A stretch of DNA of 64,000 nt from Ephemerocybe angulata (lineage: Eukaryota > Basidiomycota > Agaricomycetes > Agaricales > Psathyrellaceae): the NCBI GenBank assembly GCA_013368325.1, contig JAACJK010000015.1, positions 62,001 through 126,000 of the forward strand, written 5' to 3'. Of the stretch, positions 1-64,000 are shown in pieces. The notes beneath the pieces are model-generated. The model was not told the DNA's origin. It saw only the letters and a list, made by a program, of their open reading frames with translations, and ran no database searches. Within the stretch, counting starts at the first letter, position 1; each line of letters begins with the position of its first letter. The position numbers and the translations under genes are program-made.

Positions 1-473
1 CGGCAGAAGATACAAGAAACCCATGATCTCCCCGTCACCCCTACTGGGTCTCCCTCTCAGCACGCTCTATCCTCAGACCGAACCACCACGCTCCTCGGAA
101 GCTGGATATCCCTTACTGTTGTCGATGGGTTCACTGCATCTACGATGATCATAGGAAATCAATCGTGACGGGAGCAACTGTGGTTCACCGTACGTGCTGT
201 CGTGCTGTCTGGCTTTCTTCGATCGGGCTTTGTGATTGTGCTGTGCAGTCATCTGTTCAGGTGAGTCATCGTTCCTCTCCTCCTATCCGTCGTCGTCTCA
301 ACCTCCTCCGCCCGCCGTCTCCTCATCCATACCTCCAACTGTTCCCCACATGGACACTCGCGGTTTTGATGTTTCGACGCAGGGCAGCCAGAAACGCCAT
401 AGTAAGTCCCCAATTCTGTCTCAATACGCCCCGTGTACTTATGTCCGCACTCTCTATCATTCCCAAAATCTAG
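1..473 (+). other. upstream exons of unrecognised gene, uncertain
   Basis: Probably 5' exons of the gene that ends at 1388. A GTAAGT donor at 402 pairs with a TAG acceptor ending at 473, and a GTGAGT donor near 260 could pair with a CAG ending near 383. The encoded peptide has no recognisable domain, so the exon structure is a guess from splice signals alone. Confidence 0.25.
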
Positions 474-1388
474 TACCCGGCCCAGGAAGAATGCGAATGC
501 AGGGACATCCGCGGCGCCTGTGCTACGGGCGAAGGTTGTCGATCTCGAGGATGGATGGATATGGAAGTTGGGCACGATTGGGAATCTCTCAGAGGTAGAG
601 ATCTCAGCCACCGTTATAGCTTCGCTAATACCCTACCAGGCGACCGGGTGCATTGGTTTCGGGCAGAAGCCGAGATGGAAAGGTGGCGAGAGCAATGGGA
701 GGTCAAACTCATTGAGTTCCTGTGTTGCATTCCCAGCTTTACGAAGATGTCTGACGTATGGAAGTCTTTGAGCGACAGGAGCTCGGACACGTCCTACGCC
801 ATCTACGCTAACAAGAAGTCGGCCATGTATACGCAGATGGCCGGCAATGTTAAAGTCTCTTTCCTCTCCCTTCAGAGCGACGAGCTAACCACATACATCG
901 AAGGCGAAGACCTGGTCGAGTACACCACTCGCCATCACGAGCACTGCGTGCATGGGCACATATTTCCACCGAAAATATGATAGAAATATCATGGAAATAC
1001 TCAATATATTTCCACCCTATTTCCGAATGAAGTAATCTGGAGAAATTATAACATTATTTTTACCATATTTCTTCCTCAGAATAGTAAGGAAATACTGAAT
1101 ATGATTTGTTGTTTTTCAGTGCTCAAATTGGGAAGTGGGCTGCGTATATTCATCGATATTTCTGTCCCAAAATAGGTGAGAAATATGAAATTCATATTTG
1201 CAGGCTACTTCTTATGGGAATAATGTAGAAATACTTCGGGTATTTGCACAGTATTTCAACGCTATTTTCTCCTAAAATAGCGGGCCACCCACGCAGTGGA
1301 GCTCGAGATGGGGCCTATGCATCCAAGCTACGTGTACGACTTTTGGCTATCGGTTTTTGATGAATCATTTACGCTGTTCAATCCGTAG
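474..1388 (+). pseudogene. C-terminal part of a KDZ-transposon-associated-type protein, split by a MITE
   Basis: The exon from 474 reads a Cys-rich stretch (CECRDIRGACATGEGC), then an intron at 595-639 (GT..AG, 45 bp, phase 1), then a helical segment with RAEAEMERWREQWEVK and a Tyr/Lys-rich YANKKSAMYTQ. In my experience this pattern belongs to agaricomycete proteins linked to Kyakuja-Dileera-Zisupton (KDZ) transposons, but the family call is from memory of the pattern. A 357 bp MITE interrupts the frame at 942. Without it, and with one GAG target copy kept, the frame runs from 941 to 1302 with no shift and stops at TAG 1386-1388, adding 28 codons. The present reading frame instead runs into the MITE and stops at 980. 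The N-terminus lies in uncertain exons or outside the window. Confidence 0.45.
942..1298. mobile_element. CACTA-type MITE, copy 1 (357 bp)
   Basis: Ends are inverted (CACTGCGTG at left, CACGCAGTG at right) and it is flanked by a 3 bp target duplication GAG (939-941 and 1299-1301). A CACT(A/G) terminus with a 3 bp TSD is the signature of the CACTA/EnSpm (CMC) superfamily. It has no coding capacity. The interior is A/T-rich with many copies of a GGAAATAYT-like motif in both directions, as expected for subterminal transposase-binding repeats. A second copy of exactly the same length lies at 59627-59983. Confidence 0.85.
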
Positions 1389-2993
1389 TGTTCGACTCCT
1401 CACTGGGCTCAGACCGTTGGCAGATGCTGTAAAGTACGTCTCCATAGACGAATTTCCCGGTGATTAACTGACCACCTTACCATAGGGATGTTTAAATGCA
1501 ATGCTTGTGATAGCTTCGATTAATTGTAGATTCTTATCATTTAAATGTATCTGGTGTTTAATCGACCATTTCCGAGACTCGAACCCGCGAACCTGTTTTT
1601 GGCGTGAGGTCAGTCATTTAATCAGGGCTGAATCGGCGATGTGTGCCTGCGTTCAGTGAGAGGGCGCTTAATCATGACTTTAACCTTTAATTAAATGCTC
1701 GGCATTTAACTATTCCTGGACACTTGAAAAGTGGGAAGGTTTAGTCTACTCTCAGACATTTTTTTGTTGGGACTGTCGACGTTGTCTATATATGGTAATG
1801 ACCTTCCTATTTGGTACGCATGACAAATGTGTTTTACCTACACATATCTCTTGCGTCTGCACTACGCGTTCGTTCATTCTGTGCAGTCAACATTGTCTAT
1901 ATATGGCAAGGAGAACACCTCGCTGGAAGCTTGTGTGCGGCTTTGACGGACCAACGACGGACACCATCTCGGCGTGCAGCAGGGGCGGAGAAGGGCTTAG
2001 TGTGCAGCTGTTACTGAACGCCTGCCCGAATTTGTGTTGCGGCAATTGGCATTAGTTCCTCTGATGATGCCAGAGTGGGAGGGCTTGGGCTGGTTGAGTC
2101 CGTGCTGGGTGGGTAGGTCTATGCTGTTTCTTATCATGGGGTTTAAGTAGTTTGGGATGGCAGGGGTGTATCCCCCTTCGGAAGGATGTAGGTAGGCACC
2201 ATAGGTAAGTACCATCTCCACCTACACATGGGAGGTACTCTAGTAAGGTTACGTTTAGGACCGGTCATTATGTAAATTAGCCTTCGAATGGCATATACTC
2301 TGATGACTCGAACTTGAAGGGTGTGTCAAGGGTGTGTACCTTTGGCGCGAAGGTATAGATCTAGACGCACGACCAAAGAACCTTGGGGTGCGGGTTTAAA
2401 TCTCAAACGATGATCGCGATGCGTTGTTCGTTGCTCTTTCATGTTATTATGTCTAACTCAGGTCTAACTCTACTCCCACTTCTATCAGTCAGCATGCCGG
2501 AATTCCGAGTCTATGAAGGCCACGACCTTTTCGACAGTAATGTGCAAGTAACATGGTACCCAGTCAAGTTCAAGAAAGTTGCCTCTGATATAGGTTGCCT
2601 TTCTGGCAATCGGTATGTGCAAGGGCTTCCCGCGTATTGTCGAGACTGATCACGTACTGTGGTCTCCAGGTTTAGCCAACGGTCATCCGCGCTTCGACTT
2701 GGCTTCGACCTCATCCACAAGCCCGGGCTCCGCAATAGATGGCTCGCCAGAGGCGCAGAATTGTGCGCAGATTGCTCCAGCTTGCATTCTGTGCAAGGTG
2801 CAGCCTTGCAGGGACGTCGGGAATCAAATTTCAATGTAGCCACATGTCCGAAATGGGACCAGACGAACCGATGATATCTGGATGACTAGACTTGCCTTTG
2901 AGGACAGGACTGGGCGAACTGTCAGCCCTATGCTATCTTGGCATTTGGGTCATCGAGTAACTCGAGTTGTGGCACGCGTCAGAATAGAACCGG
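1389..2993. other. intergenic stretch, no gene seen
   Basis: Only short overlapping frames in all directions. The part around 1490-1720 is A/T-rich with repeated TTTAAT/CATTTAA words. A short phrase (TTGTCTATATATGG) occurs twice, near 1780 and 1892. I see no tRNA, no recognisable protein motif and no repeat with clear ends. Confidence 0.5.
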
Positions 2994-2998
2994 CACAT

Positions 2999-3401
2999 TG
3001 TTGAAGTACAATGCACATGTCTCCATGGCTCGCCCATTGTTCTCTTCATCTTCACATAGGCGCTGCCTCTTTCAAACTTTTCTATTGTTCTAATGCTTCT
3101 TTGTTCTATATATATCCACGATCACATTGTTCATTCATTCCATCGTTTCACATATATCACACAGCATTGTTCTCACTTCTATTGTTCCATATTCGTACGT
3201 ACTTTATTGTTCTCCCGATATGGATCGTCTATTGTTCCACACAGTATATAGTCTACACTGCAAGTGGGTAGTTCCCTTATCGAACTATCTCCCACTTGCA
3301 GGTGCGTCATGCTGTATTTCTCTTTATCTAACTTAACTAATATATCGAACTATCTCCCACTTGCAGTGGCTTCAACGACTTATAAACTTAGCAGTTTATC
3401 A
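2999..3401 (+). repeat. Copia 5' LTR
   Basis: 403 bp, TGTTGAAG...TTTATCA, matching 18358-18760 along its whole length by eye. The U3-like part carries seven ATTGTTC words plus one TTTGTTC between 3036 and 3237. The downstream part carries a 17 bp hairpin arm (3258-3274) whose 3' arm is duplicated (see findings). Short frames inside the LTR are not genes. Confidence 0.97.
3036..3237 (+). promoter_or_regulatory. array of ATTGTTC motifs in Copia LTR
   Basis: ATTGTTC starts at 3036, 3084, 3126, 3166, 3181, 3206 and 3231, and TTTGTTC starts at 3100 inside TTCTTTGTTC. ATTGTT/TTTGTT is the core bound by HMG-box (Sox/MATA/Ste11) proteins, and TTCTTTGTTY is the fission-yeast Ste11 box. The same array is present in the 3' LTR. 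The spacing and density suggest a promoter element; the factor is inferred. Confidence 0.5.
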
Positions 3402-3420
3402 AGTTATGAGCCCTGGGCTC
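3402..3420 (+). promoter_or_regulatory. primer binding site of half-tRNA type
   Basis: Directly after the 5' LTR the sequence reads AGTTATGAGCCCTG. This is complementary to the anticodon arm of the eukaryotic initiator tRNA-Met (GGGCTCATAAC), not to a tRNA 3' end. Drosophila copia is the classic example of an internally cleaved initiator tRNA-Met half used as primer; the same is inferred here. Confidence 0.75.
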
Positions 3421-3700
3421 CTCTGATACACGACACCACACGTTATCAGACACCGCGTTCTATACGCTATCACTGCCCACTCGTCACTCTTCACTCGGTC
3501 ACACCTCGCTCCATCACAGCTTCGTGTCGTTCATCGACGCCTTGCTCCAGCTCCACATCACACGCCCAGCCGCGTGTTTGATCTCGCTTCCGCTATCTCG
3601 GAGTTATACTCCTCTTAGCATTCCCTCACTACTGTGGTGATTTTCGCCCAGAAGTTCCCCTTCTTCCCTCTCCCTCACACATCGTCGATCGATCTCCACC

Positions 3701-5158
3701 ATGTCCTCATCCGAAACCTCCCCCTCGCTCGTTTCCCTCAACGTCTACACCGTCCAGGAATGGAAGCGCATCTGTGTCAACAAGGCACTCGAGTACGATG
3801 CCTACGACATCCTCATGGGCACCGAGAAAGAGCCTTCACCTGGCTCTGACTCTCGTCTCGTCACAAGCTTCCGAGGGCGCCGCTCCAAGCTTGTTGGCTA
3901 CATCCGCTCAACGCTCGATGCCTCCCAGACTGAGACCGTCCTCATGGGAATCAGCATCCTCGATCTTCCGGGCACCTGGAAACGACTCCTTGAGCAGTAC
4001 GAGCCCAAGGACTCCAGCTCTCGAATCACCATCCTCCAAGAGCTCATCTCCCTTCGCATGAGGTCTTCTGGCTTTGAGAACGAGTCCTATCAAGACTTCG
4101 GCTCCCAAGCTGTTGCACTTGGTGCATGTCTCACGTCCCTACTCCCAGTCGGTGTTACCCTCAAAGATGCGGAGTCCGCTCCCCTCAGCTACAAGGAGGG
4201 AGACAGGACTGTCAAGGTCAACGTCCTCAAGAAGGAAGCAGAGTTGGTCGAAGGCTACACCGCTGCCTACCTCGCTCGCGACATCTCCCTCGCCATGATC
4301 GTCATCGGTCTTGGAAAGGAAGACGAACTCCTTCGCCATACCCTCAACCACATCTCTGCCACCAGTGTCGACGCTGATCCCTCCGTCATTCTCGACCACC
4401 TTCGCAAGGCTGACTCCCTCACTCGGAACACCTCCCTCGCTGATGGTACCTCTTCCACGGCTCTTCAGGCTGCATCCAAGCCCAAGAAGACCTACAAGTG
4501 CAAGTACCACCGCAGCAACTCGCACACCAACGAGGAGTGTCGTTTCCAGAACGGAAAGGCCCAGGTCGCTGAAGTCGCTTCCCAGTCTCCTGCCACACCG
4601 CAGGAGAAGGCCCTCATGGCACAGGTCGCCCACATCGCAAGTCCTCTCACCCGTCAGATCCCCTCTACACCCACTGACTTATCATGGAACACAGACTCAG
4701 GAGCTTCCTCACATATGACGCCCCATCGCGAGTGGATCCGTAACATGGTCAGGGTGAAGGTCCCCATCAAGCTCGCTAATCACGAGATTGTATGGGCGAT
4801 CGGGATGGGTACTGTGTACTTTACACCGAGGATCAATGGGAGGACTGGGCAGACTGTCGTGTTCGAGAATGTACTATATGTCCCTGATTTGCAATCCAAC
4901 CTCTTCTCTCTTCTATATGTCGTTCGTCACTGCGGAGTCCGGATCGTAATCGAAGACTCCACACTAGAGTTCTTCAAGAAGGGTCAGCTAATCCTAACGG
5001 CTACCATTCGCGGAACCACTGGTACTCTCGACGGAACCACGCTGATAAACACACAATCAGCAGCGTTCTTCACGACGAAGGTAGACAAGGAGCTGCTCCA
5101 CCAGCGACTTGGCCACATAGGCAAGGATCGTCTAGACACACCAAGGACGGTACTATGA
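3701..5158 (+). CDS. Copia Gag-protease polyprotein
   Basis: 485 codons starting at an ATG preceded by a pyrimidine-rich fungal-type leader. Residues about 10-260 fit the Copia Gag (UBN2-like) domain. A Cys/His cluster (CKYHRSNSHTNEEC, about residue 267) stands where the zinc knuckle is expected. The aspartic protease motif NTDSGASSHMT is at about residue 330. The C-terminus reads LLHQRLGHIGKDRLD, the start of the GAG-pre-integrase domain, then runs out of frame and stops. The next ORF starts inside ATGATG with a 4-base overlap. About 15-20 residues usual in this domain are missing at the junction, so I read this as a small frameshifting deletion rather than a designed overlap. Confidence 0.9.
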   Translation: MSSSETSPSLVSLNVYTVQEWKRICVNKALEYDAYDILMGTEKEPSPGSDSRLVTSFRGRRSKLVGYIRSTLDASQTETVLMGISILDLPGTWKRLLEQYEPKDSSSRITILQELISLRMRSSGFENESYQDFGSQAVALGACLTSLLPVGVTLKDAESAPLSYKEGDRTVKVNVLKKEAELVEGYTAAYLARDISLAMIVIGLGKEDELLRHTLNHISATSVDADPSVILDHLRKADSLTRNTSLADGTSSTALQAASKPKKTYKCKYHRSNSHTNEECRFQNGKAQVAEVASQSPATPQEKALMAQVAHIASPLTRQIPSTPTDLSWNTDSGASSHMTPHREWIRNMVRVKVPIKLANHEIVWAIGMGTVYFTPRINGRTGQTVVFENVLYVPDLQSNLFSLLYVVRHCGVRIVIEDSTLEFFKKGQLILTATIRGTTGTLDGTTLINTQSAAFFTTKVDKELLHQRLGHIGKDRLDTPRTVL

Positions 5159-7084
5159 TGAAGGACTTCTGCAATGACTGCATCGCAGGGAAGCAACACC
5201 GAGACCCCTTCCCTTCTCTCTCTCAGCATCGCGCCAACAGACTCCTCGATCGAATCCACTCCGACGTTCACGGACCACTACCACGAACACTATCTGGTTT
5301 CGAGTACTGGGTCACCTTCATCGACGACTATTCCCGCTTCAAACGAGTATACGTTCTAAAGCGCAAGTCAGAGGTGTTCCAGAAGTTCCAGGAGTTTGTC
5401 GCTGAGTGCGAACGAGTACACGGGTTAAAGGTCAAGGAGCTTCGAGATGATAAAGGGGGTGAATATATTGGGAACGACTTCGCAAAATGGTGCACAGATC
5501 GCGGCATCACACGCCAACACACAGTCAAGGCGACACCCCAGCAGAACGGTGTGGCTGAACGCCTCAACCGCACTCTCGCTGAAGGTGTCATTGCCATGCT
5601 TAACCAAGCAAAGCTCCCTGCATCCTTCTGGGCACAGGCTGTGTTGTATCTCACCGACATTTTGAACGCCACACCCTCATCAGCACTCTCCAAAACCACA
5701 TCCTACGAGGTCTGGCACAAGCAGAAACCTGACTTGTCCATCTATCGAGTCTTCGGCTGCCGAGCTTTTGTTAACATCGCTCGGAAGGATCGCAAGAACC
5801 TCCAATCTCACACGGAGCCTTGCATCTTCATTGGCTTTGAAACAGGCTACAAAGGATGGAGGTGCTACAATCCTATCACGAAGAAGGCACACATCTCACG
5901 CGACATCATCTTCGATGAGAACACGTTCCCCGGTCTCTCGACCACTACGCCGGCACCGGCACACACACCCATTGGCCTTGGGGATATCTGGCCTGACCTC
6001 GAGGATGAGGACGACGACACACCGCCTCCTGCACCTCCTGCACCTCCTGCACCTCCTGCACCTCCTGCACCTCCTGCACCTCCTGCACCTCCACGAGCAC
6101 CTCCATCAGACGAGGACTCATCTGACGAGGACGACGAGGACGATGAGGACGATGAGGATGATGAGGACGATGAGGACGATGATGACGAGGACAACAGCGG
6201 TGCCCAACAGGCACCACCACATACACCTTCCCAAACCATGGACCTGAAAGCTCTCGGAAAGCAAACAGCGTCTCGACCACAGTTCCACCCGACTTCACCT
6301 ACCTTGCCTACACCTAAAGCTGAGCCACAAAAGTCTACCCCTCCTACATCGCCTGAACGTCCTATCCCTGCTCCCACGTTTCCTCCTCCTCCTCCTTCTG
6401 CACCTGCTCCTGTCCCTCGGAAACCTATTACCCAGCCAATGGTGGCACAAGGCTCGCGCCCTGTCCGCCAGAAAGCAGTCCCTGATTACTTCAAGCTAAC
6501 TGGGGGTACGAGGCGAACGACCAAACCAGTTGCACGACGTCAAGGGGGTGAACCGCCAGCGGATCAAGGGGGTGACAAGGATGATGAAAATCCGTTTAAT
6601 CCGCCACCTCTCACAGCGCAGGACTTCGAAGACGAAGACAATGGGGACAACGACAACGTCGACCTTGAAAGAGCTCTATTAGCCACTCCTATCATGCAAG
6701 CCCTCATGGACGTCTATGACATAGGAGAATACATCCCCGCTGATGAAGCTGTGGAAATGGTTCTCATGATGGCCACTGACAAGATGGAACATGCTTTCGG
6801 AGCTGCTACACGGCCAGAAGATTCCCCACGCAGCTGGAAAGAACCCATGTCTCGACCAGACCATGAGTTCTGGGCTGCTGCATGTCAAACGGAGATGGAC
6901 GCGCTCATCGCCAACGGCACTTGGGAAATCGTCAAGCTACCAGACGATAGGAAGGCAATTGGCTCTCGATGGGTATTCCTTATCAAGCGCAAGTCCGATG
7001 GCACCATCGACCGCTACAAGGCATGCCTCGTCGCTAAAGGCTACTCCCAACAACCTGGTGTCGACTATGACCAAATCTTCTCTC
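5155..7084 (+). pseudogene. Copia integrase and 5' half of reverse transcriptase, cut by Gypsy
   Basis: Begins in the zinc-binding part of integrase (CNDCIAGKQHRDPF). The integrase core follows with its acidic residues in HSDVHGPL, RDDKGGEY and QQNGVAERLNRTL, then a Pro/Asp/Glu-rich linker, then the reverse transcriptase start (GTWEIVKLPDDRKAIGSRWV, YKACLVAKGYSQQPGVDYDQ). The frame is broken in the codon after IFS by the Gypsy 5' LTR. The missing half resumes in the same frame at 17011. The target duplication CTCTC is at 7080-7084. Confidence 0.93.
6022..6190 (+). repeat. in-frame Pro-Ala-Pro and Glu-Asp codon repeats in Copia linker
   Basis: A run of nine-base CCTGCACCT units encodes repeated PAP, followed by GAC/GAG/GAT units encoding a long acidic run. 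It lies between integrase and reverse transcriptase, where Copia polyproteins have a flexible linker. Repeat slippage should make its length vary between copies. Confidence 0.85.
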
Positions 7085-7723
7085 TGTATCGTGATACGGT
7101 TTATTTCTTCTTTCTTTTTCTTTCTTTTTCTCTCTTTTTCTCATTTCCCTTCTTACGCGATCCAACTCGCGTTATCCTCTTATTTCTATTATCTACCCTT
7201 CTCGCCTTCAACACGACGACGTCCGAGCACGAGCGCCCAACAGACGCTCGGCGCGTTTGATGCGCTACGGCTACCATCGCGCGTGATCCCGATTGGGCAC
7301 TACCCCAATGCGGACGAGTATTGATGGATACCACGCGGTACCCATCTTCTCGAGTTCGGACTACTGCGCCCTCAACGGCGCTGGAACAATGTAGAATACG
7401 CCGGAATGTCCTCGCGAACCTTCGCATTTTCCTCTATATTCTTTTAAACTACAGAACATTCTTTCTTAGGCGTATAAATACTTGCATTAGTTACTCAATA
7501 TGATTATCTTTGAAAACTCCCTACTTGTGTGCTTCGAGAATTCTCTCAGCCTTTGAACGCTTGAGCCCTAGCTCGCGTTTATGCAGTTTTCCGACTTAGA
7601 GAACCCTGAATTCTCTCAGTCTACGAGCTAACTTAGCTCGTCATCGACATCCGGATATCTTGGGGCATCCCGCTCAGTTGGTATATTCATAGGAATACAC
7701 CAACGAATCGCAGTAACGATTCA
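7085..7723 (+). repeat. Gypsy-1 5' LTR with TATA promoter
   Basis: Starts TGTATCG and ends CGATTCA. A pure pyrimidine tract lies near 7107-7150. A good TATA box (TATAAATA, 7473-7480) predicts transcription start near 7505-7510, giving a long U3 and a U5 of about 200 bp. A 13 bp arm at the LTR end (7698-7710) pairs with the bases just past the LTR. Confidence 0.95.
7473..7480 (+). promoter_or_regulatory. TATA box of Gypsy-1 LTR
   Basis: GCGTATAAATACTTGC inside the LTR, repeated at 16755-16762 in the 3' LTR. Position and sequence fit a polymerase II core promoter, with the start site expected 25-35 bases downstream. Confidence 0.6.
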
Positions 7724-7816
7724 TTGGTGGACACATTGGGAACCCCAATTACGATATCCACTCTCCATCCTTTTGAATAAAAGTCATTAGGATACCTTAT
7801 CTAACATAAGAAGACT

Positions 7817-10800
7817 ATGCCGCGAAGATCGAGACGCTTCCAAACAGATATATCGCCCGAAGGATCGATCGCCGCGCCCGCACCTCCGTACTCCGCCAAC
7901 ACTGGCACAATTCCCCCTCCACCATATTCCGGGGAACACAATCGAAACTCTCCTCCATCGAGACACGGTTCAGCATCTCTTAGAGACTCGCCTGTAGAAG
8001 ATGTTGTAATACATCAATCCGACAATTCAAGTGTGCGAGCGCCGAGCAGTTCACTCGCTATGCCAGGACAAATGCCCGTTACTTTACCTCGACCTGAGGA
8101 AAACACTAGGCTTCCTCCACGATCGCCGTTCTCTCGCGATCCCAGCCCAGTCCGCAATCCCATACCAAGCAGAAGCTCTCAAGGACCAGTACGACAGCCT
8201 GTCCCTGGACGAGCCTACCCATTCTTCGCTCCCATGACTCCTTTACCTCCAAGCAATATTACGTTTGGGGAGTTCGCTGCTCGTATGGGCGCGAACAACA
8301 ATCGTCCTCAGTCTCCCATAAGTTCCAATGGACAGTATCGGCCTTCTCCTGGTCCAAACCCTTTCCGTACAGGCAATACTGCGTTTGCTGCAAGATCTCG
8401 AGACGAGCCGAATGACAATCAGCGAAACGTAGGAATCAAGCAGGAGCCGATCAGCTTCTCAAACCCAATGCCGCAGCCACGACTCGTCCAGATTCCTCAG
8501 AACGAACCAGTACGACCAGTACGCACCTATCGTCCCCCTACGCCGATTCAAGCCAAGGAGACGAGGTTTCGGGAAGGACTGGAATACATAGCTGATCAGG
8601 ATCGTCGCGAAGGACCGTCTGGAACGAAGAACAACGAAGAAAGGAACTCTAATTACACTGACGAAGAACCATCTGCGTTAGGACCAGTTCAGGCCGTCGG
8701 ACTACCTGTTATCGACGGAACATTCGTCAGGGAAGAGCAGATAGATGAGGTACTACTAGAGATACCTACCTGCTTAAGCACGACTACCTTCGCGCGTGGA
8801 GGACCCGACGGATTCGCCAATACGGCCGGAAGATACTACGTCGTGCTCAAAAGAGCAGAAGAACACTTAGGACGAAGCCTACCTTCTAGCGCGCACCTAT
8901 CCTGCGCGGAAGCACGCGAATTCTTCCAAGGCGAATTCAAGGCGCTTGATGAGCTACTCACTCACGTATGGAGATACACCAGCACGACGGGTACGAAAGG
9001 ATACCGACTAGATATTGGACGATGGCGCGAGCTTTCCTCAAGAATGACGGAAGTAAGGGAACATACTCGTGAAGCGCTAATACAATCCGGTGAAGGAATG
9101 ATAGACGTGCCGAAGTGGGGAAAAACCGGACGAGTAATCGACTTCTGGAACGTGAACGATTTCGAGATACTATCGGTCGGGTTCAGAGCAGAAGCAGAGT
9201 TATTCTTCAGCAGCGTAACACGCGCAGTCCTTACCCAGTCCAGATATAGTGCAAAGAAAACCCTGGACCCTCCTGAAGAACCTGAGCCACCGAGGAACTC
9301 GCATACCGCCCCTGTGAACAAGGGAAAGCAGGTCGAGGGGAGGTCCCCTTACCCCATGTTCACCCAACCCGAAAAACCAGTCGACTCCTCACCGTCTACA
9401 GTATACGGCCCATATCCTCCGCTCCCGCATGAAGATCCTTACCCGAACGACATCGCAAACAGGACTAGCGACCCGAGGTCTAGAAACGAGTACACTTCGA
9501 CTAGAGACCCTCGCCCCGCAGGGGTCCAATCGGCGTCAACTGGGCCACTTCGTATTAACAATCCGTACTTAACCCCTGCTACAACTCGCATAGGACTCAC
9601 CGAAGCAGCGCATTTCCGACCTTTGGGGAGTATAACGAAGAGCATTTTTGGATCCGCCAAGGAAGAATCATCATCCTCGCGATACCAACAAATGCTGCAG
9701 CCCTTGTACCCCAAGGACACTCGTGCGCCATCCAAGCCCCCGCAGACCTTCCAAGGATTGTCATCTTGGGCAGATCCTGGTCCTCCACCTGACGAACCAC
9801 CGAGTAGTTCATCTAGCGACTCAGAAGATGGTGGAAGGGGTCCTGACAAGAGAAATCGAAGACGGGGAAGGAAGTCAGGAAGGGGAAAGAGGGAGAAGGA
9901 CACTACCGCAAGCGCGGATCGTGACGAGCCCAAATTCGACCATCGACTTAAGGTCGACATGATACCTACGTGGAACGGGGATCCCGACACGCTCGGCCGA
10001 TGGATTACCAAAGTCAACAGCTTAGCCCTACAGTCGACTCGAGTATACAAGCAGCTGGGAATGCTAGTGCCCACTCGACTTACCGGTAGTGCAGAAAGGT
10101 GGTACTATAGTTTACATCCATCCGTTCGAGTAAAACTGGAAGTAAATTGGGAGACCCTCCGGGACGCTATAACACAGTTCTACATGAATCGTGCGTTCAT
10201 GGAGAAGCAGAAAGCGCGCGCAAACCGAGCTACATACCGAGACTCTAACAACTCTAAAGAGTCACCCAGCGAGTACTACATACGGAAGACAGAACTCTTA
10301 CAACTCGTATATGACTACAACGACAGAGAGATCATACACGAAGTTATGAACGGGGCGCCTACGTACTGGGTACCCATCCTGACTCCCCACATGTACTTCA
10401 CCCTTGAAGACTTCCAAGCCGCGATCAAGTATCACGAAGAATCACTCCTCATGCACGACTCATCTCGCTCAGGTTTCAATACCTATGGCTCGCAGCCCAG
10501 ACCCTTCTCTCGTAACCCGTTCAACAATAACTATAGAGGACAACAAGCGCGCGCTAATCTAGTAGGCGCCACCGACGTCATGCCGCCGCCGCAATTCCCC
10601 AAGGATGACACTAACGTTTCCAAACGGGGAACCCCAGAAAGTAAGGGCGGTCGTCCTTGTAGGCACTGTGGAAGTGGTAAGCACTGGGACTACGAGTGTA
10701 AATACTCTCGAAGGGGACAGAAACGAGCTCGCGTGAACTTCGTCGAATCTAACGAAGACGAAATCGAGGCTCAACGCGAATACGACGACCTTTTCTATTC

Positions 10801-10837
10801 CTTGGAAAGTGAAGATGAAAATGAGGCGGATTTTTAG
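7817..10837 (+). CDS. Gypsy-1 Gag, unusually long
   Basis: 1006 codons from the first ATG after the LTR (leader about 90 bases). The first 250 residues are Pro/Ser/Arg-rich and probably disordered. A second structured region follows at about 300-480. The retrotransposon Gag domain is at about 700-880 ([36 protein letters not shown]). One CCHC zinc knuckle, [14 protein letters not shown], is near residue 953. The ORF ends in acidic residues and stops at TAG 10835-10837, directly after the slippery sequence GGATTTT. Gypsy Gags are usually 300-500 residues, so the N-terminal half is extra. Confidence 0.93.
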
Positions 10838-10888
10838 TCACCCCTCCGGACGACCTTAAGCTGGATAATAACAGCGATTCCGGAGGGG
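10828..10888 (+). promoter_or_regulatory. predicted -1 ribosomal frameshift signal between gag and pol
   Basis: Heptamer G GAT TTT (10828-10834) lies in the Gag frame just before the TAG. After a six-base spacer comes a perfect 10 bp inverted repeat, CCCCTCCGGA (10841-10850) and TCCGGAGGGG (10879-10888), with a 28-base loop. The heptamer resembles the known GGAUUUA site of mouse mammary tumour virus pro-pol. The pol frame is -1 and is open from 10825 to 15528, whereas the first ATG in it is only at 11071. Confidence 0.75.
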
Positions 10889-13800
10889 CAACTACTCCTA
10901 TTCCACGCAACCCATTCGCCTCAACTGTCCATGAACAGCACACTGCACAAATCCGATCATTCCTTGTCATAAATCGTAAAACCCGACGTCAACTGGCTAA
11001 CACACTCAAAGTATCGACGGCTCCCCCCACTCTACTACAAAATGAGCGAACTCTGGTACTTCGCAAACATATGGCGAGACCACCGGGGTGTAGCTTCTTG
11101 GGCTCCAAAGCCTCAGAAGTCCCCTTTCGCGTAGGAGGAAGCGCGCGGAAGGATAAACTCATCTTAGATTCCGGCTCCGACATCACCTTAATATCCAATA
11201 AACTTCTTCAAACCCTCTATCCTTCGCCCAAACTCCGTATTGGTCAGAAGATCGAGCTTATCCAGGTTACCGGCAAGACAACCATAAATGGCTTTGTGAC
11301 CTTGACGCTTACCTTCGACACGGAAGATGGTCCAGTCCAACTCGAGGTGGAAGCATACGTGGTGAAAGGGATGAATGCTGGGTTCATCTTGGGAAATGAT
11401 TTCTCGGACCAATATTCTTTAAGTATCGAACGCAGTCAAGGAACGTCACAACTCCGATTCGGCGACTCTGGCCGCACTATCCCTATCGCCAACACCATTT
11501 CAGATGATTTTGCGCTACAAGACGAAGCGGGCAACGCTTTCACCGTAAAAGCCAAGGAACCGCGAGACTTGAACCGAATGAAGCTACGAGGACACCGGAA
11601 GATTCAAACCATGAGAAGGAAGCACCGGGTTAGGATGGCAACAAACGATGTGCGAAGCACGGAGGATATCACCATCGCACCAGAGGCCAGTCGATACGTG
11701 CGCGTACGAGCCTATTTTCCGGGAAACGATCAAGAACTTTTCGTCGAGAGAAGTGTCCATTCCAACAAAAACCACGATGACATATACGGCACGACTGACT
11801 GCTTAATATCTCGAAACCAGCCCATGCTCTGCATCTCCAATTTCTCAAAGTCGCCCATACGCATATCTAAGGGACAGTTGCTAGGAACTAGCGAGCGGCC
11901 GAGTGAGGTATTTAGTAAGGAAAGCGACATGACCGCCAAGGAGCTCGAACAGACCCGAGCGTATGCGCAGTACATTAGTTCGCGCTCGTCAGACCTCCCA
12001 GAACACACGCAGACCGAGGGCGACCCACCGGTAGAGGGAGGACCGAAGACTGCAGAGACCCCAGAGCCTGTAATGGAAGAATCGCGATTTGAAAGCGAAC
12101 TGGATATAGCGGATAGTCTCAGCGACGAACAACGAAAACAGCTGATCGATGTACTTAAACGACACAAGGAAGCATTCGCTCTGGACGGAAAGCTTGGGGA
12201 TTATGACGATCATGTCGAAGTCCCGTTGATACCGGGCACCAAGCCCATATCAGTCCCGCCGTATAACGCTTCACCAGCCAATCGGGAGGTCATCGACGCT
12301 CAAATGGACGCTTGGCTAGCTCTCAATGTCATAGAGCCCTCCAAAAGTCCATGGGCTGCCCCCGTTTTCATCGTCTATCGCAATAAGAAACCCCGGATGG
12401 TCATTGACCTGCGTCGCCTGAATGAGAAGGTCATAGCGGACGAGTTCCCGCTCCCTCGGCAAGAAGACATACTACAATCGCTCGCGGGTAGCCATTACCT
12501 GTCCACACTCGACGCTCTAGCAGGATTTACTCAGCTAAGCGTAAAAGAGGAAGATAGGGAAAAGCTCGCCTTCCGCACGCATAGAGGCCTCTTTCAATTT
12601 CGAAGAATGCCCTTCGGGTTCCGTAACGGTCCTGCGATATTCCAACGAGTCATGCAAACCGTGCTATCACCTTTCCTCTGGATCTTCGCATTAGTGTACA
12701 TCGATGATATCGTCATTTTCTCTAAGACGTTCGAAGATCACCTGTCACACCTCGATCAAGTTCTGGGCGCTATCAAGGGCGCTAAAATCACCCTATCCTT
12801 GCCGAAGTGTCACTTCGGATACGAGTCCCTCCTCCTTCTCGGTCAAAAGGTGTCTCGACTTGGATTATCGACTCACCGTGAAAAGGTCGAAGCAATCCTC
12901 GCTCTGGCTGAGCCACGCAACGTACACGACTTACAGGTTTTCCTTGGCATGATGGTGTACTTCTCATCCTACATCCCATACTACGCATGGATTGTTCAAC
13001 CATTATTCCAACTACTGAAAGGGAGTCAAGAATGGCGCTGGGGTACCGAGGAAGCTGAAGCCTACGCCCTCTGTAAACAAGTACTCACCGAATCACCCAT
13101 ACGCGCGCACGCGATGCCGGGAAGGCCATATCGGGTTTACTCCGACGCATGCGGATACGCGCTAGCGGCAATCCTCCAGCAAGTACAACCTATTCGAGTT
13201 GCGGACCTCAAGGGCACAAAGGTCTATGAGAAGCTCGAAGTGGCGTATCAGAAGGGAGAGAGCGTACCGATACTCGTAACAAAAATATCCAAGTCAGAAC
13301 GCGACGAGGACGTGCCGACAGACTCTTGGGCGTCTAACCTGGATGACAGCGTTGTGCACATCGAGAGGGTAATCGCTTACTGGTCTCGTGTCCTACAATC
13401 CGCCGAGAAAAACTACTCGCCAACCGAGCTTGAAGCTCTCGCATTAAAGGAAGGGCTCATCAAGTTTCAACCCATCCTTGAGGGTGAAACGATACACGCT
13501 ATTACGGACCACGCCGCTCTCACTTGGAGCAAGACCTTTCAGAATGTAAACCGGCGACTCCTTACCTGGGGTCTAGTATTTGCGGCGTTTCCTAACATGC
13601 GAATCGTGCACCGACCGGGACGAGTTCACTCGAACGTAGACCCATTATCACGACTACGACGACAGGCGCCAGACCAAGTCAATCCCGCCAGCATCACGAA
13701 TCCTTCACTAACGTTGCGCGAACCCGGAGCACTCAAGACATTCCTTGATAACCTCGGGGAAGAATTTGAATCAAAACTCCAGAAGGTTGTTGTAAACTAT

Positions 13801-15528
13801 GCCTCCGGCGAGATCTTCACGCGCGCTACTGGGAACGTAATGGCAACACACATACCTATCGGCCCCGAGGACGAGGGATCGACCATCATCTATCACACGT
13901 CACAATCCTATTCGGTGCTGATTTCACTTGATACGGAAGTCGTTTCGGCATGGGTGGCTGCTTTCGAGACCGACGCCTACTTCTCCAAGATTCTACAGGA
14001 ACTAAGAGGACAAACCGTGAGCTCGGGCGTCCTGCGCAGTAGGTACAAATTGCGTAAGGATGGCTTACTGTTCTATTGCGATAATGCTGGGAACACGAGG
14101 CTGTGCGTGCCGAGGAGCCATGTGCGCGAGATACTGCATGAAATCCACGATGGCGTAGCCGAAGCGGCCCACGCTGGATATCATAAAACATATCAACGAG
14201 TGAGCCACGGGTACTATTGGCCTCGGATGTCTCGGGATATCCGTACCTTCGTTCAAAGCTGCGACGTGTGCCAGAAAACCAAACCTCGCAAGCATGCGGC
14301 GGTCGGACTGCTCCAGCCCATCCCCATACCTACTCAGCCTTTCGAGGTTGTCTCGATGGATTTTATCACTGAGTTACCTGTCACAAAGTCCGGTTTTGAT
14401 GCAATCTTGGTAATTGTCGACAAACTCACCAAGTACGCATTGGCGATACCAACAACGACCACGTTGGGCGAGGTCGAAACAGCGCGTTTATTCTTCCGAA
14501 ATATCATCGTTAAGTTTGGTATCCCACTTCAGGTGATCACGGATCGCGATGTTCGTTGGCGAGGCGATTTCTGGAATGAAATTTGTCGTCTGATGGGCAT
14601 GAAGCGCGCGCTCACGACTTCGTACCACCCGCAAGCTGATGGGCAGACTGAAATTCTGAATCAGTTTCTCGAGATCGGTATCCGTGCGTACATTGGTGGT
14701 GACTCTCAGAGAGATACTTGGGACGAGCACTTGGATCAATTAACTTTCGCGTACAACGGCGGACTGCACTCAGCAACTAACACGACCCCCGCATTTCTCC
14801 TACGCGGATTTACGCCGAGAACAGGGTCTATGTTGCTACAAGATATGGTCAGCGTGGAGCGACCTCCGGTTGGTGGTAAAGATGAGATCCGCCATGCGGC
14901 TGCCCAAGATCTGTGTGATACTTTCGAAGGGTTGCGGCTCGCGGCTCAGGACGCCATCGTACTCGCTCAAATCACCCAGGAACGCGCTTATAACAAAGGC
15001 CGCCTCGTCCGTGAGTTCAACGAAGGGGATTTGGTTTTGATAAACCGAGAGAGTCTACGGCTGAATCGTGCTATCACGGGCCGTGGCGCGAAGCTCCTAC
15101 CCAAGTACGAGGGTCCGTTCGAAGTATTGTCCAAAGTCAGCGCCATCACGTACCGGATCCGACTCCCAGCTTCGTATCCGATCCATCCTGTGATCAGTAT
15201 TGCGCATCTAGAACCGTTCCATACATCTCCTGACGAATTTGGATCGCGAGTTCGTTTACCGAGATTGCGCGCTGATTTTGGAGATAGTCCCGCAACCACA
15301 GAATGGGAAGTAGATCAGATTCTGGCGGAACGATGGGTCCAGGGTGCTCGTGGAAGGAGGGAAAGACAATACGAGGTTCGATGGAAGGGTTTTGGTCCCG
15401 AAAACGACACATGGGAACCACGGAGGAATCTTAGAAACGCTCCCATGGCCCTGAAGGTTTGGGAACATGCGCAGAAGACGCCCGAAGTCGATGGGAAACG
15501 AGGACGGCGTCTCGTGGAACAAATCTGA
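10831..15528 (+). CDS. Gypsy-1 Pol: protease, reverse transcriptase, RNase H, integrase, chromodomain
   Basis: About 1565 codons if entered by -1 frameshift; 1485 from the ATG at 11071. Protease: [13 protein letters not shown]. Reverse transcriptase: [11 protein letters not shown] and YIDDIVIFS hold the catalytic aspartates. RNase [16 protein letters not shown] and [11 protein letters not shown], with about 60 extra residues in between. Integrase: HHCC zinc region ending CDVCQKT, then acidic residues in [16 protein letters not shown] and HPQADGQTE. The C-terminus is a chromodomain ([20 protein letters not shown]), which places it among chromoviruses that target heterochromatin marks. The frame is uninterrupted. 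Confidence 0.95.
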
Positions 15529-15647
15529 GCTGGAATAAGACCTTAAAACAAGCCTACTTGCGCTTGCACACTCCTCAGGACTTCCCTACACACATACGCC
15601 CGTCTCCTTTCTAAACTCGACCACTCACTCCACTCGCCCTTTCCCTC

Positions 15648-16313
15648 ATGGCATACTACCAACTCGCCCCGCCCGTTGAACAAAGCACCGCCATCGCGCA
15701 CCGGGGCCCTCCTCACGGCTTCGAACTCGAGCTCGTGTACCCCGACGAGGCCCCTACGGCCCTAACTATGGCCCCAGAGCTTTCCACCGTCGACAACATC
15801 TCGCCCCTACTCTACCAGCTCAAGAGGAAGGACTTCTTCTACATCGACACGCAGAACGAGCGCAACATCTATTTCCTCGATAGCCGCCTGGTCAACGCGC
15901 TCGAATGGAGCTGCGAAGGCCTCGTCACCACTACCATTGAGGCTGTCGCTGGGCCCAACGGGACCGCCTACGTGAATAACCTCCCCGACACTTGCTTCTC
16001 TGAGCTCGACATGCAGCGTCCCGCCCTCATGGAAGCCCGCGCTCGCCTCGCGTTCAACCCTCTTCGTGGATACGGTACTCGCGACGCCTTGACGACCCTC
16101 TTCAAGAGACAACAGCGCATGGGATTGGAGATGGCGCAGTGGATGTTGGAGGCGAAGGATCGGGCAGACGCGATGCGTCCGGACGAGTGCTCTTGGCGGT
16201 GGGCCAACAGCCGCATGGAAACTCGGCGTGCGGAGATCGAAGCTATGGCTCGCGCACGCGAAGTTATCGAGGTCACCAGCGGCTCGGAGGACGATGACGA
16301 AGAAGACGCGTAG
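15648..16313 (+). CDS. extra ORF after pol in Gypsy-1 (unknown function)
   Basis: 221 codons, 120 bases downstream of pol, ending about 50 bases before the 3' LTR. No signal peptide or membrane segment, so it is not an envelope gene. The middle is mixed alpha/beta in composition (LLYQLKRKDFFYIDTQNERN, NPLRGYGTRDALTTLFKRQQ), then a helical region with Trp (MAQWMLEAKDRADAMRPDEC), and a strongly acidic tail (SGSEDDDEEDA). The 15580-15645 leader is pyrimidine-rich like fungal core promoters, suggesting its own transcript. It is not a standard Gypsy protein and I do not recognise the family. Confidence 0.75.
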   Translation: MAYYQLAPPVEQSTAIAHRGPPHGFELELVYPDEAPTALTMAPELSTVDNISPLLYQLKRKDFFYIDTQNERNIYFLDSRLVNALEWSCEGLVTTTIEAVAGPNGTAYVNNLPDTCFSELDMQRPALMEARARLAFNPLRGYGTRDALTTLFKRQQRMGLEMAQWMLEAKDRADAMRPDECSWRWANSRMETRRAEIEAMARAREVIEVTSGSEDDDEEDA

Positions 16314-16351
16314 GATTTGGGATGGTGTTTGGGGTATGCACGAAGGCTCGA

Positions 16352-16366
16352 AGGCTGGGGGGGGTG
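16352..16366 (+). other. polypurine tract of Gypsy-1
   Basis: A run of G (GGCTGGGGGGGGTG) directly before the 3' LTR, where plus-strand DNA synthesis is primed in LTR elements. Confidence 0.7.
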
Positions 16367-17005
16367 TGTATCGTGATACGGTTTATTTCTTCTTTCTTTT
16401 TCTTTCTTTTTCTCTCTTTTTCTCATTTCCCTTCTTACGTGATCCAACTCGCGTTATCCTCTTATTTCTATTATCTACCCTTCTCGCCTTCAACACGACG
16501 ACGTCCGAGCACGAGCGCCCAACAGACGCTCGGCGCGTTTGATGCGCTACGGCTACCATCGCGCGTGATCCCGATTGGGCACTACCCCAATGCGGACGAG
16601 TATTGATGGATACCACGCGGTACCCATCTTCTCGAGTTCGGACTACTGCGCCCTCAACGGCGCTGGAACAATGTAGAATACGCCGGAATGTCCTCGCGAA
16701 CCTTCGCATTTTCCTCTATATTCTTTTAAACTACAGAACATTCTTTCTTAGGCGTATAAATACTTGCATTAGTTACTCAATATGATTATCTTTGAAAACT
16801 CCCTACTTGTGTGCTTCGAGAATTCTCTCAGCCTTTGAACGCTTGAGCCCTAGCTCGCGTTTATGCAGTTTTCCGACTTAGAGAACCCTGAATTCTCTCA
16901 GTCTACGAGCTAACTTAGCTCGTCATCGACATCCGGATATCTTGGGGCATCCCGCTCAGTTGGTATATTCATAGGAATACACCAACGAATCGCAGTAACG
17001 ATTCA
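16367..17005 (+). repeat. Gypsy-1 3' LTR
   Basis: 639 bp copy of 7085-7723, with one visible substitution (T at 16440, a CpG to TpG change). It is followed by the target duplication CTCTC and the resumed Copia reverse transcriptase. Confidence 0.97.
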
Positions 17006-17010
17006 CTCTC

Positions 17011-18329
17011 CTACTGCTCGTCTCACTGCCCTTCGTACCGCTCTTGCTAAAGCAGCCATGAACGGGGAATACATCGAGTCCATCGATGTCTCCAACGCAT
17101 ACCTCAATGGCGAGATCGAAGACAAGTACGAGGTCTACATGACTCAACCTGAGGGTTTTGAAATCAGAGGCCCCAACGGAGCGAAATGGGTCTGCCGCCT
17201 CAAGAAGGGTATCTATGGCCTGAAACAGAGCGGACGACTGTGGTATCAGAAGCTAGCAGCGGAACTCGAACGATTGTGATTCACCCAGATCAAAACAGAT
17301 CCCAGCTTCTACGTATGGGAAGCCGATGGTATCCGAATCACTCTACCAGTATTCGTCGATGACATCACCATCATCTCCAAGAGTCAGGACAAGGTCAAAT
17401 GGCTCAAGGAATCACTCGCCAAGGTCTTCACTCTCAAGGACCTTGGCCCAACCACCTACCTCCTCGGTATCAAGGTCGATTATGATCGCGAAAACCGCAC
17501 GCTCCACCTCTCCCAACGCCAGTACATCCTCGATATCCTTAAACGATTCCGCATGGAAAACTGCACACCAGTCGCAACTCCTATGGATCCAGGCAGCGGC
17601 ACTAGTCTTGCCAAGTACGATCTCTCCAAGCAGGAGCAACGTGAGATGAAGACTGTCCCATACATAAACGCAGTCGGAGCTCTCATGTACCTTGCCATCG
17701 GAACTCGCCCAGACATCGCCTACTCCGTCGCCAAGCTCGCCCAGTTCAACTCGAACCCTGGTCCAATCCATTGGAAGGCCGTCAAGCATCTGTTCCGCTA
17801 TCTGAAGGGAACGATGGACTTACGACTCACTTATCGCAATGAAGGCGAGTCTCTGTCCTCAGAACTCTTCCAGGCATATACCGATGCGGATCATGCTGGA
17901 TGCCTTGACACTCGTCGATCCACCTCTGGATTCCTTATCAAGATGGGCACAGGCGCTGTTAGCTGGTCTGCCAAGAAGCAGGCAACCGTCGCGGACTCGT
18001 CGACAGAGGCCGAATACGTTGCTGCCTCCTCGGCAGGACGTGAAGTCATTTGGATGCGGTCATTCCTTCGGGAACTTGGGACTACAGTCACAGGTCCTTC
18101 ACGACTGATGGTCGATAACCAATCTGCTCTCAAGGTGCTTCGAAACCCCGAACACCACAGCAGAATGAAGCACATCGACATCAAGATGCATTGGATACGA
18201 GAGGTTATTAAGCGCGGCGAAATTGAGGTTCACTTCCTTCCTACCAACGACATGATCGCCAACATCTTCACCAAACCACTCCCCAAACCCGCTGTACAGC
18301 GTCACCGTCTCGCTCCTGGTCTTGAGTAA
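17011..18329 (+). pseudogene. Copia 3' half of reverse transcriptase and RNase H, with nonsense codon
   Basis: Resumes exactly in the frame left at 7084 (SPTARLTALRTALAKAAM). SIDVSNAYLNGEI and VFVDDITIISK hold the catalytic aspartates of the Copia polymerase. TGA at 17277-17279 stands where this clade has Gly or another codon before FTQIKTDPSFYVW; the rest of the frame is clean to 18329. RNase H residues are in AYTDADHAGC, SSTEAEYVAAS and MVDNQSAL. The C-terminus HIDIKMHWIRE...FTKPL is the usual Copia end. The single stop looks like a point mutation. Confidence 0.93.
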
Positions 18330-18348
18330 TCTTCTGTGACATTGCATT

Positions 18349-18357
18349 GAGGGGGTG
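18349..18357 (+). other. polypurine tract of Copia
   Basis: GAGGGGGTG directly before the 3' LTR, 20 bases past the end of the polyprotein. Confidence 0.65.
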
Positions 18358-18760
18358 TGTTGAAGTACAATGCACATGTCTCCATGGCTCGCCCATTGTT
18401 CTCTTCATCTTCACATAGGCGCTGCCTCTTTCAAACTTTTCTATTGTTCTAATGCTTCTTTGTTCTATATATATCCACGATCACATTGTTCATTCATTCC
18501 ATCGTTTCACATATATCACACAGCATTGTTCTCACTTCTATTGTTCCATATTCGTACGTACTTTATTGTTCTCCCGATATGGATCGTCTATTGTTCCACA
18601 CAGTATATAGTCTACACTGCAAGTGGGTAGTTCCCTTATCGAACTATCTCCCACTTGCAGGTGCGTCATGCTGTATTTCTCTTTATCTAACTTAACTAAT
18701 ATATCGAACTATCTCCCACTTGCAGTGGCTTCAACGACTTATAAACTTAGCAGTTTATCA
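18358..18760 (+). repeat. Copia 3' LTR
   Basis: 403 bp, apparently identical to 2999-3401, followed by TSD CACAT. Contains the same motif array and hairpin. Confidence 0.97.
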
Positions 18761-18921
18761 CACATGCGAACATTCGAGCACGGAGGATTATAGGTGGAGT
18801 ACTACGCTCATGCGGTGTTCTGACCTGATTACAGGTGAAGCCATCGACACATGGTGGAAAAGGGGTTTCCTTTGAGCCATTGGCTCTCCGTATGACACTC
18901 ACTCAGATCATGTTTGATATA

Positions 18922-19126
18922 TACTTATGTGACTAGCCATTGAATAGTCGTGTTTATACCTTGTCGTCCATTGTTGCCCCAGTCCCCCTTACGGTGTCCA
19001 GGCCTGCCCAGAGGGCCATTGTTTACTTATGTGACTAGCCATTGAATAGTCGTGTTTATACCTTGTCGTCCATTGTTGCCCCAGTCCCCCTTACGGTGTC
19101 CAGGCCTGCCCAGAGGGCCATTGTTT
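18922..19126. repeat. tandem duplication of a 102 bp unit
   Basis: The stretch beginning TACTTATGTGACTAGCC and ending GGCCATTGTTT is present twice back to back with no difference that I can see, so the duplication is recent. No coding content. Confidence 0.93.
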
Positions 19127-19131
19127 GAAAA

Positions 19132-19385
19132 TGTTGTCATACGCAACCTTGATTAATCAAGGTTCATCGGGTTACAGGGTCAGTAGAACCATCTTGGTAC
19201 GGGGTGTACCCAAGGGGTCTCCGGGCCGGAAATGCCGGACCCCACCTTAGGTAGGTCCCTCCGTTCTGGAGGACCGAAAATTCGGGTGACCTTCCTAAAA
19301 AGGAAATTTATTACCAAAAGTAGCGGAAAGCCGGTCAAAGCTCCGCCGAGCACCGGCGTAAAATAGTGAACTGTGTTTTACAACA
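19132..19385. mobile_element. solo LTR, 254 bp
   Basis: Starts TGTTGTC and ends TTACAACA, flanked by a 5 bp direct repeat GAAAA (19127-19131 and 19386-19390). It contains a 16 bp perfect palindrome, CCTTGATTAATCAAGG. A TG..CA unit with a 5 bp TSD and no internal region fits a solo LTR left by LTR-LTR recombination. It is not related to the LTRs of the three full elements here. A short TIR element is a less likely alternative. Confidence 0.7.
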
Positions 19386-19390
19386 GAAAA

Positions 19391-20211
19391 GAGCTTTATT
19401 TCAAACCAGTGAGACATTTGTTCCGCCTCAAAATGTCGTGAATTTGTCGAGACGATTCGCAGACCCCTTGCACCATTGAACCTAGTCTGCGGTCTGCGTA
19501 TGTGAGCGTGAGTGGCTACATTGACAGGGCAGGGTGCGAACCAGGGCTGTGGAAGGTGGGACGGTCTCAGCAGGACGTCGGTCTGTGCGCAAACTTTTCA
19601 AGCTGGTTGAGCTCTCTCCGTTTCGCTTCAACGAGTCTACCAGACTGTGCACTGCCTGGGTAATTACTACGTTCGATAATCTATCATAATTGCGAATTTT
19701 GGTGATGTCAAGTCAATTCCACACTGCAGAACAAGCCGACTGGGCAAAGGTACCTCGACAAGGCCTCGCTCGCACTCTAGTTTAATCGGTCCAAAAGCCC
19801 AGTTGTGCTGCTCTGTGTATATCTTCCTTGTGTTGTACCCCTTATCCCTTAGCCGGTCTGAGGTCTCATTTATTCCTGGTAGAGCGCACATACACCAATC
19901 TAGCACTTTCCTCTGAATTGGTGGTGCGGGGTTGACGTATTCGGGGTTATCTGGTCAGGGCGCGACGATATCTGGCAGAATCGTGACGTTCAAATGCCAG
20001 TTAGGAGTCCGTACAAATCTACCTGACTGTACCCAGATCTCTGAATCCCATCGGAGTAGCACTGAGAGAATGTCATACACTCGAAAAGTTGACCTTCCAG
20101 GGCACAAGGAATATTCTCGAGACTCGCATGCATATCCACCAACTCCGCCAGGTTCGTCGTTGAGCCAAGCCCGACGATCACGGACCAACCGCCCCAACCC
20201 CACAAATCCCA
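19391..20211. other. no gene recognised
   Basis: Upstream flank of the channel gene. A minus frame of 79 codons at 19667-19906 has no recognisable motif and no clear introns; I do not call it. Confidence 0.4.
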
Positions 20212-23200
20212 ATGAACACGGCAATCGCTTCCCACGCACCTTTCCTCCCCACCGATCGTCCGCTGCATCCTCGACACACTCGCTCTCGACGCTGACCGGC
20301 CCACTGCACGCCGTCTCGCCCCCTCGACAACTCCAAATTCACCGCCGAGTCGCCCGGGTCAACGCCCCGCGACCTCTACTCGCTCCTCCCCCAACGCAAG
20401 GACTAACAGATGACGTCCTCCTCACCATCCGACCCGCATGGAAGAGCCGCCTTCATCAACTGCTGGAGCACCCTGCGAGGAGTAGCAGTGCGTTCGCTGT
20501 GCATATGACGTCGCTCATTGTGTGCAGCGTGCTCATTGCGGTGCTGGAGACGGTGCCGACGTTCGTTCCATCGGGTTTGCAATAGCGTGCGGTTCGGGAT
20601 GGAGGCGTGATCGGTTGTTGTGTTTACGTGGAGTACATTGCGAGGGGGTTGTGTTGGAGTTGTAGCTGGTTGAGTCGATTTGGATGGGTTCTGAGTGCAT
20701 CTTTCGATCTGTATCATGGGATGGTTCGACTGACGGACGGACGATGTGGGTAGGGTTCTACGGCGTCATCGACCTCCTCTCTGTCCTGCCCTACTACGTC
20801 GAGCTCTTGCTCGGCCAAGACATCTCCCTTCCCTCCCGCATCCTGCACATGTTCCGCCTCCTCCGCGTCTTCCTCCATCCTCCTGTGCGTCCGGCTCACC
20901 CCTCCCTCCCGCTGTAGGACGATCGAACTGATGTACTTCTCTGTGCGCAGGCTGCACCACACGCTGCTTCCTTGGGCTCCTTCTTCGTCACGATATTCAT
21001 GGCCCTCATCGCGCTTTCGTACGTCGTCCCACCCTCCTATCCTCGACCAGCTACTGATCCCACTGTGTTCTTCCCTCTACAGATACTTCGCCAAACGTGG
21101 GACGTGGGACGAGGCCATGGATACCTTCATCAACTCCGACGGCGACCCGATACAATTCGCATCCATCCCCGTGGCGGCTTGGTTCGTGATAGTCAGTGAG
21201 TACCTTCTATTGCTCTTCGTCTTTCTTCCCCTCCACCCGCCTTCGTACCCCCTCCCACCTCGCACCACGCCTCACGCTCGGCGCTGTGCTCGACCCTTCG
21301 TTCCGACTTCGTATTCAACCGCCGATCGCCTTCAACTATGACTTGGCCCAACCTCCGCGGAACCGACGGACGACACACCCATCACCTTCCTCGAGCCCAT
21401 AGCCTCTCGATAATCCGACACACCGTCCTCCCTCGCACTCCCATCCGTACCGGCCATCGACACCCAGCCCTTGCCGGCACCGCTCGACCCACACCCGTCT
21501 GCGCCCAGCATCCCGACGTCCGCTCCTCCGCCTCCGATCACGTTATCGCCCGCACCATGGCATTGCGACCTCCCATCGCAACAACACCACTCGTCCGACG
21601 TCCTTCGCTTCACCTCTCCACCCCAAAACGCCGACAACGTGTACGCCAAGCTCGCTCCGATCGCACCTCCCCATCCACGTCTTCTCCCCTCCGCCTCCCG
21701 CACCTTCACCCTCGTCACCTTCCCCTCCACTTCAGCCCCGTTCACCCTCCTTTTCTTCTCTTCCTTCCACTCTTAACATTCGCAACCATACTGATCTCAT
21801 TCTCCTCTTTCCTATAGCCATCACGACGGTCGGCTACGGCGAGATTACACCGCGCTCGTTCCTCGGGCGGCTCATCACCCTCCCTATCCTCGTCTTTGGA
21901 CTACTCCTGATTACGCTGCCGAGTTTTGTGCTTGGACGGGAGTTTAGTCTTGTGTGGGCGGCGATGACTGAGGATAAGGTGCATCCTGTCTGTCGGGATT
22001 TGGACTTTGAGTTTGTTGCTTCTCTTCTTCGAGTTTCTTACTTCTTTCGATGTTCGTTCGTGTCGTCACTTCTTTCTATGTTCGCTCGTTTCGTCACTTC
22101 CTTCGATATTCATTTGTTTGTTCTTCTTCTTATGCTCGGAGGTTCGGGCGTTCGGTCGTTCGGCGACTCGGACATTCGAGGTCGTGGACGCTCGGCATCA
22201 GCCGTCGTCACGATACACGATAATCGCCTTCGCTCGCTCGCCTCATTTCTCATTTCCTTCTTTCTTCATCTTCTCTACACACCCATTTCACCTGCCACCT
22301 ACGCCCGCCCATCTTGATCATGCCCCTCAATGTGTGCCTCAAGTGTTGGCGTCATCGGACGTCTGTTGCTCATCCCATGTTGTGGGAGGAAACCCTGAGT
22401 TGGGTGGTCGTCTGTTGGGAGGGGTACGATGGGTCCATCGTGCCTTTGTTCTTCGTGCTTTGTTCTCGTTCGTTTAGTTTATGGTCTGCTGTCTGCTCGT
22501 GCTTACGCCGTCCGTTTGATCTCCCACAATCGTTCGTGCTTTCGTGTTCTCGTTCTTCGCTCAGTCTAGTGTTCTCTTTGCAGTGTCTTCATCCTTTCTC
22601 CCACGTACCGTGCCCATCGAGCCCTCCCAGCTACGACCGCCCGTCCCGCGCCCAGTGCTTCAATGTGTGTGTTGGGCGTCAGCGTCAAGGGACGTCTGCT
22701 ATTCAATCACTACTGTACCATTGTACGCCGGAAGTGGCGGTCATTTGGTTGAGGAGGTATAGTGGGTGGTGGTGCGGTTCCTTGTTGTGTGCGTTCTGTT
22801 GCGCTGGTTCATTCGATCGTTCGAGGGATTGTTTTTCTTTCCTCATTCGCGTGGGGTTTCTTCGTCTTCCTGGGTCCATTATCGTATGCTGTGTCATCCA
22901 GCGCCCACCGCGACTCAATGTCCCTCCTAGGCTTCTTCTCCACTGATAATACATGACTATGTGGCCTTCCTTCCTCTACAATGCGTGGGGTAGGTATTGG
23001 TGCGGTTGGGATGAAATGGGCAAGTATCCGGGAGGTATTGTTTGTACGTTCTGTCGTTCTGAGGTTCGGTCGGTGGTTCGTTCTTTCATTCCCTCACTTC
23101 CATCCTATGGCCTCGTTGTTCCCGTTGGCAAGCCGCACGGAGGGATCCATGTCCTTTCACGAATGCGCCGTGTGACGACACTGTGCTCCTCTCATTCGTA

Positions 23201-23784
23201 GTGTGTGGCCATGGAGATGTTCCCTTCATCGCTTACGGGGTTTCAGTTTCGATATTTCTCGAGTTGACTCGTATTTTCCTTCCATCTTTCTTTCGCTACT
23301 TCGCCTAACCTTTCGCTGCTGCACCTGATACACGCTAACTAACATCCATACGCTACAGGACACCCACCCAAGTCCAAACTCAACCGACGACCTCCCAGCG
23401 ACATACCCACCCGCACTGCAACCCCTCGGCACCTCTTCCTCCACATCCCGACGCCCACACACCTCCACCCATCCACCATCCTCATCCACATCGCACCCGC
23501 ACCATGCACGCGCCTCATCCTACGACCCCTTCCTCGCCACCCCCGCCCCCGCGCCGTCCACAGCCATCGCGCGCGATTTGACTAACCTGAAACTGGCGCA
23601 GAACCAGACGGAGCTGAGTCGGCAGATCGCGGAGTTGGCGGAGGAGGTGGGGAGGCAGGGGCGTTTGTTGGGGAGGTTGGTGGGGGTGCTTGGGGAGGGG
23701 GTGCTCGGGGGGAGTGGGAGGGATGGGTTGAAGGGGAGGGGGAAGCGGAGAGAGGGGTTGGAAGAGGAGCGGTATGAAAGTTAG
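20212..23784 (+). pseudogene. voltage-gated potassium channel (Kv-like), decayed
   Basis: Six-transmembrane channel read across frames. Before S1: TPRDLYSLLPQR. S1: HMTSLIVCSVLIAVLETVP. S2: VIGCCVYVEYIARG. S3: FYGVIDLLSVLPYYVELLL. S4: ILHMFRLLRVF. S5: GSFFVTIFMALIALS. Pore: AAWFVIVTITTVGYGEITP with the TVGYG filter. S6: LPILVFGLLLITLPSFVLG. C-terminus: coiled coil DLTNLKLAQNQTELSRQIAE. Introns fit at 20695-20753, 21019-21082, 21196-21817 (622 bp, splitting the filter-proximal Thr codon) and 21979-23358 (1380 bp). Breaks: TGA after HTRSRR, a frame change before LTDDVLL, TAG at 20583 with shifts around VRFGMEA, loss of the RPFRYN part after S4, and a shift before S5. Either a pseudogene or a region with indel errors. 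It would transport potassium at a membrane if intact. Confidence 0.8.
21979..23358 (+). other. 1.4 kb intron built from diverged repeat units
   Basis: Donor GTGCAT, branch-like CTAAC at about 23336 and acceptor CTACAG; phase 0 on both sides fits. Inside, three diverged units (around 22285-22500, 22600-22830 and 22880-23090) share a CAATGTGT or CAATGTCCC core and a GGTGCGGTT / TACGTTCTGT tail. No transposon ends seen. Confidence 0.5.
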
Positions 23785-26051
23785 CTCTTGTTGTTGCTTT
23801 AGTTTTATTGGGTGGTGTTTGATAACTGTAACGTGGGTCGATAGTGTCGCTATTGAGGATTTAGGATAACGTTCGAGGCGACGCTTGGACTGTACTACGG
23901 TGTTCAGGTTTATGTAGATTTTGCTGCCAAGACACATCCGAATGAGGGCGTTACAATTTGCACATGCCCCACATACGCAGCAGCCCAGCAGGAGAATCAT
24001 GGATGACCCACCAACGTGGCTTACCCTCCACAGTCATGTTTGATTCATTTCCCATTCATTTCTCCCTCACTATGATCATTCACCGCCGCCTTCGCATCCG
24101 TAGCACTCGCCACCATTCCGGAGGAGCAGTGATACTGCGATCGGGAGTACGTTTCGCAATTGCCTGTAGGTCCTTGTGTGGGACTCATGACAAATAGAGC
24201 TCTCATGTTTACGGTAACGCGCACAACACAGTGATGGGCGCTTATTTTGAAGATGGAGCGACGATGGGGGTTAGCCATTCAGCAACCGCATAGTAGACAG
24301 TATCGAGGTATTCCATAATTTGGATCTAGGCCATATTCCGCAAATCTTTTGTTTCCGACGTCGGGAAGACCCTACAATCTGGTCAGCTATACAAGGGCGC
24401 TTAAAATCGACACATTTGAATGAGGTGTGTGCGCCGATAACATTTTTAACCCCACATCAGGCAGGCGACGTGATACTTAATTCAGAAGTAGTGGTCGAGT
24501 TTGATAATTGTGCTATAGATTCAATGTTCAAAGTGCCCTGAAGCGGTTGATGGGATGCGGGTCACCCTCGAGTCAACCTGTGGGTAGTCGGTCATGAATG
24601 TGGGCGTAGACGAGTTGTTAGTTGCATCGAGTGCACAGATTAGAACAATGGGTGGGTAACACATGCACGTATGTGGCGTGAATGGTCCGCATTCACACAA
24701 TCTGTTTAGTTTCCTTGGTCTTCATTTTGTAATTTTGGGCTCTGACTCGGAGCGAGAGACAGGAATTACGGCCATGCCGCGTAGCAAGATTGGCACGATG
24801 ACGTGGTTTTGGGTGGAGTACGAGTTCTACGGGTGTGGACTAGAAGAGTACTTACAAGCAAATCCACCCATTCAACGTGTTCGTCCCTTGACCTCATATG
24901 GAGTCCCGTTAGCTAATGCATTAATGCAGACCGAGTGGCGTAGCCGCACTGTTCATCTTACTCGTCACAAGCCATAAACGTGCTTATCCAGTAAGCTCTG
25001 GATGGGTTGACGTCGCATACACATGTGAGTTAACAGCTCATTGCACCCTAGGAATATGAGAATAAATGAGCGGCGAACAGAGTGTTCACCGTACAGTTTA
25101 GCCACAGAGAGGTCTACTTATTTTCCATAATTTAGGTGAGCACCCACCGAGGCTACGTTTATTCTAATCCAAAATTTAGCTTCAGGGTACGTCCCTCGCC
25201 TTGTGTGACCCCCGCCAACATCCTATTGTGCGCTATTTCACGACGATGAGTAGACATCTTCATGGCTATATCCCTCGGCTCAGGGATACACCTTTCACAG
25301 TTAGGCACAAATATGGTCACAGCTGTGCCACAGTGCCATTTCTTGATGTTTCCAGGTTCCCCACAAGTGTAGCCCCTCAGTTCACTCGCCACTCATCGTG
25401 GATAGCAGTAGCAGTCACATTCGAGCTGAGGAAATTCGTCGTGTACGTCGCGCTTTGTAAGTACATCGGCGGACGCACGTACACGACTGTATGTACCCTG
25501 TTGAGATACTCGCGCAGATAGCCATATAGGATGATTATATATGCATCCACCTCAAGTCAGTTGTCTAGGCGCGTGGACTGGCGCTTAAGGCTATCTACAA
25601 AGCGTAAAGAATACCTCCTGCGCTTTGAGCAACTACAAGGCACAGATAGTCTTAGCACACTCGTATTTAGCTGCTGAGGGATCACGGTTCATTGCGCTTC
25701 CAGACCTTAGTTCGACTTCGCGCGAATGCGGTCTTCTTGTCCGCCGTCATCCCACAACAGTCATTCACTTAAGAGCCGTAGATGGAAGGACGAGTTCCTC
25801 TGGACTTCGAGGTCAACGATAATTAAGACCATGCTCGAAACGGTGGTTGAATTGGACGGTCCAGTGAACGTGTGTAAAGCAAGTATGCAGAATAAAACGG
25901 TGTTCAAAGTGAGATGAGTAGGCTACTAGGTACAGTCTAGCTGACATCGTAGACTACCATAGAATATAAATAAAGAAGCTGAAAAATAATTGGAAAGGTA
26001 AAAGAAATTTGGCATATCCAATGCAACTATAGAAGAGGGGGCGCTAAAAAA
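23785..26051. other. intergenic, no gene recognised
   Basis: No convincing coding region. Frames are short and change often. A weak GMVASATDAKAAVN-like phrase on the minus strand near 24090 faintly resembles the last helix of a dsRNA-binding domain, too weak to call. One arm of a diverged direct repeat lies at 25190-25560. Confidence 0.4.
25190..25560. repeat. diverged direct repeat, copy X
   Basis: Shares ordered blocks with 27130-27790: CGACGA..ATGRCTATATYCCTCGRCTCAGG, TTCCCCACA, GTTCACTCGC and GATACTCGCGCAG. Spacing differs by indels. Nature unknown; it could be relics of one gene family on either side of the dsRBD gene. Confidence 0.55.
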
Positions 26052-26471
26052 TCAAAAGCACTACAAGCAAGATTTTAGTGGGCTCCTCAGCTGGGGCTCT
26101 TTGAGAGCGACGTACCTCAAGTGCTTGTTTGGCTGCTGCTTGTTCCGCGGCCTTCTTCTTCTTTGCAACACCAGTACCCCTCACCGTGCCATTTACTATA
26201 TTATGACCATGAATTGGGCTGCCGACTGCGAAAAGGAGTAAGAAGACGCACTCTTACACTCGATTGTCCAAGTAGGATCGTTCTGGGGACCAGAACCAAG
26301 CTCTGAGTAGCTGAGCGAGTCCAATTCGCCCCTCTTGGCAAGGTCTTTGTGATCGATCAGTACATCGTATCTCGTGGGGGCTTCGAGAGGTTGCTCACAG
26401 TTGTGCAGGGCAGTGATTGGGACTTTGCGAAATCGAGTGTTAGTTTCTGAGCATAAGTGATCAGTTGGCAT
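26052..26471 (-). CDS. small double-stranded-RNA-binding-domain protein
   Basis: Four exons on the minus strand: 26471-26399, 26344-26258, 26195-26116 and 26060-26052. Introns are 54, 62 and 55 bp with GT..AG ends and consistent phases (1, 1, 0), giving 82 residues. The product is almost entirely one dsRBD. Helix 1: ITALHNYLAKRGELDSLSYS. Strands: GPQNDPTWTIELNGTVRGTG. C-terminal helix: AKKKKAAEQAAAKQALE, with the Lys run that contacts the RNA phosphates. It would bind dsRNA; partner and pathway (RNA silencing, RNA modification) are not shown. The ATG at 26471 is the nearest that leaves a complete domain; an upstream exon cannot be excluded. No catalytic domain is attached. Confidence 0.75.
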
Positions 26472-27129
26472 ATTATAGACGCTCTCTCGGGCATCGCGAT
26501 ATTTGACCAAAGGTGAATATGAGATTGAAGGTTGCTGCGCCGTTGAAAGCTGGTAAGTGAGGGTGGGAGAAATGTGTATTGATACCTCTCTGCAACTTGA
26601 AAGCCTCTTTATACCTTTCCCCTCTTGATGACACAGAACGTCGGGTGTACACTGTAAAATGTCGGCGGTCACATATAATGCATCGTCTTTTTGTCCGAAT
26701 GTTGGGTGACAATTATGAGAAACATACGGGGTGTACAGACGCTGGAGAGTGGAATGAAGTATGGCCAAACTCACGAATTGGTACACATATATTCAGGTGA
26801 ATTAGAGTCGGTAGTCGGTGTAGCACAAAAGCGACGCAACGTTGTGGATCGTACCAATTATTTAGAGTTATGAAATGAAAATAAGCGATATGTGTGGCTC
26901 GCGGGCGCTTAGCACCAAAGTGTGCAGGTGAAGAATGTAGATTTGGAGTGAAGTACCGACACGGGGTGAGCCAAACAGCATCCTGGGCTTCACGAATTTT
27001 GAAAGATAAAGTGAATTTAGTAGCAAAGCAATCATCATCAGACTTGATAACCCCATGTAATTGTCCACTCTGTATATGCCGCGCCGTCTACACCACCCAC
27101 AGAGAACTCGACTTATTGTCGCTTAACAT
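26472..27129. other. upstream flank of dsRBD gene, no gene recognised
   Basis: The minus frame upstream of the chosen ATG stays open to 26786 but has no recognisable motif and is probably 5' leader or promoter. Nothing else is supported. Confidence 0.4.
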
Positions 27130-27790
27130 GCGAACCGCGTGGACGCCTTCGACCACTGCCTCCAGCACCCCATATTAGTTCCCTGCACCCTGCTTCCACA
27201 CGACGAGCCGACAATTCGATGACTATATTCCTCGACTCAGGAATACCCCCTCTCACCGTACGAACTCGGCTTCGGCAGTGCTTCGCGCGGAGGCTCAACC
27301 GGGACCGTTACGTTCAAACCTCGTTATTAAGCCCAGAATCTAGATTAGGTCTGGATTGCGGTGGGTTCAATTCTCTACGCTTTCAGTTTCCCCACACCTG
27401 TACCCCCACATCTAGAATTTATTCTCCACCTAATCCATTGGGCTCCACCTCTGTTCACTCGCAGCTTACCGGTACGCATGGACAAATCATAAAAGTACAA
27501 GTCCCATTCGGGCTGAGTAATTCGGATTGGATCAAGCACATGGCTGTTCGTAAGTAGCGGCCGTGCGCTCATACGCCCCAATATGGGGTTCAGTTTGAGC
27601 TCGAACCATGTTTGCAGGTACACGCGTAGCATTCTACTGCTGATGTGAATGTGTGATCAGGAGTGTGTCTCAGTGAACAGCCAAGATCAAGTCCTACAAC
27701 TGTATCGCTGTGCATTGTTGGGATACTCGCGCAGGTAACCATCTAGAATGGTCATTACATGAATCTATCGCATTCATACTTGACCATCCA
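27130..27790. repeat. diverged direct repeat, copy Y
   Basis: Counterpart of 25190-25560 in the same orientation, longer by about 290 bases. Ends in the foldback at 27769. Confidence 0.5.
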
Positions 27791-27910
27791 ACGATAGCCT
27801 AACTCAATTATTGAAGTCTTAGTACTATACATATAGATACGTTGTCATGTCGTAGACTTCAATAATTGAGTTAGGCTATCGTTGGATGGTGACGGTCAAG
27901 TATGAATGCG
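27769..27910. repeat. long foldback (inverted repeat)
   Basis: Arms 27769-27818 and 27855-27910 are reverse complements over 50 bases except for six extra bases (GTCACC in the reverse sense) in the right arm; the loop is 36 bases. It would form a stable hairpin in RNA or a cruciform in DNA. No clear target duplication, so it is not assigned to a transposon family. Confidence 0.9.
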
Positions 27911-28218
27911 AGCTGTCTGTATGCTTTGTGCCGGCGGTCTGTGTCTTGCCATTCCCAAGTGGAAGCACCGAGAGAAGGGGGTAACTCGAGAATCGAGATC
28001 TCATACTGAGCTTGTAGAGATCTTGCTATAGATATGGGTCTTATCTGGTAGTCATCCCGCTCTGAGCGCTCAACACCGCCGCGATGCACGGCTGCGCGTC
28101 TATTTCGCCATGATGCAAGTCATAGATAGCCATGAGACCAGAAATAGAGCCATCGTTCTATTCCCGCTCAACACCCTCCACCTCAGCTCTCTCTCCTACA
28201 TCTACAACAAAACGAGAA

Positions 28219-28367
28219 TGAGCAACGAGAACGTCTTCCCACCGCACCCGAGCCAAGCACCCGTCCCCCGCCAAGGCTACGATCGAGCTCACAGCTCGGC
28301 ACCGGCACGGATAGCCCCTATCTCCGTCCAACGAGCCAATCACATCCTTCCCTCAGCCCCTATTTAG
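28219..28367 (+). CDS. hypothetical short protein
   Basis: 49 residues starting in a good context (CAAAACGAGAATGAGC) after a pyrimidine-rich leader, rich in Pro, Ala and Ser. No motif recognised. May be an exon of something larger or chance. Confidence 0.2.
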
Positions 28368-29281
28368 GTTACATGTGGTGGCGAAGCAATTAGTTGAAGT
28401 CTGTTGAAGTGGGATTGGGATGGGAACGAGTTAAGATTTCGGAGGTTGTATACGACGTCGACGACGTGGTGAGCGTTGCAAGGTGCATCTACATTCCACG
28501 CCGAGATGATTGACGCACGGAAGGTAGGCGTGTATTCGCGTCCATGTTTTGTATCTTGTCTTCTTACTCTCATCTTGTTCTGTGTGTAAATTGTAATTGT
28601 ACATCCTCCACTCGTCCCTCTTTCGACCTTCTGCTCCTTGTTCTACTTTCGCCGTACGCTATACGCTATACGCCCTACGTGCATAGCGCCCCTAACTTCG
28701 ACGGACGACGCATAACGACATTATACATACCCCGGACCCAAGCTACTTGAAATAGGAGATGCAGCGTGTATGGAGCACGTACCTCGAGAATGGGGTGTAC
28801 CACCGGCGGGAGCGCGACGCGTCGATGCAGGTATGCACATCCTCCTCCTTCCCATTCCCCTTCCCCACGTTCGGTTGTTACGAGCGATCGTGGACGTTGT
28901 TGTTGTTCCCATCACGAGAATTTCCGGACTGCCGCTGACGGCACATACCTTCCTTCATCCCTCTATCACCGACCGCCACCACCCCCACTGGCATTACGCA
29001 CCACCTTCCTTCGCGCGTCGTCGTTCAACCACCTCTACTCGTCGTCGCTCTACTTGTGCTCGCCGTCGTTGGTTCGAATTTCATCCCTGTCGTCGTCGCT
29101 CGGACGCCGACCACCACCTCATCAATCACCCCCACCCACGACTGCTGCGCATCGGTCCCATTCGCCGTCCCTCCAACCCTCTATCTCTTTAACCTTCCAC
29201 CGTTCGTTCGCTCGTCCGCTCGCCTACTAACTCGAACGCCCCGCCTGTCGCTCGACACGCATACACCCGCTCGCTGGTACG
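28368..29281. other. upstream region of tetraspanin gene
   Basis: Pyrimidine-rich with several short frames. An ATG-led stretch at 28770 ending in a GTATGC donor could be a 5' exon, but nothing ties it to the tetraspanin. No repeat found. Confidence 0.35.
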
Positions 29282-30141
29282 ATGGACTCGAATTGGACCC
29301 TGCAGGACTCGCCGTAAGTCGTTCTCCCCGTCCTTTGGTCTGCATCTGCCGTCACGGCGAGCCCAGCCCGCATGCCATGCCATTACTCAGGGCCGCACGG
29401 CCTTTTCCTTCCTCTCTCCAATCATCCTCGTCCCTCCTTCATCCATCCATTCATTCATTCGACTACTTCCACCGCTACCACCTCGACGACCGGCGAACTG
29501 CCTCCGCCGCCTCCACCGCCATAGCGCCTGCCGCCGAAACGACCAGGCTCGTTATCGACACCGAGCCCCTCCTCGCCCAGCGCACCCTCCGCTCGCCCTT
29601 CGCCTCCCTCTACACCCTCTACTCCCCTCGCCTCTCCTCCCGTCGAGCTTCACACTCCCCTCGACATCCACATCTTCCCCATCCCCCTCGCACGTCCCGT
29701 ACATGTCACTAACGTCCTCGCTCTCTCCCCCCAGTCGCTCCTCGCGCCGCGCCAGCGTCGCCGGCAGCGCCTACAGCGCCTCCGGCAGCACACGGCACAT
29801 GCTCGCCGACTTCAACGCCGACGTCTCCTCCACCCACTCGCCCTCCAACAGCGCCTCCCACCCCTCGCCCCTCCACCTCGAAGTACCCCACTACGCCGGC
29901 ATCTCCTCCGGTCTCTCCTCTGGCCTTTCCACCCCGACCTCGCCGTCGGGTCTGAGTCTGAGTGTAAACTACTTGCCGGCGAAGTTTAGTGATAATATTC
30001 TGAATGCAAGAGCAAGACTGAGGGGGAAGGGAGGGGGAGAGAAGGGGCCTAGTGTGCCGAAGCAGGGCGGAGGGTTGGCGGCGTTTAAGAGTGGGGAGGC
30101 GAGGATTGGGGGGAAGAGCTTGAGGTGGACGAGGTTTAAAG

Positions 30142-30145
<4 letters not shown>
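29282..30145 (+). pseudogene. tetraspanin gene, 5' part (interrupted by LINE nest)
   Basis: Exon 1 at 29282-29313 (MDSNWTLQDS), intron 29314-29734 (421 bp, GTAAGT..CCCCAG), then exon 2 from 29735. The cytoplasmic N-terminus is Ser/Arg-rich (SRRASVAGSAYSASGS), then LSVNYLPAKFSDNIL, a Gly/Lys linker with GGGLAAFKSGEARIGG, and SLRWTRFKV leading into membrane segment 1. This order is characteristic of agaricomycete tetraspanins. The exon is cut after 30145 by the poly-A end of a LINE. It resumes at 55319 in the same frame, completing codon AT|C. Confidence 0.88.

Positions 30146-30178
<33 letters not shown>
30146..30178 (-). other. poly-A tail of LINE
   Basis: 33 or 34 consecutive T on the plus strand, directly next to the AAAGTGAT target copy. 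Reads as the 3' poly-A of a minus-strand retroelement. The intact length shows little decay since insertion. Confidence 0.95.
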
Positions 30179-30179
<1 letters not shown>

Positions 30180-30409
30180 GTGGAGCCGAAAGCAGAGTGT
30201 GGACAACGACGTTATATCGCCTCCCCCTGCGGCTGTGTTTTGTGGATGTACATTATGCCAAGGTTAGGAACGAGACTTTTTATAGTCCCCACCGCGGGGA
30301 AATCCTCTTATAGGACACGTTCTGCGTAGTGTGAGGGTTTGGCTATTATTAACCCGGTCGCCCTGGTGGGCGGCCGGTGGTGCCAATACTCACTAAAACC
30401 CCGCTATTC

Positions 30410-31218
30410 CTATGGCTCATTTCTCTTGTCTACGACATTCTCCCAGGTGGCCTCACTCAGGCTGGGATCTATGGACTTATCTTTGTATCGTGCCCGGTCT
30501 GATGCCAGGATGTCGAGGTTCATCCGTTTATTTATTGAGTTCAGCCATGTATTGCGCGCTTCCGGGGTGCTTATTTCCTTTTCTGCCTTACCCCCGTCTC
30601 CGATGACCCATTTGCATCGAAGTGCCCATATGAGCCAGATGGCTTCAGTCATCAGTATTGTGCTGGCTCGGTCCTGGCCTTCCGTTGTTCCTTCGTTTTG
30701 CGGGAAACCGCATGAGAGTAGCTCTCCCATATCTGTGGGCTTACTCCAGGTGACGCCTGTCCTTCGGATTGCCACTTCTGTGAGGCGCCATATTTCTTTT
30801 TGCCCATTTCCTTCACACTCCAGCAGGATGTGATTCGGCGATTCAACAACCCCGCATTTGGGGCAATTTACTCTCGTAGCATATTTCGGGTTGTTCTTCC
30901 AGACATCGCCGCATGCTAGCGCGCCATGTACCAGCTTCCAGAGGAAAGCACGGACCTTCCGTTGTATGATATCCTTGCTTCGTATTGAGGTCCAGATCGC
31001 TTCCAGGTCCGGTGTTTGCTTAATTTTCCTCTGCACCGCACTTTTAATTAAAGTCAAGTTCTCTTCCGTGGCTCTCCTGGGGGCAGTCTTCTTTGATTTT
31101 ATCTCGACTAATAGCTTATAGATTTCTTTCTGTGACATCGCAGATAGTTTCGCGCCCAGGATCATGTTGCGCGCGTACTCCTTGACCTCAACTCTGCTGT
31201 CTAGTCCAGTTGTCCCTG
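30410..31218 (-). pseudogene. LINE ORF2 C-terminal zinc domain, out of frame
   Basis: Continues ORF2 after a one-base frame change near 31218 (RARLAGTTGLDSRVEV, then MILGAKLSAMSQKE). It contains the reverse-transcriptase zinc-binding signature KVRAFLWKLVHGALACGD and CPKCGVVESPNHILLEC. A 3' untranslated region of about 230 bases separates it from the poly-A tail. Confidence 0.88.
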
Positions 31219-34200
31219 CTAGTCTCGCTCTGTTCTTCGTCCCTCTTTCATCTGTGGCTGCGCATTTTTATCGTACTCAGACAGGATGGTGATTCCAGAT
31301 CTTGTCCTCAGCTTTGCGACCAGGACCCGCATTTGAGCCCGATTTTTATTTCCCGTCCAATTCATGTCCTCGTTTATTGTCAGACGGTCCGTGAGTTCAT
31401 CCACGAGCTGTTTAGAGTTCACATATATCTTAATGTCCTCGTCAACTCCGGCCATCTCGAGAGTTTCTAGAATTGCAAAAATGCTTGCCGTCGTCGTGCC
31501 CAGCGGGGTTTGTTTCGGGACTTTCGCCGCCCTCTGCATCTGTGGTGCTGGAGGACCGTTTCGGATGACACTGTAGCAGGTGTGGTGCAAAACAGATTTC
31601 ACTCGTCCCCTTGCTGTACCTGTGTAGTATACTGTGACCTCGTCAATCTGAGGCTTGGCCGTCTTGATATCCATCGGTCGTCCTATCCATGTGTCTCGCG
31701 CCTTTCCAAAAAGCCTATATCCATTGCTTTCCTTTGTGTACTCATCTAACTTCGGTGTAAACAGGCGTTCGCTCCCTTTGGGTATGAAGCTCATGGCCAG
31801 CATCTCGTGGCCTATGAGTAGTTCCTCCAGGTCAATTCGGTCGTCGTCAGGGTTCCATTTGGGCTTCAGGGAGTCAAGTATATTGGTGGCTATGTCGTGG
31901 CAGTACGCCGGGTCTTCGCACCCATGCGCTCTGTCTCTCCTACACTTCTCGCATTGGCACTCGGAGTCGTCACTCTCATCTCCGCTGGCACTCCCAGGCT
32001 GCGTCCCCCCCGGTCCTTGGGTGGGGTGAGGGAAGTTATCTACTAGCCACTGTAGGTCCCCGACGGTATATACCCCGTGAACATTCCGGAGGCATGTGGC
32101 TATTGCACCATTGTTGGGTGCGAGTCGGGTTCCGGGTTTCCGTCCTGGATGGTACCATATTGGCATCGCATTTTTTATGGTAGTGGTCACAGCGGGCGGC
32201 GTAAAGCAGATGTTATACTTTTCGGCAGTACGTATCATGTTTTTCAATGAGAGAGGGAGGCGGCTAACTTCAGCTTGTTTCCTTGTATGCCATGTCTGCT
32301 GGAATACGCTGCGCGCCGCGTCGAGATCATCGACATTTTGGGATTTGGGTATATCTCGCGCTATGAGGGCTCGGGCTGGGTATACCCATCTTGGGATATT
32401 CTCACCCAGGAATGTCAAGACTCGCATGAGGTCAATTGACTGATTCCGGAGTGGTATGTCTAGGGCTTTCTTCCCCCCTTTTTCGTACGGTAGGATTGTT
32501 GTTTCATGGTTTACTCCTGCTGGGGCACTGCCCCACATTATTCGGTTTATGCTCTTCTCAACCCGTCGTTCTACATCTTTGGACATGCCCTGCACAACCG
32601 TTCGGTACTGAGTCCTTCCTCCGGCCTCTATCTTGGTTATGTAGCTTCTGCCTTCCAGCGATGGTTTGGATTTCAGCCAAAAATCAACCTTGCTGTCCAG
32701 AATTTCGAGTGTTGTTGTCCAGACACTCGGGTTATCTACTTTGTTGCCTACGAATGCCCCTAGCGCACGCACGGGTTCACCGTCCTTTGCTATTTTAATT
32801 CCTTCAGGTATTCTTGAGGCCTCATCCTGGATTCGAGTCCGTCGTGTCGTGAGGAGTGTGTCTCGATATTCTTGTGGTCCAACTGGGACTAGCTCGGTCT
32901 TTTCAACATTGAATTTTGCTCCTGATGCATCACACCAGAGCTGGAGGATGTTTTGTAGGTCTTGGAAATTGTCATGTTCTGAGAGGTAAACTGTTGTATC
33001 GTCGGCAAAGAGTGTCGTGATTAGGCGTTCAATATTCTCATCAATCTTGAAGCCTTGGAGCGAGGACTTACGCAGTAGGTTCGCGAGGGACTCGATAGCA
33101 ATATTGAACAGAAGACATGATAAGGGGTCCCCCTGTCGCACACCTCGTGTTATCTTGTACGGTTTACTGATCACCCCGTTCAGGATGACGACCGTTTCAG
33201 CCTTATCGTATAGGGATCGTATTATCTTGCAGAAGTGGTCTGGGAATCCCAGGGTCTCAAGAGATCGTAGCAGGAAAGCATGCGTTATCCTGTCGTATGC
33301 CTTTTCTTGATCAAGAAAGACAAGTACCCCGTTCTCCTGTTCAACATCGCACCACTCAATCATGAGCTTGATCAGCTCGGTGTGATCATCTATGCGCTGC
33401 CCCTTCATGAAGCCTGCCTGGTCTGGGTGTATGAATTTTAGTGCTATTGGGCCCAGGCGTATGGTCTGCGCTTTAGTGAATACCTTGTAGTCCGCATTCA
33501 GGACTGTGATCGGTCTGTAATTTGCAATATCTGTTCTGTCTTTCTTCTTATAAATCGGGCACATCCACCCTTTAGCGAAATCACTATTGTCCGTGACTCC
33601 ATTTGTTTCTATGTCGTTGTAAAACAGCATCAGTATTCCAATAATATCCGCTGGTTTTTCGTCCTCTGCCGTGTTTCTCTCAGTGGCTTGTTTGTGCGCT
33701 CGTGCCATGTCCTTCCACAGCTCGGTCGGTATGCCGTCTGGCCCCGGTGCCTTCCCATTGGGCATCGACATCAGCGCCTCATATATAATTTCCCGGTCTA
33801 GCAGGGCTGCGAGAGTCTGTTTGTCATCTGGATTCAAGCGGTAGTCCATTTTGTCCAATACTAGCTCCATTGCAGTTCGTCGTTCTTCCTCTGAGTGGCT
33901 CACATCCACCTGTAACTTTTCATGGTAGTCACGAGCCGCCTGCGCCATATCTTGGGATCTGGTTATTGGGGGTGCTCCATGGTTCGTTGGGTCTTTCATC
34001 AGCTGCATCGTGTCTCTTGGGAGTTTTTCCTTGTTTGACTGTATCCAGTACTTGCCAATGGTCTCATTCTCGAGGATGGCTTTGGTGTGTGCGTTCTCTC
34101 GTTTGTTGTTGTGGAAGTCCGCTTCGAGTTTGTTCATACTCGTTTCAATTGTCTGCGCTCGGGCTGATCTCTGTCTGTCCGGTACGGTAGTGTCATTCAG

Positions 34201-35724
34201 GACAGCTTTCAGATCGTCCTTTAGCGACTTAATTTTTGCCTTGGTGCGTGGTATCATTACTCGCGCCATATCTCTCGCTTCTTGCAGTGCTACCTTCAGT
34301 TTGGCGAATGTTGTCTGCCTATTGTCCGTCCCGATGCTCTGGTCGTTCCACTCCTTCATTTTCTTCTCAGCCTTCTTACATTCTATGTTCGCGTATTTTA
34401 GATACTCTTTGTTCTTTAGCAGGAAGCCAGGCATCTGCCACCTGCCTGTCCCGATGTAGGGTGAGTCAAGGTCATAATAAGTGACCATAACAAGTTCATG
34501 GTCGGTATTGATGACCGTGGGCTCGTACGTCTCCCAGTTTCTTGTAGATTTGTACAGGCCCCTCTGGACATATATACGGTCTATTCTCGAGCGTCGAACA
34601 CATCCGTCTCTGATTTCATTCTCTCCTCCAAATTCGTCGCCCGATTCATCGTCCACTTCCTCATCCGGTTCCTCGTCTGAATCCGAGTCTGGCTCGTCCG
34701 CATCTGACTCTGGATCTACTGATACTTGTTTCCATGTGTATGCTTTTTCTTCTGGGTTCTCCTTGCGCCAGCCGTCTATTAGACTGAGGGTCTGTTTTAG
34801 GTCACGGAGTGCGTTCACGGTTGGCTCCTTCCCAGCTTTGGGTGGGATGCGGTCCAGAGCATCTTCCACGACGTTGAAATCTCCGACCATGAAGTGTGGC
34901 TTCCTTGGTCGTGAACGCGCTGGACCGGTTGTGTATGCGGCTCTCAGGCCTTCCCAGAAAATTTTGTTCTTGCCGGGGGCATTTGGTGCGTACACCCCAA
35001 GTATCTCAAGGGTGGTTGTGTTATTTTTCCACGGAATCGTTACATGGATTGCTCGTCCCACCTCCAGGACCTTTACGTTGACATGTTCTTTCCTTATGTT
35101 TAGCGCCCTACGGTTGATTACCACAGCGATGCCCGCCCGGTTCGTGTGTTCCGGGTCAATTGAGTTAATAATTATGAGTGTTTTTTCAAATAGCGTGTTT
35201 AGCTCGCTACAGCGCTCTTCTGTGAGGTGTGTCTCCTGGATGATTGCCAAACCCATCCGCTTGTTCCTCATTACCTGTCCCAGGTTTTCCCATTTCTTCC
35301 CGGTCTGATCAGACCCGCCGCCCCTGATGTTGAGTGTCCCAAGGGTCAGGTTCGCTTTCGTCCTCAGTTTTTTTTGACGGGCTGGCAGTTGTTCCTCTGC
35401 CTGCGCTTGTGAATGGCGGGGGTTCTGTCCACCATTCGGCTGTGTGTTCCTTGGGCCAGGAGCACGTCGTTCTGAATTGGGCGTGAGCCCTTGCGCTTGT
35501 CTACCACCGTACTCCGCAGTCAGGTCATCTAGGGGAAGGCCGGTAGACTGGCTCTGTCCCCCATCGTTGACTGGGAGGCTGAAGCCGAGACCGGGGAGAG
35601 TGACACCAATAGAGGGGAGGGGGGAAGAAAAACTTGCAGCGGTTGATCTATACTGTGCAATTAACAACCATGAGATTGCACAGGGGCCTATTATTGTCCG
35701 GGCTGCCTCGGGTGGGGAGGTACT
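31219..35724 (-). CDS. LINE ORF2: endonuclease, reverse transcriptase, degenerate RNase H
   Basis: The frame is open from 35724, but the first ATG is deep inside the endonuclease, so normal initiation is missing. Counting from 35667: apurinic-type endonuclease at about 105-400 (TLNIRGGG, IQETHL, VYAPNAPG, VGDFNVVED, SRIDRIYV, TDHELV); reverse transcriptase at about 640-930 (VRQGDPLSCLLFN, TTLFADDTTVYL); RNase H-like part at about 1340-1440. The latter keeps the fold pattern (KIYVNSKQLVDELTDRL) but lacks the aspartates (VYYTGTARG and YVNSKQ instead of YTDGS and YTDSK). It is broken from its C-terminal zinc domain by a frameshift at 31218. Confidence 0.93.
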   Translation of the reverse strand, partial: STSPPEAARTIIGPCAISWLLIAQYRSTAASFSSPLPSIGVTLPGLGFSLPVNDGGQSQSTGLPLDDLTAEYGGRQAQGLTPNSERRAPGPRNTQPNGGQNPRHSQAQAEEQLPARQKKLRTKANLTLGTLNIRGGGSDQTGKKWENLGQVMRNKRMGLAIIQETHLTEERCSELNTLFEKTLIIINSIDPEHTNRAGIAVVINRRALNIRKEHVNVKVLEVGRAIHVTIPWKNNTTTLEILGVYAPNAPGKNKIFWEGLRAAYTTGPARSRPRKPHFMVGDFNVVEDALDRIPPKAGKEPTVNALRDLKQTLSLIDGWRKENPEEKAYTWKQVSVDPESDADEPDSDSDEEPDEEVDDESGDEFGGENEIRDGCVRRSRIDRIYVQRGLYKSTRNWETYEPTVINTDHELVMVTYYDLDSPYIGTGRWQMPGFLLKNKEYLKYANIECKKAEKKMKEWNDQSIGTDNRQTTFAKLKVALQEARDMARVMIPRTKAKIKSLKDDLKAVLNDTTVPDRQRSARAQTIETSMNKLEADFHNNKRENAHTKAILENETIGKYWIQSNKEKLPRDTMQLMKDPTNHGAPPITRSQDMAQAARDYHEKLQVDVSHSEEERRTAMELVLDKMDYRLNPDDKQTLAALLDREIIYEALMSMPNGKAPGPDGIPTELWKDMARAHKQATERNTAEDEKPADIIGILMLFYNDIETNGVTDNSDFAKGWMCPIYKKKDRTDIANYRPITVLNADYKVFTKAQTIRLGPIALKFIHPDQAGFMKGQRIDDHTELIKLMIEWCDVEQENGVLVFLDQEKAYDRITHAFLLRSLETLGFPDHFCKIIRSLYDKAETVVILNGVISKPYKITRGVRQGDPLSCLLFNIAIESLANLLRKSSLQGFKIDENIERLITTLFADDTTVYLSEHDNFQDLQNILQLWCDASGAKFNVEKTELVPVGPQEYRDTLLTTRRTRIQDEASRIPEGIKIAKDGEPVRALGAFVGNKVDNPSVWTTTLEILDSKVDFWLKSKPSLEGRSYITKIEAGGRTQYRTVVQGMSKDVERRVEKSINRIMWGSAPAGVNHETTILPYEKGGKKALDIPLRNQSIDLMRVLTFLGENIPRWVYPARALIARDIPKSQNVDDLDAARSVFQQTWHTRKQAEVSRLPLSLKNMIRTAEKYNICFTPPAVTTTIKNAMPIWYHPGRKPGTRLAPNNGAIATCLRNVHGVYTVGDLQWLVDNFPHPTQGPGGTQPGSASGDESDDSECQCEKCRRDRAHGCEDPAYCHDIATNILDSLKPKWNPDDDRIDLEELLIGHEMLAMSFIPKGSERLFTPKLDEYTKESNGYRLFGKARDTWIGRPMDIKTAKPQIDEVTVYYTGTARGRVKSVLHHTCYSVIRNGPPAPQMQRAAKVPKQTPLGTTTASIFAILETLEMAGVDEDIKIYVNSKQLVDELTDRLTINEDMNWTGNKNRAQMRVLVAKLRTRSGITILSEYDKNAQPQMKEGRRTERD
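35652..35682 (-). promoter_or_regulatory. stem-loop at start of LINE ORF2
   Basis: CTGTGCAAT and ATTGCACAG form a perfect 9 bp stem around a 13-base loop. On the coding strand the loop holds an ATG that opens only a seven-codon frame. The position at the ATG-less start of ORF2 suggests a role in reinitiation or splicing; the function is inferred. Confidence 0.4.
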
Positions 35725-36175
35725 CTATCATTGTAGAACTCGCGATCTACTTTGTTAGTGCTTCGCCGACATGCGGCCCGGTACTCCCCCGACCTAAATA
35801 GGTCGCCGGGTTTGGCGCCCAGTCTCGGCGCCTGCGCGACAGCGCCCCATCAGCTTTCCTGAAATCCGGTGGACCAGTATATTTGGGCTGAGGGTTATGG
35901 TTTCACTGATATCCTGCCGACTAAGCTGGGATTCCTTCATCTACCTATACTAAGACGTCGTACGTAGTATGCATCACCAAGGTCATCAAGTCTATTCGAA
36001 GGCATGTATATTTATGATAGTGTACAAGGGTAAGCGAATACAGGTTCAGGGTTTTCAACTTTATCAAGAGGGCACGTTAACAGAAAGGGGGAAGTCGGTA
36101 CAGGAAGAGTCATAGAGTCCATCGGTCAAATCATATTTACTCAATTGAAGCCCATCGGGCGGAGGCAAGGTGAGA

Positions 36176-38073
36176 CTAGTACCACGCGGAGTCGTCGCCG
36201 TAGCTCTCGGAGGGGTCGGCGTAGGTGGAGGGGCCAGCCTGCGCGTAGGATGACTGGCGTGTGTTCCCGCGGCCACGGCCCCGTCCTCCTCGATGGTTGT
36301 TGTTTCCACGGCCGCGAGGGGTTCCGTACTGGGCCGGGGCGGTGGAGCGCGAGGCGTTGGTGTTAGCAACGATGTCATCGAAGGAGAAGGCAGCCTGGCC
36401 AGATGTGGGTGTGGGGTTGGAGGGTGCCGCGGTGTGGGCGGGGGCGGTCGTCGTGGTGTCTTGGTCGAAGAAGCCCGGGACGGACTTGAAGGGGCACAGC
36501 CCGGTTGGGTGGTCGCACCCCCGACAGATGACGCACCGGAAGTCGTTCGCCTTGGGTCGTCCGCGTCCTCTGGCGCTGGGAAAGTCAAGGTGCTTCTTGA
36601 GGCCGGCGATCAGCATGTCCATCATCGCCTGGACGTTCGAGGCAGGGTACATGAACATGCGCCACGCGACGACGGCCTCCCCCTTGACGATGATCTCGAG
36701 GGCAGAGACACGGATGGTGTTGATCAGGAAGTCGGCGGTGTCTCCTCTGGGGATCCGGTCGGGGATGTTGTCGCGGTTGCTATCCATTTCGACCCAGGCG
36801 CTGAAGGGGGCGTACTCCCGGAGTCGCTCCTTGAAGATCTCAGCAACCACCTTCTCGTTCGCCTTCGTCGGTGGGAGGAGGATGCCGGTCACCGTCATGA
36901 CATACGGTGACACGGGGAGTTGCACGGGGTAGCAGAAGGCGGTGACCTCTGGCGTCGACCAGGCCATGCGGTCGGTGAGTCGGTCGGCTTGCTCTTGCGC
37001 TATGCCACTGACCAGGAAGGGCTGTGGGACAGTCGGGTGGTCCAGGCTCTTCAGTTCGCCAGGCGAGAGAAGGAGGTCGGGTGCTTCGCCGATGAAGCTG
37101 GTGAGGAGCGCTTCGAGCTTAGAGAGGTACGCAAGAGAGAAGGTCGCGGTGGGGCGCATGTTGGCGATGACGAAGATGACCAGTGGGCCGTTCATCTTCG
37201 CCCAGACTTGGCGAGTCTCCTTGGTGAGGTAGCTCGCGAGGGTGCGGATGGTGACTCCTTCCGGCTTGGGGAAACCGCCTTCGGGGACAGGGGTGAGTTT
37301 GTCGGGAGGGAGATAGAGGGGGTCAGGGTTGGCGCCGGTGTCCATCTCGTCCTCGCTGTCTTCGATGGCGACGAGGTCGGGGAGATCCTCGTGCGTGTCC
37401 GACTCGTCCTCAGGGGTATCCTCCCGGAGGAAGATGCTGAAGTCCGTCTCGGGGGTGGGCTCCTCGCGCTGCTTGCCCTTGTCGGCCGTAGCTGTGGCTT
37501 CGCCAAAGACGACCTGATCGGGAGGTGAGTACGGGTTTTATCACTGTTGAGCTATCGTGTGCTTACTCTATGGGTAGGGGCCGGGTCTTTAGCAGTGGCG
37601 GACGCAGCGATCTGCAGCGAGTGGGCGATGGGCGCTGAAGCCTGCGTTAGGCGTCAGTGTGATGTTTCAAACAAAGAGTATATAACATGTACGTCTCCTT
37701 GGAGGGTGCCGTTCACGGCACCCGAACCAGTCTGGTCGATCGCATCCATGGCTTCGTTGTCTGGGCGGTTGATGGTGGACTTCTTCACAGGAGATGGGGA
37801 GGGAGAAGGTGCCTCGACTTCGTCAACTTTCCTCTTCGGAATCTTCGCGGGTGGTGCGCTGAGGGTCGTGGTACTGGCGGACTTCTTGGTGAAAAAGGAG
37901 TCGATGAAGTTTTCGGTGGAGGTGCCGAGGGGGTTCTGTACAGGTTTCTTGAGCGTCGCGGCGTAGGAGGGGGCCTTGGTCTGGGCAGGGGCAGCAGGGG
38001 TGGGGGTCGTGGATTGTTCGGCAAGAGGAGCAAAAGAGTTGGCGTTCGACTTGGTGGACCTCCTAGGCGGCAT
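36176..38073 (-). CDS. LINE ORF1 (Gag-like RNA-binding protein) with two introns
   Basis: Three exons: 38073-37693, 37641-37567 and 37513-36176. Introns are 37642-37692 (51 bp) and 37514-37566 (53 bp), both GT..AG and phase 0; total 597 residues. The N-terminus is Ser/Pro/Lys-rich, then an acidic hinge (DESDTHEDLPDLVAIEDSED), a folded domain at about 200-440, and a CCHC knuckle CVICRGCDHPTGLC. The tail is Arg-Gly repeats (GRGRGNT) that should bind RNA. CxxCxGxDHPTGLCP is typical of agaricomycete LINE ORF1 proteins. The gap to ORF2 is about 450 bases. Confidence 0.85.
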
Positions 38074-38590
38074 GGAGCGGTTCTTGGGGTGTAAGTGAGA
38101 GGTGTTTAAGCTTGGGTAAGAGGGGAGGTAGGGTCGCTGGTTGGTGGTGCTGTGTCTTCGGTGTAGGTGTCCCTTTTATGCGGTTGAGGGTACTCAGGGG
38201 CTTTGCGGGCGGCTGAGGGTGTTCCGGGAGTTGTCATGCTGTTCGTTCATGAAGCTCCATGTTTTGGGGTCTTGAATGGTCGGTGAACGGTGCATTCATG
38301 AGAGATGCATGGAAGGGGCTTACGCGTACGGTCAGGCGGTCAGTCATGACGCCCGTGCATAACAATTCAGGGTCTCGGGTCTGTGGGGGTCTGTGGGGGG
38401 CGCAAGTCCATCGCCCTGGCCCCATGCCCGTTCCCCGCCTCCTCCCTACGCTGGTCGCGCTCGTGAGGAGTCGATACGGTCTCCTTGGTGGTGAAGGATC
38501 GGAAGAGAGATGTCGATTCGGCTAGATCAGATCAGGCCTCGTCACCTGGGCTCATCTTGACACGCCACGTGCCTAGCTGTCGTGAGCGAG
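38074..38590 (-). other. LINE 5' untranslated region, proximal part
   Basis: G/T-rich on the plus strand with GTTCATTCATGA / GGTGCATTCATGA phrases. No coding content. The distal part of the same leader lies beyond Gypsy-2 at 55098-55310. Confidence 0.7.
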
Positions 38591-38823
38591 TGTGACGAAA
38601 AGCAATAGCACAGAGGCTAGAAGGTGTCGTCGCAAGGGCTTGAGTCGCACAGACGAAGTAACAGGTTGAAACTAGGTCTTTTTGGTGGGAACTAGGAGGT
38701 AATCTACGACAGGAGGAGAGATTATATACTAGTACGATCTAAGGCTGTAGCCAAATATAGAACAAATAGAGAACAAATAAAGAGAAATCAGGAATAAACA
38801 AAGGGGAAATCGCGAACGCTACA
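38591..38823 (-). repeat. Gypsy-2 3' LTR
   Basis: 233 bp, TG..CA, short for a Gypsy. Next to it on the element strand is a purine-rich stretch AGCAGGAGGG, the probable polypurine tract. Confidence 0.95.
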
Positions 38824-39445
38824 TACGCCCTCCTGCTATTATGAAAGAATAGCATAATGCCTTTTAGTGGAAATAAACGGAGGTAAGGTAGCGAAAGGGA
38901 AAGAAAAAAATTTTCTAAGTTTTCGAAGTGAATCATAACGTGTTTTTGGGTGAATGTAAATGGTCATAAACGAAGCGATGCGGAGAAGTTGAAGATGGAG
39001 GATAGCCGGGACATACGAAGGCTATCAACGAAAGTAAAGGTGCGTAACGAAAGAAAAGGACGCGAAAGGGAAGTCAAACATCATCGTACACACATGGGGC
39101 TCGACCGACTCAGGCGGTGCCGGCGGCGGCGGCTTCCCTGGCGGCCTTCTGTTGTGCTGCGACAGCTCGGCGAGTGGCTTGAGCGGCGGCGCCGTTGGTT
39201 TTGGTAGTGGTGGTAGGTTTGGTAGCTGGGGCTGCTTCGACGACGGGCTGGACGGCCTCGACGACGGGCTCGGTGGAGGAGGCTGCGGCTTCGGGGTTCT
39301 CGGCGGGGGTATCACCAGCGACGGACGGAGTGGGTTCATCCTCCATGTCGTGGTCGTCCTGCTCGTAACGAGATGTGGAGGCGGACCGACTGCGCTTGTA
39401 AGGTCTTTCGTCGTCACCTCCGCCAAGGGTGGTCCGGTCTTTAAA

Positions 39446-41725
39446 AAAAAGACCTGGGGTCGGAAAATCTGAAATGAGCCTTGAGGGTCCAACCAACCAC
39501 CCACGTAAGCGCCAAGACCTTCCAAATTGGGTAATTTCCATCAATTTTGGTTCCCGGCGCCGAAGTTCGGCAAAATCCGAGTTACCGGTGATCGAATTCC
39601 CGTTTGGGCACATTGCCGGTTGGTGTCTCAACAGCCAATATACAACCCACAAACTCACTTACTGACCTCTTCTGAGCATGTAAGTAATATATTAAGTGGT
39701 TTAAATAATTTACACCCTCAGAAGAACCAGAAACCTCGTCCCAGGGCCCTATTTTAGGGTTTTGAGGAGGGGGTCCAACAATTTTTTTTGAGCCTGGCTA
39801 GACCGCCCGCGGTCAGGTTCGGAACCGCGCGAACCCGGTTCGAACCCGGTCCGAACCTGAGGTTCGCGGTTCAGGTTCGCCACTTGGCCGAACCGTGACC
39901 TCAGCCAGCATTTGCGGTTCAGCCAGGGCGCTGGTCCGAACCGCGGTTCGGACCCCAAAATCTTGACATGTGTAGTCTAATCTAAACTTTTTGCCAACTG
40001 CAGGGGAAACTCGGCGTGCAGCCCAGGTTTCCCCTGCAGTGGAATTTCTGAACGTACATAATCTAATCTAATCTGTGACAACGATTCCGAAACTCCGGCG
40101 GTTGCCGAGAGCCGTGATCGCGGGTGCCAGCGCGAAGTTCGGAACCATTCTATCCTTGCCTCTTACCGCCACCACGGTCCACGGCTCGCTCATGCACCGT
40201 CCGTCACGCCTCAGCCAACGCGCCAAAAATCCGTGGGAGACCCGAACAAGGCTGGGTCTCCAGCCTGCAAACGGAGCCTCACGTGTGACCGCGTGTAACC
40301 CTACCTAGGGTTTATGGTTATCCTTCTGCCAAAAAGCCATTGCAAGCTTGCAACGCCTTTTTGGCGGAAGGAGGACCATAACCCGAAGTTGGGGTCTTCC
40401 TCCTCTTGGCCAGTGGCCACGTCGTCGTCCCGTCTCAGCCATCCCGACCCCGACCTGCCACCCTGGCACCACCAAACGTCCTAACGTCGAACGACGTGAA
40501 CGCTCCTGCCATCGCCACGCTCGCGTCGTTGGGACGCGAGCGCTCTCCAACCCCAGCACCTGCCAGCTCACGTCCGCCCACGCGCGTTGGTCACCACGAA
40601 CCGTCCGTCACCACCGCCTTCCTCACGTCCAACGACGTAAGCACTCCTGCCACCACCCTGCCACCGCCACGCTCGCGTCCAACGACGTGAGCGCTCTCCA
40701 CCGCTCACCGGCCACCTCAAGCCCGTTGTCGCCGTCCCCGGCCCTACTTCCATCGCCACCCCTACCTGCCGCCACCACCGCGCTCGCGTCCAACGACGCA
40801 AGTTCTACCACCTAACTGCCACCACATGCCCGTCGTCCACCTGCCAACTCGCGTCCAACGACGCCAGTTCTCTTTCTCCACCACCAGCCGTCCGTCACCG
40901 CCGACTTCGCGTGTGTCACCCAGCATCCGTCACCACCAACTTCGCTCGCGTGCGGCGTCCAATGACGCCGAGTCCTTCGTCAACTCGCTCGCCGCCACTG
41001 CGACTGTCCCAACGCGTGGTCGTGACCGGTACGTCCTCTCCCTCTGTTCTCGCCAGCTCAGCTGACTGTCCCCAGGCCTTCCATCGCCGTGCCCCTCGAC
41101 CGTTCGTGGTCGTCGCATGAACATCACCCCTCTTGTCGCCGCATCGAAGAGTGGCTCTCTTCGCCACATGCACAACGCGTGTTCGCAGCGGCGGACCCCA
41201 CCTTTGACGGTACTTGCACGCTTCGCTCGGCTTTGCTAGCCAACCGTGTATTGCAGCTGAAGAAGGTGGGGACTCTTGCCGCGGCGCCACACCTGCCCGA
41301 CGGAATATGGTCGATGAAGACGGGCAGTGGGTCTTGAGGGCGGGGCATATGCGTCCGCCAGAGGTACGCTTCTATCGTTTTGTACTCCTCTTCGAGGTCA
41401 GCTTCGCGCTGCCTCTTACCCTGCGGCTTGATCCCGCGTCAGACGCAGGGGCTTTTATTTCGACTACCTCCCCAGTGCGTTGTGTATTTCCGACCGGGAA
41501 CCGCGTGCATATACAACCTTTTCTTATTTATCTTCTATATCCCTCACTGCTCTACATACCTCTCCGCTTCTGTGTATCTCTGGACACTGTACTGTAGGGT
41601 CGAATAGGTAGAATTGTAATTGTGTTCGTTCGCCATCACGTGACTCCGATCAGGGCTCGCCGCGAAAACTGGCGCCTCTCCTTCTCGTCTGTTTGACACC
41701 GTTCTCCCCCTCCCCCTCCCAAATT
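39446..41725 (+). other. hAT 5' non-coding region with palindromes and microrepeats
   Basis: 2.3 kb before the transposase ATG. Holds the GGTTCGAACC subterminal block, a 13 bp inverted repeat (CTGCAGGGGAAAC, near 39998-40040), a roughly 70 bp near-palindrome around 40310-40383 centred on TTGCAAGCTTGCAA, and about seven copies of a TCGCGTCCAACGACG-like word between 40470 and 40990. The frames here look like repeat translations, not genes. Confidence 0.6.
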
Positions 41726-44700
41726 ATGCCAGGCGAACGAGACCCTGTCGACACCTCACTCATCATCACGGATGGAACCCGCCAGCATCGTCCAACTCGC
41801 CGCGCTCAAGGACTGGATGATGCCGTTCCACTCGGAATGCCAACTGCAGGCCAGAAATCAAGCTCAGGTTAGTTGTTCTATCATTCCTGCAGAGTGCATA
41901 ACTTGATACCTACTCCAGGAAAGCGGCCACCTGATCCTGACACTGCTCTTCCGGGCTCGGCAGCCAGCAGTACGTTAGTCCTAACTTCACTCCAGTAGCG
42001 ACTCGCTGACACCTAGGATAGAGAAGGGCAAATCTGCCTTTGAGGGTAGCTCGATAGCTTCCCGGAAGGCTCATACCCAGTTCAAGCCTGTCTTCCCAGC
42101 AGCTGCAAGACCTCGAGGATCCGCGCAAGGCCCGCAGACTACGATGGACCTCTCAAAGCCAGTAGGAGATGCCGTGGACGAGAGCGGGAGGCTTCGAGAT
42201 GCGTCAGAGATGGAATGGCCTGACTCTCCCAGCAGCAAGTCGGACGCCAGGTGGGACATTCCTCCCCTCTCTGACGATGATGATGAAGATATGAGACTCT
42301 TTGGAACCGGGAAGGTGAGTAGTTGCCCAGACCGAGGATCGTTAGAGTTTTCTAACAGCTATTAGGTCGCTCGAGGAAGGGAGGACCAGCAGGAGGACGG
42401 TGGAGGGCACGCTCAGGACAACGACAGTAGCAATGACGATGAAGACGATGAAGGTGCTGCCAATGTGAAACGGGGGAAGCGAAAGGCGTCCCAGGATAGG
42501 GAAAGCGAGGAGGAGGGGGAGGGCGAGGAGGAGGAGGAGGAGGAGGAGGAACCAGAGACGGAAGATGAAGGATTGAAGCGCTATAATACTCTCATGGAAC
42601 GAATGGGGAAGAATAAGGTGCGTACCATTCTCTTTCCCACAGATTCTTTTTCTCATGTCGACGCCGCACCATATGCAGCTCAAGAAGACCCACAAGACGC
42701 TCGACCTTTCAGTGATCTTCAAGCCTGATGTTCGCAAGGTCAACGGTGCCGAACGGGAAGGTCATTACTGCACCTTATGCCTGTAAGTCCCTTCGCGTTG
42801 TGCTTTTACCCTTTCTGATGGCCCGATCCTAGTGAGGCAAAACCAAAGGAACCGGTATCAGCTTTTCTTTTGGGGAATGTATCTTCCCGTCGTGCTCACA
42901 TCACGAGGTATGTGTTTGTATGGGGTTTTAGGGTGTTGGTCACTGATATGCGAAAATAGAACTGCAGGCCACTACACCGAGTACCACAAACGCTGTACCG
43001 CGAAGGGATATGAACTCAAAGCCCAGGCGCCAAAAGGATGGAGGGATCCAAGTGCTGTGAAGGCAGGCGGAAGTAGTGGGCTACTGAGGGACGGGTCGAT
43101 CCAGAAGTTCACAGTCAAGCAGATACCAACGCCGAAGGTTACCAAGCACTCGCTACTCGAGTATGTGCTGGAGTTCTTCCTTGACGCAGATTTGGTGCGT
43201 CATTTGAGTTCCGTTTGCTGCTTTTCCACTAATGTCTCTGAAGTCATTCCGGTCGGTGAATCGGGCATCGTTTCAGCGCCTATGCTGCTTCCTCAATCCA
43301 AAGCTTAGTATTGACATGATACCTCATCGGACGATGCTTACCGACGCCATCATCGAGAAGGGGGAACGTCTGGAGGAGATTGACCTTCGCATTATCGCAG
43401 TGAGTATCCTTTTTTAATTGGTGTTAGCTTGTTAGTGACACTACCACAGAATATCAAGTCAAAAGTCACGATTGTCTGGGACGGTTGGTCGACAAAAAAT
43501 CGACGTTCGTTTACGGCACTCGGTCTCCAGTACATTGACGAGGTAGAAGGAAACGACTGGGTCCTGAAGAATCTTCTCCTCGCATTTGAGCCTTCCGTTG
43601 GGCGACACACCGGGAAGGCTATTGGTCGGGAGCTAGTCACCACTATTCGCCAGTACCACTTCGAAGATAAGGTGCATCGATTGTCTTATTTGCCCAGGAG
43701 AATGCAGCTGACTAGCCTGGCCCGTATTTTAAGATTGGGTGGACCGTTGGGGACAATCTTCAGTCGAACGATGTTGGTGTTCGATACATGTGCAAAAAGA
43801 TTAACGAACATCGTTCCCGTGCACCTTTGAACCCCAAAGAAGTTCGTGGTCGGTACGTCGAAGCTACCTTGCTATATACATGCTGGCATTGATACTGTGT
43901 GCAGTTGTATTAGCCACACCGTTCATCTTGGCCCCAGCCACTTCCTCAAATCACTGAAGATTGTTGGTGTAGTCGCTTCGAAGAAGAAACTTCGTAAACC
44001 GAAACCCACTCCAGCACCTAACGCCGATGACTCAGACGATGATGAAGTGTCTCCAGAGGATGAATACGATGAAGATCTCGATGTCGACATGAACATGGCG
44101 GTTGAAGCCAGCCTTGATAGCCCCGAGGAGGTAATTGAAACAACGGTTGTGGAATATGACCCAGGAGATGTTATCGGAAAGGTAATGGCATTCGTCAACC
44201 AGTTCAGATCATGTGGGGAGGGCACCCACAAGTATTATGTGGAGATTTGTGTTGCCGTTAAGGTCATGGCTCGGAAGATGAAGCTTTGGGTTCGCACTCG
44301 GTGGGGGAGTCTTTCCGACTGCCTGGAGGCTATCCTCAGCATGCGAAAGGTATATCCATTAATCTATCTCTATCCTTCTACTCACCTATGTGATAGGCTG
44401 TTGACCGCTTCTGTGATCTTGCTGATCATGAGGATAGCATCCCCCCCTTGCGGAACGGTAACAAATGGTCTGACTTCAAGCTAACGAGCGGTGAGTGGGA
44501 GATTGTACGCCTGGCGTACAACGTTCTGAAGGTATGTCACCCCCCACTTTGCCTGTACTACTGAGATCACGGACTGCTGACCACACCAACTAGGAAGCGG
44601 CTATTATCCACGCCGATCTGTCATCGCAATCTGTTGCCATGCTCCCTGTTGTCTTTCCCCTTCTCGAGAAGCTCATGAGCAAGTGGGACAGAATGGCAGC

Positions 44701-45633
44701 GAGTCCAGAGTACGCACCTGTGAAGGATGCGATCAAGGCTGCCACGGATAACATGATCAAGTGGTATCGTAGTACCGATGAAACAACAGTCTACTTCATT
44801 GCACATGGTACGGTGTTCTCCTTTGATACGTTCATTCACTCACACCTTTCTGTAGTTCTTAATCCTGTCCGAAAGGATGCTTATGTTCGCTCTGCATGGG
44901 AGTCTAAGTATGTCGATGAGGGTATGAAGAATATGCGTGAACGTGTACGTGAATTCTGCCTGCGAGTCTGCGACTTATTTCATTGTACTGATTATGCTTC
45001 AGTTCATTGAATACAAAGATGAGTATGATGCCGAGATTAAGGCAGGTGCTATGGGTAACGCTGCTGCAGCTCGCCCTGTAACTCAAAGTCCGTGGTTTTA
45101 TAACCTCCGCTTTTTTGCTCTTTTGATATGTAACTACTAATTTTAGCAGCACCGTCGGCATCCCAGGCAGATGACTGGATGGATGAGATCATTGAGTCTG
45201 CACAAGTACCAAGATCATCTCCAATGCCCAGCATCAATCAGTACGAAGAACTTGACCGCTACTTTTCGGACGCCTTACTCCCAAAAGAAGAGTGTCCAGA
45301 TCCGATCAAGTGGTGGGGAGTGCGTATCTCGGTACTTTACTATTGAGTGCTCTGCTGATTGATGCTTCGTAGAAATATGGGTCTAAATATCCTGTGCTTC
45401 GGAGAATGGCCCAGGACTACCTTGCAGTCCCTGCATCGAGCTGCCTCATTGAGCGTGCATTCTCAATGTCTGCTCGGACGGATGATCCATGTCGCTCTGG
45501 GATGGGTGGAGTCAAGTTTGGAAAGACTCAACAACTAAAGGATGCTTACAGGCAGGGTCGGCTTCAAGCTGTGAAGGAAGCTTGGGTTACAATTGATCCT
45601 AAGTTTGATTTTGATAGCTTTATGGAATCGTAG
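41726..45633 (+). CDS. hAT family transposase, about a dozen or more exons
   Basis: ATG at 41726, stop at 45631-45633, introns about 45-60 bp (for example the one starting at 41868). The N-terminus is disordered and acidic (a Glu run at about 42500-42560). A BED-type zinc finger is assembled over three exons (HYCTLC .. RRAHITR .. HYTEYHKRC). The catalytic domain has the first Asp in TIVWDGWSTKNRRSFTA, a second in WTVGDNLQSND, and the conserved RCISHTVHL. The C-terminal dimerisation region is YPVLRRMAQDYLAVPASSCLIERAFSMSA split over the last exon, the hAT hallmark. It cuts and pastes elements with matching ends. Exon joints were read from frame continuity. Confidence 0.88.
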
Positions 45634-46787
45634 TACTCCTGTAGCACCCTTGGAGGCAATTAAAAACACTTTTTCGAGAAATTTCCTTTTTTGGTAATGA
45701 ACCGGGTTCAGAACCGGTTCGAACCGCGAACCGCTGAACCTGGGGTCAGGTTCAGGGTTCAGGCTGGAGCTGAACCGAACCTCAGGTTCAGGTTCAGGTT
45801 CGGCCAAAATAGGCCGAACCGTGACCGAACCGAACCGCGGGCGGTCTAAGCCTGGCGGCTCGACCAACCATCCACCGTCCGGTCGGCTATTTAAAGACCG
45901 GACCACCCTTGACCTCCGCCGTACTCGCTCCCGAGAAAGTCGCCGTACTCCCCTTCTTCCCTCTGAGCGTGGCGCTTACCCGACAGCACGAAGTTGTCGA
46001 AGAATAGGGGCTGCTTGAAACGCTCGTCCCTGAGCCTCTGCTCTTCCAACTTGGCGTTCTTCTCCAGCTCCTCCCACATCTTGCCGTTAACGAAGCGGCG
46101 TTGGAAGGAGTTGTTTTCGATGGTATCACGACGGACGGGGGAGCCGAGGTGCTGAGGTTGGATGCCAAAGTTGTTGAAGGTGGCAGCGCGACCCTTGGCG
46201 AACCACTCGTCGCCCTGGTAGTAGGCGGCGCCGATGGGGTGCTTGTGACGAGGGTCGTTCAGGAACTCCGCGATGCGATAGTGGCCGAACGAGACGAGGA
46301 GTAGATCGAGGATCTTCCGGTCCGAGGCCTTGCCAGATAAGATTAGTTTGCGAATGAGGGCATCGTTCTTGGCGAACTGGGCAAACTCAGCGACGGATAT
46401 GGTCATGTCGTTCCTGTCGTCCTCTACGTCGAAACGGAAGAGGAGGATCAACGCGTTGAGCTTCAAGACGTTGGGGTGACGACAAGGGGCTTCGTAGGGG
46501 ACCATGTCGTGGAGGTAGGTGGGCTTGCGATCGGCGGCGGCCTTCTGTCTGGCGGCGGAGGACTGCATGGTGGTTGATGATGGATAACTGGTGGAAACGG
46601 GGGAAAGGAAGGGAGATAAAGAGATGAGAAAATAGAGAAGAAAGAGACGGAATATAAGAGAGAAAATCGTGGGACAACTAGAGGTGGAACTGGGCAGTAG
46701 GACTGGGTTTTTAAGGTTTGGCTCGTTAAGCGCCGGCAAAACAGTGATCGCCGTGGGGCTTTTCCGAGCGCCATCTCCCGGGGATAG

Positions 46788-47672
46788 TCACGCGGAAATG
46801 GTCTGAGGGTCGTTTAGGGGCGGAGTCCCGCTACCTTCAGCGAGTTCGTCGATTCCGGTGTGTCCCAAAAGCTCGAGATATACGTTAAGCGCCGGGAGGT
46901 GCGAAATTTCGTGGTAGGGAAGCCAGGTATGATCGCCGGCTTTCCACTCGACTTCAAAGATCGCCGACTGACCTGATCCAGCGTGGCTAATGATCTTCTC
47001 TAGTGCCCATTCGGTGTTGTCTACTGTCTGAGTAGTGATCTGGTCGTCTGATCGACCTGGGAATAAGCGGTCATCGTTAGGTGAGTGAACTCGGAGTAAA
47101 GACGCGTGGAACACGTCGTGCACTCCACGCTGCTTCAGAGCGTCTGACAGGTTGAGTCGGAAAGACTGGTTTCCGAAGCTCTCGATGATTTTGAAAGGGC
47201 CGATGTACCGAGGGATCAGCTTGCGGGCGAGTCCCTTGGGGAATGAGATGTTCTTGGTCGATAGGTAGACCAGATCGTTGTTAACGAAGGGCGCGATGCG
47301 GCGTTTGCGGTTCGCATCGCGCGTCTGTTTAACGCGTGCAGCAATGATCGCATCGTGCGCCGCCATGAGCGCCAGCTTCCTAGCGAGAGCGAAGTTGCGT
47401 ACAGCGGGGAACTCGGACTGGGGTGCGGAGTTCCAGATCATCGTGCGGGGCATGCGTCCGGTGTTCAGAAAGAACGGAGAGAATCCGGTGCTGTCGGAGC
47501 GCGCGGAGTTCAGCGCGAACTCGATGGCCGGCAATAGAGATACCCAGTTGTCTTGCTTGGCGTTGACGAGCTCGCGAATCATCTGAACCAGAGTTCGGTT
47601 CGCTCGTTCAGTCGCGCCATCGGACTCAGGGTGGTACGTGCTGCTGAGCTTAAGCTTAGGTCCGATCATCTC
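46788..47672 (-). pseudogene. Gypsy-2 integrase C-terminal part, out of frame
   Basis: Picks up at MIGPKLKLSSTYHPESDG (third catalytic acid of the DDE core), then ATERANRTLVQMIREL. It ends with a chromodomain-like segment, VEWKAGDHTWLPYHEI and LNVYLELLGH. The preceding ORF stops a few codons after SDRD. About a dozen residues normally between these motifs are missing, so a small frameshifting deletion removed part of the integrase core. Confidence 0.9.
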
Positions 47673-50600
47673 GGTCTGAAACGATGTTACGAGGGAGTCC
47701 GTGTAGTTTGTAGACGGACTCAAACATCATCTCCGCGGTTTGCTTCGCGTTGTAATTGGTGCGGCTAGGGATGAGGTGGACCATCGAGGTGAGGAGGTCG
47801 ATTACAACTGTGATGCAATCGAACGTCCCATCTCTGTTGGCTGATTCGGGGAGCGGGCCCACGAAGTCAACGCCAATCGTTTCCCAAGGGAATGAAGCCA
47901 CCGGGAGCGGGTTCAGCAAGCCGTATGGACGTTGGGTATCGGGCTTGTTGAGTTTGCAGGTGTGACAAGTCTCGCAGAACGACTTCACGTTCGCGATGAG
48001 GTCCTTCCAGTAAACATGCTCTCGTAGATAGCACGTAGTCTTGTTTGCGCCAAGGTGCGCGAGTAGAATATGAGCCTCAGAGATGACGATCTCGCGAGCC
48101 GAACTTTTTCCAATCATACCCTTCGGGATACACAGCAACAACTTCCCGTGCTCAGCGAGGTACAGAAGTTCATCGCGCACTCGGAAAGCGGGGTACTCGG
48201 AAGGGTTTTCGATCACGGAATGGAACACTGGATCTTTGGGATACAGCTTCTTGATCTCGGCGAGAAAGTCAATGCCCTCCGATCCGGTGCTTGCCTCTAC
48301 CACCGACACAAGAGATGCATCGGGGAGGTGAAATAAGTCCGCGACAGGGTCATTGGTATGAGGTGCCTCCGTGGTGGGGGTAGTGATAGCCGGAGGCGTA
48401 TTCTCGGTCTCGTTCTCCGCGATTGGGGCTATGGGACCTGTAGGTTGCCCACTCCCGCCCTCCGTTCGTTCTCGAGGGCCTCGGAGAACGAAGTGACGAG
48501 CAGCACGCGCAGCAAACTCCTTGCTGGTCTCAGCCCTGCCGGTCTCGGCGGGGGGAACCACCTTGCGAGAGCGCAAGACGCGTGTACTAGGGGGAATCGG
48601 CGATACCGCCAGAGCCTCCAATGCGGTAAATACGGGCATCGGACCGGGTAAGATAGGTGCATCATCGTCGACGACGTCGTGATAAGTGTACTCAGATCGG
48701 GCGCGGACGGTTCCTGGCGCGTCGTTGGAGTACATGCGAGATAGGGCGTCGGCCAATACGTTCTCGGGCCCGGGGGCGTAGAGAATGTCGTAATCAAATG
48801 CGCTAATCTTTTCGAGCCATCGGGCCTGTCGGCCTGACAGGTCCTTCTGAGTAGGGAGGTGCGTTAAACCCTTGTGGTCGGTGACCCAAGTGAATCGCAC
48901 GCCCTGCAAGATGTCGCGATTGCGACACATAGTCTCGATGCCTGCGAGCATTTCGATCTCATGAACGGGGTAGTTCTGTTGAGCGGGATTGAGCTTGGCC
49001 GAGTAGAACGCTGCGACCTTAGCAGTTTTCCAATCGTCGCCCTGACTAACGACGCCGGCGACGCCAGTAACGCAGCCGTCCGTAACGAGCCAGACTCTCG
49101 GAGCGTCTTTGCTATAGTCGAGAGGGACACGGTTGTGCTCACGAGCGGCATCGACAATGTTTTTGACGTCCTCGAACGCGCGCTGCTCAGTGAAAGTCCA
49201 CCTGAACGGGACTCCATCGCCGGTGATAGCGCTTAAGATTCCCAGCGGGATGCGAATAGATGGAAGATCGTCGGCGAGGAATCCAACGGAGCCAATGAAC
49301 CCACGAAGGAGGTCCCGGTTAGTGGGGACCTTCCAGTTAAGCACCGAGATGACCTTGTGGGGGTCCATGCGGATGCCGTCGCTGTCGACGACGCGGCCGA
49401 GGATCTCGATGCGGTCGACCAAGAAGAGGAGCTTGCCCTTACTCAGGTACAACTCCTCGCGCTCGAGGATTTCTAGAATAATGCGCACATGTTCGAGGTG
49501 CTCAGCGAGGGAGTCAGAGTAGATGATGATATCATCGAGGTAGACATCCATGAAGATGCCGATGTAGGACGAGAACAGGTAGTTCATCAGTGCCTGGTAA
49601 GTTGCGGGAGCGTTGCAGTCACCCTGTTGCACGACGTGACTAACGATATTACCGTCGGGGGTAGTCACAGCGGTGCGGTGTACGTGCTCGGGTACAACTC
49701 GGATTTGCTCGTAAGCGGCCTTAAGGTCGAGCATGGATCGAAACGGTTTCTTAGCCACACGGCGTAGAATACCGTCGATGTCTGGGAGGGGCGACGTGAG
49801 CTTGACCGTATTCTCATTGCGGGCGCGCAAATCGAACACAGTGCGTAGTTCAGGCACGTCCTTTTTGGGTTTGGGGATCAGCAACATAGGCATGGTGTTG
49901 CTGGCCGTGGTTATCTCCCAACGGCCAGACTTGATGTAAGCATCTCGCTTCTCGGCCCATTGCTCGCGAAACTTCTCCGGGCACCGCGAAGGTCGCCACG
50001 GATAGATCTTAGATTCGTCGATGAGCGGAATGGTGTGGTTGATGGCGCGCATCGGGGGCAGGCCGGTGTCCTCGACACCCTTGCAAAGCGGCTCGGCGAG
50101 CTGTTCGAGCGTACGCCGGGCTTGAGCGATCTCGCCATGGTCGAGGTCGATGCTCGATACCAATGGTCGAGTGTCGGTGCCTTTGGGTATGGCCAGCGAC
50201 GTCGCGCTTCCGATCACCACACGCGCTGGGTTCAGTCCAAGGCACACTTGGTGTTGGAAGATGAAGGGGGTACCAAGAATGAGGTCGTAGCTGCTAACGT
50301 TAATAACGTGCAACCAGCGATCCTCGTGAATGTTCTGGTAACAGAGTGAGACTTTAACGCGTGAGTTAATTTTGGAGCGGGAGCCTTGTACGGCGAGCTG
50401 AAGATTAATCGGTTTCTCGAGTGGGACGCGGCGCAAGCGAAGTTGGTCCACTAGCGTGCCGCTGATGAAGTCGCCGAGACTGCCTGAGTCCAAGAGAGCT
50501 CGCGCGGGGTTATCGTCGATCTTAACGACGATGACGAGAGGTTTCGGTACCATATGCATACTCTCCTTGATAACGGAAGAGTTGTTTTGCACCGCGGGGT

Positions 50601-53600
50601 ATGCGTTTGAAGGTACTTGCACGCCGGCTGCGAACGCAGGTCGTCTGTACTGCGTTCCGCTCACCACTCGGCGTTCGTATTCAATCGCAGCGCGAGCGCG
50701 GCGAATGGGGAACAGTCTCGCAGTCTGTGGGAGGACGCGTGCCCAGCATCGAGCGTCTTTAGCGACGCGAGCGAAGCTCGCTAACGATGGGTCACTGAAG
50801 GAGCTCGGAGGTGGGCTGGCATTCAGATCAATTACGTCGTCCTCGACGCACACGCATCGGAATGTTTCCATTTCGCACTCGGTCTCGTACCAGGCGATAA
50901 TGGGGAAATTAGGCGCCTCGGCGTCTGCTGCGGGTAGTCGCCTCGTGACCTCTCGGCGTTTATCGAAGATGATGAATGAGTCAGGGTCCGTGGGGTCTCG
51001 CGACACGACAAAACGGCCGACCTGGTCGTTGTATCCGTAGTGCTCGTCGTCGACGTAGGGCTCACCCATGTTGAGTAGGAATGCCATGCGTTGTTCAAAC
51101 CAAACGCCGATGCTGGTTGACGGCGGGGGATGATCCCCACGCCATCTGACAATCTCCTGCTCAATGGTGGCGAGGTCGTGGTTGCGAGCACAGTGTTCGG
51201 CGTACCACAAACCGAGGTCAAACGCGGGGTTACGAAGGCACGCGACGGGGACGCTAAGGCCGAGGTCGCGTTCTCTGTCTTCCACACTATAGTTCAGCCT
51301 GTCCGCCGTCGGGATGAGTTTGAACCTAGTTGCGGGATGTACAGTGAGCATGAGGTCTCCGGGATATTGAATCCCCTGAACGAGCGCATCGGTGGCGAGT
51401 TTTGCAAAGTCGCTGCGGAGATTCTGAGATCGGCGCATCTGTGTGCGCTCGGGGTCCGACATATCCAAAGGAGCGATGGTCTCGTCCTCCTCAGAGTCAT
51501 TGTCGGAGTCATCAGAGTCGTCTGAGTCGGATGCCTCATCCTCCTCCTCCTCAGAGGAGCTGTAGCTGTACGCGCTGATAGACTGTAAGTCGGGCATGCC
51601 GTCGTACGCGCCCGGCTCGTCTGAGTCCGAATCCGCCTCTGTATCCACGGGCGCTTCTGCACTGGACGTATCCAAGTCAGATTCCGGGGCATCAGGCTCA
51701 GGTGGAGCGGGAGGGTCGAGCGGGAAGACCTTCGCATCGAAACCGCGCTCGCCAGCGAGGACCAAATCATACCAGCGGATCAGATTGAATTTTTCGTTGC
51801 GCAGGCAAGCTCCGTCGATCAAGACATAGAAACGACGATCGTAGTCGTTGATCACGAAGACGTCGGTCTGCGCGTTCCAGATCTGGACGCAGAACCGATC
51901 CTCGTCGTCGATCTCGTCGTTCTGGCTGGGGTAGAACCGCGCGATACCATCCGTGAGCAAGCAGCTAGTCACGGCGCTTAATGCATCACCAATAGCGCCC
52001 GAGTACTTGGACCTGTTCGCCTTGATGGGATTCCGAGTGACTCGAGCTCGATGTTGCGCATAGTGACGGGAGAGACGGAAGGTGGGTTGCTCAACCAGTT
52101 CCTTTCGGATTGTAAAGGGTTCGCGAACTAGCCTGTCATAGATGCCATAATGTTGGTCATCAATAGAATACATTCCGAATCTCTCGGACATGCCAAACTC
52201 ATCGTTCCCGGTCCTGGTAGGTACGGTTGGGTCACCGGGGTAAGGTTGTTGCATGTTGAGGTGGTACTCAGCCATGAGAATGAATGCGTCCCCGAGCGTG
52301 CGGCGCACCTCTCGGGGGGCCTTGGGATATTTCATCCAGAAGGGCTCATGGAACTCATCACGGGTCCTTGGGCGCCTATGTCCCATGTTCATCGCCTCGC
52401 GGTGCGTGGCGCTGTAACGGACGTGACGCTCGTCCAAGAGGTCCTCAGGGAGCATTGCGTTGATGTACTCGCCGATAGCCATGACTGGCATCTCCTCGAG
52501 TATGCCGGAGTCGCCGTCGTACTCCATCTCAAGATTGAACGCTGCCATCCCGGGAGGTTTGCGCCCTCCAGCGGGGTTAGAAACGACGTTCGCTTCGCGA
52601 CAGTTACGAGCGATGTGTCCAGGCCTGTGGCAAATATAACACTGCCCGCCCTCCTGATGAGCACGACGCGTCGCGTCGTTCATGGGTGGGTTCTGAGATC
52701 GTGCTGGGGCGCGGTTATTACCGCCGGTCAGGCCTTGATTGGCGTTCTGGGATCTGTTCGCCGACGGCGTCTGACGCGTATCAGGCGCCCTGGTGCCTCC
52801 TCCGTATCGGGGAGCGTTCGACAGGAACTGTCCATTCGGAGCGCGCGGGGTGGCGTCATTGTTCCTTTGGGGAGGACGCGGGGTGCGCTGGTTATCTCCG
52901 TTGCGGGGAGTAGCATCATCACGGGCGTTGTAACCATTGTACCCGATGGTGACATTGGCTGCAGCGCTCGGTCCACGGCGGCCTCGCGTGAGTACGCGAT
53001 CAGCCTGCTCAGCAGCTTCAGCGCTCTCAACAATATCCTCCCAAGTCGACTGTTCGGGGGACAGGCGATCACGCCAAAGAGACTCCTGGATATGGGGCTC
53101 GAACCCGGTCCAGAGTCGATGCACACGCTCGCGGTCGTCGGTCATACCGACGGTCTCGAGCTTAGTGGTGAGGTCGTGGACGTAAGCCCACACGTCTCGA
53201 TTGCCCTGACGGTTGTGGTGAAGTTCTTCGCGTAGCTTAGACTTGAAATTCTTAGGGAAGCAATGATTAAAAAGTGCATCAAAGAATTCAATTAGGTCCC
53301 AACGTTCGGGATCGGCGGACGCGCGTTGTAGGTAGAAATCGTAAGCTTTATCCTCGAGGAAGGAGGACAGTACTTCGACCTGCTCGTTCTCGGGCAGGCG
53401 CGATCGGCGAACGTATGTCCCGTACTCGGCTCGCAGGCGTATGTACGAGTCCAAGTGGGGTCGTCCGTTGTACCTTTTGGGCTCCACGAGCGGCACTCGA
53501 GGGGCGCGCGAAGCTTCGATAGGCAAGTGTGCGGGGGCGTACGCCGGGCCATACGCAGGTGCGTAGGCCGGGACGTAGTGATTCCTGACTGGGCCCGCAA

Positions 53601-54588
53601 AATCGTGGGGTCCCTCCTCCTCGCGACGTGCGAGGGGAACGAAACGGGGCTGTTGCACCGGAGGCGCCGGTCTGGCGTACATCGCCGGTCTAGCGGGGGT
53701 AGCTGATCGGTACCTGGCTTCGCGCTCGCGAAGCCGGCCGAGTGCACTACCTTGTGACAACTGGTTAATAGGTCTGGTATCCTGCGCATGCTGCAGTCGG
53801 AACTGTGGTTCAGTCGGGGTGCGAGCGGGCCTGCCATCGTTATACTGACGGTGAGGCGGCTCGTCGCGCATGAAGTGCGCGCGATCATCGCGCGGGGCAT
53901 GTGTACGATCATGGTCATCATCGGCCATACGTACGCGGTTACGGTTGAATCCGTCTAATAGAGCTTTTTGGGTGGCCGGGTCCTGCTCTTCTGCTCGCAT
54001 ATCGAGTCTTCCCCAGTTACGGGGATCGGGTCCTTTTCCTTTATCCAAGAGGGGGTTGTCATTGTTATCGGAACCAAGTGAATTACGATGGGGGCGTCTA
54101 GAGGTCGAGGCGACGCCTTCGACCTCAACGCCATGTAGGGATAAGGTAGGTACTTTGTTCAAGATACTATCATCGGCGGCGTGCCTAGCACTGCCGCCGT
54201 CGTGGGATGAGCCGAGGCTCAACGCCCTTCTCCTGCCTCGAGCCGGTGCACGTACGTGCTCTCCCGACTCGTCTTTGAGGACGTCGGGGGCATAGCCACC
54301 CGCGGCCTCATCTCCCGCATCACCCCGAAGGGATGCAAGCGGTATGTACACGTCCCCGAGGGGAGTGGGGTTTGGGGCCGAACGACTAGCTGTGTGGTCG
54401 TCGTTCATTTTGTTTGCCGACGAGGCGGCTTCTAAGACGCCGAAGGCGAGATTAGATCGTGATGCAGAAGATGGGAACGCACCTGGGACGTCCGACTCGG
54501 CGCCGCCGCGATAAGTGCGACCGAGCGCGTTCGCGGCGATAGCGCGACTACGAGTGGTCGCCGGGATGGTACGCAGATAGGGGGCCAT
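47656..54588 (-). CDS. Gypsy-2 Gag-Pro-Pol polyprotein with large unknown spacer
   Basis: 2310 codons in one frame. Gag domain at about 370-560 (RLRAEYGTYVRRSRLPENEQ, DRVLTRGRRG). CCHC knuckle CYICHRPGHIARNC near 653. An unknown spacer of about 700 residues contains a module repeated three times and an acidic run. Protease ALLDSGSLGDFI near 1368. Reverse transcriptase with SMLDLKAAYEQIRVVPEH and VYLDDIIIYSDS. RNase H WLVTDGCVTGVAGV and VHEIEMLAGIET. Integrase zinc region CETCHTCKLNK and the first two catalytic acids in GVDFVGPLP and VSDRD, then a premature stop. A usual Gypsy polyprotein is 1200-1600 residues. Confidence 0.93.
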   Translation of the reverse strand: MAPYLRTIPATTRSRAIAANALGRTYRGGAESDVPGAFPSSASRSNLAFGVLEAASSANKMNDDHTASRSAPNPTPLGDVYIPLASLRGDAGDEAAGGYAPDVLKDESGEHVRAPARGRRRALSLGSSHDGGSARHAADDSILNKVPTLSLHGVEVEGVASTSRRPHRNSLGSDNNDNPLLDKGKGPDPRNWGRLDMRAEEQDPATQKALLDGFNRNRVRMADDDHDRTHAPRDDRAHFMRDEPPHRQYNDGRPARTPTEPQFRLQHAQDTRPINQLSQGSALGRLREREARYRSATPARPAMYARPAPPVQQPRFVPLARREEEGPHDFAGPVRNHYVPAYAPAYGPAYAPAHLPIEASRAPRVPLVEPKRYNGRPHLDSYIRLRAEYGTYVRRSRLPENEQVEVLSSFLEDKAYDFYLQRASADPERWDLIEFFDALFNHCFPKNFKSKLREELHHNRQGNRDVWAYVHDLTTKLETVGMTDDRERVHRLWTGFEPHIQESLWRDRLSPEQSTWEDIVESAEAAEQADRVLTRGRRGPSAAANVTIGYNGYNARDDATPRNGDNQRTPRPPQRNNDATPRAPNGQFLSNAPRYGGGTRAPDTRQTPSANRSQNANQGLTGGNNRAPARSQNPPMNDATRRAHQEGGQCYICHRPGHIARNCREANVVSNPAGGRKPPGMAAFNLEMEYDGDSGILEEMPVMAIGEYINAMLPEDLLDERHVRYSATHREAMNMGHRRPRTRDEFHEPFWMKYPKAPREVRRTLGDAFILMAEYHLNMQQPYPGDPTVPTRTGNDEFGMSERFGMYSIDDQHYGIYDRLVREPFTIRKELVEQPTFRLSRHYAQHRARVTRNPIKANRSKYSGAIGDALSAVTSCLLTDGIARFYPSQNDEIDDEDRFCVQIWNAQTDVFVINDYDRRFYVLIDGACLRNEKFNLIRWYDLVLAGERGFDAKVFPLDPPAPPEPDAPESDLDTSSAEAPVDTEADSDSDEPGAYDGMPDLQSISAYSYSSSEEEEDEASDSDDSDDSDNDSEEDETIAPLDMSDPERTQMRRSQNLRSDFAKLATDALVQGIQYPGDLMLTVHPATRFKLIPTADRLNYSVEDRERDLGLSVPVACLRNPAFDLGLWYAEHCARNHDLATIEQEIVRWRGDHPPPSTSIGVWFEQRMAFLLNMGEPYVDDEHYGYNDQVGRFVVSRDPTDPDSFIIFDKRREVTRRLPAADAEAPNFPIIAWYETECEMETFRCVCVEDDVIDLNASPPPSSFSDPSLASFARVAKDARCWARVLPQTARLFPIRRARAAIEYERRVVSGTQYRRPAFAAGVQVPSNAYPAVQNNSSVIKESMHMVPKPLVIVVKIDDNPARALLDSGSLGDFISGTLVDQLRLRRVPLEKPINLQLAVQGSRSKINSRVKVSLCYQNIHEDRWLHVINVSSYDLILGTPFIFQHQVCLGLNPARVVIGSATSLAIPKGTDTRPLVSSIDLDHGEIAQARRTLEQLAEPLCKGVEDTGLPPMRAINHTIPLIDESKIYPWRPSRCPEKFREQWAEKRDAYIKSGRWEITTASNTMPMLLIPKPKKDVPELRTVFDLRARNENTVKLTSPLPDIDGILRRVAKKPFRSMLDLKAAYEQIRVVPEHVHRTAVTTPDGNIVSHVVQQGDCNAPATYQALMNYLFSSYIGIFMDVYLDDIIIYSDSLAEHLEHVRIILEILEREELYLSKGKLLFLVDRIEILGRVVDSDGIRMDPHKVISVLNWKVPTNRDLLRGFIGSVGFLADDLPSIRIPLGILSAITGDGVPFRWTFTEQRAFEDVKNIVDAAREHNRVPLDYSKDAPRVWLVTDGCVTGVAGVVSQGDDWKTAKVAAFYSAKLNPAQQNYPVHEIEMLAGIETMCRNRDILQGVRFTWVTDHKGLTHLPTQKDLSGRQARWLEKISAFDYDILYAPGPENVLADALSRMYSNDAPGTVRARSEYTYHDVVDDDAPILPGPMPVFTALEALAVSPIPPSTRVLRSRKVVPPAETGRAETSKEFAARAARHFVLRGPRERTEGGSGQPTGPIAPIAENETENTPPAITTPTTEAPHTNDPVADLFHLPDASLVSVVEASTGSEGIDFLAEIKKLYPKDPVFHSVIENPSEYPAFRVRDELLYLAEHGKLLLCIPKGMIGKSSAREIVISEAHILLAHLGANKTTCYLREHVYWKDLIANVKSFCETCHTCKLNKPDTQRPYGLLNPLPVASFPWETIGVDFVGPLPESANRDGTFDCITVVIDLLTSMVHLIPSRTNYNAKQTAEMMFESVYKLHGLPRNIVSDRDDRT

Positions 54589-54859
54589 GGCAAGAAAGAA
54601 AGAGCTCGAGAGAGGGGGGAGATATCCTAGGATGGGCGGACGCTTGTTATCGGTTGATCAGACCGACGTCCAGAGAGGGTACAAGTCTAGTAGAGGGACT
54701 TGTTCAGCTGATAATGGATGGATGGATGTTCCTTGATACCACAAGGAAAATTTTAGGCGATGAGAAAATTTTCGCCTCTACGGGGAAAATCGGGGATGTC
54801 GTCCTGGTCGTAGATTTCGGGTTGACAGTGAAGACCAAGTTTGCTGATGTTAAAAAATA
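54589..54859 (-). other. Gypsy-2 leader
   Basis: Sequence between the 5' LTR and the gag ATG. The bases following the LTR on the element strand (TATTTTTTAACATCAGC) do not match a tRNA 3' end, so the priming mechanism is not visible. Confidence 0.5.
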
Positions 54860-55092
54860 TGTGACGAAAAGCAATAGCACAGAGGCTAGAAGGTGTCGTC
54901 GCAAGGGCTTGAGTCGCACAGACGAAGTAACAGGTTGAAACTAGGTCTTTTTGGTGGGAACTAGGAGGTAATCTACGACAGGAGGAGAGATTATATACTA
55001 GTACGATCTAAGGCTGTAGCCAAATATAGAACAAATAGAGAACAAATAAAGAGAAATCAGGAATAAACAAAGGGGAAATCGCGAACGCTACA
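54860..55092 (-). repeat. Gypsy-2 5' LTR
   Basis: Identical by eye to 38591-38823; flanked on the outside by TSD GCGAG. Confidence 0.95.
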
Positions 55093-55097
55093 GCGAG

Positions 55098-55310
55098 TTG
55101 CCCTTGGTTTACTCCTCTACTTTATCTATTACAAGGGGCTCGGGTGCGTTGTTCAGGGGGGAGGGGGCAGTCAATATGACATGGAGGCCTGCGTCTGTCG
55201 AGTACCACGAGTGTACGTTGAGAGACGGCGGATGAGCCAACTCCCTCCCCGCTGTTTCAGCGTGGGAAAAGAACCTGAACATGGTGGTTCAGGTTCAAGG
55301 AGCCCCCTTC
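55098..55310 (-). other. LINE 5' untranslated region, distal part
   Basis: Continues the leader broken at 38590. Ends against the target duplication AAAGTGAT and the resumed tetraspanin exon. No coding content. Confidence 0.75.
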
Positions 55311-55318
55311 AAAGTGAT

Positions 55319-56702
55319 CTTGTTCGTTGCGAATTTGTTGGTGAGTGCGTCAAGTACGTTCTGTGTGGGCGGCGCTGAAGGTTCGTCCTTTCGTTCATCT
55401 GTTTATTCTTGCTTCGCTCTCTCGCTCGCTCGCTCGCTCTCGCTCCGCCCTGTATCGGTCTCGGATCTACCGACGCTCGTCGCGCTCTCGGTCCTCGACG
55501 TCCTCCTTCCTACGTCGCTGGCTCGCTACCTGGCGGCCTTCGCCTTCTGCCGGTCCACATCCCTACTTGCTTCACGCCCCCCGCTTTGTTCTTCCTGCAC
55601 TTACTCGCTCGCCGCGGCTATGCATCGGTCGGTCTCCGCGCCCTCACGGATCTATCAACGCTCGTCGTGGCTCTCGGTGCTCGACGTCCTCCCTCCTCCG
55701 TCGCTCGCTCGGTACCTGGCGCCCACCTTCCGGCGATCGACCTCCGTTCTCGCTCCACGCAACCCGCCCCACTTCGCCTCCTCTCCCCTCCCGATCCTCG
55801 CTTCCGCTCTCGGTCCTCCACCATCCCTCCCACCCTCGTCTACCCCTCCAGCTCTCCCTCTACTCCCTCGTCGCCATGATCGCCTGCCTCCTCACCTGGT
55901 TCACAACCTGGCAACACGCCGACATAATCCGCATCGCCAACAACCCCGAACTCGTCCTCTCCACCCTCGCCGCCTCCCTCGGCATGCTCACCTCCGTCAT
56001 CGGCTGGGCGGGCATCCTCCTTAACAACCGCACTTTCCTCGCTGTTTATACGCTCCTTACGTGGGTGACGTTCGCGTTTCTCGTTACGCCGGGGTATATT
56101 ACCTACAGGCGATATAGTTTGAATCTTGAAGGGAAGATTAATGATATGTGGGCGAATGCGCTTGGTGCGATGGGGAGGATGAGGATCCAGAATCAGTTGG
56201 AGTGTTGTGGGTACTTCAGCCCGTACGTCGAGGCTACCGTCTCCCAAACCTGCTACGCCCGGAGCATTCTCCCAGGGTGTAAGAAGGGTATTTGGGAGTA
56301 CGAAGAGAGGATATTGAGCAACTGGTTTAAGGCAGCTTTCGCGCTGGTGCCAGTGCATATATGTGTGATGCTGGCGGCGTTGATGTGTAGTAATCATGTT
56401 ACTTATCGGTTTGGGAAGGGGATGATGCCTGAGGCCTATCGGTTGAATGTGGGGAGTATGGCGGTTATTATGGATCAGTATGCGAAGTGAGTTTGGCTTT
56501 TTTTTGTTTGTTTTGGGTCCTTTTTCGTCCCACTCCATTCGCCGTCCTTCCTCTTCGTCTCACTCCACCCCGTCGAGCGACGTACTGACCACCGTTTCTT
56601 CTTCATAGTCAACTCGCAGAGCAGTACGGCCCCGAAGTCGCAGGCAAGGTGCTCGAACAGTCGAAGTCGAGTCTCGGGCTCGCGCAGACGACTGCACGGT
56701 AG
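55319..56702 (+). pseudogene. tetraspanin gene, 3' part (four-membrane-segment body)
   Basis: The exon remainder 55319-55340 completes segment 1 start (LFVANLL). Then intron 55341-55851 (511 bp), exon 55852-56486, intron 56487-56608 and exon 56609-56702. Segment 1 ends LYSLVAMIACLLTWF; segment 2 VLSTLAASLGMLTSVIGWAG; segment 3 VYTLLTWVTFAFLVTPGYI; the large loop has the tetraspanin CCG motif (QNQLECCGYFSP) and further Cys in TCYARSILPGC; segment 4 FALVPVHICVMLAALMC. The tail NQLAEQYGPEVAGKVLEQ is cytoplasmic. Joined to 29282-30145, all phases agree and the length is 397 residues. Tetraspanins organise membrane protein complexes. Confidence 0.9.
55443..55790 (+). repeat. diverged tandem duplication inside tetraspanin intron
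   Basis: Two units of about 180 bp share TATCGGTCTC / ATCGGTCGGTCTC, GACGCTCGTCG / AACGCTCGTCG, GTCCTCGACGTCCTCC / GTGCTCGACGTCCTCC and CTCGCTACCTGGCG / CTCGGTACCTGGCG in the same order. It explains why this intron is much longer than usual. Confidence 0.75.
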
Positions 56703-58619
56703 AACGCCATCGCCGACGCCGTCTGTTCCCTCCGTCCTCCCCTGTCCTCTCCCTTCTCTCGGCGCCCTCTCGCCCGCTAACTCTCGCTCTCGACCCCAAA
56801 ACGATACGCCTTCGACTTCGTCGCTATAATCGTTCTACTCGTTCTCGCGACAAAACTCCTCGTTCGCCACACGAGCGACTCGCCAAGGGGCGGCCCGCCC
56901 TTCATATCATACCATTACCATGCCATACAATGATATACCATACGTAGCATACCCCTTCTTCTATCCTCTTCGGCTTTCGCATACTGATCCTGACGCACCC
57001 CCACGATCGTCCTCGTCGTCCGTCTCTCGCACCGTTCCGCCACAACGCATTTCACGTCTGTAGCTTCGGGCCTTCAAGTCTCTTCCTACACAGCACACCT
57101 CCACACCCCTTTCCCTCCTCTCACACCATGTAAACTGGATCTCGGCGTCTACTCATATTACTGATTGATACCTCGCTTTCGCTACGTCTCGTCTCGTTAC
57201 ATACTTACCTACAGCTTGTTACCCTCGTTCCTTTTATCAAGAACGGATATCTTTTGTTTTAGTACTTAGTCCTTTGGTTTGAGTTAGGCATGCATAGGTC
57301 GGATTTCCTGGTTCTCTTGGACTTCGGTGTCGAATGGGGGATGAGGTGTGAGTGGGGATGAGTACGTAGAGGATTTAATGACTTTGCAATGTGATTTAGA
57401 AATTCCTGGGTGGACGGGTGCGGTGGAAAGCGAAGGAAGGTCGGTGCGTCCCACCGCGATGTGTACTCAGTACCGACAAAATCGAGGAAGTAGTTCCGTT
57501 AGGTCGTAAGATTGTATAGTAGTATTACAGTGAGGTAGTAGTGGTGTGTTTGAGCCTTTGAGTGTCTTCGGTTGAGGAGGAGGAGAGGGTGAGTTCGTGA
57601 TTCGACGGATGGACGATCGAAGCGACCGAAAAGTCGTGGTTGCGCGTAGCGGGCTGAGATACCTACTGTTTAACTTTACTCATAGAATACGAGTGAAGGG
57701 CGTTTTTGCGACCCCAGCGCATGCTTAATTAACTCATCCAAGGGAGACTATCTCCGTGAAACATGCACAGCGTTCATACTGATGAGCTCGGTGGGACGAG
57801 CTAAGAAGCTCGCCTTCACACGAACTGGAACTGGAATTGGGAAGCAAGATAAAGATTTGCTCGATGGTGGAATATGCGAGTGCCTTACGGTATACTAGCT
57901 TAGGGCTTTTATTAGTGTTGTCGATCCACGTTACGGCTTGGTGTTATGGAAAACGCGTTCAGCGCCGGTGGGCGCCTAAAGTCTCGACACTCGACTATGG
58001 ATTGACAGCCCTTTCCCATAATGATAGATCGTTCGCCGGACTCAGGTAGGCTCAAGGCTAGTATGCCTTGCGTATTCTGAAGAGAAAATGGATTACTCAG
58101 CGGGCGTCCGTTAGACTATCGTCGCCATTGGCGAAGGGTGCTTGGATGCAGTACGAACGCATGGCAGGAGCGACTCCTGGGTTTGACATGGTTCCTTTCG
58201 TAGCCTTTAGTACGCGCTTTGCATATGGTGGGTACATATTAATACTATTAAGAGCATACCCAACTACAGCGAAGGCCCAAGGGGGACCTCCTCGGTCGAC
58301 TAAACATCCTTCTATTGCAAGGATTGGCCGAGGAGTACAGATCGGTCCACATTAAACGGAGATGCGCGAAATGTTGAGCGCGACGTTTAGGTATGTACAT
58401 CCAAGTGGTTCTTCGAGGTATAAAAGGAGAATTAAGCTATAACTGTGGTAGAAAGTGGTGTCTTGGGGGTATAAGGCCGCTAAGGGTATAGTAGGTGGGG
58501 TCAACGCAACAAAATACCAAGTGGCGCAATAAGGCCAGGATAAGGAAGCGATGAACGACAACATGATGGACAGAGAGAGAAAAGAGTAAGTAGGATATAG
58601 TGAGAACACGAAGCTGAAG
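56703..58619. other. 3' flank of tetraspanin and intergenic region
   Basis: Pyrimidine-rich 3' region with a CCATACCATGCCATAC-type simple repeat near 56920-56950, then no recognisable gene. A plus frame at 57837-58049 contains a hydrophobic run but no family signature; not called. Confidence 0.4.
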
Positions 58620-59245
58620 GGTCTCTAGCCTGTGCGAGAGACAATCTTTAAAGCGCTCTTTGTGCTGTACAACTTGAAGTACCTCAAGCTCACTCAAACA
58701 TGTCTCCTTGCGCGAAGATCGCACCAAGGGGAACTCGAAAAGACCGTTGATGCTAAGCTGGGGGAACTCCTCGATGTAGAGGTGGCGAAGCGCCTGGAAG
58801 GAAGTACCAAAGAGGTCGAGGCGCGCCCTGCCGTGGACCAGGTGGAGGAAGTGGTGCGTAAAAAGGCACAATGACAAGATGGGAGCAGGTGAACGATGAA
58901 ATCATTGGAAGGACAGAGAGTCCAACATCTTCGCCCTGATGTGAGATAGTCAGGCGGCGGAGCTTGTGGTAAATGTACACACCTCTAGAGTCAAGTTCGC
59001 ATGTGCGAGATGATGGATAAGTTACCTGACCGCTGTTGGGTTTGCGCTGGCACGAATCCGCGAATCGACGCTTTCAGAGCTCGATTCTGAGGGTACCTTC
59101 TACGATGGTGAACTGGTCGAACATGCAGAATAATAGGAGTGGAAGGGAGCCGACGTCCATGATGCAACTCATTCCGTCTTCGGGGAACCCCGATATGTTG
59201 GGGGGCATGTGGGTAATCGTGAGTGACGTTAGACCTCCGAGCATC
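58620..59245 (-). pseudogene. F-box/LRR-like protein relic
   Basis: Read across frames on the minus strand: LTSLTITHMPPNI, VGSLPLLLFCMF, KLRRLTISHQGEDVGLSVLP, FQALRHLYIEEFPQLSINGL, LSELEVLQVVQHKERFKDCL and SHRLETLQLRV. These spaced Leu-rich phrases are typical of the many agaricomycete F-box/LRR proteins (substrate adaptors of SCF ubiquitin ligases). At least two frame changes and a stop separate them. The F-box end is not seen. Confidence 0.55.
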
Positions 59246-59626
59246 TAGCTGAGGCTTCGAGTGGTTGATTGGAAGTCAAGGAGAATAGTGGAGTCGATAA
59301 TGAGCATCGTGAGCATTGTGCGTCCAATGAGTCGCGACTTGCGAGCGATCGGAGATGCTTAGGCGAACGTTTTGCCTTGGAACCCGCGCCATGCCCACCA
59401 CGCGATTGCGATGATAAGGGATGGTCCGGGCCCTCGATCCATACAGCCCAGACGTTCCAGGCTGTCCGCGAGCATGCGGGCGAGGGAGTTGCGATCACTC
59501 GCTCGGTTTTCACATATAGGACGTACATACCTAGGCCTGTAGATTTCAGTCCCCAGTTTACGCCCCGTACGTTGCGTTCTCTCACTCCTTTTCCGTTTTG
59601 TCTCGTCTCCGTTCGTCCGTTCGTCT

Positions 59627-59983
59627 CACTGCGTGCATGGACCCGTATTTGCACCACAAATAGAGTGGAAATAGCATGGAAATACCCAATATATTTCCAT
59701 GATATTGCCGGATGAAGTAGTCTGGCAAAATCATAACATTATTTTCACCATATTTCAGCCCAGAAATGGCAAGGAAATACTGAATATAATTTGCATGTTT
59801 ACTGTGTCCGAAGTGCAGAATAGATTGCGTATTTACATGGATATTTCTGGATTGAAATACGGTGGAAATACGAGATCACTATTTTTAGTCTACTTCTTAT
59901 GGAAATAGTATAGAAATACTTCAAGTATTTACTCACTATTTCTACAGTATTTCTTCTTGAAATAGCGTGCTAGGCACGCAGTG
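59627..59983. mobile_element. CACTA-type MITE, copy 2 (357 bp)
   Basis: TIRs CACTGCGTGC and GCACGCAGTG, 3 bp target duplication TCT at 59624-59626 and 59984-59986. Same length, orientation and motif order as 942-1298, roughly three quarters identical by eye. Dense in GGAAATA/TATTTCC words. Confidence 0.85.
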
Positions 59984-60136
59984 TCTGTTCGTCTTCCGTC
60001 TTCGTTTCGTCCGTCTCTCGCGATCCCCCAATATATATCTATTTCATCTCTATCTATCTACGTGCCCGAGTCGAGCCACTGCTCCTCCAGACCCCCTCTA
60101 GCCTCGCATTCAACGCACCCTAGTGCACTTCAGCTG

Positions 60137-60409
60137 CTAAAGAACGCGCTTGTTGTGATAGTCCCAATCGTGGTATGGGAATGCACCGGGCGAGTGGTAG
60201 TAACGCAAGTCGGCGGGGTTTGCATCGTCGAGGACGGTCGTCGTAGATAGGCGACCGTCCAGCCCCCCATACACAATAGTTACATTGAGTCCAGGGAAGG
60301 TGGGAGACATCGACCTGGTGGCACTAGACTTAGAGTTTGGTGACTTCATTTCAGCCCGCTCGTCACTCGAGAAACCCGATGTATGAGTTCTACCAGGCAT
60401 AAATAGCAA
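60137..60409 (-). CDS. hypothetical protein fragment
   Basis: 90 codons with natural-looking composition (SSDERAEMKSPNSKSSATRS, VTIVYGGLDGRLSTTTVLDD). No family recognised and no clear introns. Could be one exon of a decayed gene. Confidence 0.25.
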   Translation of the reverse strand: MLFMPGRTHTSGFSSDERAEMKSPNSKSSATRSMSPTFPGLNVTIVYGGLDGRLSTTTVLDDANPADLRYYHSPGAFPYHDWDYHNKRVL

Positions 60410-62523
60410 GATATGCGGCTCAAAGGTACTTCACTACCCCTCAATACAGTCTCTCAGACAAATCTCGATATCGCCACGCAGAAACCCTTCTCCTTCGTTC
60501 TCACGGCAGCACTGTGTAAGAGAACGAGACTGTCTGGGCGCGGACAGGTCGTCTCTCGAGTTCGATGGGGGGTAGGAACGATCCCGGGGACAAAGAGAAC
60601 GAAAGGAGGATGGATTGGGGACGGATGGTAGGATGAGCTCGGGGGAGAGCGAACTAACGAAATGGTATGTACAAATTGCCCTTATATACCCTACGATCGA
60701 TCCTAGCTGACTAAGGAATAAATAGGGCGGGTCAGCCATCGTCCGAGTTCGCCACATCGCTGGACCGTCGCAAGCCCGTCGTCGGAATAAAGATGGTGTC
60801 GGGGTGCAGCCGCGACGGCATCATCACAACTGCTCAATAGTAAGCGACGCCTTAGTGAGCCGTAGAGGCTATACTGACTTATCTAGTTATCTCGGCCAAC
60901 AACACCGCTCCGATTGCATTATATCAAGGTGTTCTCATTACGTCGGCAGGTAATGGCCGTGGGTCGGACCTCCCTAGTACTGATCCCCAAAGGCTCAACC
61001 CATTACAACCCGCTGAGAGATGTTCTTTACTGCGACACACGTTCGCTGCCACTACAGGTCTGCACCTAACCGTGCCTTTTGCACAAGGCATTTAACATGG
61101 TACACTTATCAAAGGATGATCCATGCCCCGACTTGAAGGGTTCAGTTATCAACGGGTGCGGCACTCTCATATGGGGCTTATCCCTCCACATCGGGTACTA
61201 CGCAATGCTAATACCGATCCTAAGGCTCTCCTTCAAAGGAACGTCGGGTCTACACTACGGTGATGCCGGTTCCAAATCCAAATCAAATGGAAATTCTAAC
61301 AGGTGGGCCTTGCTGCAGTTCGTCACTCTGACAAATGTGTGGAACTCAAAAGAAGACCCTGGTGACAAAGAGGTGGGACCCGGGACGCGGCAACCCGCTA
61401 ACTGATACTGCGCAGGTGAAATTCGTGAATAATCATGTAACTTCAGTACGTGATACCCGTCACCTTTGGCAGAGCTACTTCGATGTTTGGCAAGTAGCGG
61501 GCGTCACAGTCCTACCCCGCATCCAAGTACGTACGCACTGATGTGGGTGCGAGCACTTATCTCGGAGGATGGAGGGAGGTGAGCGCTTCTGCAGATTGTG
61601 CACCTACATATTCAATTGGTTAGGGGTAAATGCTCCTGCGGGAGATCCATCAACGAGGTGCGTTTACAAACGAGTCTTATGATATACTATAGGACACTGA
61701 GTCCCTTACCCAACCCATACCGCACAGAGATGCAGCGTCTTCAAGGCGACCGCCGACCCATTACATCTACGATATACCTACTCGGTTAAGAATTATGGCG
61801 GTACCGATTATGGACCCATGCGCGATCGCACGAACTGGAACGAGAGTGGGAGCTGCAATAATCTTCTGGATGTATCTGAGTGCTTTAGACTTTGGTATGA
61901 TGGCGGGCCACAACTTTTCAGAACGCGGGGTGATCCACGTTGTGGCTGAATGGTTGTTGGACAGTTAAGCGCCTGTCTCAGTGCCTAAAATATCAACATA
62001 AGATCCACGAGCGCCATCATAGCTGGCGCCGGTGAGTGCGAGGAGCAGGGTAACACCACAAGAAAAGTCTGATATCCCTCGCGGCGTCATTCTGCGACAT
62101 TGTGCTAGCCGATTGTCTGTGATAGAATTGCCTTCCCTATGCCACGAGCACCACATGGGTGGCATTTAATCTGTACTTCATGCCACATTTATGACACCAC
62201 GATGCCATCAGAAAAGACGATGCTTCGCTCTGTTTTGGTGATTTTGCATGACGCAGGATAGGTGGAATATTCTGGGATAGACAATCAATCAGTTACAATG
62301 CCTCAAGATGCCACATTCGGGGTCATCGCACTATTCTTGTGGCGTAATGAGAACCTGCATAGGCATAGAAAGAGGCGGAGATTAGATACCTTCTCCCATA
62401 ACACCGTGATGGATGATGCATGCTGATATGTGCCTTCCATCGCTATGAGTCTCTGTGGCTCCTCCCGCAGCACATAAATCGAAGACCCACCTCAACGACA
62501 CGCGCGTGGCCGAAATCGCAGCA
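60410..62523. other. no gene recognised
   Basis: Only short frames. The part 62160-62340 has several GATGCCA / TGCCACA phrases. It probably includes the 5' untranslated end of the DIRS-like element, whose left boundary I cannot define. Confidence 0.4.
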
Positions 62524-63867
62524 ATGGACAACGAGGCGAGGGCGCACGAGAATATCAACATAATGGCGAGGAACGCGAAGAAGGGTCTGGCCCGGAAGAA
62601 GGCCAAGAAGGCGGTGCCCGGCGGGTCTACAGCTGAGCTCACACTCCCTTCCGACGACGAGTCACTGATCTCTGGTGTGGAGAACTCATCCGACATGGAA
62701 ATCTCGCCCAACGCCTCCCCGAAGTCCAAGAACAACTCCCCGAAGTCCAAGAAGAAAGGTTCCGAAATGGACTGGGCGGGGTTGGACCCCGCCACCAAAG
62801 ACGCTCTACTTAGCGCGCTTGTGGCGTCCAGGTCCTCTAAGCGCGCCTCCTCGCCGAGCGCTTCTCATGCGCGGGATAAGTTCAAGAAGGTCTGTCTCCC
62901 TTCCAGGCCTGAGGTTGATCTTGACGACGGTCCCGCTTCGTCGCTCGAGCCCTCGGATGAGCTGCAGCTGATGGAGAACGCACGCCTGTACACCGGCTTG
63001 CATCTCTTCACTCCTGACGGGATCCGGGTTCTCCACATGGATCGGAGCTCCCTGGGCACCAAGAAGCAGCCGGTCTACGGCGAGGACAACCACTGCCAGG
63101 AGATGCACGTAGTTAACCCTAACGACTCTCTCTTGGGCAAAGAGACTGACCTCACCTACGCCGAGTGGGACACGGCACAGTCCACGATGACCGCATGGGC
63201 GCTTAAGGTCAAGTCGGATGGGATACTGGCTGGATTCCTGGCTGCCCACTTCGGATATTGCAAGAGGTTGGTGACGAAGTTCAAGGAGGACTTCGAGGAG
63301 ATGAAGGCCTTTGATATCTCGATGCGCTCGCAGTATCGCATTACGCCGTATACCTTCAGAGCGAGCACCTACAACACCAGGTGGGAAAGCTTTGTCCGAA
63401 AGCATCGGCAGCAGTTCGGATCTCAGCGTGGGTCCAGTCTGGGACAGTTCGCCTCGCGCAACGCCGGCAATCGTTCTTCATCCTCGTCCTCCTCCTTCTC
63501 GAATAGACGCGGCGGTCAATCTTACTCATCCTCTCGTTCCTTTCCATCGGGGCAGTCGGGTGGATCCAAGTCCTCTGCGACATCCGACTGCCTCATCTGC
63601 GCCAAGCGAGGCCACCAGGCGAGCGAATGCCACTCCAAGAAGATGTCGAACGGAAACCCGCCCATCTGCGGGTTCAAGGACAGGCGACTCTTCGCCCTCG
63701 CCGACAACAAGCCTCGCTGCACCTTCTGGAACGCAGCTGGTAGGCACGGCCGAGACTGTGGCACACACAACCCCCTCGAGCACGTTTGCTCTTTCTGTGG
63801 CTCCTCCGACCACCACGTGTTACGACCGTCGTCGACAGAGGTGGGCAAGTGTCTGTCGAATGGCTGA
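62524..63867 (+). CDS. Gag-like ORF of a DIRS-type retroelement
   Basis: First in-frame ATG at 62524; the frame is open from a CGCAG acceptor-like site at about 62470, so an upstream exon is possible. The basic/acidic N-terminus includes repeated SPKSKNNSPKSKKK. A helical Gag-like core (YAEWDTAQSTMTAWALKVKS, LAGFLAAHFGYCKRL) follows, then a Ser-rich linker and CCHC CLICAKRGHQASEC. After that come CTFWNAAGRHGRDC and HVCSFCGSSDHH. This last zinc arrangement is what I associate with ORF1 of basidiomycete DIRS-like (tyrosine-recombinase) elements. The usual WxC ending after DHH is replaced by another sequence and a stop, so the copy may be truncated. Confidence 0.6.
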   Translation: MDNEARAHENINIMARNAKKGLARKKAKKAVPGGSTAELTLPSDDESLISGVENSSDMEISPNASPKSKNNSPKSKKKGSEMDWAGLDPATKDALLSALVASRSSKRASSPSASHARDKFKKVCLPSRPEVDLDDGPASSLEPSDELQLMENARLYTGLHLFTPDGIRVLHMDRSSLGTKKQPVYGEDNHCQEMHVVNPNDSLLGKETDLTYAEWDTAQSTMTAWALKVKSDGILAGFLAAHFGYCKRLVTKFKEDFEEMKAFDISMRSQYRITPYTFRASTYNTRWESFVRKHRQQFGSQRGSSLGQFASRNAGNRSSSSSSSFSNRRGGQSYSSSRSFPSGQSGGSKSSATSDCLICAKRGHQASECHSKKMSNGNPPICGFKDRRLFALADNKPRCTFWNAAGRHGRDCGTHNPLEHVCSFCGSSDHHVLRPSSTEVGKCLSNG

Positions 63868-64000
63868 GTTGATCGAGTGACGATGAGCAAGCGAGGCGGC
63901 ACTCGCAAGTCAAATGAGAAAAGGGAACAAGGGGTTGAATAACCAATAACAAGCTAAGGTACAGGACTGTAGCTACTAGGTATAAGTACTGAGACGCACA
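63868..64000. other. window end, nothing identified
   Basis: 133 bases after the Gag-like stop. No reverse transcriptase or recombinase motif is reached before the window ends. Confidence 0.4.

Follow-up and report, generated by a model that had tools for sequence, protein, structure and literature searches.

A Tsp2 tetraspanin paralogue split by four nested transposon insertions in Ephemerocybe angulata

Lambou et al. 2008 (PMC2278132) describe the Tsp2 tetraspanins of basidiomycetes as having a long N-terminal tail, four membrane segments and a loop of the form CCGY/F-x12-CY/F-x6-GCK, and report several Tsp2 paralogues per genome in Coprinus cinereus and Laccaria bicolor. The locus described here shares the tail, the segments, the loop and the multiple paralogues with that account but differs in that one paralogue is split by a nest of transposons and another is without exons 1 and 2. 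Recent LTR elements are reported to be clustered in Pleurotus ostreatus, where genes influenced by transposons are repressed, above all in clusters (PMC4905642); here, in contrast, a four-level nest lies in one exon with all of its duplications readable, and three of the four elements are without a second close copy in searches made with parts of each. MarorhAT-10 of Marasmius oreades is described as a transposase-bearing hAT that occurs once in one nuclear genome and whose termini are shared by non-autonomous elements (PMC9674265), whereas our inner hAT and the MITE that hosts it have different terminal repeats.

We analysed a 64,000-nt stretch of one assembly of Ephemerocybe angulata (GCA_013368325.1, JAACJK010000015.1 positions 62,001-126,000), referred to as the window, within which coordinates are counted. 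The split Tsp2 gene (the window copy) occupies 29282-56702. An uninterrupted paralogue (C22:342106-344158) is collinear with its exons and serves as a natural empty site for a 25,165-bp insert: UTR, exons and introns of the two copies are collinear at 76-82%, and the insert is absent from C22 at the same place. We consider it very probable that, as a whole, the locus records the recent inactivation of one Tsp2 paralogue through four nested transposon insertions. A literature search found no published account of this locus among the papers listed, which is not proof of absence from print, and combining nested transposable elements with tetraspanins in that search returned nothing related. The parts of the gene are as follows.

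29282-29313, + strand: Tsp2 exon 1 with the ATG, GTAAGT donor; 32/32 bases equal to C22 exon 1
29735-30145, + strand: Tsp2 exon 2, 5' part, ending at the LINE insertion and including one target duplication copy; aligns with C22 exon 2
55319-55340, + strand: Tsp2 exon 2, 3' part, GTGAGT donor; C22 is uninterrupted at the same point
55852-56486, + strand: Tsp2 exon 3, coding for the bulk of TM1 through the C-terminal tail, including the CCG loop; Pfam Tetraspanin, motif and hydrophobic segments
56609-56702, + strand: Tsp2 exon 4 with stop, in the coding frame of the joined exons

An earlier note on this DNA had proposed that the exons at 29282-30145 and 55319-56702 join in phase, and they do: together they total 1194 nt, or 397 codons plus a stop, in an open frame with zero internal stops or frameshifts, and GT/AG is present at the exon borders, the LINE joint excepted. 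Pfam Tetraspanin (PF00335) matched at 55867-56388 with 35.4 bits against a cut-off of 32.1. The CCG loop and four membrane segments named in the same note were also recovered, the latter as four clusters of hydrophobic windows (Kyte-Doolittle) in the C part and the former as a match, CCGYFSPYVEATVSQTCYARSILPGCK, to the pattern CCGY/F-x(12)-CY/F-x(6)-GCK (taken from PMC2278132, section 6) in both the C part of the window copy and C22. The N-terminal tail has about 145 residues before TM1, compared with 83-200 aa for Tsp2 proteins, and the C-terminal tail has 62-63 aa after the TM4 window, a Kyte-Doolittle boundary that is approximate, compared with 66-101 aa. When tested against tetraspanin relatives, the N-terminal part matched P0001 at 109/115 residues and P0002 at 105/112. 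As it now stands, the frame of the 5' half enters the LINE tail and ends after 208 residues, and its sole hydrophobic stretch is largely poly-T translated as phenylalanine; from the 3' half, the original start and promoter are absent. We infer that the split locus yields no working tetraspanin.

The outermost element of the nest is a LINE.

30138-30145, unstranded: LINE target duplication AAAGTGAT, left copy, exact match to the right copy
30146-38590, - strand: LINE, 3' part, with RVT_1, zf-RVT and poly-T tail
55098-55310, - strand: LINE, 5' end (213 bp), bounded by the right copies of GCGAG and AAAGTGAT
55311-55318, unstranded: LINE target duplication AAAGTGAT, right copy, exact match to the left copy

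Including the nested elements, the LINE insert measures 25,165 bp and is flanked by AAAGTGAT; because the final T of this sequence may be part of the LINE tail, the duplication is 7-8 bp. The tail is an unbroken run of 33 T at 30146-30178 on the + strand. The frames encode zf-RVT (30410-31267, 2.5e-6) and a reverse transcriptase (31219-35724, RVT_1 7.2e-35), whose end overlaps the next frame at 31219-31267. A further frame at 36176-37537, which gave no match in a Pfam scan, is possibly ORF1, judging by position. Exo_endo_phos scored 0.017, below the cut-off, and the relatives P0123-P0125 carry PF03372. A reverse transcriptase without LTRs, a poly-A tail and the 7-8 bp duplication identify the element as a LINE. 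No second close copy, not even a truncated 3' end, was found in the 58.7-Mb genome with the parts of the LINE that we searched. Inside the LINE lies a Gypsy element.

38586-38590, unstranded: Gypsy target duplication GCGAG, left copy of an exact pair
38591-38823, - strand: Gypsy 3' LTR, 233/233 identical to the 5' LTR
38824-39423, - strand: Gypsy internal region beyond the MITE, between LTR and MITE, including the duplication copy at 39416-39423
45912-54859, - strand: Gypsy internal region with Pol, Pfam domains in open frames
54860-55092, - strand: Gypsy 5' LTR, 233/233 identical to the 3' LTR
55093-55097, unstranded: Gypsy target duplication GCGAG, right copy of an exact pair

The main Gypsy frame (47656-54657) contains RVP_2 at 1377, RVT_1 at 1597, RNase H at 1855 and Integrase_H2C2 at 2186; SH3_Tf2-1 lies in the frame at 46788-47726, and another frame at 45912-46787 is cut by the MITE. 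No integrase core (rve) was detected in the Gypsy frames scanned. The order protease-RT-RNase H-integrase, a pair of TG..CA LTRs and a 5-bp duplication mark the element as Gypsy. The end of the Pol frame overlaps another frame at 47656-47726, and such overlaps in the LINE and the Gypsy may reflect copies defective on arrival, frameshifting or small assembly errors. Compared with the 58.7-Mb genome, Gypsy 51000-55097 matched itself and its own LTR only, with no solo LTR. Relatives were found in Candolleomyces efflorescens, where P0242 and P0243 have the same kinds of Pfam domains and are 74-76% identical in Pol over query residues 1550-2050. Among the Gypsy matches listed (at least 120, many of them nameless) there was no Ephemerocybe-named protein, and a comparison of the Gypsy protein with a collection of prokaryotic contigs, which is unsuited to this question, confirmed no relative. 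The interval 39424-45911 in turn holds two elements.

39424-39798, + strand: MITE-like hAT element, left part, 22-bp TIR CAAGGGTGGTCCGGTCTTTAAA, with sibling copies
39799-45848, + strand: inner hAT, 15-bp perfect TIR TAGACCGCCCGCGGT, Dimer_Tnp_hAT
45849-45911, + strand: MITE-like hAT element, right part, all 63 bases found at other places

The interval comprises a 430-bp MITE-like hAT that holds a transposase-bearing inner hAT, each with an exact duplication: ACCTCCGC for the MITE (39416-39423/45912-45919) and AGCCTGGC for the inner hAT (39791-39798/45849-45856). The earlier note had described a nest of LINE, Gypsy and hAT with three target duplications; those elements and duplications stand, but its three levels become four, because what had been called one hAT is a MITE-like element plus an inner hAT. 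The MITE's left part has 10 near-full-length matches elsewhere at 87-99% plus a split copy of 100% identity (46 rows), and its right part occurs at 12 other places at 94-100% over the full 63 bases. Five sibling loci were examined by script. Three parsed as 431-bp elements, each with a perfect 8-bp duplication, a single uninterrupted AGCCTGGC and no inner hAT, and the remaining two did not parse; the 431-bp copies join the left and right MITE parts. Short length, TIR, an 8-bp duplication and many similar copies characterize the outer element as a hAT-type MITE, and a dimerisation domain (Dimer_Tnp_hAT, 4.8e-9, 45373-45633, + strand), TIR and an 8-bp duplication characterize the inner one as a hAT. 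Six other inner hAT frames scanned for Pfam domains gave nothing above cut-off, and no second close copy of the inner hAT was found in the 58.7-Mb genome with the parts searched.

Exact target duplications are thus present at all four levels, and the insertion order can be read because each element is enclosed by its predecessor. Levels 2 and 3 are without an empty site, since no second LINE or Gypsy copy was found with the parts searched, and are supported by termini and duplications. From the tail and the duplication we infer that the LINE entered exon 2, where the first membrane segment begins, by target-primed reverse transcription; the Gypsy retrotransposon then entered the LINE, the non-autonomous hAT-type MITE the Gypsy and, last, the transposase-bearing hAT the MITE. 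An assembly chimera, in which gene halves and repeats were misjoined, is very improbable. Nested repeats are regions where assemblies tend to fail, and we had a single assembly, but the four exact duplications are nested in the correct order, the joint is the same as in C22 without the insert, which disfavours a join at the LINE borders, and the searched LINE and Gypsy parts have no second close copy to mislead an assembler.

Decay of the window copy is below measurability: the LTRs differ at 0/233 sites, the 33-T tail is intact and coding changes are like those of the intact copy. The claim of undecayed host exons and a recent insertion holds. With the rate taken to be 1e-8 per site per year, the LTRs give a 95% upper age of ~0.64 million years, tenfold less at 1e-7 and tenfold more at 1e-9, rates that are likewise assumed, and 233 bp dates loosely. 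Synonymous/non-synonymous changes in exons 3-4, with 9 three-way sites set aside, were 28/7 in the window copy, 27/4 in C22 and 25/8 in a third copy, C139 (Fisher p 0.52 for window versus C22 and 0.77 for window versus C139). Star-tree parsimony on 241 codons estimated the neutrally evolving fraction of the window copy's lineage at 3.2%, with an upper bound of 11.5%. Splicing of the insert as a giant intron in a functional gene, which the undecayed exons and splice sites might suggest, is highly implausible, as the insert ends in a duplication and poly-T rather than GT/AG, 25 kb is far above normal fungal intron size and recency explains the absence of decay.

The window copy is not the one tetraspanin gene that had been supposed. 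Besides it we found four Tsp2-type places, two close (C22 and C139) and two more distant (C190 and C121), and the three close paralogues are of similar divergence (dS 0.40-0.47; window versus C22, 0.40, with dS 0.324 and dN 0.042 in the N part). C22 is intact and C139 is without exons 1-2, so two of the three close Tsp2 paralogues are broken at the 5' end, by different events. In a C-part tree of 29 rows, 5 from the studied genome and 24 of at least 120 relatives, the window copy, C139, C22, P0001, P0002 and P0005 formed a 100/100 clade, to which a 100/99 clade added Tsp2 of C. micaceus and C. cinerea. Informative sites on the relations of the window copy, C22 and P0001 (Ephemerocybe angulata) were split 2:1:1 in the N part, where there is also a shared four-residue stretch, and grouped the window copy with C22 in the C part (5:1:0), a conflict that suggests possible copy exchange within the strain or separate duplications. 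We ruled out C22 and C139 as alleles: the three copies are about equidistant, similarity ends near the gene when 10 kb around each copy is compared (about 1 kb beyond it for window versus C22), and an Rpb2-family control gave PF00562 matches at three loci only. The assembly looks like one haploid set, and C22 is therefore no allele of the window copy. Loss of the window copy is probably buffered by the paralogues, and we take it to have been tolerated because C22 and the two more distant Tsp2 genes remain.

A reading that retains some likelihood, short of an even chance, is that of a dikaryon in which one nucleus carries the nest as a null allele and the other nucleus still has an unbroken allele. 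Outcrossing in a mushroom would be expected to leave young insertions polymorphic, and with a haploid-like assembly the other nucleus could be unsequenced. We looked for a second allele in the assembly and found none; other matches were 73-83% over >100 bases, the best being paralogues at 79-83%. Dikaryotic growth of Marasmius oreades is described as proceeding without new insertions, and monokaryons as accumulating considerable transposon-driven variation (PMC9674265), which would make an origin before mating more likely. This reading is compatible with recent inactivation by four nested insertions and concerns frequency, not anatomy.

An immigrant burst, in which the LINE, Gypsy and inner hAT arrived through a cross to a different lineage or by horizontal transfer and accumulated rapidly at this locus, is unlikely but worth stating: these elements look young and have no other close copy in the parts searched, and on this reading their source copies would be outside the genome. 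More doubtful still is continued use of the 3' half, with exons 3-4 read from a downstream start as an N-terminally shortened tetraspanin that lacks the long tail, perhaps in C139 too. Two of the three paralogues lost exons 1-2 or are split there, by different routes, exons 3-4 have stayed open in each copy (pairwise omega 0.058-0.074), and the exon-3 frame extends wholly or partly into intron 2, giving open frames of 381, 310 and 304 aa. A coding role for intron 2 was nevertheless rejected for the window copy versus C22, because the lengths of several indels are not divisible by three; the coding sequence of TM1 begins upstream of intron 2, and constraint preceding two recent losses explains the low omega. 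Probable inactivation by the nest remains the preferred reading.

Gene loss through transposon insertion is common knowledge, and the process here is an ordinary one that is unusually readable: such a loss is seldom caught at so early a stage, with four insertions that can be put in order and an unbroken sister copy elsewhere in the genome. For annotation pipelines, which may report two partial genes here, the locus makes a good test case. If the immigrant reading were true, the split tetraspanin would be a record of a transposon burst from outside the genome. The locus bears on whether a membrane organiser's young duplicates are lost in succession by chance, and if the insert is polymorphic in populations, the loss of a duplicate could be followed directly.

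Exons lying on either side of a 25,165-bp insert in the window had been joined in the earlier note into one tetraspanin gene, and this assignment was correct: their coding bases total 1194, the splice borders are standard, and the C-terminal part of the product carries a Tsp2 loop motif and four hydrophobic clusters. The three-level nest of LINE, Gypsy and hAT proposed for the insert held for the anatomy of these elements and failed on the level count, which is four, the two innermost levels having been fused.

The split tetraspanin gene and the levels of the nest, from outside in
29282-29313, 29735-30145, 55319-55340, 55852-56486, 56609-56702: tetraspanin exons
30146-38590 and 55098-55310, minus strand: level 1, LINE, 8658 bp, tail of 33 T, duplication AAAGTGAT
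38591-55092, minus strand: level 2, Gypsy, LTRs 233/233 identical, duplication GCGAG
39424-39798 and 45849-45911: level 3, MITE-like element, 22-bp terminal repeats, duplication ACCTCCGC
39799-45848: level 4, hAT with dimerisation domain, 15-bp terminal repeats, duplication AGCCTGGC

The presumed single hAT resolved into two elements because its final 63 bases matched 12 other genomic places at 94-100% in our copy search, whereas no close second copy of its transposase part was found in the genome. The left 375 bases of the MITE gave 46 rows in all. Ten of the other matches are near full length, at 87-99%; a further one covers positions 52-375, and the window's own contig carries a copy at 100% that is split in two. 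Three of the five sibling loci examined (L041-L043) hold elements of 431 bp, with perfect 8-bp duplications and a single, unbroken AGCCTGGC; the remaining two were parsed incorrectly by our script, L044 being in reverse orientation and L045 holding two copies. The split copy (C231:45012-53417) lies upstream of the window (C231:62001-126000), at a distance of approximately 9 to 17 kb, and is 100% identical in its matched parts, which share 10 query bases and are separated by approximately 8 kb of other sequence. In the two outer elements the coding region is not in a single frame: the reverse transcriptase (RT) frame of the LINE overlaps a zf-RVT frame at 31219-31267, and the Gypsy Pol frame overlaps an SH3_Tf2-1 frame at 47656-47726.

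An uninterrupted paralogue on another contig (C22:342109-344587, minus strand) aligns with the window flanks at 76-82% across UTR, exons and introns, lacks the insert at the joint 30145/55319, and encodes 393 residues with all exon borders intact. With this empty site and four duplications, the anatomy of the earlier note was borne out, plus one further level. A second paralogue (C139) retains exons 3-4 and flanks and has no counterpart of exon 1, intron 1 and exon 2, a stretch that we infer was lost by deletion; at this locus (C139:14466-16157) exons 3-4 are open and conserved, and the 5' flank has approximately 160 extra bases. Window and C22 copies differ by dS 0.401 and dN 0.032 (391 codons; dS 0.470 for exons 3-4 only), window and C139 by 0.474 and 0.035 (exons 3-4), and C22 and C139 by 0.459 and 0.029. 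On these values the three paralogues are of roughly the same age, and each is under purifying selection.

Scanning the assembly (58,665,410 bases, 232 contigs) for the Tetraspanin domain returned seven places: the window gene, C22, C139, C190, C121, and one each on C6 and C117. The best database proteins are two Tsp2 of Ephemerocybe angulata; their identity to the C22 copy, aligned over 92% of its length, is 93% for one and 95% for the other. A further E. angulata protein matches the more distant Tsp2 copy on C190 at 97% identity (344/354), and the C190 and C121 loci are 81.5% identical over 2,969 aligned positions. The places at C6:924-1223 and C117:80678-80977 have nearly equal score and domain span and one internal TGA each; they are possibly two copies of an intron-bearing gene, for which Pls1-type is a guess.

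The insertion appears young. At 0/233 LTR differences, the 95% upper age of the Gypsy is approximately 0.06, 0.64 or 6.4 million years at assumed rates of 1e-7, 1e-8 or 1e-9 substitutions per site per year. Synonymous/non-synonymous lineage changes over 241 codons, with 9 three-way sites set aside, were 28/7 in the window copy, 27/4 in intact C22 and 25/8 in C139, and the window ratio was no different by Fisher test (p 0.52 versus C22, 0.77 versus C139). From these counts, 3.2% of the window lineage (upper bound 11.5%) is estimated to have been neutral, and this coding record agrees with the young LTR age. The nest could also be a null allele in a dikaryon, which we consider somewhat unlikely. 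A single haploid set is expected to give three loci with PF00562 (the Rpb2-type domain), for the three nuclear polymerases; our scan found three, and therefore the assembly does not seem to contain two haplotypes. No second allele of the window tetraspanin locus was found in it.

Loss of function is thus far the natural reading of the split locus from its sequence. As it stands, the 5' half reads on from exon 2 into the LINE tail as a phenylalanine run and stops at 208 residues; a hydrophobicity script scores this run as one membrane-like window, in our reading a chance product of the tail. For the 3' half, neither a promoter nor a start is known. The loss is probably buffered by C22 and the two more distant putative Tsp2 genes on C190 and C121.

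We also searched the genome for copies of the inserted elements. The LINE RT region (31219-35724) returned another 27 rows, with identities of 64-79%. Among these the longest extend over approximately 1,300 bases at 66-67%, two at 70% cover 507 and 668 bases, and none above 70% exceeds 206 bases. The LINE 3' end (30179-31218) matched itself alone, and therefore truncated copies were likewise not seen. Gypsy positions 51000-55097 (approximately 4.1 of 10 kb) matched only themselves and the element's other LTR. The inner hAT, searched over 42000-45848, had no close copy; its matches were distant ones within the transposase region at 69-72% (C77, C143) and short ones at the termini, mostly 81-94%, that look like non-autonomous kin. 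As controls, a second Gypsy of the window (10825-14900) found relatives, long ones at 67-71%, and the MITE found 45 other rows. The search skips very common words and gives minimum counts; a family that is very common would nevertheless be unlikely to match itself alone. Among database proteins, LINE RT relatives in E. angulata reach 62-65%, and the best named Gypsy relatives are from Candolleomyces efflorescens (74-76%); none of the 120 Gypsy relatives listed, many without a name, is named Ephemerocybe.

Other features lie nearby. The upstream part of the window (2999-18760) holds a second young nest, a Copia enclosing a chromodomain Gypsy.

Elements of the upstream nest
2999-3401 and 18358-18760: Copia LTRs, 0/403 differences, duplication CACAT
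7085-17005: chromodomain Gypsy, LTRs differing at 1/639, duplication CTCTC

Reading frames at 20600-22000 contain TVGYGE, the potassium-channel selectivity filter signature, and this suggests a candidate channel gene on the plus strand. A repeat of approximately 357 bp (59627-59983) has eleven other genomic places at 77-91%, one at 942-1298 of the window, and a 472-aa open frame (62449-63867) has a weak retrotransposon zinc-knuckle match under the Pfam cut-off.

The process is an ordinary one, a duplicate gene recently lost to nested transposons. Two points lift the case slightly above the ordinary: three of the four inserted elements are without close kin in the genome, in the parts searched, and in two of the three paralogues separate events have damaged the same end of the gene.
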